Below are positions 1 through 64,000 of a stretch of DNA of 64,000 nucleotides, piece by piece. The translations under genes were made by a program, and so were the position numbers. Every line of letters starts with the position of its first letter. Position 1 is the first letter of the stretch. Source of the DNA: Telopea speciosissima (taxonomy: Eukaryota; Streptophyta; Magnoliopsida; Proteales; Proteaceae). The notes beneath the pieces were generated by a model that was given only the letters and a program-made list of their open reading frames with translations, searched no databases and had not been told where the DNA came from. The DNA is taken from assembly GCF_018873765.1 (NCBI RefSeq), contig NC_057920.1, forward strand, positions 35,055,267 to 35,119,266, given 5' to 3'.

Positions 1-15
1 ACTGTTTTGCTTGAA

Positions 16-121
16 ACGGTATACCGGTTGTTAAAACGGCATACCGGATCAGCATTTCTGGCAGTTTTTAGCCATTATTGCTTGAAACGGTATACCAGAT
101 GCTCAAACGGTATACCGGATC
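16..121. repeat. Cluster of four GGTATACC-core palindromes upstream of ORF3
   Basis: Four copies of acgg(t/c)atacc(g/a)gat occur at about 16-28, 36-50, 87-100 and 106-120. The best copies contain the perfect 10-bp palindrome CGGTATACCG. The same motif in degenerate form is repeated in the LTR at 2182-2443. The cluster ends about 50 bp before a TATA-like box. I infer a promoter-associated cis element. Confidence 0.75.
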
Positions 122-169
122 ATTTGAATTTCTGCCCATTTTTTAGCTGTTGCAGCACTTTTCAAAGTC

Positions 170-178
170 TATTTAAAG
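170..178 (+). promoter_or_regulatory. TATA-like box of an internal promoter for ORF3
   Basis: TATTTAAAG lies about 50 bp downstream of the palindrome cluster and 118 bp upstream of the ORF3 ATG at 288. It is followed by a pyrimidine-rich stretch typical of plant 5' leaders. The same order (palindromes, TATA, leader) is seen in the element's LTR. Transcription has not been shown; this is inference from layout. Confidence 0.5.
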
Positions 179-287
179 CCCTCTTTTGTCTCTTTCTGAT
201 TCATTGTTCACCTCATCTCTCTCCTATCCCATTTCATCTAAAACCTCTAAAATTCTTTTTCTCTCTCCTCCTCTCTCTCTTACTATA

Positions 288-1535
288 ATGAGTAGAAGAG
301 GCAAGGATGTTATGCCCGAAGGGCAACAACCATCCAAAAGGAGTAGAACCGGCAGTTCCTCGAGGCAACCTTATGCTCCTGGAGAAGATCGTCTCTTTCG
401 CTCTTTTGAATGCCGTGCAAATTGGCCTCTTTATCTTGCTCAAAAAATCGAAGAAGGCCGTGAAGTCAACATTTTCTCTTTCAATAGCATTCGGCTTGAG
501 AGCATGTTCAAGGATATCGGTTGAGACTCTCTTCTCAACATGAATGACCTCTGTTACCCTCAACTAGTCAAGTATTTCTACACAAATCTCTATTTCAGCG
601 GGGCGGATGAAACCTTGAAGCTTCACTCTTATGTGAAGAGTACTCATAAAGAGCTCTGCATTGCCACTTTTGCTAGTTATTTTGGTCTTTCTTGCGATGG
701 CCCTTGCATTTTTTGGACTCCTAAAAGCACCATCTTCAGGGACATCATCGACCATGAAGAAGTCTACTCTTCCATCTTGAAGGTTTATGATCCACAGGCA
801 GCAACAGTGGTAACTGAAAAACTTCACCTCGTTCCCCATGTTATTTCATACATTATTCAGCATAATTTTATTCCTCGGGGAGGCGATCGAAACAAATGTC
901 TCACTCCTCAAGCCTATCTCACTTACTGTGTTTACACCTCTACACCTCTTTGTCTTCCTTATTTCATCATGAGGTATATGGAATCTTATGCTCACCCACA
1001 AAAGCACACTAATCTACCCTATGGGAGACTTCTCACTCGTCTCTTTAAAGCTTTTGATATTGATCTCTCTCGAGAAGAAGAATCCTCCATGACTTTTCAA
1101 CCCATTACCCGTAATAGCTTTCATACTATTGCTATTCCCTCTCCTTTTGAGGTGTTTATTGAAGAAGACGAAGAATTGGATGAGAATATACCTCCTCCTC
1201 GTCAAGCTCAAGAAGGAATTCCAGCTTCCTTACATGAATGGGTGTCAAGCATCGATGACTACATGGACGAAGCAAATACACGCATAATGGAACTTGAATT
1301 TGGACAACAATGAATTCAAGATGAAGTAGATTCTCTCCGAAATGATGTGCGGACCGGTTTTAACTCACTCAATGTGCTCCAAGATAAAATTCTTAATGCT
1401 GTTCAAACTCTTGCTTTAAATCTTGGTCACGTCTCTCTAGACACACCGGGTGTCACTCCTCAAGGAGATCGTCCACCTTTCCCCGGTGCAACCAGTTCTA
1501 TTCCATCTCATCCTCCTTTTGATCCTATCTCTTAA
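288..1535 (+). pseudogene. Copia-1 ORF3, putative plant transposon protein family, two in-frame stops
   Basis: One reading frame from the ATG at 288 to the TAA at 1533-1535 is broken by TGA at 522-524 and TGA at 1311-1313. The product would have a basic, Ser-rich N-terminus, a helical domain (about residues 50-260) matching what I know as the putative plant transposon protein domain, an acidic linker and a C-terminal heptad-like segment. Its homologue in Copia-A (18398-19478, minus) has Trp where the first TGA stands, so that stop most simply arose from TGG. It lies between pol and the polypurine tract, the place where SIRE elements carry an extra ORF. No membrane segment is seen, so an envelope-like role is not supported. 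Function unknown. Confidence 0.8.
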
Positions 1536-1561
1536 GTTGTGATGCCTCTCTTTTTGATAAT

Positions 1562-1576
1562 GTCAAAGGGGGAGAA
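1562..1576 (+). other. Second purine-rich tract after ORF3
   Basis: A gtcaaagggggagaag stretch follows the ORF3 stop by about 27 bp. It resembles the true polypurine tract at 1736-1748 but is not followed by an LTR. It could be a secondary plus-strand primer site or a relic. Confidence 0.4.
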
Positions 1577-1735
1577 GTATTGGATTTGGATTAGTTATAA
1601 TTGAACGTCTACATGTTTTTTTTATGCTTATTATCTTATTGTAATAAAACATGTTTTGGTCATTGATGAATTAATGAATTGTTCTATTATTATCTCTTAT
1701 GCATTATTATCTTTTATGGATTATTTGTCATCATC

Positions 1736-1748
1736 AAAAAGGGGGAGA
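1736..1748 (+). other. Polypurine tract of Copia-1
   Basis: aaaaagggggaga lies directly before the 3' LTR start TGTTAG at 1750. It is the primer site for plus-strand DNA synthesis. The tract and flank match those of Copia-A (17864-17877, opposite strand). Confidence 0.9.
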
Positions 1749-2181
1749 TTGTTAGGGAAGTACACACGACACTATACTCTCCAAATATAAAAAGATGTTT
1801 TGATGATAACAAATAAGACCATTCTTGGACTAATGCTTATGTTCTAAGTGTTTTAGAGTCTAAAGCATAGCACCAAGTGAGGGGGAGTGTATACAAATAC
1901 AAGAGCATACACAAGAAGAGACATTTCAAGACTTGGAAGATAATCCTTGGAAGATTGAAGACTATATGTAAGCTTTGAAAAGCTTTGAAGAATTTGTATT
2001 AAATACTTTTGTTTTTTCCTTTTGAGTCATATTTGATGTAATGTACACACGAACGCATGCATCCATATAGAATGTCCTTAGGAGGTAATTAGACCCCTAA
2101 GACATATCCCCATTTGGGTTTGGAAACCCCAAACCTAAGTCTTAATGGAATTGGACCTATTTACAATAAATTTGCCCAGTC

Positions 2182-2443
2182 TAGCATACCGGTTCCTAAT
2201 CCAGCATACTAGATTAATGGGAAATCTCAGGAAAAAGGAAATAGTAGCTTGGTTAAGCAAGCTGGATCAGGATCCAGCATACCGGATCCTGAGAACCTAC
2301 AAAGTGCCCTGATCCGGCATTACCGGATTCCCATCTGGCATACCGGATCACTATTGGTCCTTTATGATTTGACCATTACTCCTGCGTTTTAAATGGAAGT
2401 TAGGTGATCCTACATACCGGATTCCCATCCAGCATACCAGATT
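2182..2443. repeat. Seven TACCGG-type motifs upstream of the LTR TATA box
   Basis: Degenerate copies of gcataccgga occur at about 2182, 2202, 2274, 2313, 2335, 2411 and 2429. The right half-site TACCGG is better kept than the left. They match the cluster before ORF3 (16-121) and end about 60 bp upstream of the TATA box. Confidence 0.75.
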
Positions 2444-2504
2444 ATTTATAGACTGTGGAATCCGATCCTTAATTGGATTCCTAATTAATTCTAGGCTCTT
2501 GGCC

Positions 2505-2512
2505 TATAAATA
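2505..2512 (+). promoter_or_regulatory. LTR TATA box
   Basis: TATAAATA in the middle of the LTR marks the likely U3 promoter for element transcription. Confidence 0.7.
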
Positions 2513-2753
2513 TCCTCTTGATTAATGCTCTAAACACCACAATTGATCATAATTAAGAGCTCTCAAGATTCAATTACTCCCAAGTCAGATTACATACTCA
2601 AGTTCAAGGAAGTTCAATCTCACCTTGCTCCCTTCATTCGCATTTGCATTCAAGCTTCATTGTTTGAAATGTAGCATTTGTTTTTCACTAAGGTCTGAGG
2701 TAATACTAAACCCCTTAGTGTTTATTTTCAACTTTACATTAGCTGGTTGGGTC

Positions 2754-2870
2754 CTCTTGTTCGAAATCAAGAGAAGGAGTCCTCTTGCTCATTATTTCAA
2801 GAGTAGTTCTTTGAGTCCTCTTGCTCGTTTCTCAAGAGTAGTTGGGGAGTCCTCTTGCTCTTACTCAAGA
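2754..2870. repeat. Series of four small hairpins in the transcribed part of the LTR
   Basis: CTCTTG is followed by its complement CAAGAG at 2754/2768, 2782/2798 and 2818/2833; a fourth starts at 2852 with CAAGA at 2866. Spacing is 28-36 bp. They lie downstream of the TATA box and hence in the RNA leader. Copia-A has an analogous series at 25210-25282. Confidence 0.6.
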
Positions 2871-3085
2871 TTTGAATAGTGAAATTCTCTCTAAGTTGAG
2901 AGGAGTAGACGTAGGCACGTGTTGGCCGAACCACTATAAATCTTTGTGTCTTTCTTCTTACTCCAATTATTGTCTAATTATTGCTTGTCTTTATATTTTG
3001 TGTTAATTTTCGCATTTATTTTTAATCTTCAAACCTTCACCTATTCGCCCCCCCTCTAGGTGAATTCACAGTATCGATCTCTACA

Positions 3086-3391
3086 AACCTACAAGTCCTA
3101 CTCCTTCAAAATAGGGATACTCCAAAGCTGCCCAACGAACAGAGAAAGCAACACCAATATCCATACCAACAACAGGCATAGTGGGAGTCACCTCACCAAA
3201 AGTTGAGGCACTCCTTGAGGAAGGTAGGAGACTCTTATAGTTAGGAATCTCAACCTCTGGATTCCTATGGGGGATTAAACCCTCATCGGGTACAACAGCT
3301 GGTTGGAAGAAGCCAACATGGCAGTCAGAGGAGGACAATTCACATTAAGAGCTCGACATGGAGAAGAAGAAGAAGATGAAGCAGAAGCCAT
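3086..3391 (-). pseudogene. Possible first exon of an antisense ORF in Tat-F
   Basis: On the minus strand an ATG at 3391 opens a Ser-rich reading frame, and an overlapping frame stays open from 3338 to the Copia-1 junction. A GTAAGC donor-like site lies about 60 bp upstream of the ATG, as GTAAGT does before the antisense ORFs of Tat-A and Tat-C. I recognise no domain. The frame change and truncation argue for a relic. Confidence 0.3.
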
Positions 3392-3906
3392 TCATAGTGA
3401 GGAAAGAAACAAAGAAAATTGTAGAAACTGAAAGGAAGATAGAAAAGCTTACTTGCTAAAGACATGCGGAGAAAAAGGGTCGACACAGGAAAAATTGAAC
3501 TCAATCGAAAGAAGCCCTAGCACGCAAAACACAGGCACAACAAATATCACCATAGAAATGCTGGAAAGATAAAGAAGAAGAAAGCAATGAGGAAGAAAAC
3601 TTAAAAAAGGAAGGAAATGCAGAGAAGGTATAAGATGGAGCAATAAATGCTCCCTAAAAATCACGCCCACAAAATGAATAGGAGTATATCCAGAAACCTG
3701 GATTTTGAAAAAGAGAATCCTTTTCGTCTCCTTGCCCGGAGCAACGCGCCCTATTGACGTGTCATTCACCCGCTGGCCTGACATGACATGAAACCCCTCA
3801 TTCGGCCGCTCCAACGGCGATTGAAGCAACAGGCACCATAACCCCATGACAACTGGAACCCGTACTAAGCCCTAATCATGGTGAACACGAAAGTGCCTAA
3901 TCGTTC

Positions 3907-4150
3907 GGTCGAGAGTGTGAAAGACAAGACCACTTGGTCGAGAAGTATAGAAGCCAAAACCACTTGATCGAGAGTGGAGAACCATTTGGTTGAGAGTATG
4001 AAAGACAAGACCACTCAATCGAGAGTATAGATATCAAAACCACTTGATCGAGAGTGGAGAACCATTCGGTTGAGAGTATGAAAGACAGGACCACTCAGTC
4101 GAGAGTATAGAAGTGAAAACCACTCGATTGAGAGTGGAGAATCATTCGAT
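3907..4150. repeat. 80-bp tandem repeat, three copies with internal subrepeats
   Basis: Units start at about 3911, 3992 and 4072 (spacing 81 and 80 bp). Each unit consists of three shorter parts of about 22-30 bp, all beginning gag(a)agt and ending in a ccact(t/c)-type or ccattt-type box. It is therefore a small higher-order array next to the 3' LTR of Tat-F. Confidence 0.85.
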
Positions 4151-4243
4151 CGAAAACCTAGAGAGTAACACAAGATAAAGCCGTTCAGCGTAGTGTTACT
4201 TACTCAAATAGATCCTGAAGGATCTGCTGGAGTGGGGGGCTTA

Positions 4244-4726
4244 TGTTGTACCCAAATATGGCCACCCAATAAGGTTATACCACGTAATCGAGAGATCATG
4301 ACTTCATATTAAGCGGAGAGTACCGGATCACTCCCGTCATCAAATCCCATATGGAAACTATGAAAAACAGCATCACATACCAATCTACTCCTTTAAGGAA
4401 ACTATCAAAAGGTGCCCTATGATCCCTGTCGATCAACGATTGTAGTCCTAAAAGGACTCTATCAGTGGTTCCCTTACCAAAGATAAAAACTTACTATATT
4501 GGGACTCTCTCCCCTCCCACCGCCTCTTGGGGTTATGAACCCTATATATACTCAGGTATGACCACTTACAAACCATCTGAATTATCCTCAATTGTTGCTC
4601 AGAGAGATTTGACTTAGGCATCGGAGAGTCGCCCGCTGGTACAAACCGACTCTTTGGTGTCCACTCTACTTCTCTGTGCAGGTGATTAGACAGAAAGATA
4701 GCTTGTGGAGATTTCTCGATGCAACA
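4244..4726 (+). repeat. LTR of Tat-F
   Basis: It begins TGTTGTACCC after a G-rich purine tract and is called to end GATGCAACA, giving TGTTG/CAACA ends and a length of 483 bp. A TATA box (CTATATATA) is at 4542-4550. There is no second copy in the window, so the right end is tentative. Confidence 0.55.
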
Positions 4727-5263
4727 CCAGCCATACTATGATAGAATTTATGGCATTTTATAGTTTTCTTATGGGAAAAGTTTACTACACGACCATTCCA
4801 TTATACCTTCCTCACATAATAAATAGTGGGACTCATACTGACATTTCACTCTCCTATTTTGACTATATGGGTCCCATATGGATGATACCATTTTCCAGCC
4901 TCTCATTGATTATAGTACAAAGATTTTCCTTCTTACATTGCCCTTGTTGGAAATCCACTCCCCTTATTCGAGTTTATACTCACTTAAAAAAAAAAAAAAA
5001 ACTCACTTCTATAAGATAAATGATTATCAACACTTGTTTTAAGATGAAACTTGACCAGCATTGAGATGGGTTGTGCATGTGTTCTCTATTGCATCTCACA
5101 TTGACCCACATTCTTTGCCATTTGACAAAATACTTAGATGACGAAATATCACTAACCTAAGTGACCCCTCCATCGTACCTCTTGTGTCTTATCCAATTTC
5201 CTACACTGTTTCTAATTATGGGTACATAATTCATAAGTTTTAGGCCAACTTGATCAAAGGATC
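4727..5263. other. Spacer without recognisable gene
   Basis: AT-rich sequence with a run of A at 4986-5000. Short ORFs here show no known domain. Nothing further can be supported. Confidence 0.5.
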
Positions 5264-5452
5264 ATTATCTGCTCCATTTCCCTGCCTGGTGCATTTCCCC
5301 AATTTCCTCTAATAGGGGGAGGGGAGGGGGGTAGAAATGACCACCCTTCCCCCTACCCCCTACCCCCTACCCAAACACACTGTCTGGGTGGGATCCACCC
5401 CCTATTAGAGGGACTTGGGGAAATGGACCGGGTAGGAAATAGAGCAGATAAT
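5264..5452. mobile_element. MITE-like palindromic unit 1
   Basis: The left arm (about 5264-5320) and right arm (about 5397-5452) are inverted copies of about 56 bp: attatctgctc...aatagggg against its complement. The centre is about 75 bp and very C/G-tract rich. Total length 189 bp with no coding capacity is typical of a foldback MITE. No clear target-site duplication was found. Confidence 0.75.
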
Positions 5453-5511
5453 TTTTTGATACGACATTGGGGAAAAGAACAAAATGCTGCCATGATGTGT
5501 AGCGTAGGAAA

Positions 5512-5671
5512 ATTATCTCCTCTCCAGTTCCCTGCCAGGCCCAATTCCCAAGTGCCTCTAATAGGGGGGACCCCACCGGGACAGACTGTTTGGGAAGGGG
5601 TAGGGTGGTCATTGTGCCCCCTTGTTAGGGGCACTGGGGAACTGGGTCGAGCAGGGAACTGGAGGGAATAA
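5512..5671. mobile_element. MITE-like palindromic unit 2
   Basis: A second, related foldback unit begins 60 bp after unit 1. Its arms (about 5512-5570 and 5617-5671) share attatctcctctccagttcc and cctctaatagggg with unit 1 but have diverged. The same family is thus present twice in tandem. Confidence 0.7.
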
Positions 5672-6468
5672 AGATTCGTGTAGCATATGCTAATGCACCT
5701 TGTGTTTATATTTTTCTTCCATGCTATAAAATGACATATTTACCCCTCTCGGGGTGCTTTTTCATATGTGTGCATGCGCTGGGTCGAGGTGAGGTGTGGT
5801 GTTGTGGACCAGCCCATATTATCTTTTTCATTCATTGTTGGTCCGATTTTGGGCTTGGTACATCATACCTATACGTATAAACACATGCCTATACATATAA
5901 ATACATTCCAAGTACTCGGATTGGAATCTTCTAATCTAATATGTAGAAACCAAGTTTCACACTTACTCAATGTGGTATCTTCAGAAGACATTTGACTGGG
6001 CACTTGGATTTGAATCTTTTAATCCAATCCGTCCAAATCTATGGACACATCCATTCCTTGGGGTGCCTTGAAGGGATGTATGGACCTCTATAAATAGAGG
6101 GAGTGGGTGCCTTCAAACTATATGCACAAATTCGTGATATATTCTCTCACTCTTTCATATTGTTATGTTGCCCGTTAATTGAAGAATCCCTACAGTGTTT
6201 TTTTTTTCAATTGCATTACTTATTTGTGTGGCTTGAGTACTACTCTAAAGTTCTCGAAGGGGTTTGTAGTAGAGGAGTGCATTGTTAGAAGCCAACAAGG
6301 TTGTTGTAATTTGGAGACCTACTCGCATACACCTGATTGCACCAATAGGAGGCGATTAAGGTCTTACGGAGAATCCCCATTGGTACACCTCAGCCTACTA
6401 TGTCATATTGTTGAATACACTTCAAATTTTCACTCTCCATTCTCCTAAAAGATAATGTACATCTATTA
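5672..6468. other. Possible LTR or promoter remnant
   Basis: A near-palindromic TATA segment, CCTCTATAAATAGAGG, lies at 6085-6100 and is of a kind common in Copia LTRs. Sequence after it is pyrimidine-rich. No matching second copy exists in the window, and no ORF has a recognisable domain. It may be a solo or truncated LTR. Confidence 0.3.
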
Positions 6469-6480
6469 GGTGGAGCTAGA

Positions 6481-6493
6481 GGCTCTGATACCA
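6481..6493 (-). other. Primer-binding-site copy outside the left LTR
   Basis: TGGTATCAGAGCC (minus strand) also abuts the outer side of the 6494 LTR, within a 25-bp block identical to 7639-7663. A normal single element would have host DNA here. It suggests a former tandem LTR-internal-LTR-internal arrangement. Confidence 0.65.
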
Positions 6494-6885
6494 TATTAGA
6501 GCTTATAAATTATGGAACATGGAAGGAGAACAATATTAAACAGAACTTCATTATTATTGCATACCTATTGATTTCAAAGAAGGGGCCTAATATATATAGG
6601 CCTAAGAGAAACTACTTACATAATATAAGAGATACTACTTACCTATAATAGTAGGTGTAAATATGGGTGAAGGAATCCACATGTTGGAAACTCTATCACC
6701 TATAAGGATTACAATATGATATTATACTATTCATGGAAGATTGAGAGAGATACATTGAAGATTGTATAAGATTATGATACTGATTCCTAATATAACTGAA
6801 CTACTTACCTAGAGTGCTGTTGAGCTAAGGATGGAAGATCCTTCTCTTATTCTAATACTAATATATTCTTAATATATCTCTAAAA
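6494..6885 (-). repeat. LTR copy 1 of the TA..TA element
   Basis: Starts TATTAGAG and ends CTCTAAAA. It is nearly identical to 7664-8054 apart from scattered substitutions. On the minus strand it is the 3' LTR, preceded by a purine-rich GCGAGGGAG tract at about 6887-6895. Confidence 0.8.
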
Positions 6886-7650
6886 CTCCCTCGCAAGATG
6901 AGCGTGGATAGAAGAGAAACGCTCAGCTTGATTATTGAATTGAAAGGCCTACACAATTTGCAACATGCATGTGACTGAAATGGTGAGCGTCTTGGATGGC
7001 GAGGTAGTGGGTGCTCATAGGAGCTTGGTGTGGTATGATTCATCGACCGAGATTGGGGTGCCCACGCGCTGTGGAGTTGCTGCTGGTGCACAACTAAGAA
7101 GAGATTGGGGTGCCCATGCGCTGTAGAGCTGTTGTTGGTGCACAAATGGGACTAGAATTGAGAAGAAAATGAGCTGCTGCTTTGGAGCTTTGTGTGTTCT
7201 TTTTTTGTGTTGTAGTCTTAAGCCCTCTACCTGAGGCACGACCCTAAAAAAGGGACCTCAACTCAAGGCATGACTTAAGGATGACCGAAAATAGATAATC
7301 AAAGAAAGTAAAATAATAAGGCAGAGATAAGAGAAAAGACAAAAGAAAGGTGGAGAATTTTGGATGCTTAGTATAACTGGGCCGATGGTGGATGGGTTGT
7401 TTTTATTTATTTATTTTTTTGTGATGAAAGGGAATTAGGCCATGATGGATGAGGTGGTGATGTAATTGCGGTTGTAGACGTGAGGTTTCAAGAGGGAAGG
7501 GAGTAAAAATGAAAATTGGAAGAGGGAAGAATGGTGGATCGAGTGCTCATTGGAGCCTTGAAGGAATAATGGTGGATTGAGTGCTCATTGGAGATGAGAA
7601 GATTGAAGGAAAAAAAAAAAGAAATGAATCCCTTGCTCGGTGGAGCTAGA
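6886..7650 (-). other. Internal region of the TA..TA element
   Basis: No gag or pol domain is visible. A repeated segment of about 60 bp (gattggggtgccca, near 7051 and 7108) gives short repetitive ORFs on the minus strand that do not look like real proteins. A second internal repeat (tggattgagtgctcattgga) occurs near 7530 and 7570. Confidence 0.5.
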
Positions 7651-7663
7651 GGCTCTGATACCA
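7651..7663 (-). other. Primer binding site, initiator-Met tRNA type
   Basis: TGGTATCAGAGCC on the minus strand is directly inside the 7664 LTR, with no spacer. It is the usual Copia minus-strand primer site. Confidence 0.8.
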
Positions 7664-8054
7664 TATTAGAGCTTATAAATTATGGAACATGGAAGGAGAA
7701 CAATATTAAACAGAACTTCATTATTATTGCATATCTATTGATTACAAAGAAGGGGCCTAATATATATGGGCCTTAGAGAAACTATTTACCTAATATAAGA
7801 GATACTACTTACCCATAATAGTAGGTGTAAATATGGGTGAAGGAATCCACATGTTGGAAACTTAATCACTATAAGGATTACAATATGATATTATACTATT
7901 CATGAAAGATTGAAAGAGATACACTGAAGATTGCATAAGATTATGATACTGATTCCTAATATAACTTAATTACTTATCCAAAGTGCTGTTGAGATAAGGA
8001 TGGAAGATCCTTCTCTTATTCTAATACTAATATATTCCTAATATATCTCTAATA
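7664..8054 (-). repeat. LTR copy 2 of the TA..TA element
   Basis: Starts TATTAGAG and ends CTCTAATA, giving perfect 8-bp terminal inverted repeats. On the minus strand it is the 5' LTR. Confidence 0.8.
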
Positions 8055-8204
8055 ACATCTCTCATAAATTGCCATAGTTACATTATTAATTGATGTTATA
8101 ATTGCTTATGATCATTGAATGAAAATAAGAAGAAACTCCCATTCCAATGGAGTTTTTTCAAACAACCAGATCAAAAGTCGAAGGACATGAAACTGCTAGT
8201 CCCA
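8055..8204. other. 3' flank of the BAHD pseudogene
   Basis: On the minus strand this is the sequence after the BAHD stop codon. It contains a hairpin at about 8133-8157 (AAACTCC/GGAGTTT with a short bulge and 2-base loop), a possible 3' UTR structure. No other feature is seen. Confidence 0.4.
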
Positions 8205-8689
8205 TTACATTTGGTGTTGCTGGGAAGGTGACACAGCATCTATAAACTCTTGGTCGGACTCTAGAGCACTCATAGACTCTGGCAAAAGGCTCACCTCCAA
8301 GTCCACACTTCCTCCTCCTTGGTGCCCTGGGTATGAAATTACTCTTCCATCGCACTTGTTGTCAATCCCGCTTCGAATAGCTTCTGGTTTTCCCCACCCA
8401 AAGTCGTACCCATACATGTTGAATCTGGGTGAGCTCCCAATGATGATGCCATAAGGATCGAAAAAATTTCTTAACGGATAAATGGAAGGACTCTTCATCC
8501 ATACCTCCAGCCACTCTCGGACCTTACTGTCAGTATGGCCATTCACAGCTTCGTGCAATAGCCATGCTGCCCACCCAATTCTATGGCTGAGTAGTTTTCT
8601 AACAGTGGTGGTTGTGATCACAGCCTGAACGTAGCTTCCAAAGTAGTCCGGTGATAATGATGGGTTTAGTCTTGATCTATTATTGGTGC
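8205..8689 (-). pseudogene. BAHD C-terminal fragment with DFGWG motif
   Basis: It starts at the Tat-A 5' LTR and runs to a TAA at 8205-8207. It includes RSRLNPSLSPDYFGS, matching the R.RL.P.LP..YFG segment of the family, a long helix-forming stretch, and DFGWGKPEAIRSG with the structural DFGWG motif. No stop or frameshift lies inside this piece. Confidence 0.9.
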
Positions 8690-9130
8690 TGATACACCAT
8701 AATTTCCACCTCATATCATGACCGTACACGTGGATTCACAAAGAAATGAAACTTGGACGCATGCTTGGAAAATCCCACGTGCCCGACGGTTATAAAACTA
8801 ACCCCCACCATGATGATTAGATAACCACCCATGGAAAGTCCCACGTGGACCGAGAATCCCGGAATTGAGGAGAGGACCACATCAAGAATGAGAGTACCAA
8901 AAAACCGTACTACTAAGGAAGATCACTACCAACGGAGAATGGGTTACTTTAGATCCAACCCATCTATATAAATTGAAGGCTAAACTCTCAAGGGGGACGA
9001 ATTGGATTGTATTCAATGATCAATAAAGAAAATATATTACTCCAGTGTCTTCTCTCTGTCATTCTTCTTTGTTAGCTTAAGAGTTGTGTTTACGGTAAGG
9101 ATTTTCTCCGGCAGAAATTCTTGCACAACA
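8690..9130 (+). repeat. 5' LTR of Tat-A
   Basis: Starts TGATACACC and ends TTGCACAACA. A TATA box (CTATATAAAT) lies at about 8965-8974. Compared with the 3' LTR it has an extra block of about 27 bp near 8760, and the 3' LTR has an extra CT-rich block near 30780. Confidence 0.9.
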
Positions 9131-9131
9131 T

Positions 9132-9150
9132 TTGGCGCCGTCTATGGGAA
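9132..9150 (+). other. Primer binding site of Tat-A
   Basis: TTGGCGCCGTCTATGGGAA follows the 5' LTR. It is the form commonly seen in Tat-group Gypsy elements, with TGGCGCC complementary to a tRNA 3' end (Asp-like). Confidence 0.7.
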
Positions 9151-9181
9151 GCGGAGAAGAAAGACCTATAGAGATCCCACT

Positions 9182-10728
9182 ATGACCAACACAAGAAACC
9201 ATGCTAGGATCACTCGATCCGTCGTCGCCACTGCTGTAGCAAATCCTCCACTAGGACCTCCCACTGCTGGTCAGGGAGGAATCTTGCCCCGTCCCACTGC
9301 TTCCCGGCAGGAAGGTGAGAATCTTATTCTAGAAGATGAGGAGCTGCCGTGCCAGGAAGAGTCCCAGCCAAGACTCCCAGGGGAACCCCCACGTTACTTG
9401 ACCATGGAACAGTTCGATGCAATGCAGGCCTGCTGGGATGACAAGATGGAGCAGATGTTGGAGATGCAGCATGGTCTCTTATAGGGGATACCCATATCCC
9501 CTCCGCCGCCAAACAAAGAAAGATCTCATTGACCAGAATATAGCGAGAACCATAGCAATGCAAACAACACTCGACGAAGGAATAGAGAGGTACGAGGAAA
9601 CACCAAGAATCAAGATTCACACATGACAAAGGTTGAGCAAGTTCTGAATGACAAAGTCTTGGAACTCCAAGACCAGATTCAAGAAGTTATAAGGGGAAAG
9701 AACCAAGCCCCAATCCATAACTTTCACTTTACTACAGATTTAGCATTCACGGATGAAGTGTGGTTCGAACCCCTCCTAAAAGGGTTCAAGATGCCAACCA
9801 TAGAGCAATATGCCGGCACCACAGACCCAGAAGATCACCTAGAAACCTTCAAGTCCCTCCTATTCTTTCAAGGCACTTCAGACGCTATAATGTGCAAAGC
9901 TTTCCCCTCCACCCTAAAGGGGGCGGCGCGACAATGGTTCTCCCGGCTCCCTCCACTCTCTCTCTTCAATTTCACGACCTGGGGAGAGCCTTTTTGGCTC
10001 ACTTTGTTAGTAGCCAAGTTCAGAAGAAGACAGCCACCAATCTTCTGGCGATAAAGCAGTGCCTCGACGAATCCATTAGGGGTTTTCTTACCAGATTCAA
10101 TAAAGAAGCCCTGGAGGTACAAAACTTGGATCCAATAGTGAAGTTCCAGGCGCTGTGTAGCGGAATCCGAGATGTCGAATTGAAAAAGTCCTTAATTATG
10201 GATGAATCGGGAGACATGTATGAGCTATTTTCTAGATGCAAAAAGTATATCAACTTGGCTGAAGTTCTTGCAGCAGAAAAAGAAGATAAGACTGAGAAGA
10301 AGACCCAAGAAAATAAGGAGACCCCCCGGGAAGCTGGTGCGAAGCGCCATCGAGATGATAAAGAGGATAGAAGAAAGAAAGATGATAGGAAAGCTTAGGT
10401 CCCCAAAGCCATCGATTCGGGATTCAAGCCAGACTATACAGCCCTGACTCATACCCGAGCACACATATTGAATGAAATCAAAGACCAGGTGACCCTACAG
10501 TGGCCGGCCAAGATGGTTAAGCCATTGCATGAGCATAACAAGAATAAGTACTGTCGCTTTCATCAAGACCATAGTCATGATATCAAAGAATGTAGACAAC
10601 TGAAAGACGAGATTGAGGCTCTCATCCAAAGAGGGCACCTAGGTCGATTCATCAAGAAAGAAAGAAACGAACGCAGGCTGGATCATTGTGCTCGAGAGCC
10701 AGAAGAAAAACAAAGGTCACCCCTATGA
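9182..10728 (+). pseudogene. Tat-A gag
   Basis: ATG at 9182 opens the capsid reading frame. Frameshifts occur near 9480, 9620 and 10000, and TAG at 10396 and TGA at 10726 interrupt the last part. The retrotransposon gag core is clear around 9740-10250 (PTIEQYAGTTDPEDHLETF, AFPSTLKGAARQWF, LLAIKQCLDESIRGFLTRF). A basic, Lys/Glu-rich linker follows, then a degenerate zinc knuckle CRFHQDHSHDIKEC at about 10553-10594. The protein would form the virus-like particle and bind element RNA. Confidence 0.9.
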
Positions 10729-10773
10729 GTTGATAAAGGAGAACTTCCCCGAGGTAAGCCCCATGCCGAGAAT

Positions 10774-11682
10774 GTGCCCTTAAGGGAGATAACTACCATA
10801 TTTGGTGGGCCTGGTATGGGAGGAGAAACCTCGAATTCCCAAAAACAGCATGCTCGGAGTGTATTGCAAGCCGAGGCCACGGTCAAAAGGAGGAGAATGA
10901 ATTATCCCATAACCTTCTCCGATGAAGATCTAGCAGATATTCAGATCCCCCATGACGATGCCTTAGTAATCAAGATGGTTATAGCCAACTGCACGGTTGG
11001 AAGGATCCTGATAGACAATGGGAGTTTAGCTGACATCCTCTACTATGATGCTTTTGAAAAGATGCTCCTGAAACCCGAGATGCTGAAAAGGGTGGAGTCC
11101 CCCCTATGCGGTTTCAATGGGGCTCCAGTCCAGGTGGAGGGATCAATTGAGCTACTGGTTACCATGGGGACAGAACCCAAACTCTCTACCGTAATGATGA
11201 ACTTCTTGGTGGTGAAGGTGAATTCCACACACAATGGAATATTGGGGCATCCTGGTCTCAACGCACTGCAGGCAGTGGTTTCCACTCCCCACTTGGTCAT
11301 GAAGTTCCCAACCAACCGTGGAGTTGGGGAATGTCGAGGAAGTCAGGTTGCAGCCCGTCACTGCTATAAAGGATATTTGAGAACCAAGGGGAAGGAGTCA
11401 CAAATGAACCTAATCCACTTGGATGATAACCAAGATATTGATAACCAGGAGAAGAGTGAGCCTGCTGAGGACCTGATCCTCGTGGAGATAGTGGAAGGAG
11501 ACACGACGCGCACCGTCCAGATAGGTGCCAGCCTGACTGGCAAAAGAAAAACCGACCTTATAAACTTCCTCAGAACCAATGCAGATGTGTTCGCCTGGTC
11601 TACCACTGATATGCCGGGGATAGACAGAAAGATAGCTGAATATAGGCTCAGCGTCTATCCCAACGCCAAGCCCGTGTTCTAG
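10774..11682 (+). pseudogene. Tat-A aspartic protease region
   Basis: The segment carries the retropepsin-like fold markers: hydrophobic strand, active-site loop, and the GHPGLNALQAVVS flap-side motif with LG replaced by LGH. The active site reads DNG instead of DTG (about 11013), so the enzyme is probably dead. It ends at TAG 11680-11682 inside the linker before reverse transcriptase. Confidence 0.85.
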
Positions 11683-12597
11683 AAGAAGAGAACCTTTGCA
11701 CCAGAACGACAAGAAAAGGTGATTGAGGAAATAACCAAGCTACTTGATGTCGGCTTTATCGAGGAAGCCATCTACCTGGAATGGCTTTCAAATGTTGTAA
11801 TGGTGCCTAAGCCAAATGCCAAATGGCGAATGTGTATTGATTTTACAGATTTGAATAAAGCTTATCCTAAAGACTACTACCCTTTGGCTCATATTAATTT
11901 ACTGATAGACACCACAGCAGGCCATAAAACGCTTTCTTTTATGGATGCCTATTCAGGATATAATCAGATCAGGATGTATGAGCTTGATATATTGAAAACT
12001 TCTTTTATCGCGGGGAGAGATACATATTATTATATCCACATGCCTTTCGGATTAAAAAATGCTGGAGCTTCCTATCAGCGCTTGATAAATTACCTTTTCA
12101 AGCATCAAATAGGCCAAAACGTGGAAGTTTATGTAGATAACATGCTTGTGAAGAGCCTGAAAGCACAAGAACATATTACAGATCTGGGTGAGGCATTTTA
12201 GGTTCTAAGAGAGAGTAAGATGAGGTTGATCCCAGCCAAGTGCGCCTTTGGAGTCACATCGGGAAAGTTCCTCGGTTTCATGGTCTCAAGAAGAGGGATC
12301 GAAGCAAATCCAGCAAAGATTAAGGCCATACTTGAGATGCATCCGCCTGGAAGAGTCAAGGAATTGCAAGAATTTACAGGAAGAATAGTGGCACTCAGGA
12401 GGTTCATCTCGACCTCGGGGGACCGCTGTTTTCCCTTCTTTAAGGCTCTCAAGAACCGAGCAAGGGAACGGGAAACTAAAGGGGCCAAGCTCACCTTCGA
12501 ATGGATTGAAAAATGCCATATCGCCTTTACCGAGCTAAAGAGGTATCTAGCGCAACAGCCCCTTTTGGCCAAGCCTGAACTAGGGGATATATTATAG
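11683..12597 (+). pseudogene. Tat-A reverse transcriptase
   Basis: Conserved blocks are in order: [49 protein letters not shown], and YVDN where the catalytic YVDD is expected (about 12129-12140). That Asp-to-Asn change removes one metal-binding acidic residue. Stops are TAG at 12199 and 12595, both where Gln is expected. The thumb and connection region ([28 protein letters not shown]) follows. Confidence 0.9.
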
Positions 12598-13449
12598 CTA
12601 TATCTGGCCATCTCCGCTGTTGTAGTAAGTGCAGTATTAGTCAGAGAAGATGGGCCAACCCAAAAACCGATATATTACGTCAGCAGAGTCCTCCTAGATG
12701 CTAAAACCAGATATAGTAGTGTTGAAAAGTATGCTTATGCATTGATTACGATGGCTCAAAAATTAAGGCCATACTTTCAAGCTTACACTCTTGAAGTGAT
12801 CACCGACCAACCTTTAAAGAAGAAACTGGCTAAACCCGACCATTCAGGATGGTTGGTGGCCTGGTGCATGGAATTGGGGGAGTTTCATATCCGATATAAA
12901 CCTCAAACTGCCGTCAAAGCACAGGCTCTAGCGGATTTTGTGGTGGAATGCATGCTCCCTGAAGAAGAAAGCTCCACCATAGCGGAACCCGAAGTAAGGT
13001 TAGAAGATTGGATGTTGCATGTGGACGGTTCCTCCAATGCACAAGGATGTGGGGCCGGATTGATACTGACTAGCCCTGGAGGGTTCCTTGTATAATATGT
13101 GCTGAGATTTGAATTCCAAATAACCAATAATGGGGCTGAATATGAAGCGCTAATTATAGGATTAAAATTGGCACAATGTCTGATGGTAAAACGTGTCTCC
13201 GTCCACAGTGATTCATAACTAATAGTCAATCAGGTCAAAGGAGACTATGAAGCTAAAGAATCACGGATGGCCCAATACCTGGGGAAAGTACGGGACCTGA
13301 TCACGAAATTCAGCTATTTTGAGATACTTCAGGTACCTCAGACACAGAACACATCTGTAGATGCCTTCTCTAGGCTTGCCACCTCAGATTTTCAAGATCT
13401 GGGAAGAACAGTGTATCTAGATGTACTCACTTCACCGAGCATAGAATGA
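12598..13449 (+). pseudogene. Tat-A RNase H plus archaeal-type RNase H
   Basis: 12598-12960 contains the ordinary retroelement RNase H (YYVSRVL, YAYALITMAQKLRPYFQAY, TDQPLKK). 13006-13400 contains a second domain beginning LHVDGSSNAQGCGAGLIL, then NNGAEYEALI and HSDS, the archaeal-type RNase H that marks the Tat group. Stops: TAA 13093, TAA 13216, TGA 13447. All fit C-to-T changes. Confidence 0.85.
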
Positions 13450-14700
13450 TCCGAGGAAGTATTGCCTATCGAGATGGAACCTTGTTGGATAGATCTATTA
13501 ATAAACTATCTCCAAGAGGGCATATTACCCATCGACAACGAAGAAGCAAAGAAGGTCAGAATGAGGGCTGCCCGATATACGATGATAGGGGGAACACTAT
13601 ATAAGAAGGCATTTGCAATGCCTTATCTGAAATGTCTCTGACCACCTAAAGCAGAGTATGTACTTTGGGAGATACAGACAGGCATTTGTGGACAACACTT
13701 GGGGGGCATAGCACTAGCCCAGAAAGTCATTAGATAGGGATACTTTTGGCCATATCTCTGCAAAGAAGCATTGAGTTTTGTTCGCAAATGCCTGAAATGT
13801 CAGAAGTTTGCACCCATCACCCGTCAACCTGCAACTGAGCTCACTTCAATTTCTAGTCCGTTGCCCTTTATCCAATGGGGAATGGACATATTGCGACCTT
13901 TCCCCAAAGCATCTGGAGGCAAACAATTTGCAGTAGTGGCCATTGACTATTTCACCAAATGGGTAGAAGCAAAAGCATTGGCAACCATCACTGTAGCAAA
14001 AGTCTGAAAATTCTTCCTACATTCAGTTATATACAGGTATGGAATCCCGAGAACCCTCATTACTAACAATGGGAAGCAGTTTGAACAAAAATTCAAAGAA
14101 TTTAGTGACCAATATGAAATTCAGTTAAGAAAGACCTCAGTAGCCCATTCCCAATCCAACAGGCTGGCAGAAGCAATGAACAAAGTCCTATTAGATGGAA
14201 TCAAGAAAAAGCTGGAAACAGCTAAAGGATTGTGGGTGGAAGAACTGCCTAACATTCTATGGGCATATCGGACAACCACGTGGTTGGAAACTGGAGAAAC
14301 ACCCTTCATGTTGGCATATGGAACTAAGGCAGTACTCCCAGTAGAAATAGGAAAAATCTCACTGAAGGTACAACTATATAACCCAGAGGTTAATGATGAA
14401 GAGCTAAGAGTAAACTTAGATCGATTGGAAGAAATCCAAGAAACAGCTCGGGTAAGAAATGTAGTACACCAACAATGGACAGCACGCCACTACAACACAA
14501 AGTTGAAACCCAGAAGGTTCCACCAAGGAGAACTGGTCCTACGCAAGGTAGAAGCCTCAGACCCGAGATCCATGGGAAAGTTATCACCCAATTGGGAAGG
14601 GCCATACAGAATAAGCAAGTAGCCCCAGGAGCATATCATTTGGAGACCCTGGAGGGGGCACCTATACTATGATCCTGGAATGCAAAGAAATTGCAAAAAT
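13450..14700 (+). pseudogene. Tat-A integrase
   Basis: The zinc-binding region (GQHLGG...CLKCQ) at about 13690-13810 is followed by the catalytic core: first Asp in WGMDILRPFP, but the second Asp is Asn (TNNGKQF, about 14064-14084). The Glu in NRLAEAMNK is kept. The C-terminal GPY-type module (NWEGPYRIS) and PGAYHLETLEG lie in two frames around 14610. Stops: TGA 13639, TAG 13735, TGA 14005. It has no chromodomain. Confidence 0.9.
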
Positions 14701-14907
14701 TTTATCAATAAAGGTCAGTTCCCAATTGTTTGAATTCTGATAGTACTCAGTTGTTAGAATTCCAAAATTAAATTCCAAAGTTGTTAGTTGTTTGAACTCC
14801 AAATGTGTCATTTGTGGAAAATCAATGATTAATCAATAAAGTCGAAGGCAAGCATTAGAGTTCTCTACGGATATTATTGTTTTGTTAATAATGTGCCAGC
14901 AACTAAC
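14701..14907. other. Spacer after Tat-A pol
   Basis: Contains short internal repeats of the word gttgtttgaa(t/c)tcc near 14725, 14755 and 14785. No gene. Confidence 0.5.
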
Positions 14908-15340
14908 ATAATGGTGAGTTGCACTATAGGGGAGTTTCCCCAAAGAAAATGATGGTCATCCGACCATAATGGTGAGTTGCACCATAGGGGCGTTTCTCCA
15001 AAGAAAATGATGGTCACCCGACCATAATGGTGAGTTGCACCATAGGGGTGTTTCCCCAAAGAAAATGATGGTCACCCGACCATAATGGTGAGTTGCACCA
15101 TAGGGGCATTTCCCCAAAGAAAATGATGGTCACCCGACTATAATGGTGAGTTGCATCAAAGGGGTGTTTCCCCAAAAAAAAGGATGGTCACTCAACCATA
15201 ATGATGAGTTGCACCATAGGGGCATTTCCCCAAAGAGAATGATGGTCACCTGACCATAATGGTAATTAGCACCATAGAGGCGTTTTCCCCAAAGCAAGGA
15301 TGATGGTCAACCAGACATAACGACGAGTTACACTACAAGG
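14908..15340. repeat. 58-bp tandem repeat array in Tat-A
   Basis: Units begin at 14908, 14966, 15024, 15082, 15140, 15198 and 15256 (exactly 58 bp apart), with an eighth partial, more diverged copy at 15317. Each unit holds ATGGTC...GACCAT, an inverted repeat, and the word gttgcaccatagggg. Such arrays between pol and the 3' LTR are known in plant Tat elements. Confidence 0.95.
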
Positions 15341-16446
15341 AGGATTCCATAAACGAAAGGAAGCTAATCGTCTGATTACAGAAGAAAACACTCTACAAGA
15401 ATATAAGGCTGCGCATACAGAAAGGTACAAATATACCAAGAAGATTGCTCGGATAACAAAATTCTTTTATTAAGTATTTAGTACACTGGAACAAGTATGC
15501 AAGTACAAGCTTACAAAGCAATTACATTTCTCAAAAACAAGTACACAGTAAGGTTTACAAGTGTCCCGATGAAGTTATGCTCGGGTTCGAGACCAGTTCA
15601 CCCGAGGAGAAAATGTGGCAAACTAATTGAATAGCCACACCGCCAGGAGAAAGCCGTCTCCGTGCTCCCGAGCAGAAGAAGGCTGATGAAACTTGAGCAC
15701 CGTGGATTACGAAGTGTGAGACAGGGGTAGCATACACAACAACTTCAAAATGATCAAGAGGACCAGCTGCTCCAGAGTAACCCTGAGAATCAAGAGGAGA
15801 CACCTTTGCCAAATGGGATTCACCATCAGCACGCTAAAGCACCAAAATAGCCCTATTTCTACTCCTCTCAAGCCACCAGAAGTAAGGAGCCAAAAGAGGA
15901 CTAGGGAGAATAACGGCCTTTGGGTCCTCTAGCACACTGACAGATCCACACCACTGCTCACCAAATACATTAACAGTGAAGGTCGTCGGCAAGCAGTCTC
16001 CTGAAGACTCTCCACCTCTCTGATGCAACCTTCCTTCTCCAAAGAGTTGGCAAAAGGAAGACACACAGAGAGGTACCATCACGGCCCGTCAACCCAAAGG
16101 ACACTACGTGTCAATTGAGGATCGAAGCCGTGATGAGAAATGTCGATTGAAGATTAAAGCCGAAAGTAATGCTTCTAAGAAGATAAACCTTAAAAAACAT
16201 GCAACCTATGCACCTTAGAAAGCAACAGAAACCAAAACACCATAAGAAGCGCAGAGTCTCTACGGAACAATAGCGAAAAGACAACATTGAAGAACCCATC
16301 TCTCCTTGAGGAGCAAAAGTATAGAAGATGCTAGCCCTATTTATAGGGCAAAATGACGGTTCCAAGGTAAAAAAGAATATTAAAGGGACAACTGCCCCAC
16401 TTACTGGGAAGTTATACCCAAATCCACGTGTTTCAATCCCAATGGA
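15341..16446. other. Tat-A region between the tandem array and the Copia-A insertion
   Basis: Minus-strand ORFs (15555-15812, 15834-16082, 16111-16446) have no recognisable domain. The position fits the 3' part or untranslated end of the antisense transcription unit. The stretch ends at the CCAAC target-site copy 16447-16451. Confidence 0.45.
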
Positions 16447-16451
16447 CCAAC

Positions 16452-17863
16452 TGTTGGGTAACCTAGAGGGGGGTGAATAGGTTACCACTAGTGGATTTTG
16501 CCTCTTTTTCGATTGGTTGCACACTTATATTAAATATAAAAAGCAGAAATAAATGAGGCACAAGATTTATAGTGGTTCGGCTAACTTAGCCTACATCCAC
16601 TCCTCTCAACCTTGAGAGAATTCCACTAGTATTTCCCTTTCAATATAATAGGTGGGGAAATGACACCTTTACAACTCTTTTTAATAGGATAAGAGGATCC
16701 TTACAATCTTAGTTCCAGGACAAGAGTATCCTTTCAATCTCTTAAGGATGAGAGGGTCCTTGTACTAATCTAAGTACAGTCTAGATTAATACAACAATGC
16801 TTTATCAAATCAAAAGCATAAACAAGTAAATACAATAGAAGTTTGGTATAAATACCTATCAAAGAGTAGTGACACTTTTACCCTTTGAGTGATGGTGCTC
16901 AATGATATGAATGAGAGTGATGCACCTTGAGTCTCCTAGATGACTCTCCTTGATGGCATGAGTTGGAGAGAGTGGAGAGTTAAGAGCTTGGTAATATCTC
17001 TTTGAAGAGCTTGAATTGAATAATTTAGCTCAATGACAAATTCTCACTTTTGTACTTTTTCAAATGTACTATGCACTTTTTCTATCAAAAAGATGTGTTT
17101 TGTTCCTTGTTTGGATGTGTTTTATAAAGCCAAAAGTTGGAGTTTGTTTGTTCTCCAACGGATATAAAACTGTCATATTTTTAGACTGTCGGTCGACCTA
17201 TAAAGTTGTCGGTCGACCATCAAAAAACTAGCCGTTGAAAACTAGCCGTTAAGCCCAAGTTTGGGGCTGTAGGTCGATTGTCTGTCAACCTATGGATCGA
17301 CCTACAAGTGTCGATCGACCGATAGATCTGTCGGTTGCAACCGACAGGCTACTGGAAACAGGTCTGTATTTTTATATTACTCGAGGTCGACCGATGAGTC
17401 CGAGGTCGACCGACGTACGTTATCCTATTTTTTTGATTGTCTGTCAAGGGGATTTTTGGTCCAGCTTGCTTGGAGACTTCATAGGTTTTTGTCTAACACT
17501 TTAATGGCCATGTTTCTTGAGTCTAGGGCATGGGAATGAGTTCCTCCTAGGGTCTCTTACATGTGAATGCAATGTGTGTGCAATGTGATATGCACATGTA
17601 GTGAAATGTGTTCTATTGCACTTGAATCTTCTTGGAGAGTCTTTGTCTTGTTAATTCTTGGCTTCCTTTAGAAGATGTTCCTCAATCTTCAAATTTCTTC
17701 TTTTCCTTAACTCTTCATTGTGAGCTCCGTTGATCAAGTCTTTCCTGGATGCTTGATGCTTCCAACGTCGACTATGAAGCTTGCTTAAAGATTGGAATAT
17801 TAGTATTAATCTTAATGTTTGTTATCATCAAAATTAGTTTATGGAGGAATGTGTTTTCCAACA
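16452..17863 (-). repeat. 3' LTR of Copia-A
   Basis: 1412 bp. Differs from the 5' LTR by about ten scattered substitutions, a 12-bp duplication of actagccgttga-type sequence near 17230, and many changes in the palindrome cluster 17186-17416. Confidence 0.95.
17186..17416. repeat. GGTCGACC-core palindrome cluster in the 3' LTR of Copia-A
   Basis: At least eight copies of tcggtcgacc(g/t) or mutated forms, plus TGTCGGTTGCAACCGACA, a variant with the half-sites two bases further apart. Core CGGTCGACCG differs from the Copia-1 core CGGTATACCG only in the two central bases. Confidence 0.85.
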
Positions 17864-17877
17864 ATCTCCCCCTTTTT
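17864..17877 (-). other. Polypurine tract of Copia-A
   Basis: AAAAAGGGGGAGAT on the minus strand immediately precedes the 3' LTR. It is identical to that of Copia-1. Confidence 0.9.
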
Positions 17878-18397
17878 GATGATGACAAACATGTGATTCA
17901 AAATATGCATTACTCATGTATGTATGCAATTCAAGATAAATATATGCATTATTCATGTGGGCATGTAACTCAAGATGAATATGCATTATCATACATCATA
18001 TGATTATTTGAATCATAATTCAAGGTAAAGATAAATATGCATTATCACATAATATGTAGATAAATATGCATTATCACATAATATGAATATTTGAATCATA
18101 ATAACTTCTCCCCCTTTTGTCAACACAAAAAGGAGGTGTAGAGCATGAACAAGCAAAAACAATCTTAGGGTGGCTCCCCCTAAGAAAATGACTTCCTGCA
18201 TGGTTAGAAGAACAGAGAGCAAATAATATGAAGCCCAATAAAGTGTTAATTTTAAAAGCATCACATGCTTCAAAATAGAAGTTCCATGTTTTAAAAGTAT
18301 GCCATAACAGTACAGATCAAGAGTGCTAATATGATGTCAACTATCTCTACTGTGGAGGAGGAGGAAAGAAATGCAGATTGAGACGCTGTAAGATCAC
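17878..18397. other. Spacer between ORF3 and polypurine tract of Copia-A
   Basis: AT-rich stretch with repeated words (atatgcattat, atcataat), for example near 17943, 17980, 18035 and 18065. A second purine-rich tract is present on the minus strand near 18108 (acaaaagggggagaag), matching the one after Copia-1 ORF3. No gene. Confidence 0.55.
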
Positions 18398-19478
18398 TTA
18401 GTTCTCCTGTTGGATGCGAAGAATCTCTTCTTGATCTTTGTGGAGAGAGGTGAAGTGATCATCAAAGCCCTTCAGGCGGGTGTCAAGTTGTTGGCGAAAA
18501 CTTGAAAATTCTTCTCTGGTGACATAGTCCCCTGAGGGTTCACCAACATAGTCTTCATCCTCACTGTCGTCCTCTTCTTGTGACTCTGCTTCGTCACCTG
18601 TGACATGTTGGGTAGCTCGCTTCCTTCGGGCTTGGTGTGAGGGAGGAGCCGCAACAAATCCCAGCTTCATCTTCTTGATGGTGGATGAGTCGATGTCAAT
18701 CATCTTGGGGTCAATGGATTCCCCAGAGAGATCCACTTCATGGAACTTAAGGATGGCAGTTATGAGTCTGCCATATGGAAGGTTTCCCCTATAATGAGGT
18801 ACTGCACAGTATTCCATGGTCTTCATAATCACATATGGAAGATTGATAGGATTGGCAGTGACAAGACACCAAGTAATGTAGGCTTGAAAGGGATTGACTT
18901 GGTCTCTATGGCCTCCTTTGGGCAAGATGTTGTAGCTGACAATGAAGCTGATCATCCTGGGTAGTTCATGAAGTTTCATAGCTTTAACAGTTGGTTCAAA
19001 CCCAACATAGTCTTTCATGATGGCACCATAAATTTCATCAACATTCATAAAGGTTTTGGCATCCCCTTTGGGAGGAAGATAGCTCATATCTCCTAATGTG
19101 GGAATTCCCATGATCTCTCCTAGATCTTCATAAGTGAACATGATGGGAACACCCTTTACTAGGGATGTGATGGCAAGCCTATCATCCACTATTTGGGTTC
19201 TCAGATTACAGTAAAAGTGTCTGGCAAGGTCAGGATAGCAGGGATCAACATAAACTAAGGTATTTTCCCAACCCAAATATTTGAAATATTCTTCAATGTC
19301 ATAGTCAAGAAATTGAGAAACTCTTACGTTCTTTCCTTGTCAACCTTTCTCTTCTCAAATCTTCCCGAGAGAATGGAGGCTTTTCCGAGATGAAGAGAGA
19401 CTTGTCATATGCTGCAGAGCTCTCTCCAACTTTGGCTTTCTTCTTTGGTTGCTTGCCCTTGCTTTGCTTTGGAGCCAT
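18398..19478 (-). pseudogene. Copia-A ORF3, putative plant transposon protein family, one frameshift
   Basis: ATG at 19478 begins a Lys-rich N-terminus (MAPKQSKGKQPKKKAK). A frameshift near 19320-19330 separates this from the main domain, which reads open from about 19330 to the stop at 18398. The domain aligns with Copia-1 ORF3 (for example DPCYPDLARHFYCNL against NDLCYPQLVKYFYTNL, and LPYGRLITAILKFHEVDLS against LPYGRLLTRLFKAFDIDLS). An acidic linker and a C-terminal coiled-coil-like helix follow. Basic tail, helical domain, acidic linker and coiled coil suggest a nucleic-acid or chromatin-associated factor, but no function is known. Confidence 0.8.
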
Positions 19479-19690
19479 TTGAAACCTAGGGCTTTAGAGA
19501 ATAGAGAGAAATAGAGATTTTTGGGTTGGAAGTGGGTAGATTGTGTAGGAAGAGTGATTTGGGGCTTGGATTTGGTGAAATCTCAAGGGATTTTGCAGGG
19601 TTTTGCCTTGGAGTTCAGAGAAAAAGGGTTTTGGAGAGGAGGGGTCTCAAACAAAAGAGGAGGGAAATGAAAAAAATCCTCTCGGTTCTT

Positions 19691-19749
19691 GTTTAAAAAT
19701 GAAATTTTCCGTGTCGGTCGACCGACAGACTCGTGTAGGTCGACCGACA
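19691..19749 (-). promoter_or_regulatory. Palindrome pair and TATA-like box before Copia-A ORF3
   Basis: The perfect 16-bp palindrome TGTCGGTCGACCGACA (19712-19727) and TGTAGGTCGACCGACA (19734-19749) are followed on the minus strand by CATTTTTAAAC (19701-19691) and a CT-rich leader of about 210 bp before the ATG at 19478. The same motif is clustered in the LTR promoter. Inferred internal promoter. Confidence 0.55.
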
Positions 19750-19928
19750 GGTCAAAAACAGGGATTAATGGGATTTTAGCCCAGAATTCTCTAACAACCT
19801 GATTTTTGGGCTTTTTGAGGATTTCACTTTACTCAAAAGGGTTGCAAATCCCGAGTTCTCTCCTTAAATAGCAGAATCTCTCTTCACTTAATGGCTTGGT
19901 GAGTATGTCTGCAAGTTGTTTTTCAGTT

Positions 19929-22865
19929 TCAATGTATTTTAGAACAATTTCCCCTTTTTGAACTGTCTCTAAGAAAGTGATGCCTAATATCAATATGTTT
20001 GGCTCTTGAATGGAGAATGGGATTTTTGCTTAAATTGATTGCACTTGTATTGTCGCAATTAATTGGAGATGAACTAAAATGTATCCCATAGTCCATGAGA
20101 GTTTGCCTCATCCAAAGGACTTGGGCACAACACCTACCGGCTGCAATGTACTCGGCTTGGTAGTGGAAAGAGCAACGAGTTTTGTTTCTTGCTAAACCAT
20201 GAAACCAAGCAAGATCCTAAGAAGTGACATGTGCCACTTGTACTCTTGCGATCAAGATGGCACCCTGCAAAGTCGACATCCGAAAAGCTTATTAAATCAA
20301 AATTTTGGTTCATTGGGTACCATAATCCTACATTTGTAGTACCTTTAAGATATTTAAAGATCCTTTTAACGGCACTAAAGTGGGATTGCATTGGGTTGGC
20401 TTGGAATCTAGCACAAGCACACACGCTAAACATGATGTCTGGCCTACTAGCGGTGAGATATAGAAGGCTGCCAATCATGCCTCTATAGCGTGTAGGGTCT
20501 ATGGGAGTACCTTCCTCATCTTTAGATAGCTTTAGAGAGGTGCTCATGGGGGTGCTAGATGACTTTTGTCCATCAAAATCAAATTTCTTGAGAAGTTCTT
20601 TAGTGTATTTAGTTTGACATATAAAGATTCCATTTTTGGTTTGCTTAATTTGAAGTCCTAAGAAAAAATTAAGTTCACCCATCAAACTCATTTCAAATTC
20701 ATCACTCATGCATTTGCTAAATTCAACACAAAGATTTTCATTGGTGAATCCAAATATAATATCATCAACATATATTTGCACAATAATAGAGTCTTTTCCT
20801 TTATGTTTCACAAACAAGGTTGTATCAACCTTACCCATTTGAAATCCACTTTGGATTAGGAATTCATTCAATCTCTCATACCAAGCTCTAGGAGCTTGTT
20901 TGAGTCCATAGAGAGCTTTGTTAAGTTTGAAGACGTGATCCGGATATTGTGTATCCTCAAATCCGGGAGGTTGTGCAACATATACTTCCTCCATGATAAA
21001 GCCATTTAAAAAAGCACTTTTGACATCCATTTGACATAGCTTAAAATTTTTATGACATGCAAAAGCAAGTAGCATTCTAATAGATTCCAGTCTTGCTACC
21101 GGTGCATAGGTTTCATCAAAATCTATCCCTTCTTGTTGATTATATCCTTTGGCAACTAATCTAGCCTTGTTTCTAATGATTGATCCATCTTCATCAAGTT
21201 TGTTTCTAAACACCCATTGGCTCCTATAATAGAATGATTCTTGGGTTTTGGGACAAGCTCCCAAACATTATTTCTTTCAAATTGATGGAGCTCTTCTTGC
21301 ATAGCTACTATCCAATCACTATCTTCCAATGCTTCTTTTATGTTTTTAGGTTCAATTTTGGATATGAAAGCAACATTGTTGCAAATGTCTTGAGTTTTAG
21401 ATCTAGTTTGGATTCCTTTGTCTAAGTCTCCAATGACATGATCCAAGGGATGGTCTTTCCAAGGTCTAACCTCTTTGGGTAGATCCTTTGGTTGGTCTTC
21501 GGGTTCTCTTAGAGAGAAATTTTCTATGTTCTCCCTAATCTCAACAAGTGTATCATCATCATCAACCAATGGCTTGTTTCTATCTTTAGGAAGAGATTCA
21601 TCAAATTTTATATTCATTGATTCTTCAATAATCAAGCTTTTCTTATTGAAGACTCTATAGGCTCGACTATTTGAAGAGTATCCAAGGAAAATGCCATCAT
21701 CGGCTTTAGCATCAAATTTTTCTAAGTTATCCTTAGTATTCAATATATAGCATATACACCCAAACACTTTAAAGTAATCAACTTTAGGTAGTTTATTATG
21801 ATAGAGTTCATAGGGTGTTTTGAGTAATATAGGTCTAATTAATACACGATTTAACACATAGCAAGCCGTATTGACCGCTTCGGCCCAAAAATATTTTGGA
21901 AGAGAGTATTCATTTATCATTGTTCTAGCGGTCTCTTGGAGTGATCTATTCTTTCTTTCAACCACCCCATTGGATTGAGGTGTTCTAGGAGCGGAGAAGT
22001 TATGGGTTATGCCTTGTTTACTGCAATAACTCCCAAATTGATTGAGATTGTCAAATTCTCTTCCATGATCACTTCTAATGGTTGTTATGAGATATCCCTT
22101 TTGGTTTTGTATTCTCTTACATAGAGATGCAAATTCATCAAAGGCTTCATCTTTATGTTTTAAAAATAGAGTCCATGTGAAGCGAGAGAAATCATCAACT
22201 ATTACAAAGGTGTATCTTGAACCGCCTAGGCTAGGTGTAGTAATAGGTCCAAACAAGTCCAAGTGTAGTAGTTCTAAGGGTCTAGTGGTAGACACTTCAT
22301 TTTTTGATTTATGAGATACCTTGGTTTGTTTTCCTCTTTGACAAGCATCACATACATGGTCTTTTCCAAATTTGAGTTTGGGTAAGTTTCTAACTAAATT
22401 CTTAGATGCAATGGTCTTAATCACTTTTACATTAACATGTCCTAGTTTTCTATGCCATAGGTAGGGATCAACATCATTTGTCACAAGACATGTATTACTA
22501 GAATTTGCTTCATCCAATAAGCAGATATAGATATTATTTTTCCTAATTCCCTTCAAGATAGTCTTATCATTTGAATTTTTTACTAAGCAATGAGAGGTTT
22601 TGAAAATGACACTATATCCTATATTACATAGTTGACTCACACTAAGCAAATTATACTTTAAATTGTCAACTAGGCATACATTGGATATGATTGTACCTCC
22701 AATGGTGATTTCACCGATGCCAATGATTTTTCCTTTGCTATTGTCCCCAAATGTCACCATTCCTCCATTGTACTTGTTTAGCTTGGTGAATAGATTGGGG
22801 TTGGCCGTCATATGCTTGGAGCATCCACTATCAATATACCATTCAATTGCTTCATTGCTCTTCAA
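19929..22865 (-). pseudogene. Copia-A pol: protease, integrase, reverse transcriptase, RNase H
   Basis: Order is protease-integrase-RT-RNase H, as in Copia. Protease active site WYIDSGCSKHM is at the start. Integrase has the HHCC domain (WHRKLGHVN...CDACQRGK), catalytic segments DLFGP, SDHGREF and PQSNGVVERKNR. RT shows [11 protein letters not shown] and an intact YVDD (about 20773). RNase H has SDVDFAGC and DNTSAI. A frameshift near 21230 joins the two long frames and another near 20140 separates the end. Several stops lie in the gag-pol linker between 22866 and 22925. Confidence 0.9.
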
Positions 22866-22976
22866 GCATACCTATAAAAGCAATCAATTATATGTTGGTC
22901 CCTATAATCTCATGGGTCCATTGAGGTTAGGATCGATCATACCCTTAGGTATCCAAGCTCTTCTAGAATTTTGACT

Positions 22977-24908
22977 TTATATTGTAGGTGTGATAGATGT
23001 AGGTTTTCGATGTCCATATGATCTTTGGGTTCTTCTTGGCCCTTGAAATTCATAGTGTCTATATGGAACATAGTAATTTTGTGATGTGTAAGACTTATTG
23101 TTGATGTAGGCCCTTTGGTGATCATAGGGCCTAGTGTATGTGTTTGGTCTATAGTGATTTTGAGGTCTTTGGGGTGCATATGGCATATATGAAGCATTTT
23201 GCCTATATGGTTGAAATGGCTTAGGCTTGGGATATTGTCTTTATGGCCGTTGGGGCACAAATTCTCTTTGAGGTTTGTTGGTCCTCTTTTGAGAAGTATA
23301 GTAGAATGCATGATGCTTCCTTTTTGTATCCGGTTCTTTATATATCACCTTACCATCAATATAAGCACCGATGCAAGTTTCATGCCCGGGTAAATGACAT
23401 TTTTCACATACAATGGGATGTGAGGTTTGGCCTTGGTTTGATTTTCTCCATCTTGGAGTTCTCATCTTTCCCTTTCCTTTGGCTTGATGTGGTCTTTTAC
23501 CATCATAGCCTAGACCTTCTTTATTTTGAGGTCTCTTTTGTGGATTTCTTAATAATGTATCTAAGGTCTTTTGACCCTTAGTAAAGGTGTGCAATGTGGA
23601 GGTTAGATTCTTATTTTCTTCTTCTAGGTTGTGTGCATGTGAAGTCAACTCATCAATTTTGTGTAGAAGATTGGCTACTTCTTTTTCTAAGGCCTTTTTA
23701 GAAGCTTCCTCTTGGAGACTTACATTATAAAGTTCTTCAAAGGCCTCTTGAAGTTCTTCATATTCTAAATCATCATTGCAAATTGACAATGAGCTATGAT
23801 AGGGAGAGTTTACCTCGTCATCATCATTGTTGTGAGCCATTAGTGCCAAGTTGACGGTCTCTTCATCGGATTCATTATTTTCTTCTTCACTATCACTTGA
23901 ATCCCATGATATCTCGGCGGTGCAAGCCTTTTTCTTTCTGCTTTCCTTTCCTTTTAGCTTGGGGCACTCGGTTTTGAAGTGTCCGGGCTTTCTACATTCA
24001 TAACACACAATGTCCTTGTTAGTATTGAAAGGTTTTTCCTTTGTGTATGTTTTACCTTTGTTTTCTTTTGATGGTTGTCCTTTGTAGAATCTTCCTCCTC
24101 TCTTTCTTAGGAATTTTTGGAACTTCCTTGTGATTAGAGAGATTTCTTTCTCTATATCCTCTTCATCGCTTTCTTCTTCTTCGGATTCGCAAGAGGTCTT
24201 GAGTGCGATGGACTTTCTCCTTGGTTCTTTTACTTCTATGACTTTATCATCTTCAAGGAGTTCAACTTCATGGGTTTGTAGAGTACCCATCAATTCATCC
24301 ATGTGTAGAACCTCTAGATCTTTTGCTTGTTTGATGGCGGTCACCATTGGTCTCCACTTGGAGGGTAGTGATCTCAAGATCTTCTTTACATTCTCCGCTT
24401 TGGTGTATTCCTTTCCTAAGCTTTTCAACTTGTTAACAATATTAGTAAACCTAGTAAACATGTTAGAAATACTTTCATCATCAAGCATTTTAAACAATTC
24501 ATATTCATGAACAAGTTTGTCAATCTTGAGTTGTTTAACTTGTGATGTTCCTTCATAGGTAACCACAAGAGTATCAAACATCTCCTTAGCTGTGTTACAC
24601 ATACTAGTTCTATTGAATTCTTTTTCACTAAGAGCACATTGTAGGAATGCAATAGCTTTGTAGTTTTGTTGTATGTGTGTTTTATCCGATGGTGTCCATT
24701 CGGATTTCTCCTTAGGTACAATTCTTCCTCCAACTTCTTTTGTGATTTGGAAGGGACCTTCCTCAATCACAGTCCATACATCAATATCATGAGCACACAC
24801 ATAATTTTTGAACCTACACTTCCAGTAGGCAAATCCTTCACCATCAAAGTATGGTGGCCTAGAAGTGTTGAGCCCCTCAATTTGGTGTGTAGATGATGAT
24901 GATGCCAT
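22977..24908 (-). pseudogene. Copia-A gag
   Basis: ATG at 24908 starts a 555-residue frame to TAA 23241-23243, and the same frame continues to 22977, so that TAA probably replaces a Gln codon. UBN2-type gag domain (FDGEGFAYWKCRFKNYV, LTRF-like FTRFTNIVNKLKSLG) is followed by a CCHC zinc knuckle CYECRKPGHFKTEC, an acidic region, a predicted coiled coil (about residues 370-450) and a second CEKCHLPGH knuckle. The extra-long gag with coiled coil is typical of SIRE elements. The tail after 23241 is rich in Tyr, Pro and Arg. Confidence 0.9.
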
Positions 24909-24960
24909 GGATCGTTTTTAGCACAATATAAAGACAATATGGTCTTAGTTTTGAGCTCCT

Positions 24961-24972
24961 TCTCTGATACCA
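24961..24972 (-). other. Primer binding site of Copia-A
   Basis: TGGTATCAGAGA on the minus strand starts two bases inside the 5' LTR; it matches the 3' end of initiator-Met tRNA. Confidence 0.9.
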
Positions 24973-25209
24973 ATTGTTGGGTAACCTAGAGGGGGGTGAA
25001 TAGGTTACCACTAGTGGATTTTGCCTCTTTTTCGATTGGTTGCACACTTATATTAAATATAAAAAGCAAAAGTAAATGAGGCACAAGATTTATAGTGGTT
25101 CGGCTAACTTAGCCTACATCCACTCCTCTCAACCTTGAGAGAATTCCACTAGTATTTCCCTTTCAATACAATAGGTGGGGAAATGACACATTTACAACTC
25201 TTTTTAACA

Positions 25210-25282
25210 GGATAAGAGGATCCTTACAATCTTAGTTCCAGGACAAGAGTATCCTTTCAATCTCTTAAGGATGAGAGGGTCC
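25210..25282. repeat. Three spaced 14-bp stem units in the Copia-A LTR
   Basis: GGATAAGAGGATCC (25210), GGACAAGAGTATCC (25241) and GGATGAGAGGGTCC (25269) share the pattern GGA(T/C)(A/G)AGAG(G/T)(A/G)TCC with 28-31 bp spacing. They occupy the same place relative to the shared block as the hairpin series of Copia-1. Confidence 0.7.
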
Positions 25283-25709
25283 TTGTACTAATCTAAGTAC
25301 AGTCTAGATTAATACAACAATGCTTTATCAAATCAAAAGCATAAACAAGTAAATACAATAGAAGTTTGGTATAAATAACTATCAAAGAGTAGTGACACTT
25401 TTACCCTTTGAGTGATGGTGCTCAATGATATGAATGAGAGTGATGCACCTTGAGTCTCCTAGATGACTCTCCTTGATGGCATGAGTTGGAGAGAGTGGAG
25501 AGTTAAGAGCTTGGTAATATCTCTTTGAAGAGCTTGAATTGAATAATTTAGCTCAATGACAAATTCTCACTTTTGTACTTTCTCAAATGTACTATGCACT
25601 TTTTCTATCAAAAAGATGTGTTTTGTTCCTTGTTTGGATGTGTTTTATAAAGCCAAAAGTTGGAGTTTGTTTGTTCTCCAACGGATATAAAACTGTCATA
25701 TTTTTAGAC

Positions 25710-25920
25710 TATCGGTCGACCTATAAAGTTGTCGGTCGACCATAAAAAAACTAGCCGTTAAGCCCAAGTTTGGGGCTGTAGGTCGATTGTCGGTCGACCT
25801 ATGGATCGACCTACAAGTGTCGGTCGACCGATGAGATCTGTCGGTTGCAACCGGCAGGCTCGGAAACAGTCTGTATTTTTTATATTCCAGGTGACAGTAA
25901 GATCGTAGGTCGACCGACAG
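25710..25920. repeat. GGTCGACC-core palindrome cluster in the 5' LTR of Copia-A
   Basis: Copies include tatcggtcgacc, gtcggtcgacc (twice), tgtcggtcgaccgat and taggtcgaccgaca. The set differs markedly from the 3' LTR cluster although the rest of the LTRs is nearly the same. Confidence 0.85.
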
Positions 25921-26375
25921 ACAGTTATCCTATTTTTTTGATTGTCTGTCAAGGGGATTTTTGGTCCAGCTTGCTTGGGGACTTCATAGGTTTTTGTCTA
26001 ACACTTTAATGGCCATGTTTCTTGAGTCTAGGGCATGGGAATGAGTTCCTCCTAGGGTCTCTTACATGTGAATGCAATGTGTGTGCAATGTGATATGCAC
26101 ATGTAGTGAAATGTGTTCTATTGCACTTGAATTTTCTTGGAGAGTCTTTGTCTTGTTAATTCTTGGCTTCCTTTAGAAGATGTTCCTCAATCTTCAAATT
26201 TCTTCTTTTCCTTAACTCTTTTGTTGTGAGCTCCGTTGATCAAGTCTTTCCTGGATGCTTGATGCTTCCAACGTCTGACTATGAAGCTTGCTTAAAGATT
26301 GGAATATTAGTATTAATCTTAATGTTTGTTATCATCAAAATTAGTTTATGGAGGAATGTGTTTTCCAACACCAAC

Positions 26376-26706
26376 GTTCCTCCAAAAAATGGAAGTGGTG
26401 CAGTTACCTAGACAATGATTCGATTTCTTCACCAGCCCCATTAATGCTAAAGTATATGGAACGCCAGTCAAATAAGGATACAACAAATGTTAGCATAGGG
26501 AATCCACAAAAATCTCTAAAACAAGGATTTGCATCATGATGAATATGTACGTCAGGCAAAAAGACAAATGTCAACAGAAGTCAAGAGAAAAGAAAGATTT
26601 AATAACTCAATAAGAGGAAAAAGTAACACAGATTCAATAAATTCTGAGCATGAAAAACAAAATATATACATTCGAGGAACGACAACAGTTGCCTGAGATA
26701 CAACAA
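26376..26706. other. Tat-A sequence right of the Copia-A insertion
   Basis: A-rich sequence with no recognised gene. It is continuous with 15341-16446 once Copia-A is disregarded. Confidence 0.5.
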
Positions 26707-27240
26707 TCACAGTTTCAGACATTTGAGCTCGGGAGGAGGAGGATTAGGGGGCAAAGGCCCTGGAACATTCTGTGGAGGGGGAAAAAAGGGTATGGACAAT
26801 GCCGAGGGGTCAAGTACAACCTCCTGCACGGGAACATGAGGGTCAAAACCCAATCTTATCTTCCTCCAATTAAAATGGGGGGCAACCTCCCTCACTCGGT
26901 TGTATAGGCACTGAGCACCTTCCAAAGCCTTATCCTCACAGAAACGCTTGAATGTAGGCGATTAGACCACGTGGTTGATAGTGAGGTTCACTGCAGCATA
27001 TCTCTCATCCCAAAGATAATCCCTGACGTTATCTACAACATCCCGAGCAAACTCCATCCTAGCCAGCAAATCTTTCTCCTAGCGTTCAAGGAACTTGTAA
27101 TCTTCCAATTCTGCTTCCAATTGAGAATTTCACCTCCATAGTATGGCATTAGCCCTGTCATATGTCATTATCCGAGATTGCAATTCCTTCTCATGCTTTG
27201 AAGCTTCTTGAGCTATAATAGTCCCCAAGGGAGGATGTTC
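26707..27240 (-). pseudogene. Second antisense coiled-coil segment in Tat-A
   Basis: The minus strand reads through a helical, charged stretch (QEASKHEKELQSRI, QLEAELEDYKFLER, EFARDVVDNVRDYLWDERY) with three in-frame stops, then VREVAPHFNWRKIRLGF and a Pro-rich end. This resembles the coiled coil plus C-terminal module of the main antisense ORF (27422-29786). It may be its downstream continuation or a duplicated module. No start codon can be assigned. Confidence 0.5.
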
Positions 27241-27352
27241 CTAGGCAAAAAGTGGTAGGGAGTCATAATTGGATGTGCAACAAGGCAAAATTCCAAAATA
27301 GTAAAGAAGGCCCATGGCCATTTTTCATTGGCTAGCATGCGCGGGAATACAC

Positions 27353-27385
<33 letters not shown>

Positions 27386-27421
27386 CAAACAACACAAAAG
27401 TATCTGGCAGAACAAGAGAAA

Positions 27422-29786
27422 TTAAACAGTAGAGGCATCTACAACGCCTTCGGAAGTCACGAGGGCAACTGTCGTGGTCAACGGATCTAGGGGAAGATCC
27501 AACTCTCCCTGTCCAACACTCTGCGTAACATCTTGCTCGGGGGCAGACTCAGAAGGAACATAAATTACAGCCTGCTCCGCTTCACCAACAATTTTGTCAG
27601 GATTGATCCCAAAACTTTGCCCATCAGCCTAGTTAGAAGGCACTTGAAGCACTTGAGGAATCACAAAAGAAGAGGAATGAGGGATGTCCAACTTTCCCAC
27701 CAAAGAAGCAGGCTTGTAGGCGCCTGATTCTAATCGCTCAAGCATATACTCCACCTTGGTTATTCCTTCGAAGTTGAAATCTGGTTGTCTCTTCTTCAAT
27801 CGAACCCAGATGGAGAGAACCGTCTTCAACATAGTCAGAGAAGCCGTTGACATATGATGGGTTGTGCAAACCTCAGATTTAAGGTATTCATTAAGGGCCC
27901 CGCTCCCCACATCCCTAACCTAAACTTTCAAGCTATCGATCTCAGCCTGTGCCTCACCAAGCAACTGGTTTTTCTCTCTCAACTTCTTTTTGATTTTCTT
28001 ATAAGAAGTCTTGGAAGATTGGGCTTTCTCCTTAGCCTTCTTCAGACGCTCCTGAGCTTCCGACAACGTATTCCCAACAGACTCTTTTTCAGCCTTCAGA
28101 TTGGCCAATTCGTTATTCAGACGAGGAAACTCTTCCTCATAGTACTTAATAGCCTTTTTCATCTCCCTCATTTCCTCCTCGAATTTTTGATACACTTCAA
28201 CAACCTTCCTCCTTCGCTCCACCAATTCCGAAGCAAAGGCCAAAACCTAAAATAGAACGAAAACCATGTCAGTAAGCAGGGAGAAATAAGCGAAAATACA
28301 AACTGAAGAAAGAATGTCACCTCATAGCCCCGAGCCAGAGTGGACTTCTCCAATATGTCATCAGACATCTCAGAAAGCCAAGTCTGGTCTGCTGGCGCAA
28401 CACAATTTAAGGCCATGTTTTTGGCCGCCGCAACATTTCCAATTACCCTCTGATCGTTAGTAATAGACCATTGGGGAACAAACACATCAAGATTGGCCTC
28501 GCCTTTACTCTTATCCTTTTTGGTACCGGCAGGGGGAAGAAAGTCTTTTGAGACCATGAAGGACCCCCCTTCCTGAGAAACCAAGCTCAAATCAGGACTC
28601 TTCTCTTTATCCGAGGAAGCTTCCACGACTTCAATACTTTGGAACGATACTGGAGGAGGCTTGAATGACCCCTTCTTCGGGGAATCCTTGCCCAGCTCGG
28701 TAGTGGGTGCCTTTCTCTTCTTACCCTTATTCAGAGGTGCCAAAACTTTATCCCTCGCAACCTGAAGATCTTCCTTCTCTATAAACGAAGTGAGAGAGTC
28801 CAAGTTGAATTCCACTGCAACCAACAAAAGAAAAAATTATAACCTAAACACCTTAGGGAGGAGCTCCCGAGATGCTCACCCCGCTCCAACTCGCCCATAT
28901 CTTGGACATCGATGGCTTCTCCCTGGATGCAACCCTTATCTATTGTTAGCTTCTCCAGAGTCGCCTGATCCACGGAGTCCAATCGTGGAATTTTATTCCC
29001 GCTGGTAGTATCCGGATAACCCCACACGGTGGGACAATCAGGCCCAACATGGATTGCCCCGAAGAATCTCTGCTTCCAACTGTGGTTAGATGATGGTAGA
29101 GCATCTACTATGGAAATACCACTACGTTGACAAAAATAATACCACCCAGGGTGACCACTATTCTGATTCAAAGTGAAACACCTGATGAACAACGTAGGAG
29201 AAGCACGCCTCCTCAACCGAAAACACTTTATCAAAAAGGCTCCCATACATCTCCAACCATTGGGAACCAATTGACTGGGGGCAGTTTTATAATGCCGAAG
29301 GAGTCGACCCACAAAAGGGGAGAGGGGATATTGAAGACCGCCTTCAAAAGCATTAAAGATAAACCCCACCTCCTCAGGTCGGGGCTGATTCAATCTATCT
29401 TCGGGAGAAGGAACTCTCAGAACAATCTCCTTTGGAATCGCATAGACATTTCGGATCTCCAAAAGATTGTATTCAGATAGAACAGAGGAGATCTCGTCAA
29501 CCCCTTTTCCAATGGTAGGATCCAATTGTGGTTATCAAACTCGATAACCTTTCCTCCCAAGTTGTTTCATAGAATCAAGACTAGAAGTACTGGCCAGCAC
29601 ACCAGTAGAACTTCTAAGAACAAACGTTGAAACCCTAAGGCTTGAACCTCCAACTGGAGGCGATTGAAGGGAAATTTCTTTACCATTTTCCTAGGTAATC
29701 CCATGATATAATCGCTCACCCTCATCCAACAGGGATTCTATCTCTATGTCCTCCCTAGATGAAGGATTTCTCTTGATTTTCCCCAT
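27422..29786 (-). pseudogene. Tat-A antisense ORF (Transposase_28-like), apparently spliced
   Basis: ATG at 29786 (MGKIKRNPSSRED) leads to a region with early stop and frame changes, then an open exon 29525-28876 with a domain I recognise as the putative gypsy-type transposon (Transposase_28) domain: YAIPKEIVLRVPSPED, EVGFIFNAFEGGLQYPLSPF, RLLRHYKTAPSQLVPNGWR. Two likely introns with GT..AG ends lie at about 28815-28876 and 28254-28322 and keep the frame. After them come a basic linker, a coiled coil (27920-28250), a TAG at about 27926 and a C-terminal module ending at TAA 27422-27424. It runs against gag-pol. Known as an antisense ORF of Tat/Retand elements; function unknown. Confidence 0.8.
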
Positions 29787-29796
29787 TTCTCCAAAG

Positions 29797-30420
29797 TAAA
29801 TATAAAAAGAAGGAAATAGAACTACAAATAGAAAAGAAGAGGCAGAAGCACTTACTTGGAACGAAGAAGATTACGGTTGGAGAAGATAGGAAGGAATAGA
29901 ACGACACTATGGCAAAACTTGAAGAAATATCCTTCACAAAAGAACTCGAAGATGAAGAAATGGAAAAACTCAAGAAGAATGAAATATTTTATACCCTTGG
30001 AAACACTCCTATAACTCTTGTTAGATCCAACTGCTCAAATATTTTTTTTCAACGGACCAGATAATGGGGAAGAGGAAAGGACTTATACCTGGGAATAAGA
30101 GCATTATCATTAGAGAACACTGGGAAAAGTAAGGAAGTTCAAAAGTTGAATTATAACCTTCCATCAATCTCCCTTCAAAAGGCATGAAAAAGCGACAGAT
30201 ATTTCGCTCCCACGTGCTAATAGCGGCCAATGGCGGCGCATTTATAAATAATCTATAAAGGGTAGATATGTCCAAATGAAGAAGAATCATCGTCAAAACG
30301 TAGCCTGGTGCTAGCCAGCCCCAGATGGCAAACTTGAGCTTTGGACAGATCATCCAGGCACTTCTCCAAATTTCGTTAAATTACTCCCTACACCTCAACC
30401 AAGATGCCTCAACCGAGGTG
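29797..30420. other. Tat-A region between antisense ORF and polypurine tract
   Basis: Read on the minus strand it holds the candidate promoter and leader of the antisense ORF. Read on the plus strand it is 3' untranslated sequence. The ORF at 30021-30353 shows no known domain. Confidence 0.5.
29858..29996 (-). promoter_or_regulatory. Candidate promoter and leader of the Tat-A antisense ORF
   Basis: On the minus strand GGGTATAAAATA (29996-29984) is followed by a CT-rich leader and a GTAAGTG donor-like site near 29858, about 70 bp before the ATG at 29786. Tat-C shows the same order before its antisense ORF. Inferred. Confidence 0.5.
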
Positions 30421-30424
30421 AAGA

Positions 30425-30439
30425 GAGTAGGGGGCAAAT
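30425..30439 (+). other. Polypurine tract of Tat-A
   Basis: agagtagggggcaaa lies directly before the 3' LTR. Confidence 0.8.
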
Positions 30440-30880
30440 GATACACCATAATTTCTACCTCAAATCATGACCGTACACGTGGATGCTCAAAGAAATGAAA
30501 CTTGGACGACGGTTATAAAACTAATCCCCACCATGACGGTTAGATGACCACCCATGGAAAGTCCTACGTGGACCGAGAATCCCGAAATTGAGGAGAGGAC
30601 CACATCAAGAATGAGAGTACCAAAAAACCGTGCTACTAAGGAAGATCACTACCAACGGAGAATGGGTTACTTTAGATCTAACCCATCTATATAAATTGAA
30701 GGCTAAACCCTCAAGGGGAATGAATTGGATTGTATTCAATGATCAATAAAGAGAATATATTACTCCAGTGTCTTCTCTCTGTCTTCTCTCTGTCATTCTC
30801 AATTTCTCTCAATCTTCTTTGTTAGCTTAAGAGTTGTGTTTACGGTAAGGATTTTCTCCGGCAGAAATTCTTGCACAACA
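30440..30880 (+). repeat. 3' LTR of Tat-A
   Basis: Same ends as the 5' LTR (TGATACACC...TTGCACAACA). Followed by GGGC, the altered copy of the GGTGC target duplication, and the BAHD middle fragment. Confidence 0.9.
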
Positions 30881-30884
30881 GGGC

Positions 30885-31293
30885 TAAACCAGCAACTCAT
30901 TTTTTGGTGGTTGGGTAGATGGCGGCGTGCCCGTGTCATAGACCACCAGACAAGTGCAGACAAGGCCTGGAAGGAGGATATGGTGCTAATAGTGTTGCAC
31001 TTGGCATTGGCCTTAGCTTTGAGTCTCGCAATGGATTGTGGTGAGAAATGGAAGAACCTGTCTTTAAGCGTCATGGGTCATGGGTGGCAGGCATCTATCA
31101 ATGAACTCATCATGGTGAGAGTAAGGTAAATTGATAACAGGGCCGTGGCCATCAAGGACCCAGCGTGTGAGTATTGGTGGGCGTGAGATTTGATCATGCT
31201 TTCCCTTTCCCTTAACCATCCTGCATATCTCGGCCCATAAATTGAAGAAATTCCAAAAGGAACTGCCATCACCTATGGCATGGTTGAAGGAGC
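30885..31293 (-). pseudogene. BAHD middle fragment with HXXXD motif
   Basis: It begins right after the Gypsy-B insertion with ACSFNHAIGDG, the catalytic HXXXD region. It continues with SFWNFFNLWAEI and, in another frame after a single-base shift near 31070, with FFHFSPQSIARLK and the SFQALSALVWWSMTRAR segment. It ends at the Tat-A 3' LTR. Order and residues fit the middle third of BAHD enzymes. Confidence 0.9.
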
Positions 31294-31298
31294 ATGCG

Positions 31299-31667
31299 TG
31301 ATACAATCCAGACCACAGATCATGGGTCTAGTCTACATGAGGAGGGAGTCCAAGGTGATACCATACAACTCAGGTCCAGAGAAGGCTTGCGTAAACCCAA
31401 GTGGTTAGAAGGGTTCATTTAGAAGGATTCTTCCAGCTCAGCTAGGACAGTTGTTGTTGTAACAGAAATTGGTTGTAAGGGTATATATAAAGACCCAACA
31501 CGTGTAAATGGATATGAAATACAATACTCCTTAATTCCTTCCTTCTTTTCCCCAATTCTGGAGCTTGCTCTTGTGCTCAAAATAGGAGAACCCCTTCTTT
31601 CTTAATTCTCTCTGTTTTTCCCCTGCGTTAGCTCTTAGATTCTGAATTCTTGAAGAATTCAGTATCA
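31299..31667 (+). repeat. 5' LTR of Gypsy-B
   Basis: Starts TGATACAATCC and ends TTCAGTATCA. TATA box TATATATAAAG at about 31481-31491. Followed by ttggtgctttcattga, the likely primer site. Confidence 0.9.
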
Positions 31668-31704
31668 TTGGTGCTTTCATTGATCTGCAACTTTGCCGTT
31701 AACC

Positions 31705-32790
31705 ATGGCAGAAGGTCTTCGATCAAAGGAGAGGTCTGCAAATCTTTCAATGGATGTGATCGTGACTAAATGCTCAGAGCTCATTCTTGAATCAAAGAAA
31801 GATGATGAAGAGAGGATCCATTCTTGGATTCGTCAGGATATGGAAGCCATTAATACGTCCTTTCAGCAACAATTGGTGGAGATGATAGCTTCTAAGTTTG
31901 ACTGTCCTACGGGTACTTTCAGTCCAGATGATCATCATCCTCGTCTTCAGCAGTTTCACCGTGCCAATAGAGGTTTTAAAGTTGATTTTCCTCGATTTCT
32001 TGATGGTGATCCTGTTGACTGGTTGTTTAAAGTCCATCAATATTTTGATTATCATGATATACCTGAGAATCAGAAAGTTAAACTTGCATCTATTCATTTA
32101 GACGGTCCTGCTTGTAGTTGGTTCCAATGGAAATTTCATAATAATCAATGTAATACCTGGACTGAGTTTGTGAATGGGATTCAAATCCGTTTCGGACCTT
32201 CAAGATATGAAGATCTTAAGGGGGCCCTATCCAAACTGGTTCAAGAAACCACTGTTTTGGATTATCAAGTTAAGTTTGAGTCTCTTTCTAGTCGTATCTA
32301 TGGCCTCAGTGATGATATGTTAAAGAGTTGTTTTATTTCTGGCCTCAAGCCAATGCTCAGAAGAGAGGTCCTAGCATTACAACCTAATTCTCTGCAACAG
32401 GCCCTGGATCTTGCTAGATTGTAGGAGGACAAATTCCTTGATTTCAAACCTTATGCTAAACCCTGGCAGCAGAAACCAATATCTATCAATCCATTGCCTT
32501 CAATTTTGGGGCCTAGTCCTACCACCCAAATTTCTAATCAGACTCCCAAACAACCAATAAGGAGGCTATTAGAGGCTGAGCAACAACAAAGGAGGCAAAA
32601 GGGCCTTTGCTTTAATTGTGATGAAAAGTTTCATGTGGGTCACAGGTGTAAAGGTCGGTCCACTCTTTTGCTATTAGAGGGTGATGAGTTCATGGATGAG
32701 GTGTTACCCAATGAAATTGAGGAATCGCAAGAACCTAATTCTGATCCAGCAATCAGTCTACATGCCTTAATGGGCCATAGGTCCCCTAAA
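31705..32790 (+). pseudogene. Gypsy-B gag
   Basis: ATG at 31705 (MAEGLRSKERSAN). The retrotransposon gag core runs from about 31960 (VDFPRFLDGDPVDWLFKVHQYF) to 32400, including DGPACSWFQWKF. TAG at 32422-32424 falls where Gln is expected. A CCHC knuckle CFNCDEKFHVGHRC is at about 32610-32651. The frame continues into pol without a shift. Confidence 0.9.
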
Positions 32791-35700
32791 TCCTTGCGAC
32801 TCAAAGGTCGGATCAACAACTCCAGTGTTGAGGTGCTAATAGATGGGGGCAGCACGCACAATTTTATTCAAGAACACACTGCTAAATTCTTGGGTTTGGT
32901 AGTCACGCCATCAAGTACCTTCCAAGTTCAAGTAGGCAATGGGGAGCATTTGACTTGTGTTAGTATCTGCAGAAATGTTTCATTTAATTTGAATGAACAT
33001 TGCTTCACCACAGATTTCTTTGTGCTATCTCTCCATGGTGCAGACCTTATTCTCGGGGTTCAATGGCTGGAGACTTTGGGCACCATTGCAACTAATTATA
33101 AGGACCTTACTATGAAGTTTATGTGGTAGGGTAAATTGGTGGTGATTACAGCAGATCAGTGCCATACAATTTCATCTTTGACCTGTAATCAACTCACGAA
33201 ACTTTCTACTGCTCACACTGTTGCATCGTGTTTTCTGCTTTGGGGTTATTACACACTTGATACCACCGCCTCAGCCACTACAGCCCATATTCCTTTACTC
33301 ATCCAAACTGTTCTTGACACTCACCAGTCTGTATTCGATACTCCAAACATATTACCTCCTCAGAGACTAAATGATCACCGGATCTCACTTGAGTCCCACT
33401 CAAAGGCTGTATCTATTAGACCTTATAGATACCCTCACTATCAGAAAGCTGAAATGGAGAAAATGGTGGCTGATGTGCTTGCAGATGGGATTATCCAACC
33501 GAGTGTCAGTCCCTACAGTAGCCCTGTGCTGTTAGTAAAAAAAAAAGATGGCAGTTGGAGATTCTGTGTTGATTACAGAGCTCTGAACAATGTAACAATC
33601 AAAGATAAATTTCCTATCCCTACTGTCGATGAGCTAATTGATGAACTACATAATGCAACTTGGTTTTCTAAGCTAGATCTTAGATCGGGTTATCATCAAA
33701 TACGAATGCATACTGCAGACATTCCTAAAACTGTTTTTTGAACTCATCAAGGCCACTATGAGTTCCTTGTGATGCCATTTGGCCTCACAAATGCCCCAAG
33801 TACCTTTCAAGCAACTATGACCAGAATTTTTGAGCCTTATCTTCGTAAATTTGTGATTATATTTTTTGATGATATACTGGTCTATAGCAAGACGGTGGAA
33901 GATCATGCAAAATACTTAGCTTTGGTCTTGCAATGCCTATAGCAGAATCAATTGTATGCCAAGCTCTCCAAGTGCAGCTTTGGTCAGTCTTCTATTGGTT
34001 ACTTAGGCCATATAATCAGTTCTACAGGGTTACAACCAGACCCAGAGAAAATTGATGCCATTGCTAACTGGCCTGCCCCAACTACAGTGAAAAGGCTACG
34101 GGGTTTTTTGGGTCTCACGGGCTATTACCAGAAATTTATACAAGGCTATGCTTCAATTGCTTCTCCTCTTACAGACCTCCTTAAGAAGGATGCCTATAAA
34201 TGGACCCCAACTATAGAACAAAGCTTTCAACAGCTGAAGGCTGCATTGTGTTCAACCCCTGTTTTCCAACTTCCCAATTTTGCTTCTACTTTCGTTTTGG
34301 AGACTGATGCTTCGGGGAGGGCCATTGGAGCAGTATTAATGCAAAATTCTCATCCTATTGCTTTTTTCAGTAAGAAAATGTCGCCTCAAATGCAAGCGAA
34401 ATCTACTTATATCAGAGAGCTTTATGTGATTACATGTGCGGTGGCCAAATGGAGACAATATCTTTTAGGTTCTAAGTTCATTATCCGGACTGATCAGCAA
34501 AGTCTCAGAGGACTTATGTCCAGTACAGTCCAGTCTCCTGAACAGCAGCATTACCTTTGTAAATTGCTTGGTTATTCTTATGAGATATGTTATAAACCAG
34601 GCCCCGACAACAAGGCTGCCGATGCACTCTCTAGGAGAGACACAGCTGATTGTCTTCCAGCAACATTCATGGCTCTATCATTACTGAATTTTAAATTCCT
34701 TGATGATCTTAAAGCTAACCATCGCACTGATCCTCAGATACAAGAACTCATCACAAAATGCACTTTAGACGCTACAATTGCTTGGCCTTGGTCTACTCAC
34801 AATGACATGTTATATTATAAGGGAAAATTATTTGTAGGGGATGATGCGGCCTTACGACACACTCTTCTTTTCGAGTTTCACAGTTCTCCAGCTAGAGGTC
34901 ATGCTGGTATTTTACAGACTTATTTGAGGATTTCGGCTAATTTCCATTGGAAAGGACTCAAGGAGGATGTTAAGAGGTTTGTGCAACACTGTGTCACCGC
35001 CAAGATCAAAGGACTCAATCACTCTCCTTATGGCTCATTCTGACCACTTCCAATTCTGAACAAGCCTTTGAGGATATCGGTGTGGATTTTATAACTCATC
35101 TTCCCTCCTCTCATGGGTTCTCAGTCATTTTGGTCGTGGTTGATCGATATACAAAGTTTGCCCATTTTGGGGCCTTACCATCGCATTACACTGCTGCTAA
35201 GGTGGCAGCCCTATTCTTGGATATCGTCTGCAAATTACATGGCATGCCAAAGTCCATTGTTAGTGACAGAGATGCTATTTTTTTGAGTAAATTCTGGCAG
35301 CAGCTATTTCTTTTGCATGGCACGCAGTTGAAACTATCATCTGCTTACCACCCTCAAACTGATGGGCAGACAAAGGTCATTAATTGATGTCTTGAACAAT
35401 ATCTATGGTGTATTGTTGCTGCTAAACCACACCTTTGGTTTCAGTTTCTGCCTTTGGCAGAGTATCACCACAATACGGCTTTTCACTCCTCTATTGGAAT
35501 GATCCTGTTTGAAGCCCTCTATGGGAGACCTCCACCATGCATTCCAACTTATTGCCAGGGGACTTCTTCCTTGGAGGCCCTAGACAGGGATCTGATGACT
35601 AGGGAGGAAATCAAGGGCCTACTTCGTCAACACTTGCTTGCTGCCCAACAAAGAATGAAGCTCAATGCTGATAAACATAGAACTGAATTACAATTCCAGG

Positions 35701-36095
35701 TTGATGATTTAGTGCTTTTGAAGCTACAGCCATATAGGTAGACTTCAGTGGTACGGCGGCCTTCTCAAAAGTTAGATAAACGGTACTATGGTCCTTTCAA
35801 AATTCTGGATAAGATTGATGCAGTCGCATACAAATTAGAACTTCCCTCTGGTTCTAAGATCCACCCTGTGTTTCATGTCTCTCAACTCAAACCTTTTAAA
35901 GGTCAACAATTTATTCAACCTGACTGGCTTGAGGACATTCAGTGTACTACTCCACCTTTGCATCCGGCGGTGGTTCTTGATTCCCGCAAAATTTTACGAC
36001 AACGTCGATGGATACCTCAACTTCTTATCCAATGGCAAGGAGTTCCCTTGGAAGAGTCGACGTGGGAGGATGTCTCTGTTTTAAGAGAGTCTTAG
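32791..36095 (+). pseudogene. Gypsy-B pol with chromodomain
   Basis: Protease active site reads LIDGGSTHNFI (usual DSG is DGG). RT has [50 protein letters not shown] and intact FFDD (about 33865). RNase H has LETDASGRAIGAVL. Integrase keeps HSSPARGHAG, DFITHLP and SDRD, but the catalytic Glu in the GQTEVVN-type motif is Lys (about 35373). One zinc-binding Cys is replaced (HCVTAK). The chromodomain (RRWIPQLLIQWQGVPLEESTWED) ends the protein at 36095. Stops: TAG 33127, TGA 33739, TAG near 33931, TGA 35385, TAG 35739; frameshift near 35041-35080. Confidence 0.9.
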
Positions 36096-36128
36096 CCTTC
36101 CTTTCACCTTGAGGACAAGGTGTTTGCC

Positions 36129-36142
36129 CGTGGGGGTGGAAA
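36129..36142 (+). other. Polypurine tract of Gypsy-B
   Basis: cgtgggggtggaaa directly precedes the 3' LTR. Confidence 0.8.
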
Positions 36143-36508
36143 TGATACAATCCAGACCACAGATCATGGGTCTAGTCTACATGAGGAGGGAGTCCAACAA
36201 GGTGATACCATACAACTCAGGTCCAGAGAAGGCTTGCGTAAACCCAAGTGGTTAGAAGGGTTCATTTAGAAGGATTCTTCCAGCTCAGCTAGGACAGTTG
36301 TTGTTGTAACAGAAATTGGTTGTAAGGGTATATATAAAGACCCAACACGTGTAGATGGATATGAAATACAATACTCCTTAATTCCTTCCTTCTTTTCCCC
36401 AATTATGGAGCTTGCTCTTGTGCTCGAAACAGGAGAACCCCTTCTTTCTTAATTCTCTCTGTTTTTCCCTAGGTCTTAGATTCTGAATTCTTGAAGAATT
36501 CAGTATCA
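36143..36508 (+). repeat. 3' LTR of Gypsy-B
   Basis: Same ends as the 5' LTR; differs by a 3-bp insertion, a short deletion near 36470 and a few substitutions. Confidence 0.95.
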
Positions 36509-36513
36509 ATGCG

Positions 36514-37019
36514 ATGAAGATTCCATCCACTAACTCTGTCACCTACACGGCCAGCAAAGGCAAGGTGTGACCATCATGGTTGATAGCTTCTCCTTGCAGA
36601 AAAAATGATCGAACAATGGGGGGAACGTGAATGGGGGAGAGGATATCTGTCATGGTCACATGATCTGCAACGGCGTGGACAAAATCGACCCCTGGCTGGT
36701 TGTTCTTACAATCCAAAGAAATCGAGTAAGAAGGTGGGTTGTTTTGTTTATGTGTGACGAGATGACCGGCCAGGGGGAAGAAATGGACGAGGGTGCGGGA
36801 AAGGGAATCCTTAAGGTGGTCAATAATGGGGATGGAAGGGTCTTTGGACAAGGGAGGTTTGGGAAAGAGAAGACCCTTTTGGATGTGGTGTGCGTTGAGA
36901 AGGGAGTGCTCCCATGGGTTCAAATGGAAAGGCTGATTAATTGATTCTTCTGAAACGCACTCTGGTGTTATTGAGCATCTTGAGATGTGACGACATTTGG
37001 CCGGATGAGTACTCGCCAT
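36514..37019 (-). pseudogene. BAHD N-terminal fragment
   Basis: The start is ATG at 37019, chosen because the following residues carry a C/RHIS-type start motif usual near BAHD N-termini; an upstream GTG would add ten residues. The fragment includes the N-terminal Pro-rich strand region, the LKDSLSRTL helix and FFPLAGHL, a hallmark segment of the family. The frame meets TAG at 36543-36545, where Gln is expected before VTELVDG. It ends at the Gypsy-B insertion, just before the HXXXD motif. A TATA-like AATATATTAAATG on the minus strand at about 37100-37112 could be its promoter. Confidence 0.9.
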
Positions 37020-38111
37020 TACTACTGGGTCGATTTTCACTCTCTTCACCTAACCTAATAGAGAGAGTGATCAGATCATACTCAGGTTCACATATATGTA
37101 CATTTAATATATTTTTTTTTTCTGTACTGATAAGAATGAAAGGAATTATTGAATTGCATAAGAAAGAGGGTTTGAATCGTCACTACCTGGACAGTGATGA
37201 GTCTTGTCTGATAATGGATTGGGTAAAGTCATTTATGAAAGTGGTTTGTTTGAGCGTACTCGGTGGGGAGGATCTGAATCCCACTCAAAGGAGTCAAAGG
37301 TGCTCTCTTCCCTATGCCTGCAGCACCACCCACTTGGGTGATTTTTTGTGGCCAGTGGGCAATTTTCCCTCATCTGAAGCCTATCTAAAAGTAGAGACCA
37401 GTGATGATAGAGGACAAATTACATGAAGAGAGGGGAGTGCCCGGCAAAGATTATGTATATATAATACAATCCTCACACTCTCAAATTGGTAGCACACATG
37501 GACTTGGAATATTGCATTCCCTATTAAGACTCAATCTCACCACACACTCAAATCTTTCCAAACAAGGAAAATGGATACCCATTTCAGATTGGATTCAAAT
37601 CTTGAGTCCAATACCTTTCCCCTTCCAAGAATTCAAACATCACTCAAGTCATTTCGCCTGTCGGATTACGATTAGCTATAATCATGTCACAACAAAAATC
37701 ACGAATAAATTTATCAAAATATCATTAGATCATCAGCAATTGATGAAATCTAAGCAGATGTAAATGTATAAATGATATCACAATAAATATCAAGTTAATA
37801 TACTTAGATAAAATGAGCAAACTACTGTTCAAAAGCAATTGCAGAAATTAAATTAGATGTACTCATGTTACAGTAAGGGAAGTAGGCTAATAAAAGACTA
37901 ACATCTTAATATCTATAGCTTATTCACAGATTTAAAGTTCTAAATTTATAGTAATCCTTACTTAAAATTACATTAACAACAGAGATAAATTATCATAATC
38001 ACATACGTAGCCCATTGATATCATTGTTCCCCACCACTAAAATCATTCTTCCTCGTCACTATAAAGTAGACCTTTAAAAAACCATTCATGATCAAACTCC
38101 CCTGAAAATAG
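37020..38111. other. Upstream flank of the BAHD pseudogene
   Basis: Probable host sequence. It holds a possible BAHD promoter (TATA-like at about 37100-37112, minus). The rest is AT-rich without recognisable domain or repeat. It ends at the Ogre-E LTR. Confidence 0.5.
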
Positions 38112-39191
38112 TGTAGACGCTGAATTTTTTCACCCCCAGCGATGACGACGATCGGACACAGATGATTGGCAATGTCCCCAAAACCAACATTGTATCAGAG
38201 AACATCTCCTCGCGTCCTGTAAAATGTACATCGTGCATGCGACCCCCCCCAGACAGTCCCAGACAGCCCACGCAACCCCATAAGGCAGCATCATGGTTGC
38301 AACCCTGCAAGGCAGTGCTCTACAATGCGCGGCCCTGCCGCATGGCACCGTGGCCTGTGCGGCCTTGCCGTGCGGTACTGTGTGAGTACATTGCAGCCCT
38401 ATAGCATGACGCCATGTGCACGTGCTGTGGCCCTGCACGTTTTCTGCAGCACCGCTGAACCCAAAATTTGCCTATAAAAAGGTGGTCACCCCCCTCATTT
38501 GGAAAAGCGAAGTTTGTGGGAGAGGGGCACCCCTAGAGCTCCAATTTTCCAACTTTTCCTTGTTTTCTTTTTTAAGGGCTCTTCCCCAATCCAAGTTCAA
38601 GCCTTTGAGCCTCGCCCCTTTGTCTGAAGTCCGGCTTCCACGACCCATTCTTTCCCAAATCTAGGAAACCCCCGTGGCATAGCCACTTTGTCTGGCCTTT
38701 GAGCCCCTAGTTTCCAAGGGCTGGGAACTCCATTATTCTGTCCGAGATCGTAAGGTTCGACACTCGCAAGCCGTTACTCTATCCGACAAAGGGATAAAGT
38801 CAGTCTTTTGCCTCCACCTGAGCTGGGGGACAATGTCTGTTTAGGTTAATTGCATTTATTTAAAGCATAACAGGTATACATTTCTTCCGTTAACTTTTTA
38901 ATTTCAGTACAATGCAGTCCTTTCAAATATTCTCGTGTAGTATATAGTAGTTAGTGTAACATAGTTTAATTTAAATAGATAGTTTGTGCATCATTATTTC
39001 GTCATACATACGGGAATAGGACATTCATAAAGGGAGTATATTTGGAAACAAGCATCTAGTAGAAAGATCGGTTTATTCGGGCGAGGTGGGTGCTTAATAC
39101 CTTTCCACTCTTGTAACCTGACCACTTACCTCGAATCTCTGATCAGACCAACCGAAGTCTCGTAGCCCTTCTAGGGCTATACCAATGGGTT
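38112..39191 (+). repeat. 5' LTR of Ogre-E, left part
   Basis: TGTAGACGCTGAATTTTTTC at the start is a form I know from Ogre-like LTRs. TATA box CTATAAAAAGG at 38471-38481. A GC-rich block of imperfect gcggcc(c/t)tgccg repeats lies at 38280-38460 in U3. The part ends GGGTT, one copy of the Tat-C target duplication. Confidence 0.75.
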
Positions 39192-39928
39192 TGTTGCTTG
39201 TGAAAACCGCCATCGCCCGGTTCGCCCAAGGGTGAGCCTGCAAAAACCGAGTGAGCACAAGTGTGGCTCCGGCCAAGGACTCTCCGATGCTTAAGTTAGG
39301 TCTCCAGTGCAACAACGTTTCAACTTAGTGAAAAGTCAGATGGCTGTTTGAGCTCCATACCTGGGTATTTATAGGATGAGATGAGACGGTTGGATGAGTC
39401 CTTGTATGATGAGAGTCCGTTATTGGTTGGGCTCTTCCACACGGAGCAAAGTGGAGCGTGATTTTCAAAGTCGGGCTCCTAATGAGGTAGGAGTCCTTAT
39501 GGGAGTGTGATACGATTCCATCGTGGGATCGCGATCCGATTCGTACCCCGTGATTCCCGGGATGTGCCGACGTGGCCCCTTGATCCGGGGCAAGTTGCCG
39601 TGACTGCTTCTGGAGAGGCCTCGGCCTCAAAGCGGCTCGGCCCTTAATGCTCTGCTTCATTCTCTACTCGAGTGATGATCGAATTGTTCAATGGCGCTAT
39701 GCCCAGCTTTGGCGTGGTCCTTAGCTCGGCAAGCCCGTCCAACCTCCTGGGTGGTTGACTAGGCATTGGAGCTTAGCGGCAATTTTCCCTTTCGATCGAC
39801 CTTGGTGCGCTCGGCTTAGTGCTCGGCCCCTAGTGTTCGGTTTGGTACCTCACGGCTCGGTCCTCAGGTTTGATCGGGTTTTGCCCATGTGGCACCCTCT
39901 GAACGGTGGGCTATTTTATTGTTTATCA
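39192..39928 (-). repeat. 3' LTR of Tat-C
   Basis: Plus-strand start TGTTGCTTGTG, end GTTTATCA. TATA box on the minus strand CTATAAATACCC at about 39364-39375. Confidence 0.85.
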
Positions 39929-39943
39929 CTGGCGCCCCCACTC
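39929..39943 (-). other. Polypurine tract of Tat-C
   Basis: GAGTGGGGGCGCCAG on the minus strand lies next to the 3' LTR. Confidence 0.75.
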
Positions 39944-40185
39944 ACCAAGGCTCAGCTCGGGTTGATGAGTACGATCTTTTGGCGTGCCGACTATGTGATT
40001 CTGAGGCTGAGTTTGAGCTCTCCCACTGAAGATTTGACATCGTATGGCCTCTGACGGTTGGGTTGTCAGTGGCACTTCACCTAGAGCAATAATGGCTCGG
40101 GAATTCGAATCATCGGTGGTCCTAGTCCGCTAGATCTCCTTATCTGAGTGTTTTTTTGGTTGTTGGATCCTGGTGACTCGGTGGC

Positions 40186-40343
40186 TATAAATAGTGAAGC
40201 CTCTTCCTTCATTTGCCACCGTTCAAATCTTTGAAGTGCTCGGCTTGCTCAGAGTCTTCTGATCTTCAAGTGCTCGGCGTCCTCTAGTTTTTCAGCTCAT
40301 CTTGTGTTCAGCTCATCTCCTAAGCCTCCTTCAATCAGTAAGT
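40186..40343 (+). promoter_or_regulatory. Candidate promoter and leader of the Tat-C antisense ORF
   Basis: CTATAAATAG at 40185-40194 is followed by a CT-rich leader and GTAAGT at 40338, 20 bp before the ATG at 40358. This matches the arrangement in Tat-A. Confidence 0.55.
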
Positions 40344-40357
40344 TCTCTTCTCTAAGC

Positions 40358-41570
40358 ATGTCAGTCGGTAGTGGTTCGATGGGCGAAGTGCTTGCCGGGG
40401 TGCGAGGGATTACTAGTCTATGCCGAGAGCTCTCCACCTTTCTCCCCTAATTGACTTATCGGGCTCGGCTCTGGACCAGCCCATGGTGGTGGAATCCCGT
40501 CAGAGCGAAGGTGCTGAAGCCCCCTGCCCCAAGAGTCCGGCCAAGAACCTTAGCCATCCTTGAAGACCAAGCCAAAAGCTCTGGATCGTCCTTGGAAGAC
40601 AAAGAGTCCGACGAAGAGAGATCTTCGGATGATGAGGTCGGTTTTGTTGACTCCTCTACGGACGCCCCAGAGCCTACCAAGGGAAGCATCGACACAGTTG
40701 AGAGCATGGTCACCGAGGCTAATCTCCAACGGTTGAGGGAGACTTACGCTATCCCAGAGGACATCATGCTCTGGGCTCCCAATCCTGTGGAGATGGCCTG
40801 CTTCATTCGTCCCGGGGAGGTGGCTCTGTACGAGATCGCCTTTAAGTATGCTTTCAGGATCCCAGTGCTCGGGCTAGTGGACCAAAATTTGGACCGTTTC
40901 CACCTGTCCCCGAGCCAGCTGAAGTCGAACGCGTGGTTGCTGATGTATGGCTTCCACATCTTCTTCCGCCAGATGGGCCGAGCAACGAGTGTGAACCTCT
41001 TCTCTCCGCTCTTATATCTGAAGAAGTCTTCGGAGAAGGGGTTGTACTACTTCACCCGTCGAACTCAAAAGGGTTCGGCGCTGAACACGTACAAGTAGTT
41101 GACTAGAGTGCCAACCTCCAACAAGCACTAGAAGCCTCGATTCTTTTTTGCTTCCATTCCTAACTGTCCCTTTTGAACTAAGTGAAAGGAGATCAAGTTA
41201 AGTTACGTCAACCGGGTGTTGCCTCTGAATGAGTACGAGCAGACCTCGTACAATCAGATTCACCAGCACCCGCCATTTGACGTCCAACAAATCCTGGATG
41301 AGGAGTTTCTACGGGTGTGGAACCTAACCCTGGGTAGGAAATCTGAGCCGAGCTCATTACTTGTAACTTTTCTTAGTGTGTCCTAACTCTCCCTTTCCGT
41401 TCTTGCAATGGTTGGCAATGTCCCCTAGCTGGATTTGACTCTGCTGAAGGCCGAGCATCTGGAGGAGAGGAAAAGGAAAGCGGCAGAGAAGACCAAGGCA
41501 AAGGCCGAGGCCTCCAAGGCGAGGAAGGGTAAGGCGCCTATCCTACCAAGCCCTAAGGACACAGTGGTTG
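40358..41570 (+). pseudogene. Tat-C antisense ORF, 5' part (Transposase_28-like)
   Basis: ATG at 40358 (MSVGSGSMGEV). After frame changes the open stretch to 41098 holds the same domain as in Tat-A: TYAIPEDIMLWAPNP, FIRPGEVALYEIAFKYAFRIPVLGL, HLSPSQLKSNAW. Stops near 41096 and 41175 interrupt the end of the domain (KPRFFFASIPNCPF is still readable). A degenerate intron ends near 41407, after which LDLTLLKAEHLEERKRKAA leads into a Lys-rich linker. Copia-D interrupts the linker at 41570. Confidence 0.75.
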
Positions 41571-43285
41571 TATTGGTCAAACAATGGTCCAGGGATCAAA
41601 CCATGGTTCCCTAGGGAAACCAATATACAGAAAAATTAGGGTTTTGCACGCCTTGGGTTATCCCATGGTGTCCCATGGGTGCCCCATTAAATTTTAGGGT
41701 TTCCCATGGGCGCCCATGGGAACCCTGGTGCATCCCTATTAGGGTTTCTCCTTCCTTATTGCGGCCCATAAAATTAATTGTCACAATAGGGACGGAGAAA
41801 TTCATCTCTAGTCCATCACATGGCAAGAGGGATCCATCCCATACTCGAATCCATAGCGGAAATCAATCGATTCGAGTTTCTTTCGCATCCCATAAATATT
41901 AATAATCAATGAACAAAAGGAATTAATAAAGAACTGCTAACCTGGTGAGCCTCAAGTGTTGCTACTCCAATAGATAGTGGTTCTTCCTCCAGTGAGCGCT
42001 CCAAGCAAACAGATCTGAACCTCCAATGGTGCTACCAAGGTTCTACATGCCAATACTAGATGCCCTCAAACTCCTCAGCACAGATCTAGGGTTTGACAAA
42101 CCCTAACTCTCAAACATAGGTGAGAGAAGCAAGAAGAAGAAGAGAGATCACAAGAGGGAGAGAGAGAAACCAAAAACATACGAGAGAGAGTGTCTGTTCC
42201 AAAAATGTGGAGAGCTTCTTCTCCCTCCTATGTGTTGGTCCTCTATTTAAAATAATAGGGTTTAATTAAATCCTAGATAGATTTAATAGAGCCCTAGTGA
42301 GAGTCTGACTCTCTCTCTCTCTCAGTCTGGCAGTTCTGTTTAAACTCAAAGTGTTACACAGGTGAAGAAGCAGAATCTAATAGGGAAAGTATTAATTAGA
42401 TTCTTTATTTAATTATTAATGGATAATTACAATTAGTAACAAATCCTTTAATTAAATAAAGAGCCAATTAAATTAGCAAATTCCAAATAACTCCCTATAT
42501 GATAACAATTTATCATATACAACCCCCCACTAATCAACACCATCATTATGGAATCTAGGGAATGTACACATGTACTACCAAACCACAATCCATAGTACAT
42601 GTCCATATAAGAGCGTCTGTGCATCAGATCGGGTCCCATAAAACTCAATAAAACATTTTATTTGAAATAACTATAAATAATGTATCATTTTATGTAAAAT
42701 AAATTTTGCAAAACCATTTCCAAAATGGTACTGTATCCAGATTCTGATCCGACCATGCACAGACAGTCTCTATCTTGGTGTTCCCCAATCGGGTAGTGGT
42801 GACCGTGTTGGATAACTCCTTCACTCACAAAGTGTTCACGCATTCCCAGCACACCGGCTTTGACTCGCTTGGGTCTCAGTCATTGATAAACCAAAGAATG
42901 CGATCACACTTTGCAGTGACAGGGTTCCCTCAGGTACAGGGTGTCGGTGACACATGTCTATCCCTTCCTACATCTGGCAGTAATACACGAGGGAATCGAC
43001 AAAGTAGATTCTTCGCCAATGCACACATCAAACATGTGAGCACTCGCATTCGTACCTTGACATCACATGTCTAGGCATACCCAATGCGACGACCATATGA
43101 TAAGGGTGCCCAGCCCAAACCCTAGTCGTGACTACCATTTTAAGTATAACTTACGAACACATAATGCTCAAAAATTTTATATCGCATGTGACAATATTAA
43201 ACTAAAATGTATAAATGTTTAATACAAAGGTGAACCGGGTTGAACCGGACCGAACCGGGTTTGATGGACACAGACTTGTCCAACA
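41571..43285 (-). repeat. 3' LTR of Copia-D
   Basis: 1715 bp, clearly similar to 49137-50856 with scattered substitutions. Ends CTTGTCCAACA. Contains a GA-rich microsatellite-like tract near 42150-42190. Confidence 0.95.
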
Positions 43286-43298
43286 ATCTCCCACTTGT
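43286..43298 (-). other. Polypurine tract of Copia-D
   Basis: ACAAGTGGGAGAT on the minus strand next to the 3' LTR. Confidence 0.8.
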
Positions 43299-43307
43299 AC
43301 ATCAAAG

Positions 43308-46273
43308 TCAATTCCCCATATATTTTAAACCCATGGCCTCCATGTGTTTCTCAAGCACACCTAGTGACAAGCCCTTTGTCATGGCATCAGACACATTTTC
43401 AGTTGTATCCACTTTGGAGATACTCACGTCACCCTGCTGGATAATCTCTCTGATGAGGTGATACTTCCATTGCACGTGCTTGTTCCTCTGATGAGCCCTA
43501 GGCTCCTTAGCTTGTGCAATGGCCCCTTTGTTGTCCCATAACAAGGGAATAGGGCCCTTGACAAGATCAGGGACTACCTCCAAATCTGATAGGAATTTCC
43601 TCAGCCAAACACCTTCTTTTGCTGCATCACAAGCTGCAAGGTATTCTACTTCGGTAGTAGAATCGACTGTAGACTTTTGTTTCGCACTCCGCCACACAAT
43701 GGCATCTCCACCCATTAGATATACCATCCCGGACGTGGATTTTCTATCATCCTTGTCAGTTTGGAAACCCGAATATGTGTATCCCAATACTAACAACTGA
43801 TCAGATCCAAAAACCATGAAATATTCCTTAGTCCTTCTCAGGTACTTGAGGATATTCTTGATAGCACTCCAATGCTGGCGTCCAGGGTTAGATTGATAAC
43901 GACTTACCATACCTACTGCATAGCAAATGTCCGGCCTCATATACAACATAGCGTACATAAGACTCCCTACTGCTGAGGCATAGGGAATCCTCTTCATCTC
44001 TTCAATATCTATCTGAGACTGAGGACATTGAGATCTAGAAAGACTGACTCCATATCTAAAGGGAACACTTCTCCTCTTGGAGTTCTCCATACTAAATCTG
44101 GCCAGGACTTTGTCTATATAGGTAGCCTGTGACAAGCCTAGCATTCTTTTCTGGCGATCTCTTACGAATTTGATCCCAAGGATATAGCTAGCTTCACCAA
44201 GGTTTTTCATTGAAAACATTGTGGATAACCACTATTTTACTGACGAAAGAAAACCTACATCGTTACCAATCAGCAATATGTCATCTACGTATAAAATATG
44301 AAAACATACTGCCCTCCCACTGATCTTCTTGTAAACACATGGTTCATCTATGTTTTGATCAAAACCAAACGATTTGATTGATTGATCAAACCTGATGTTC
44401 CAGCTCCTGGAAGCCTACTTCAGCCCATAAATGGACCTCTGTAATTTGCACACCTTTCTTTCTTCCTCCAAGGAAAAGAACCCCTCTTGCTGTTCCATGT
44501 AGATTTCCTCTTGAAGGAACCCATTTAGAAATACAGTCTGCACATCCATCTTCCAGATCTCATAATCAAAGTGTACGGCGATAGCCAATAAAATCCTGAT
44601 GGATTTCATCAACGCTACTGGTGAAAAGATTTTCTCATAGTCTATACCCTCTTTCTGGGTATAAACCTTTGCCACCAATCTCGCTTTGAATCTCTCGACC
44701 TTTTCATCTACGCCTTTCTTCCACTTGAAGATCCATTTACAATCAATCAGCTTGACGCCAAGTGGTGGAACGAATAGAGTCCAGACCTTGTTGGAATGCA
44801 TCGAATCGATTTCAGAGCGCATTGCTTCCAGCCACCTAGTGGCATCAACATCCTTTAGAGCCTCAGAGTATGTCATCGGATCATCATCCGATTCAACCGA
44901 TACCATGTGAAACTCTTCCACTGTTTCCTCTTCGGTTAGAAGAGTAAGCCTGGTGGGTGGTCTAATAGTCTTCCCACTGCGTCGAGGTTCTTCAGGTGTT
45001 GGTATTTCAGTGGGTATGTTAGTTGGTCTCACTTCTGGAAGTGACGTTTCTGAGCTATCTTATAGCTCTTTAATGACTACTGGTTCGGACCTCTGCGTCA
45101 TCATTTCTTCCTCCAGAAATGTGACATGTTTACTTACAATGACCTTCTGGTCAACTAGGTCATAGAAATAATAGCCTATCGTGCCTTTGGGGTAGCCTAT
45201 GAAATGGCATCTTGAAGTCCTAGATTCCAACTTGTCTGTCTGTTGCTTTTGCGCATGTGCTATGCAACCCCATACCCTAAGGTGTTGAATACTGGGCTTA
45301 CGCCCTTTCCACAACTCAAAGGGTGTCTTAGCTACAGACTTGGATGGAACCCTATTCAAGATGTAAATTGCCGATTCTAAAGCATACCCCCAGAAAGAGA
45401 GAGGCAGCTCACTATAAGTGAGCATCGTCCGGACCATATCCAAAAGGGTCCTATTGCATCGTTCGGATACACCATTTTGTTGTGGTGTGCCTGGATTAGT
45501 TAGCTGACTAACTATCCCTTAGGCTATGAGATGATCTTTAAATTCATCCGATAGATACTCCCCTCCACGATCTGATCGTAAGGACTTGACACGTTTATCG
45601 AGCTATTTTCAACCTCGACTTGGAATTCTTTGAATTTATCAAAGGCTTCTGATTTCCTACGTATCAAGTATATGTAACCATATCTAGAGTAATCATTGGT
45701 GAATGTGATAAAGTACTCATACCCATATCTCGCTTGTATGTTTATGGGTCCACACACATCAGTGTGTATTAACTCTAACAGATCTATGGCACTAGTACTT
45801 TTTTTGCTAAAGGGTTTCTTGGTCATTTTGCCCTGAAGGCATAACTCACAAGTTGGGAATCGTTCCACCCTCAGACTCTCTAAGGGTCCATCCCTCACCA
45901 ATCTACTGATTCGGTCCACATTAATGTGACCTAATCTTAGATGCCATAGATATGTTGAGTTCACTGGAGCTGCTTTTCGTTTCAAATCAACAATTGAAAC
46001 AACATTCATTCTAATAAGGCAATCTAGAAAATACAAACCACTTTGCATATATCCGGATGCCACAAAGGAATTATTAAAACGAATAATTAACTTAGAATTA
46101 AAGAAAAAACTATATCCGTCCAAAACAAGTTTTGAAACTGAAATTATCTTCCTCTTGAAAGAGGGTACATAATAGCAATCCTTTAAAACTAAACTAGCAG
46201 AACTAAATTTCAAAATAAAAGTTTCCATAGCCATCGCCATGGTCTCAGCTCTAGTGCCCATCCGAAGATGCAT
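43308..46273 (-). pseudogene. Copia-D pol: integrase, reverse transcriptase, RNase H
   Basis: Integrase HHCC (LWHLRLGHINVDRI...CELCLQGK) and TDVCGP core start at about 45970. The catalytic core continues in other frames (45060-45443: SAIYILNRVPSK, GCIAHAH-type region). RT 44415-45032 carries KWIFKWKKGVDE and KMDVQTVFLNG. The C-terminal part 43308-44219 has GIKFVRDRQ, YASAVGSLMYAM, RPDICYAVG and the RNase H TEVEYLAAC. At least four frame changes or stops separate the pieces. Protease lies in the gap near 46280-46400. Confidence 0.85.
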
Positions 46274-46399
46274 CTCATTTCTTTCTAGGTTTCATATCTC
46301 CTTGAACCCCTATAAATCATTGCAAATGTGAACAATGGATCCATTATCCACCAACTAAGAATTGGTCGGTTCAAAAGACAAATTAGACTCATAAAGAAC

Positions 46400-47245
46400 G
46401 TGAACATCACATGTACCTTCTTTAGTAGCCTCTGTTTCATCCGACTTCTTGTCTTTCAAAGTTGCCAGGTAAGCATGACAGTTTCTTTTTCAGTGACCCT
46501 CCTTCTTGCAATAGAAGCACTTGCCTTTGCCTTTATTGCCAGACTTCCCACCCTTGGCTTTCAGGGTCTTACCCTTACTTCCCTTTTTCTTCTTCTTCCC
46601 ATTTGAAGAAGGCTTTGCCTCAGTTGCATTGACCTCAGCCTTGTCCTTTTTCAAGGACGCTTCAGCCTCTACCAGTGCATTAGCAAGCTCGATGAGCTCC
46701 ATCTCCTTCTCAGACATCTTATAGGACATCCTAAAAGGTGTGTAGGCAGAAGTGAGTGACGCTAAGATCACATCAGTCTTGTATCGCAGGCTGAAATCAG
46801 TCCCCATGGATTTCAGTTTTTCAAATAGATTGATCATTTTCATTACATGATCTATCACTGGAGTCCCCTGGGACATCTAGGAGTTATGAATTTGACTCAC
46901 CGCATCAGAATGTGTGTGTGTCAACTGCCTGTTGAACAATTCAGTAAGCTTATCCATTTTACCCCCAGTAGTGTGTATATCCTTGACTGAGTCTACAACT
47001 GACTTTTTCAACGATCCTAGGATATAGAGTGATGCCTTAGAATCCCTCTTGAGGAACTCCTACATCTCTTCATTTGTCTCAAAATCGTTCAGGTCGGGTT
47101 GAGGAGGAACTTGTTCATCTAGAACTGTGTATAGTCCTTCAGCAGTCAGGAGCAACTTAATGCTCTGGTACCAATCGACATAGTTTGTACTATTAAGTTT
47201 GTATTCGCTAATGAGTGTTAACAGGTTAGAATTAATGGCAGCCAT
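46400..47245 (-). pseudogene. Copia-D gag
   Basis: ATG at 47245 (MAAINSNLLTLIS). Typical Copia gag start followed by LNSTNYVDWYQSIKLLL. In-frame TAG codons near 47060 and 46877. A Lys-rich linker precedes the zinc knuckle CFYCKKEGH.KRNC, where TGA replaces the aromatic codon after His (near 46490). Confidence 0.85.
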
Positions 47246-49120
47246 CGTATATTAATCTACACATGCACAAGTAAATAACTACATGCCAATTAATGACTAT
47301 TGAAAATAATAAATTGAGCACACGCATCAATGGTCTTTCATGATTTGGGTTTCCCTCATAACCCAAAAGATGAATTGGATACCTACAACCCTTGCATGCA
47401 TAACTTACCCTGTCGGGTGTCATTATACACACCGTGGTAGTGTGGACTAAGCTGTCTGCCTCATGGGCTTCCAATATTTTCTGCCACCTGGGTGCCATGT
47501 CCAGATCTTGTCGACTGACACACACCCAAGTCATGTACTTACCTATCGCATTAGTTAGAATAATGGAATCATGAAAGATGGCCCACTATCGCAGTGCCCT
47601 CTCACTATCCATACCCTAACGTATCTCGATAGAGGTAAATATAGAGAAATGTGACAGTGGTCTTGGCAATGTCCTGTCGGCGTGTACGGGGCATATCACA
47701 CAATCTCTACATTTATCTTCAATAGGAGGCCATGGACATGTCTACCGATTAAGACTAGTCCATATCATACATGTATTATGATTAAAGAGGGATTAAGCAA
47801 CTCTCACATACATATCATGGATGGAATAAAATAACATAATTAATCAACATTAATTAAAAGTGATTATGGGATGGCGGCATTTTTATCAGAAGCAATTAAA
47901 GAATCCTCCCAATAAAAATAAAACTAATAACTTTGGGTGCATTTATTATGCCATGGATGCCACACCTCGATCATCTCCTCCACCAGATCACGTCTTCAAA
48001 GTAGGTGACTTGCATCTCCATAAGCTTTGAGCGCCACATGTGGATCACCATCTATATGCCCTGGGAGTCCTAACACCTCTAAAATTACAATGGAAACCTA
48101 GGAAAAATTTTATACATTTTCCTTTCCATAATAATAAAGAAACCCCGCATGGAGAAACCAACCCACCATTTGGGCTGCCCATGGAGTGGAGTACATTTGT
48201 TTATAAAAAAGATAGGGGGAGAGAGAGAAAGAGAGAAAGAGAGAAAGAGAGAAAAGCATCACATCCACCCATAACCCCATGTATCACATACATAAACAAT
48301 CCATCCATTTATTAGAATGCCATTCCCATAATCACATCGTAATATAAATTCATGCATGGGCATTAAAGCAAGTAAAAAAAAATTATAACATGGATTCCAT
48401 CAATTATTGAACCACCACATCACATGTGATAACATGTATCCAAGCCCATAAAATTAAAATCACAATTTTAATTACAAGTGGATAAAGGGGGGAATCCCTT
48501 CACCCATCTTCATCCTCCAAAAAACAAAACAAATGAATAAAATTATGTTTTGAAAAATTTATTTTTTTATTTATTTATTTTTATTGTTAAACTGGAGGAA
48601 AAACAAGGGGGGTGCATGCAGCCCACTTGCACAGGCTGCAGGCACTCCCTGTGCAGCTCGCAAGCCCAAGGCCCACAGGCAGCAGCCCATGGCCAAGCCC
48701 ATAAGCCTACTGGCCATAGGCTTATTGCCCACGGATAGCAGCCTGTAGGCTGCAGCCCGCAGGCAATAGCCCCCGTAAAGGGAATGCGTACATAGGCAGG
48801 CAATAGGGGGAGGGCGTGCGCAGAGACTTGGTAGCGTGTGCTCCCCCCCCACATATAAATCATGATTAAAAAATTTAAATTAATAAAATTAATAATCACT
48901 CCTTAATTGGATACATGCTTCAATAATTAGAATAAATAAAACAAACCAAATCCATCATCACATGGGTAGGTTGTTACACTAATAACCATGTAACTACCCA
49001 TGTGCACATGGGAAGGTTGTTACAACAACCATAATTTTAACCACCCATGTGCAACTTGTATCCCACTCATGATAATCATATTAATCCATTAATTATTCAA
49101 TATTCATGTGTGGGAGTGGT
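47246..49120 (-). other. Long leader of Copia-D
   Basis: No coding domain. It includes a GAGA/GAAA microsatellite at about 48217-48256, AT-rich blocks, and a GC-rich block at 48600-48790 with many gcagccca(c/t)ag-type repeats. ORFs over this block are low-complexity and not believable genes. Confidence 0.6.
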
Positions 49121-49133
49121 GGCTCTGATACCA
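49121..49133 (-). other. Primer binding site of Copia-D
   Basis: TGGTATCAGAGCC on the minus strand, three bases inside the 5' LTR; initiator-Met type. Confidence 0.9.
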
Positions 49134-49136
49134 CAC

Positions 49137-50856
49137 TGTTGGTCAAACAACGGTCCAGTGATCAAACCATGATTCCTTAGGAAAACCAATATACAGAAAA
49201 ATTAGGGTTTTGCACACCCTGGGTTATCCCATGGTGTCCCATAGGTGCCCCATTAAATTTTAGGGTTTCCCATGGTCACCCATGGGAACCCTGGTGCATC
49301 CCTATTAGGGTTTCTCCTTCCCTACTGTGTCCCATAAAATTAATTATCACAATAAGGACGGAGAAATTCATCTCTAGTCCATCACATGGCAAGAGGGATC
49401 CATCCCATACTCGAATGCGCAGCAAAAATTAATCGATTCGAGTTTCTTTCGCATCCCATAAATATTAATAATCAATGAAAGGAAAGAATTAATAAAGAAC
49501 TGCTAACCTGGTGAGCCTCAAGTGTTGCTCCTCCAATAGACAGTGGTTCTTCCTCCAGTGAGCGCTCCAAGCAAACAGATCTGAACCTCCAATGGTGCTA
49601 CCAAGGTTCTACACGCCAATCCCAGATGCCCTCAAACTCCTCAGCACAGATCTAGGGTTTCATAAACCCTAACTCTCAAACACAGGTGAGAGGAGCAAGA
49701 AGAAGAAGAGAGATCACAAGAGGGAGAGAGAGAAACCAAAAACGTAGGAGAGAGAGTGTCTGCTCCAAAAACGTGAAGAACTTCTTCTCCCTCTTGTGTG
49801 TTGGTCCCCTATTTATAATAATAGGGTTTAATTAAATCCTAGATAGATTTAATAGAGCCCTAGTGAGAGTCTGACTCTCTGTCTCTCTCAGTCTGGTAGT
49901 TCTATTTAAATTCAAAGTGCTACACAGGTGAAGAAGCAGAATCTAATAGGGAAAGTATTAATTAGATTCTTTATTTAATTATTAATGGATAATTACAATT
50001 AGCACCAAACCCATTAATTAAATAAAGAGCCAATTAAATTATCAAATTCTAAATAACTCCCTATATGATAACAATTTATCATATACAACCCCCCCACTAA
50101 TCAACGCCATCATTATGGAATCTAGGGCATGTACACATGTACTGCCAAACCCCAATCCATAGTACATGTCCATATAAGAGCGTCTGTGCATCAGATCGGG
50201 TCCTGCAAAACTCGATAAAACACTTTATTTGAAATAACTATAAATAATGTATCATTTTATGTAAAATAAATTTTGCAAAACCATTTCCAAAATGGTACTG
50301 GATCCAGATTCTGATCCGACCATGTACAAACAGTCTCTATCTTGGTGTTCCCCAATCGGGCAATGGTGACCGTGTTGGATAACTCCTTCACTCACAAAGT
50401 GTTGACGCATTCCCAGAACACCGGCTTGGACTCACTTGAGTCTCAGTCATTGATGAACCAAAGAATACGATCACACTTTGCAGTGATAGGGTTCCCTCAA
50501 GTGCAGGGTGTCGGTGACACATGTCTATCTATCCCTTCCTACATCTGGCAGTAATACATGACGGAATCGATAAAGTAGATTCTTCGCCAAGGCACACATC
50601 AAACATGTGAGCACTCGCATTCGTACCCTGACATCACATGTCTAGGCATACCCAATGCGACGACCATATGATAAGGGTGCCCAGCCCAAACCCTAGTCGT
50701 GACTACCATTTTAAGTATAACTTACGGACACATAATGCTCAAAAAGTTTATATCGCATGTGACAATATTAAACTAAAATGTATAAATGTTCAATACAAAG
50801 GTGAACCAGGTTGAACTGGACCGAACCGGATTTGATGGACACACACTTGTCCAACA
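49137..50856 (-). repeat. 5' LTR of Copia-D
   Basis: 1720 bp, TGTTGG...CCAACA. Followed on the plus strand by the GGTTG duplication. Confidence 0.95.
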
Positions 50857-50861
50857 GGTTG

Positions 50862-51943
50862 GCCTCGAGGCCGAGAAGACCAAGGGCGAGCCGAGCCCAC
50901 CCAAGAAGGAGAAGGGTGAGTCAAGCCCACTGAGGGAAATAAAACGTCAAAAATTCTCCATCAACGTCATGGGTGGTAACTCTCCTGGGGTCGCCTCGAG
51001 GTCGGATGTTGCTCGGCTGGTCTTGGGGAGGGCCTCAGCTAACAACGTCCCAATTCGATCGACTGGGCATCTTTTTTCGGGCCACTCGGCTCTGACTTCA
51101 GCTCCTCATACCAAGGAGTGGCTTGACGTAGGTCGGCTCCTTGCCGACAAGGCCATGTTGGAGGATTTGAGCGACCCTGAGCTCTTGTCCACCCTTTTCC
51201 AAGATTTTGCGAAGTTGAGCTCCTTCTTATCGCCTGTTTAGTAATTTTCCCCTTTTGGCTTAGCCCTACTCATGCTCGGCTTGCTATTTCAGGGTTTCTC
51301 CAAGGCAGTCGAGGCCACTCTTTGGCTCGAGCAGGCCCTCCACAATAATGCCTCCCTTGAGGCTCAGTCCAATAGAGCAGGGAAGGAGGCTCGCAAGGCC
51401 ATCTAGGCACGTTGAGAGGCCTAAACGAAGGCCGAGAGGGCCGAGTCTGACCTCAAGGCCCTTCAAGATAAGGTGGGCCCTTTATGGGTTCAGCATTAGA
51501 GGGAGGTACAGGCCCTGAAGGCTGAGCTGGAGCAATTGAAGAAGAAGGCCGAGGCCGATCTGGCTCATGCCCGAGCCGAGGTGGTGGACGAGTACCTTCG
51601 ATCGAAGGAATTCAATGAGCTATGCCACGGCTTGCAGAAACCTTCGTACTAGGCTGGGTACGATGAGGGTTGGGCTGACCTGCTGGTTGAGGTCAAGGCG
51701 GCCTTTCCCAATCTTAACCTTGCTCAGCTTGATGAGGACGCGGCCACAGTGGTCGAGGAGTTGGGTGAGGAGGAAGGGGTGGAGGTTTTACAGGCCGTCC
51801 CGACCGAGGTTACCCTATTGGCCAAGCTATCTACCCTTGCCGAGGACCCGAAGAGCTCGCCTGTCAAGCACCTTACGAAGGATGCCATCGAGGATCCTGC
51901 CGAGGATGCTGCCAAGGACCCGCTCAACGTTCCTACACTCTGA
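50862..51943 (+). pseudogene. Tat-C antisense ORF, 3' part (coiled coil and C-terminal module)
   Basis: It continues the Lys/Glu-rich linker (EAEKTKGEPSPPKKEKGE) after the Copia-D insertion. An open stretch to 51241 ends SSFLSPV, where an intron is likely (ag at about 51291). A heavily interrupted coiled coil follows (51300-51640: QALKAELEQLKKKAEADLAHARAE) and a C-terminal acidic module (VEVKAAFPNLNLAQLDEDA) ends at TGA 51941-51943. The module aligns with that of Tat-A. Confidence 0.7.
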
Positions 51944-52515
51944 AGTCTTCTCTTTCTTTTTTTTTCCTTTTTGAGATGTACATGTCCTCATTCTCAGGGT
52001 TTCGAGAGAGTTCTTTTCTTTCTTTTTTTTTTTTTTTTATATATATGTACCGAGCCGAAAGGCGTGCTGAATGTACTATGCCGAGTCATCGGCTTTAATC
52101 AATGAAGTATATTTTCTTTCAAATTTTTGTGTAAGTGTTTGCATTCGGTCATCTCCCTTCTTTTCATTGCTTCTGTAACCATACGCGTGCGTCGAGGCCG
52201 ATTGCTTGGCCGAGCTTTATGCCTTAGCAAATTTTTATTTCTTTTTGCCTTAGCTGTCGGCTCGGCCAAGGTATTCGTCCACGTAGTGAGATGTAGGAGC
52301 AAGGCCAAGCCTTCGAACGAATTCGAAGTCTTAGAAAGCCAGTTATCGGATCTGCTCGATCGCCATGTTCGGCCTCGGGTAGGAATATTGTGCCAAGCTG
52401 TCCCTCGGCCGAGCTCCATGCCTTAGGCGATTTTTGTTCAATCTCAACCGCCATTCAGCTCGGTGGTCATGCTCGGCCTTTGGATGGTTAGCTCGTGAAG
52501 GTTATTCTCACTGTT
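51944..52515. other. Tat-C spacer after the antisense ORF
   Basis: T-rich runs near 51955-51970 and 52020-52040, then GC-richer sequence with repeated gg(c/t)cgagc words. No recognised gene. Confidence 0.5.
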
Positions 52516-52742
52516 CAGCCAACCTATGAGGACTGGTCCTATGACCTTGTTGCCGACCTATGAGGGTCGATCTTTGTAGTCAGCCAATCTATGAGGATTG
52601 GTCTTATGACTTAGTCGTCGACCTTTGAGGGTTGGTCTTAGTAGTCATCCAATCTATGAGGATTGGTCTTATGACTTAGCTGCCGACCTATGAGGGTCGG
52701 TCTTCAACGTCAGCCAGTCTATGAGGACTGGTCTTATGACTC
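52516..52742. repeat. 65-bp tandem repeat in Tat-C
   Basis: Units begin at 52516, 52581, 52646 and 52711, exactly 65 bp apart, 3.5 copies. Each holds two related halves (ctatgagga(c/t)tggtc and cta/ttgagggt(c/t)ggtc), so the basic unit may be about half as long. It lies between the antisense ORF and integrase, as in Tat-A. Confidence 0.9.
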
Positions 52743-52894
52743 AGTATGTTTTAGACTCAAAACAAACTCGAGAATGAAGAGGAATCTCAATTTATTAAAT
52801 TTCAAACTTAAAGTAACATTTGAGCTGAATCAAAAAAGTCGAGGCCGAAGTCGAGAACATAGGTGCACGGACTGAATCGAGCTGAACAGAATAC

Positions 52895-53913
52895 TTATTG
52901 AAAAAATTTCATTAAATTCTTAGAATTCCATGGCCTTAGTACCTTCTTGCCCCCTGGAGTCTGCAAGTGATACATCCCTGGGCGGATTTGCCTGGAGACT
53001 ATATATGGTCCTTCCCAGTTTGCCGCTAGTTTTTCTTGTTGTCTTGGTTGAGATGCACTGACTTTTCTGAGGACGAGGTCCCCTTGGCGAAAGTGCCATT
53101 CCTTCACCCTTGAGTCATAATATCTTGTTGTTCTCTATTGGTAAGCCGTATTGCGAAGCAATGCATTCTCTCTTACTTCATCGAGGAAGTCAAGATTTGC
53201 CCTGAATCCGTCTTTATAGGTCTTCTCATCAAAGTTGAGTACTCAATGTGACAAGGCCTTGATCTCTATAGGGGTGAGGGCCTCAGTTCCGTATGCTAGC
53301 TAAAATGGGCTTTCACCCGTGGGTCTTCTCACTATCGTCCGATAGCCCAAAGGACACTTGGGAGCTCTTCCACCCACCTTCCTTTTGCCTCATCTAATCT
53401 CCTTTTTATTCCCGCCAATAGTGTTTGGTTTGACACTTTCACTTGCTCATTGGCTTATGGATGAGCTACCGCCATCGGGCAAAAATCTATGTAAAAGTGC
53501 TTGCAGAATTCTCAAAAGTTTGGGTTGTTGAATTGTGCCCCATTGTCTGTGATGAGCACTTTGGGTAGCCCGAACCGATAGACGATCTTATCTCGGAAGA
53601 ATTTTTCCATGTTTTTCTAGGTGATGGTGGCCAACGGCTCAGCCTCGACCCACTTGGTGAAGTAGTCGATGGCTACCACCAAGTACTTTCAATTTTTGGA
53701 AGTTGGGGAAAAGTCTCCGAGGATATCTATTCCCCACATGGCGAATGGTATGGGGCTCAGCATCAAGGTTAGCTTTGTCACAGGTCGGCTCAGAACAGGT
53801 GCGAGTACTCGACATTTCTCGCATGTCTTTACATATTTCATAGCTTCTTCTTGCATTCTTGGCCAGTAGAATCCTTGCCAAAGTATCTTAGATGCTAATG
53901 CTTGGCTCCCCAT
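52895..53913 (-). pseudogene. Tat-C integrase
   Basis: From 53913: zinc-binding region (FYWPRMQEEAMKYVKTCEKC) and first catalytic Asp in WGIDILGDF. TDNGAQF with the second Asp is readable near 53545. The catalytic Glu position reads Lys (VKVSN, near 53437). The C-terminal part 52895-53107 has RQGDLVLRKVSAS and NWEGPYIVS. Several frameshifts and stops. Confidence 0.85.
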
Positions 53914-53931
53914 GTGGCTCCCGCATATTCC

Positions 53932-55240
53932 TTAATGTACTTCCGCCATTGTGTACTCGGCCCCTTTCAGTCCGTGGCATCGGAGAAGAGGATCCGAGAT
54001 AGCTCTTTTATACAATACACCGTCAATCATCGTGTACTTCGCAACTCGAATCTTAGCTTTTCTTGCTTCGTCTTGATTTTCTGGAAGTTGATCGTTTTCC
54101 AAGTAGTTTACGATTGGATCCATCCAGGTCGGCCCGTCTTCCTCAATGTGGGTGACGCTCTCTTCTTGCAGGGATGGCTTCTCCAAAATCTCAATGTATA
54201 CCGATCGGTTCAGGTTTGGAAGGTCGACTTTGGCCAACCGTGATAGGGAGTCAGCCACAGCATTCTCTTTTCTTGGTACTCGGTTCATCTCAAAGTACTT
54301 GAGCTCGGAGGTCAGTGCTCGAGCTATGCTCAAATATGCCATCATCCTTTCATCTTTGGTCTCATACTCCCCGTTGATTTGGTTGACCACAATTTGGGAG
54401 TCACTTCGCACCTTCAGTCGTCTGACGCCTATGGCCTTGTGGACTCGTAGTCCGGCTAGGAGGGCTTCGTACTCGGCCTCATTGTTGGAGCCTGGAAACT
54501 TGAATCTCAAGGCGTATTGAATGTGAAAACCCTTGGGACTGACCAAGATTAGTCCAGCTCTGCTACCACTGGAGTTGTTTGAGCCATCTACATTCATGGT
54601 CCACGACTGCTCGGCCACGGCCTCGGCCTCTTCTGCTACTCTCTCGCTTCCGATCTCAATATAGGGCATGGTGCACTCAGCGATGAAGTCTGCCAGGGCT
54701 TGTCCTTTTATCGCTGTCCTCGGGCAATAGCTTATATCGTATTCAATTAGCTCCACCGCCCATGCGATCAATCAACCTGACACATCCGGCTTATGCAGTA
54801 TCTTCTTAAGGGGCTGATCAGTTAGCACCGCTATTGGATGAGCTTAAAAGTATGGCCCCAACTTTCTTGCAGCCGTTACTAGGGCAAAGGCTACCTTCTC
54901 AAACTTGGAGTACCTTGTCTCGACATTGACGAGAATGTGGCTGATGTAGTATATGGGCTTTTGTGATCGGCCCTCTTCCTTGATCAGTATTGCACTAATC
55001 GCTACCAAGGTTGCTGCGAGGTAAACTTAGAGCTCTTCCTTTGGCTCGGGTCCGGAGAGGAGAGGCGGATTCTCCAAGTACTTCTTCAATTCTTCAAAAT
55101 CTCGTTGGCACTCTTCGGTCCACTTGAAGTCTTTTGGGCTTCAAATGTTCTTCAAGATTTTGAAGAACGGTAGGCACTTGTCGCCCGATCTCGACATGAA
55201 CCGAGCTAGCGCTGCTACTCTTTCGTTTAGCCTTTGCACT
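53932..55240 (-). pseudogene. Tat-C RNase H and archaeal-type RNase H
   Basis: 54771-53932 is open over 279 residues. It starts at the end of the ordinary RNase H (AWAVELIEYDISYCPRTAIKGQ) and contains the archaeal-type domain MNVDGSNNSSGSRAGLIL, NNEAEYEALLAGL, RSDSQIVVNQINGEY. 54780-55240 holds the earlier part with stops. Confidence 0.85.
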
Positions 55241-55242
55241 TA

Positions 55243-55920
55243 TCAGACTGTCTTTGGAGGGCTCATCTTTTGGATGGCCTTAATCTTCGCCGGGTTGGCT
55301 TCAATGCTCCGAATGGAGACCATGAAGCTGAGGAATTTTTTTGAAGTCACACCAAAGGCGCATTTGGTGGGGTTCAGCTTCATTTGGTTCCTTAGCACGC
55401 CAAAGGCCTCTTCAAGGTCAGCCAAGTGATGCTCGACCTTCAAGCTCTTTACTAACATGTCATCCACATAGACTTCCATGTTTATATCGATTTGCTCGTA
55501 GAATATGTGGTTCACTAACTATTGATACATTGCTCTGGAGTTCTTCAATCTGAATGGCATAACCTTATAGCAAAAATTTTCTTGGTCTGTTCGGAAGGCC
55601 ATATAGGACTCATCCTCCTCGTACATTAGGATTTGGTTGTATCTGGAGTACGCACCCATAAAGCTCAGCATCTCATACCCCATAGTGGCGTCTATCAATA
55701 GGTCGATCCGAGGTAGTGGATACTCATCTTTTGGGCATACTTTGTTGAGGTCAGTATAATCGACGTACATTCTCCATTTCCCGTTCGGCTTGGGAACCAT
55801 GACTACATTTGCCAACCAAGTCGGGAATTTTTCTTCTCGGATGAACCCTGACTGTTGTAGCTTCTCCACCTCTTCTTTGATTACGGCTTAGCAATCAAGG
55901 GCATAATTTCTTCTCTTCTA
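55243..55920 (-). pseudogene. Tat-C reverse transcriptase
   Basis: Blocks: [38 protein letters not shown] (usual DAYSGYNQI is GAYSRYNQI, so an Asp of the active site is lost), VMPFRLKNSRAMYQ, and intact YVDD near 55455. A stop at 55519-55521 separates the two open pieces. Confidence 0.85.
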
Positions 55921-56027
55921 TTGGATTGGCTTTTGGGTTGGATCCACATGGAGTCGGTGCTCGGCTATGTGCCTCGGTATACAGGGCATGTCGATGGGCA
56001 ACCAGGGGAAGACTTCAATGTTCATCT

Positions 56028-56741
56028 TTAAGAAATTTTTGAGCCAATTCCTTTGCTCCTCGCTAGCAGTGATCCAAGCTGTACCGTCTTTATTGGATCT
56101 TCGTCACTAAGGGAGAATGGGATGAGGTCTTTTACGGGGCTTCCGCACCTCTCAGTGAGCTCATCCCACTGGTCTTTAGGGAGGTTCTCAACGCACATAG
56201 CCATTCCTCGAACATTCCCTTTGTTTTGCTTGACTAATGTAGCGTAACACTCCTGGGCCTTCTTTTGGTCGCCTCGAACTTCTCCGATTCCGTTCTTCGT
56301 GGGGAACTTCATCTTTAAATGCATCGGTAAGATGATGGCTTGGAGGGCGGTCAGTAACAGGCGTCCGAGTATGGCGTTAAATGCCACTACCGACCATACC
56401 ACCATGAACTTGACTTGGATAGTTGCTTGGCATGGGGCTTGTTCAAACGTTACAAGTAGGTCAATCGATCCTTTGATCGTGGCAGCGGCCCCCGAGAATC
56501 CATGGAGGGAGGTCCCTTCCGGCTTGAGCGGATCATCTCCGAAGCTGAACTGTCGATAGGCGCCGAGTGACATAAGATCTACGGACGCTCCCGTATCGAC
56601 CAATACCCGGTGAACGGGTCTCCTCGCGATTTCCACCTGCACCACCAAAGCATCATCATGAGGTAAACTTTTACCTTCGAGGTTGGCCTCAGTGAAGGAG
56701 ATCGTTGCCTCAGACTTTGGCCTTTTCCTCAGCACCGCCAT
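56028..56741 (-). pseudogene. Tat-C aspartic protease region
   Basis: Open for 237 residues. Active site VLVDTGASVDLMS is intact. AFNAILGRLLLTALQAI is the second conserved motif. The frame runs into the linker before reverse transcriptase. Confidence 0.85.
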
Positions 56742-56915
56742 ACCACGATGAACTGCGCATTCGCCTTGGCCTTCTGTGTGGATTCTTGTTCGGGCCCTCC
56801 AAGGATGGTGTATATGGGAGCTCCTTTGTCATTGCTTGGCCCGGATCCATCGTCCTTCTTTTTGGCTCGGGCTTTGGATTCATCGTGTTTGGCCCTTCGG
56901 CTATCTGTCCTTGGC

Positions 56916-58898
56916 TTAGCCTTTTTTCGGTTGCCGACCTCCTCGTTCTTCTCGGCTTCCTTTGACGTATTGCTTCAGGTGTCCCGCCTTGTTCAGCTCT
57001 TCAATCTCCCTTTTCAGATGATAACAATCTTCGGTGTCGTGACCGGTGTCTTTGTGAAATTGACAATACTTGTTGGGATTCCAGGATGACCCGGCTTGCA
57101 TCGGTCATAGTCGGCGGATGTATCCATCATCCTGTATTTGCATCAAAATCTCCTTGCGCGAGGTATTCAAGGGGGTGTACTGGGGACTCCAAGCTTGGTC
57201 TGACCTCTCGGCTCAATGGTTAGTCTTGGGCCACTTTTCATCTTTTCGATCATCGATCGTCGGCCTTTTCTTCTAAGCTTTGCCTTCGCTTACCTTTCGG
57301 GCTTGGAGCACCTCTGCCATGTTCACGAACTTGTTGCACCTCTCTAAGAGCTCGGCCATGTTCTTGGTCGACTTTTGAGCCAAGTCCTTGATGAGCTCCA
57401 TGTCTGTAAGTCCATTGCTCATTGCCGTATGGGTCGTAGCCTCATCCAAATCCTTGATATCTAAGGATTCTTTATTGAAGCGAGAGATGAATGCTCGAAT
57501 CGACTCGTCAGGCCACTGCTTCACACTAAGGAGATTGATCGTCATCTTCATGTGTTTCATGCTACTCTGAAAATGCATGACAAAGGCTCGGCAGAGCTGA
57601 ATAAAGCTTGTTATGGAGTTCAGCGGCAACCACGAGAACCATGAGATCGTCGCACCCTTAAGGGATGAAGGGAAAGCTCGGCAAGAGACGACTTCTGTTC
57701 CCCCATGCATGGTCATCATCGCATTGAAGAAATTGATGTGATCTACCGGGTCAGTGGTCCCATCATACCGATCGAAGGGGGGCTGCTTGAACCCAGTAGG
57801 CACTGGCACGGTCATGATCTAGGGAGGATGAGGGTGCTGCCCGACCAGTGAGTAGGCATCCGGGGTTGCCTGTTTCTTTAGTCCCTCAACCTACCCGGCC
57901 AATTCTCGAAGCCTCCTTTCAACTTCAGTTTCGGGTGCTTAGCCATTTAGCTTGCTAGCTCAGCGCTGGTCATCCTACCCATTCGGCTGAGGTTGGCCAT
58001 CCTGTCCCTCGGCTCGGGATCGGCTTGCACGCTCATCCCACCGAGGTTGGCCATTATGTTTGACTCAGTCAGCCTCACTCCTTGTTCTTCTCTCCCCTTG
58101 GAAATTGGACCCGTGGGGGCTCCTCTATTGTTCTTCTCGGAGGAGCGGGCTTTGGCGCAGAGGGCTACGGTGAGACCTTTCTCCATCCCTCGTGACACGT
58201 CTCTGGTTGGGCTCTTCCCGTTGTTCTTGGTGTCCCCTCGGCTGCCCGTCCTCCCTGAGTCGGTCAAAAAATACCGATCTGCTAGCAACCGAAGTTGCTG
58301 GTTTGATCTCTCTCCCCGCCCTCGGGCTCTGACGATGTTCCAACTCATCCCGTTAAGCACTCCTATGGGCATGCGGAGTTGGGGTTTTCTGGCCGAGCGG
58401 ATGAGACCATGCTGCTCAGCTCAGCACAGGCCACCATTCTGCTGCATGTTTCCCTCGATGAGTACTGGTACCAAAGGGGGCGTAACCGAACAACCTCGCC
58501 TGGGCCATCTGACCCATGAAAGTACGCAACATCTCATTAGTGTGCAAGAGTTGTAGTTAAAGGTCCATGACTTGCCAATTGTTCGTCGAGGCCTCGGGAT
58601 CCAAGTTCTCCTACACGGGTGGAGGCGGCTACAAATTCAGCCCTTGCTAGTTCAGCTCGGCTTGGGGCCACCCTTCTGCCGTCGTGTCCAACACACTTTC
58701 ACCATTTCCACCTTCTGTCGGTGGAATCGGGTTGGCAGTGATGCCCACGCTACGCTGAGTTCCTCCCCCTCGTGGAGGTCTCCTAGTCGCGCCTTGCCGC
58801 GATGCTTTAGGGGGTGGCGAGTGTCTCGCTTGCTTATTGGGCTGCAGCTCATCTCCGCGGGAGGCAGAGCCGTGTTGTCCCGATCTTGTTTGCACCAC
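56916..58898 (-). pseudogene. Tat-C gag
   Basis: ATG at about 58898 (MVVQTRSGQHGSASR). N-terminal region is basic and low-complexity with stops and frame changes. The gag core 57273-57815 reads FKQPPFDRYDGTTDPVDHINFF, CRAFPSSLKGATISWFSWLP and INLLSVKQWPDESIRAFISRF. A knuckle-like [14 protein letters not shown] lies at about 57030-57071. Domain order matches Tat-A gag. Confidence 0.85.
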
Positions 58899-58950
58899 CA
58901 TTATCTTTGCTCCCTTGATGTAGAAACGACAATGACTAGCTGACATCGTT

Positions 58951-58968
58951 CCCACAGACGGTCCCAAA
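58951..58968 (-). other. Primer binding site of Tat-C
   Basis: TTTGGGACCGTCTGTGGG on the minus strand beside the 5' LTR; compare TTGGCGCCGTCTATGGGAA of Tat-A. It carries changes in the tRNA-pairing part. Confidence 0.65.
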
Positions 58969-59704
58969 TCTATTGCGTGTGAAAACCTCTGTTGCCCAGT
59001 TCACCCAAGGGTGAGCCTGTAAAAACTGAGTGAGCACAAGAGAGCCGGTGTGGCTCCGGCCAAGGACTCTCCGATGCTTAAGTTAGGTCTCCGGTGCAAC
59101 AGCATTTTAACTTTGTGAAAAGTCAGATGGGCGTTTGAGCTCCATACCTGGGTATTTATAGGATGAGATGAGGCAGCTGGATGAGTCCTTGTATGGTAAG
59201 AGTCCGTTATTGGTTGGGCTCTTCCACACGGAGCGGAGTGGAGAGTGATTTTTGAAGTCGGGCTCCTAATGAGGTAGGAGTCCTTATGGGAGTGTGATAC
59301 GATTCCATCGTGGGATTGCGACCTAATTCGTACCCCGTGATTCCCAGGATGTGCTGTTGTGGCCTCGTGATCCAGGGCAAGTTGCCATGACTGCTTCTAG
59401 AGAGGCCTCGGCCTCGGGCGGCTCGGCCCTTAATGCTTGGCTTTATGCTCGGCTCGAGTGATGATCAAATTGTTCCATGGCATTATACCTAGCTTTGGTA
59501 GGCTCGTCCAACCGTCTGGGTGGTTGACTAGGCATTGGAGCTTAGCGACGATTTTCCCTTTAGTCCGAGCTTAGTGTGCTCAGGCCCTGGTGTTTAGTTT
59601 GGCACCCCTCAGCTCGGTTCAGTCGGGTCAGCTTGGTCCTCAAGTTCGACCGGGTTCCACCCACGTGGCACCCTCTGAATGGTGGGCTATTTTATGGTTT
59701 ATCA
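58969..59704 (-). repeat. 5' LTR of Tat-C
   Basis: Aligned end to end with 39192-39928; ends GTTTATCA on the plus strand. The left end is ambiguous by 2-3 bases (TCTATTGC against TGTTGC). Confidence 0.85.
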
Positions 59705-59898
59705 GGGTCCTAGGCCCTAACCCTAGGTGGCAACTCCATTTCATTTTATTGTATGACACCCATCCCCTAATAAATTGAACCATACTCCTGAGAAGACGCA
59801 TTCCTTCTCCCTCCAACTGAGGAGCACAACCCAAACCCCCGGCTCCACATGCACGCATCGAGCGCCCTGGAGAAAAAAAGGGGAATGGATCCTTATAG
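59705..59898 (+). repeat. 5' LTR of Ogre-E, right part
   Basis: Starts GGGTC (target duplication) and reads on from 39191: the phrase ...caatgggtcctaggccctaa is continuous with known Ogre-like LTR ends. It ends ggatccttata before the primer site. Confidence 0.7.
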
Positions 59899-59916
59899 TG
59901 GTGACTATGCTGGGGA
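59899..59916 (+). other. Primer binding site of Ogre-E
   Basis: TGGTGACTATGCTGGGGA. The form usual in Ogre-like elements is TGGCGACTCC followed by CTGGGGA (Arg tRNA). Differences are mainly C-to-T. Confidence 0.65.
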
Positions 59917-61291
59917 TTGATGGTCAAGCTTTCAATACTAGATGCTACCATTGAATGCATGAATTTTCTCCCTTCTGCGTTGATTGATTGAAACATGTTT
60001 GGCTAACCCCTTTTGTTGTATTAACTGCATCATACATTGTGTTCGAAATAAAATCAAACGATTAGGGTACTCCGTGTTATGCCTCTACCCCCGAGAGGTG
60101 GCATACATCATACTCAGTACTCTGAGATTGGATGATACCTGCTTCCTGCACCACTATCTTGTACACACAACACTTCATAGGAACACACAGCCCCGTGGTT
60201 AGTTGTTGAACCCCATGTGTAGGAATGGGTAATTCACGGTCGAAGCCACAACCCTTGATATTTATTATACGAGTCTAAAATTACCGATGAGGGTATTCGC
60301 TACTGTGTCGTGAGGTACTTTACTACTAAAAAAGGGCACTAGTTTGATTACTCTGAGATCGCGTGATCTATTCCCTAGGTATATCAAAAGAACCACATAC
60401 CTACAATTTGCTATCACGAGCGATAGGTATATCGGTCCTGTCAAGGGTGACCTTGTTCTGTCCTATCAGCCTACCTATTACAAGCATCATGTAAGAAATT
60501 AGACCATATACGACTAGGATATGCCATAAACTAACCTCGTAGCTTTTCGAGGTCGAAAGTGGAAATCCCATCAGCATACTTTCTCTTAATGCAGAATTCT
60601 ATTTGTCCCTCGATTGCCCCACTAGTGTCCCTCGAATGTTCCTCGGTGCACGTTGCATATCCATTTAGATCAGTGTATCCAAAAATATAGCTTTGATGAT
60701 CCCTCAGAAAAAGATACACTGCCTAAATAATGCGGCAATGATAGAATTTTGATGAGAGGTGCTCTGTATTAGGAAAAGGTAGGTTGTTGAGAAGTCCTCG
60801 ATTAGATCTCCTTGTGATAATTCAAATTTGATTTTCAAAAACTATTAAACGATGAAGGATCTATGGCAAGCTTGCATCATATCACAAGATCGCAAGGGTT
60901 ATTCTTGAGCAGTCTTGAACGTAGATGCAAACCTTATCATCGACTACCAGAGTATAATAGAATCAAGAGAGTGAAAGCAAATTGTCACTTTATTTGTATA
61001 TATATATATACGTGTATATTTGTTTGTAAAAAAAATAAATAAAATATTAAAACAAGATAAAAAAATGAATCACTTGAGTCTGAAATTGGTCCCTTTTTAC
61101 CTTTGCAAGGCACAATTCCGCGACAAAGAAAATGCTCGTTACCCATGTGGAACCATCATGGTGGTTGATTGAACTGGGCCATTCTTCACCAGTTCTCACC
61201 TTCTAAGCTTATTGAAAATTCTGGTTCACCTCCCTTGACTTCTAGTCCCTCAACACAAAGTCCAATAAGGTCACCCCCTGTTACGAGCACC
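59917..61291. other. 5' untranslated leader of Ogre-E
   Basis: No coding domain recognised. Contains TA-rich low-complexity near 61000-61060. Ogre-like elements often have long leaders. Confidence 0.5.
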
Positions 61292-62573
61292 ATGGATCCG
61301 CCAGAAACCAATTCTTCAGAAGAAGCACTGAGTCAAGAAATGGTTAGCATGCGGAGGGATATGATAGAGATGAAATAGCTAGTTATGTAGTTGCTCCAAT
61401 CAATGCAAGGTCAATCTCGAGCAGATAAAGCACCAACCTCCAGAGAGCCAAGGGTAACCCTAATGATGTCTAGGGAACATCCTAGGATTATAATAGAAGA
61501 AGAGGATATAACCATCAATGCTCACCAGGACCCACCAGAAACGGAAAGGAAGAAGAAGATGAGGGAGAAAGTTGAGAAGCTCGAAGTGGCATTGAAAGGA
61601 AAGGCTGTTGAGAAACTAGAAGAAGACATGGAAGCTTGACAAGTTTGACAGGATAGGAGATCCCCAAGCTCACTTGAAGATTTTTATTATAGTAGCTAAG
61701 TCATGGAATCTCACAGAAAATAAAATGGGACAAGCAGTCCTTTACTCGTTAGCAGGATCAGCTCTGAGGTGGCTGACCCAATTGGACAAAACTTCGACTC
61801 AAACTTGGTCGACAATTATGAAGGCATTCACCAAATAGTACTCTTACAACACCAAAGTGGACATCACCCGACGTGAGTTGGAAACCCTGAGACAAGGAGC
61901 CGATGAGGGATTTTCTAACTTCATCATGAGGTTTCGTGAAAAGGCGTCCAAGATGTGGAATCGCCTGAATGAATCAAAACAAGTGGAAATCATATTGGAA
62001 AACCTACATGGAGAATACCATGATTGCCTCTACTGTCAGCACATCAAGACCTTCGAAGCACTCATAGCCATTGGAAAGCGCATTGAGGACAAGCTCTTCA
62101 AAGGAAAACAAGCCCAAACTTCAACCAAAGAGGCTTTTGGATCTTATTTTGGCAAGAACAACAGAGGTGGAAGAGGGAAAGGCCCCGAAATGATTACAGC
62201 TAATACCATTCAGTACACCGAGAAGCAAATTTCACCAACAGTTACTCCTCCTTTGGTAATCCAGGCTGAACAGTCAACCCATCCCAGACAATTTACCTTT
62301 GGTAGTATGACACCCACCCGCCTTTTCTTCAAACTTAAGAGGGAAGGAATGTTGGATGTGCATCCCATGAACATGACCAATCCACCTCTGGGATATAAGT
62401 CAGAATGGCACTGTTATTACCATAATCAGAAGGGTAATCAGACAGATAGATGCATACACCTCAAGCATGCAATCCAAGACTTAATAGATGCGGGGAAAAT
62501 TGAATTGAAGACAGGTCAACAGCCCAATATGACTACCAACCCTCTGCCAAATCATGGACTGAACATGTTATAA
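61292..62573 (+). pseudogene. Ogre-E gag
   Basis: ATG at 61292 (MDPPETNSSEEALS) opens a charged N-terminal frame with TAG/TAG near 61376-61388. A frameshift near 61630 leads to the gag core in a second frame: KLDKFDRIGDPQAHLKIF, LYSLAGSALRWLTQL, then TAG near 61836, and RRELETLRQGADEGFSNFIMRF to IGKRIEDKL. Downstream HPRQFTFGSMTPTRLFFKL and WHCYYHNQKGNQTDRC with NPLPNHG match the order of Ogre gag ends. Stop TAA 62571-62573. Confidence 0.8.
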
Positions 62574-62603
62574 GAGGATGTTCCCTTTAAGGACCCGACG
62601 GTC

Positions 62604-62870
62604 ATGATTCAACCTATGAAGCAAAAGCGAAAGCTGAAGGATGCTCGAATCTATAGGGCTATCCTAGCAGCCCAAACTAAGGAGAGTATAAATAAAAGAA
62701 AAGAATTAGAGACGCTAAGGCAAGAGCCAAATGAAGGATTCTCCGACTTCGTCAGAAGATTCCGTAAAGAAGTCGAAAGGATGCACACCCCTCTAATGGA
62801 GGAAGAAGAAGTGGAGATAATCCTAGAGAATCTACATAGAGTGTATCATGAGTATCTATACCCTTAGCGG
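62604..62870 (+). pseudogene. Second copy of a gag segment in Ogre-E
   Basis: In the same frame as the gag core, ELETLRQEPNEGFSDFVRRF...VEIILENLHRVYHEYLYP repeats the gag stretch ELETLRQGADEGFSNFIMRF...VEIILENLHGEYHDCLY at about 61877-62034. About 55 residues are recognisably duplicated. It is followed by further acidic sequence to about 63035. Confidence 0.75.
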
Positions 62871-62879
62871 CATGAGATA

Positions 62880-64000
62880 GTGGAAACATTTGCCACCCTG
62901 GATGGTTCGCTTGATGAAGATGAACTTGACTCCTCAAGATCGTCTATGGGATCTGTGAATGCTTTGGAAGAAGGGACAACGGGTTTGAACCCAACCACTC
63001 TAATCAGGTCTGCAAAAGCACCTTTGAGGGAATGAAGAGTAGTATGGAGGGACAAAGTCTACCTCATGTGGCAGATGGATCTCCCTGCAGAAGTAAGGAC
63101 CAATATTAGCAACTTCCTGAAGGAAATGTACAAAGAAGAGATGATTAAAAGTCAGCCAACGTCATTTTGTGCCCAGAGCATGCATGCTCGGAAAAGGAGG
63201 GCGAAGAGAATGATGGTATGTGTTTACTATGCAACGACAAATTACAATGCAAAGTTTAGAGAAGGCGGACAATGTTGTGATCGAGGGAAAGGCTTAGCCT
63301 TGGACCATCAGATGATGAAGCTTGAGTTTCGATCTAGAGAGCGGACTTGAAGCCTCGGACCTAATGTGTAACTAAGAGCATTCAGATTCACTGACTATGA
63401 GATTAGTCACATGGCATATGTGGAGAATTCGGAGGATGAAGAAGATTTCACAATTCACATTCAACCCATTGAGGAGGGGTCGTCTAAAGATAGCATGCGA
63501 ACAATTGAAGAGGTCACACCAAGTCTGATCCAAGCTGTATTTTCACTAGCCATTGGTGAAACTCTATCTGGAGACACTTTCCTTATCCAGATGGGAGGAG
63601 GCACCCACGATAGTGAAGAAGAAGACTTTGAATCACAATCTGAAGATGAGTTCTTTGTTGAAACCCTACAGTGGATAAATTGCATCGGAGTTGATGATGA
63701 TGAAGCAGACCCAATAGACTTCATTCAACCTATCCCTTAAGAAGACGAAAGAAGAAGCGATGACGAAGAAGTAGGGCCTCCAGTAAATCGAAGAAGAGTG
63801 TGGTGCGTCAAAGGGGAAGACTTTGACAAATGGAATATGAGCATCTTCTATCAAGTCCAAGACATCCTTAAGCTAATGTCCACAACTCATGACATCCTAT
63901 ATAAGGCCACTTCCCACTTTCCAAACATGGTGTACGAACACTTCACGGTACAATGCGAGAAGCTAGAGTTGCAAATAGAACAACACTTTCTCCAGAGAAC
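62880..64000 (+). pseudogene. Ogre-E downstream reading frame, identity uncertain
   Basis: The same frame stays largely open in pieces (62880-63034, 63066-63350, 63411-63740, then to the window end), separated by single stops. Products are acidic (DSEEEDFESQSEDE) with no domain I can name. Position fits the gag-protease spacer of an Ogre-like polyprotein. It is cut by the window edge. Confidence 0.45.

What the first reader, a model, noticed from the sequence alone, without database searches (positions are those of the whole stretch)
16..25920. CGGT-NN-ACCG palindromes shared by the LTR promoter and an internal ORF3 promoter in two different Copia elements
Seen: Copia-1 has CGGTATACCG-type sites in two places, before ORF3 (16-121) and before the LTR TATA box (2182-2443). 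Copia-A has CGGTCGACCG-type sites in the same two places (19712-19749, and 25710-25920 / 17186-17416). The 10-bp cores are perfect palindromes that differ only in the two central bases. In both LTRs, and before Copia-1 ORF3, the last site is about 50-60 bp from the TATA box (closer before Copia-A ORF3). Outside these regulatory areas the sites were not noticed. Inference: a self-encoded or host dimeric factor binds a diverging palindrome and co-controls genomic RNA and ORF3; ORF3 itself is a candidate binder.
Basis: partly seen in the sequence, partly recalled or inferred. Interest (0 to 1): 0.8.

Follow-up and report, generated by a model that had tools for sequence, protein, structure and literature searches.

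The report
Sirevirus palindrome boxes at two promoters
Two plant retrotransposons carry repeated short palindromes before both their main promoter and the start of an extra gene, a pattern published in 2010; here it recurs at nearly fixed distances from the TATA box in several families of one genome, and what binds it is still unknown.

Summary
CGGTNNACCG occurs 4 times exactly in the window (0.08 expected) and 21 times within one mismatch (5.84 expected). In the complete Copia-A element every site within one mismatch lies in U3 or before ORF3; gag-pol (5,030 nt) has none. The Copia-1 LTR has no site within one mismatch; it has seven oriented relatives of (A/G)GCATACCGGAT.

This is the Sirevirus 'RM box' of Bousios et al. 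2010 (PMC2829016), who reported CGG-CCG palindromes upstream of the LTR TATA box and of the ENV-like gene, listed CGGTCGACCG for a Vitis element, and suggested an internal ENV promoter. The core finding is not new.

Added here, from one genome: four ORF3-bearing groups with separate U3 clusters (A, B, C1, E) carry boxes in both places. The last LTR box starts 71-75 bp before TATA in nearly all loci measured. A TATA-like box follows the last pre-ORF3 box at 25-28 bp (A, E, most B) or 58-62 bp (C1). ORF3 is under purifying selection and shows no strong membrane segment. Whether ORF3 or a host factor binds is untested.

The parts
1..3075 (+). 3' part of Copia-1 (SIRE-type; its 5' part lies outside the window): pre-ORF3 region, ORF3, PPT and 3' LTR
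   Evidence: PPT/LTR junction AAAGGGGGAGATTGTTAG at about 1738-1755; LTR end read
17..117 (+). four pre-ORF3 boxes of Copia-1: CGGTATACCG 17-26, CGGCATACCG 37-46, CGGTATACCA 88-97, CGGTATACCG 108-117
170..176 (+). TATTTAA TATA-like box, 62 bp from the start of the last pre-ORF3 box
288..1313 (+). Copia-1 ORF3, frame interrupted in this copy; open piece 540-1313 matches PF20167 (E 3.9e-11, 43.6 bits, just under the curated cut-off of 45)
2182..2439 (+). seven oriented U3 boxes of Copia-1, starts at 2182, 2202, 2275, 2316, 2336, 2410, 2430; related to (A/G)GCATACCGGAT
2505..2510 (+). LTR TATA box of Copia-1 (CTATAAAT), 75 bp from the start of the last box
16452..26370 (-). Copia-A, complete SIRE-type element between CCAAC target-site repeats (16447-16451 and 26371-26375)
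   Evidence: LTR repeats D2, D3, D7, D8; ends read
25713..25916 (-). 5' LTR U3 boxes of Copia-A: 25713, 25733, 25791, 25821 (exact), 25907
25644..25649 (-). 5' LTR TATA box of Copia-A, 73 bp from the start of the last box
   Evidence: read; same distance as in the 3' LTR
17190..17412 (-). 3' LTR U3 boxes of Copia-A: 17190, 17210, 17312, 17384, 17403
17121..17126 (-). 3' LTR TATA box of Copia-A
   Evidence: distance 73
19715..19746 (-). two pre-ORF3 boxes of Copia-A, 22 bp apart (19715-19724 exact, 19737-19746 one mismatch)
19692..19699 (-). TTTTTAAA TATA-like box, 25 bp from the start of the last pre-ORF3 box (26 bp in 28 of the other 29 loci of the group examined)
18398..19478 (-). Copia-A ORF3 (env-like position), frame interrupted in this copy; open piece 18398-19276 has PF20167 (E 5.3e-17)
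20134..24908 (-). Copia-A gag (CCHC knuckle), integrase, RVT_2; no box within 1 mismatch (region tested 19901-24930)

Best explanation
These are Sirevirus RM boxes: arrays of 12-16 bp palindromic DNA sites that work as cis-regulatory elements of two promoters in one retrotransposon, the LTR promoter (genomic RNA) and an internal promoter for the extra gene ORF3. A dimeric nuclear factor most likely binds them side by side along the helix, at a set distance from the TATA box. Each group has its own version of the site, largely alike at its two promoters. Shown by sequence: the boxes, their confinement to the two regions, their near-constant spacing to TATA and TATA-like boxes, and their recurrence across groups. 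Inferred: binding by a dimer, activation, and transcription from the internal promoter. Open: whether the factor is a host protein (somewhat more likely) or ORF3 itself.
For: Enrichment and regional restriction. Genome counts: CGGTATACCG 1,297 against 26 for the composition- and CpG-matched CGCTATAGCG; CGGTCGACCG 1,055 against 41 for CGCTCGAGCG. Group-blind U3 test on 32 junctions: 25 of 32 show an excess met by at most 3 of 300 shuffles; the 7 misses are all 3 loci of groups F and G, 3 of 11 of B and 1 of 13 of D. Last LTR box to TATA: A 73-74 bp in 28 of 30 loci (others: none found, 40), B 72-74 in 3 of 3, E 71 in 1 of 1, C1 75 in 4 of 4, ORF3-less D 72 or 75 in 5 of 5, although A, B, C1, D and E form separate U3 clusters (no alignment of 200 bp or more; D is not wholly independent of C1). 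Pre-ORF3 TATA-like box: A 28 of 30 at +26, one at +25, one at +48 whose nearer box is decayed; B 6 of 8 at +26 to +28, L058 a weaker TTCTTAA at +27, L095 at +49; E +27; C1 5 of 5 at +58 to +62. Spacings cluster near whole helical turns (R 0.75 at 10.5 bp; for distinct spacings 6 of 10,000 random sets as strong). Same anatomy in Bousios 2010.
Against: No transcript start, binding or reporter data. The same arrays fold strongly as RNA (z -6.2, -3.1, -5.2), so a role in RNA or siRNA production is not excluded. Pre-ORF3 distance to the TATA-like box differs between groups (about 26 against 60 bp). Copia-1 LTR sites are not full palindromes, and its pre-ORF3 and LTR left flanks differ. Three of 11 B loci show no pre-ORF3 site within 2 mismatches. 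Counted over the whole 2.6 kb upstream, ORF3-bearing loci are not clearly above chance (3-4 sites against 1.8-3.5); the pre-ORF3 claim rests on position and spacing. The phasing test treats related spacings as independent.
Confidence: 0.75

Rival explanations
1. Self-encoded factor: ORF3 is a nuclear dimeric protein that binds its own group's palindromes at both promoters and activates or un-silences the element, as VANC proteins do for VANDAL elements.
For: ORF3 natural copies show purifying selection (median dN/dS 0.305 over 22 pairs from 10 uninterrupted copies), no hydropathy peak of membrane strength (largest 19-residue mean 1.32 over the SIRE copies examined) and a basic N-terminal patch; the C-terminus looks heptad-like by eye and is a helix in the low-confidence model. 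The four ORF3-bearing groups have boxes in both places. ORF3-less D has C1-type boxes, and one D copy has a U3 73% like that of Copia-1 near the TATA box, so a C1 ORF3 could act in trans. Groups F and G have neither ORF3 nor a box excess. One non-SIRE PF20167 group has a GGTCGAC array (L048: 5 against 0.083).
Against: No DNA-binding fold found. Six of eight non-SIRE PF20167 loci lack the GGTCGAC core. Bousios 2010 reports boxes in four ENV-less elements and six ENV elements without boxes. MASiVEdb says ENV-like genes share transmembrane and coiled-coil domains. Flank-only matching fails for B and C1. The proteins are acidic overall (pI 5.2-6.1).
Confidence: 0.25
2. Host transcription factor(s), for example stress or hormone regulators, bind the boxes; elements have tuned their sites to host factors.
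For: Boxes persist in ORF3-less group D. Bousios 2010 matched boxes to stress-related sites in the PLACE database. Copia-A boxes contain ACCGAC and TGTCGG, which I recall as DREB and ARF core sites (recalled, no call).
Against: Those cores are absent from the commonest B, C1 and E site forms, so no single recalled host factor explains all groups; Bousios could not name a common factor either.
Confidence: 0.5
3. The arrays act mainly as RNA or as siRNA hotspots: repeated palindromes fold into hairpins in the genomic RNA and feed host silencing.
For: Strong RNA folding: z -6.23 (Copia-A U3), -3.05 (Copia-1 U3), -5.23 (Copia-1 pre-ORF3). Maize Sirevirus LTR palindromes are small-RNA hotspots (passages of PMC5311732 and PMC10760457).
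Against: Near-constant distance to the TATA box and near-helical spacing point to DNA. Most single sites outside the Copia-1 LTR have self-complementary centres, which hairpins do not need. Silencing is a cost and does not explain conservation.
Confidence: 0.15
4. Copying by descent: pre-ORF3 boxes are relics of an LTR piece moved inward, with no present function; ORF3 is made from a spliced LTR transcript.
For: A pyrimidine-rich tract lies before ORF3, and a non-SIRE PF20167 locus (L051) has a splice-acceptor-like TTTGGTTGCAG just before its ATG.
Against: No repeat of 60 nt or more joins pre-ORF3 and U3 in the window (shorter similarity was not tested beyond the boxes). Boxes and their TATA-like spacing recur in A, B and E although blastn does not align their pre-ORF3 regions.
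Confidence: 0.1

Closest known systems
Sirevirus RM boxes (Bousios et al. 2010, PMC2829016; abstract, passages, section 9 and first part of the Discussion seen)
   Same: CGG-CCG palindromes in many copies in U3 upstream of the LTR TATA box and upstream of the ENV-like gene; ENV-less elements have LTR boxes only; the Vitis element has the very string CGGTCGACCG (10 LTR copies, 2 before ENV); an internal ENV promoter suggested. Their averages (TATA 37 bp after a CpG island that ends about 45 bp past a box) already imply a rough box-to-TATA distance.
   Different: Here several groups in one genome are compared; the box-to-TATA distance is measured per locus and is nearly constant (71-75 bp); TATA-like boxes are located before ORF3; Copia-1 LTR and pre-ORF3 versions are shown to differ in the left half.
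Maize Sirevirus LTR palindromes as small-RNA hotspots (Bousios et al. 2016, not read; known here through passages of PMC5311732 and PMC10760457)
   Same: Palindrome clusters in the cis-regulatory part of Sirevirus LTRs.
   Different: That work concerns host silencing; no small-RNA data here.
VANDAL / VANC anti-silencing system (PMC5735166, passages)
   Same: Short motifs arrayed in one orientation in non-coding parts of a plant transposon; motif differs between families; a self-encoded protein binds it.
   Different: VANC carries DUF1985 and DUF287; ORF3 matches PF20167 and not those; the word palindrome does not occur in that paper; VANDALs are, from recall, DNA transposons; no binding shown for ORF3.
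Retand antisense ORFs with TRP28 (PMC11963269, passages) and Grande gene23 (PMC7264820, passages)
   Same: Extra ORF between pol and 3' LTR, thought to be nuclear and possibly regulatory; gene23 has its own promoter.
   Different: Those ORFs are antisense and in other elements (Retand is Gypsy); ORF3 here is sense, PF20167, in Copia/SIRE.

Membership tests
Sirevirus (Ty1/copia SIRE lineage) | PPT GGGGGAGA with conserved PPT/3' LTR junction | tested here: met
   AAAGGGGGAGATTGTTRG in both elements; 325 + 308 exact matches in the genome, reversed control 0
Sirevirus (Ty1/copia SIRE lineage) | more than one PPT copy upstream of the 3' LTR | tested here: met
   Copia-1 GGGGGAGA at 1568 and 1741; Copia-A two copies in the linker
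Sirevirus (Ty1/copia SIRE lineage) | Copia order of pol: integrase before RVT_2, gag with CCHC | tested here: met
   Copia-A; Copia-1 pol lies outside the window
Sirevirus (Ty1/copia SIRE lineage) | LTR end with polyC-rich integrase signal and adjoining PBS | tested here: met
   read (CCCCCCTCTAGG in both; ATTGGTATCAGAG after the Copia-A 5' LTR; Copia-1 5' LTR not in the window); that this PBS fits Met-tRNA is recalled
Sirevirus (Ty1/copia SIRE lineage) | extra sense ORF between pol and 3' LTR (present in many, not all) | tested here: met
   ORF3 with PF20167 in both
Sirevirus RM box (Bousios 2010) | palindrome with CGG-CCG core, many copies, in upper half of LTR before TATA | tested here: met
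   Copia-A; for the Copia-1 LTR only in a half-kept form
Sirevirus RM box (Bousios 2010) | extra copies just upstream of the ENV-like gene, none in ENV-less elements | tested here: met
   pre-ORF3 sites in A 30 of 30, B 8 of 11, C1 5 of 5, E 1 of 1 loci; within 1 mismatch over the whole upstream stretch: 1 of 5 D, 0 of 2 F/G, 4 of 5 A/B/E loci, so in single decayed copies the contrast is modest
Sirevirus RM box (Bousios 2010) | boxes border predicted CpG islands | not tested
   no CpG-island prediction was run
Envelope protein | transmembrane segment | tested here: not met
   largest 19-residue Kyte-Doolittle mean 1.32 over the SIRE frames examined (L018, L019, L022, L043 partial, L055, L058), under the usual 1.6 (threshold recalled). 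Simple hydropathy only; MASiVEdb states that ENV-like genes have transmembrane domains
VANC anti-silencing proteins | DUF1985 / DUF287 domains | tested here: not met
   no such hit at E <= 1 for 10 PF20167 proteins
VANC anti-silencing proteins | binds the arrayed motif and removes DNA methylation | not testable with these tools
   needs DAP-seq/EMSA and bisulfite data

The most novel reading that the evidence does not exclude
The so-called envelope gene of Sireviruses is not an envelope but a nuclear, dimeric, self-encoded DNA-binding regulator. It recognises its own lineage's palindrome at both the LTR and its own promoter, forming a VANC-like feedback or anti-silencing circuit, and ORF3-less relatives live off it in trans.
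Probability: 0.2. Interest if true: 0.8.

Novelty: new member of a known kind. Interest (0 to 1): 0.4.

Why it matters
The function of the Sirevirus 'envelope' gene and of the RM boxes was left open in the 2010 paper. A near-constant box-to-TATA distance across separate U3 clusters, located TATA-like boxes before ORF3, and an ORF3 under selection without an evident membrane segment make both questions directly testable: one binding assay and one 5'-end map would settle whether Sireviruses carry their own transcription factor.

Tried and rejected
Relatives outside this genome: ORF3 found no confirmed relative in viral contigs and none at E <= 0.001 in the protein database, so the comparison rests on one plant genome. 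Fold of ORF3: AlphaFold2 with only the two window pieces gave pLDDT 33; not used, no fold search made. PDB profile search gave only chance-level matches (best E 0.34). The tool's reversed-pattern control for CGGTATACCG (979) has no CpG and was set aside as unfair; CpG-matched controls replaced it. At first L066 and L062 seemed to lack boxes; looser scans showed them. 'All PF20167 elements have boxes' was rejected: 8 of the 10 loci show no SIRE junction in the stretch fetched, and 6 of those 8 lack the GGTCGAC core. Flank-only matching is reported although it weakens the co-divergence claim (the true pairing ranks 2nd of 24). Of the first 50 CGGTATACCG places listed on contig 1 only 9 fall near the SIRE landmarks I held (0.11 expected); the landmark lists are partial, so most genome-wide sites are not assigned to an element.

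Full report
Observation. In the 64 kb window CGGTNNACCG occurs exactly four times (17, 108, 19715, 25821) where 0.08 is expected, and 21 times within one mismatch where 5.84 is expected; none of 100 shuffles reaches either count. The window holds the 3' part of one SIRE-type element on the plus strand (Copia-1, 1-3075) and one complete SIRE-type element on the minus strand (Copia-A, 16452-26370; LTR repeats, CCAAC on both sides read). A regional test puts all Copia-A sites within one mismatch in U3 (5 in each LTR) or before ORF3 (2); gag-pol, ORF3 and the rest of the LTRs have none. Copia-1 has 4 before ORF3.

Correction. The Copia-1 LTR has no site within one mismatch of CGGTNNACCG. It has seven sites in one orientation related to (A/G)GCATACCGGAT: two fit it fully, four keep ATACCGG (0.04 expected, 0 of 200 shuffles), one has an extra base. 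In four relatives with both regions (L052, L055, and the pairs L096/L097 and L098/L099) the same contrast recurs: near AAACGGTATACCGGAT before ORF3, near ATCC(G/A)GCATACCGGAT in the LTR. So the sites are wider than 10 bp, differ between elements in flanks as well as centre, and in the Copia-1 group differ between the two regions.

What is already known. Bousios et al. 2010 (PMC2829016; abstract and outline, passages, section 9, first part of the Discussion) described this: a repeated palindromic motif with a CGG-CCG core in the upper half of Sirevirus LTRs before the TATA box, with extra copies upstream of the ENV-like gene (77 of 79 linker copies), absent from the linker of ENV-less elements. 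Their Table 3 lists CGGTCGACCG for a Vitis element with 10 LTR and 2 pre-ENV copies. They proposed regulation and an internal ENV promoter, which they could not conclusively identify, and found no common binding factor. MASiVEdb (PMC3414828, passages) says that the gene's function is unproven and that it may not be a true envelope gene, but also that such genes share transmembrane and coiled-coil domains. My searches for later work on the binder or function gave no title that addresses it; apart from the papers named here I did not open the listed ones, and the library holds only open-licence PMC papers.

Wider sample. The genome (823 Mb, 1,287 contigs) has 325 + 308 exact SIRE PPT/LTR junctions. 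I fetched U3 from 32 of the first 100 listed junctions (31 on contig 1, one on contig 2), chosen not to lie beside the Copia-A ORF3 hits; 31 of the 32 are of the TTGG kind, so the Copia-1 kind (TTAG) is under-sampled. Twelve came with 2.6 kb upstream, twenty as U3 only. Clustering gave seven U3 groups: D 13, B 11, C1 2 (plus window Copia-1, L052, L055), A 1 (plus the window copy), E 2, G 2, F 1. ORF3 was found by tblastn in the long loci of A, B, C1 and E, and not in the long loci of D (5), F (1) and G (1). In a group-blind U3 test 25 of 32 loci show an excess of CGGTNNACCG-like sites reached by at most 3 of 300 shuffles; misses are L074 (D), L058, L062 and L078 (B), L060 (F), L061 and L086 (G). 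Upstream of the junction the same loose count does not separate the groups well: D 1-2 sites (1.6-1.9 expected), A, B and E loci 3-4 (1.8-3.5 expected); within one mismatch, 1 of 5 D, 0 of 2 F/G and 4 of 5 A/B/E loci have a site.

Genome counts. CGGTATACCG 1,297 against 26 for CGCTATAGCG; CGGTCGACCG 1,055 against 41 for CGCTCGAGCG. The controls have the same composition and CpG number.

Spacing. From the start of the last LTR box to the start of TATA: A 73-74 bp in 28 of 30 loci (L018 gave none, L045 40), B 72-74 in 3 of 3, E 71 in 1 of 1, C1 75 in 4 of 4, D 72 or 75 in 5 of 5. The groups share no U3 alignment of 200 bp or more; A against B, and A against C1, share only the first 50 or so bases of the LTR, a stretch after TATA or a 22-bp piece. 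D is related to C1 near TATA (L059, 73% over 248 bp). Before ORF3, a TTTTTAA box lies at +26 in 28 of 30 A loci, +25 in the window copy and +48 in L039, whose nearer box is decayed; in B at +26 to +28 in 6 of the 8 loci with a called box, with a weaker TTCTTAA at +27 in L058 and +49 in L095; in E at +27. TATWTAA lies at +58 to +62 in 5 of 5 C1 loci. Box-to-box spacings recur at 20-21, 30, 41, 51, 60-61, 72-74, 82 and 85 bp. Over one locus for each of five groups (36 spacings, TATA distance included) the phase concentration is R 0.75 at 10.5 bp; for the 18 distinct values 6 of 10,000 random sets are as strong. Related spacings are not independent, so I take this as suggestive.

Match between the two regions. 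Matrices from LTR sites were used to score pre-ORF3 sites: over 16 bp 82 of 86 sites fit their own group best (A 53 of 55, B 11 of 12, E 1 of 2, C1 17 of 17). Site calling used the group's own centre, which favours this. With flanks alone A holds (53 of 55), B fits C1 (9 of 12) and C1 fits E (17 of 17); the true pairing ranks 2nd of 24. Centre (AT against CG) and the A flank co-vary; the rest does not.

ORF3. Both window copies are interrupted; open pieces match PF20167 'Transposase_32', of unknown function. Ten uninterrupted A copies give 22 pairs of equal length with median dN/dS 0.305 (range 0.20-1.16), so the gene has been under purifying selection. Natural frames of 367-413 aa have no hydropathy peak of membrane strength (largest 1.32) and a basic N-terminal patch, more like a nuclear protein than an envelope; the C-terminus looks heptad-like by eye. 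No fold could be obtained: model pLDDT 33, PDB profile best E 0.34. The domain also occurs in other elements: of the 10 loci, eight show no SIRE junction; two of these (L046, L048, one group) carry GGTCGAC repeats (2 and 5, against about 0.1) and six carry none.

Mechanism. The best reading is a shared cis-regulatory module for two promoters, read as DNA by a dimeric factor on one face of the helix. A host factor and ORF3 are both possible; persistence in ORF3-less D argues for a host factor or for trans-acting ORF3 from C1. RNA folding is strong, so small-RNA effects, known for maize Sirevirus palindromes (passages of PMC5311732 and PMC10760457), may run alongside. VANC of VANDAL elements (passages of PMC5735166) is the nearest working model for a self-encoded reader of arrayed motifs; ORF3 is not a VANC by domain.

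Verdict. Real, non-random and biologically sensible, but published in 2010 in essence. The added value is the near-constant promoter geometry across groups in one genome, the located TATA-like boxes before ORF3, and evidence that ORF3 is a selected, probably soluble protein. The ORF3-binder idea stays open.

Noticed in passing
L048:2354-3081 and L046 (G000 C2:35875685-35878885, C5:63208400-63211640): An element type without a SIRE junction in the fetched stretch that also encodes PF20167 carries repeated (G/A)GTCGACT(G/T) sites, often in 22-bp pairs, shortly before GTATAAACC (GGTCGAC 5 against 0.083 in L048, 0 of 300 shuffles; 2 against 0.12 in L046, 4 of 300 shuffles). Element type unidentified.
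   Followed up: partly
L051 (G000 C9:12510549-12513749): Another PF20167 group (L050, L051) has no such boxes; L051 shows a splice-acceptor-like TTTGGTTGCAG just before the ORF's ATG, which suggests a different way of making the protein.
   Followed up: no
L056, L059, L063, L064, L067: A common ORF3-less SIRE group (13 of 32 junctions in a sample that favoured TTGG junctions) with C1-type boxes in U3; L059 shares its TATA region with Copia-1 at 73%, as if derived from a C1-like element that lost ORF3.
   Followed up: partly
window 14849-15370: Tandem array of a 58-bp unit (family D1).
   Followed up: no
window 3944-4183 and 6469-8052: 80-bp tandem unit (three copies) and a duplicated block of about 415 bp, 1,170 bp apart.
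   Followed up: no
window 31693-35043 and 43308-46273: Remains of a Gypsy-type element (gag, RT RNase H, integrase H2C2) and of a further Copia-type pol (weak RVT_2, GAG-pre-integrase); near the latter there is only one isolated one-mismatch site (43228).
   Followed up: no
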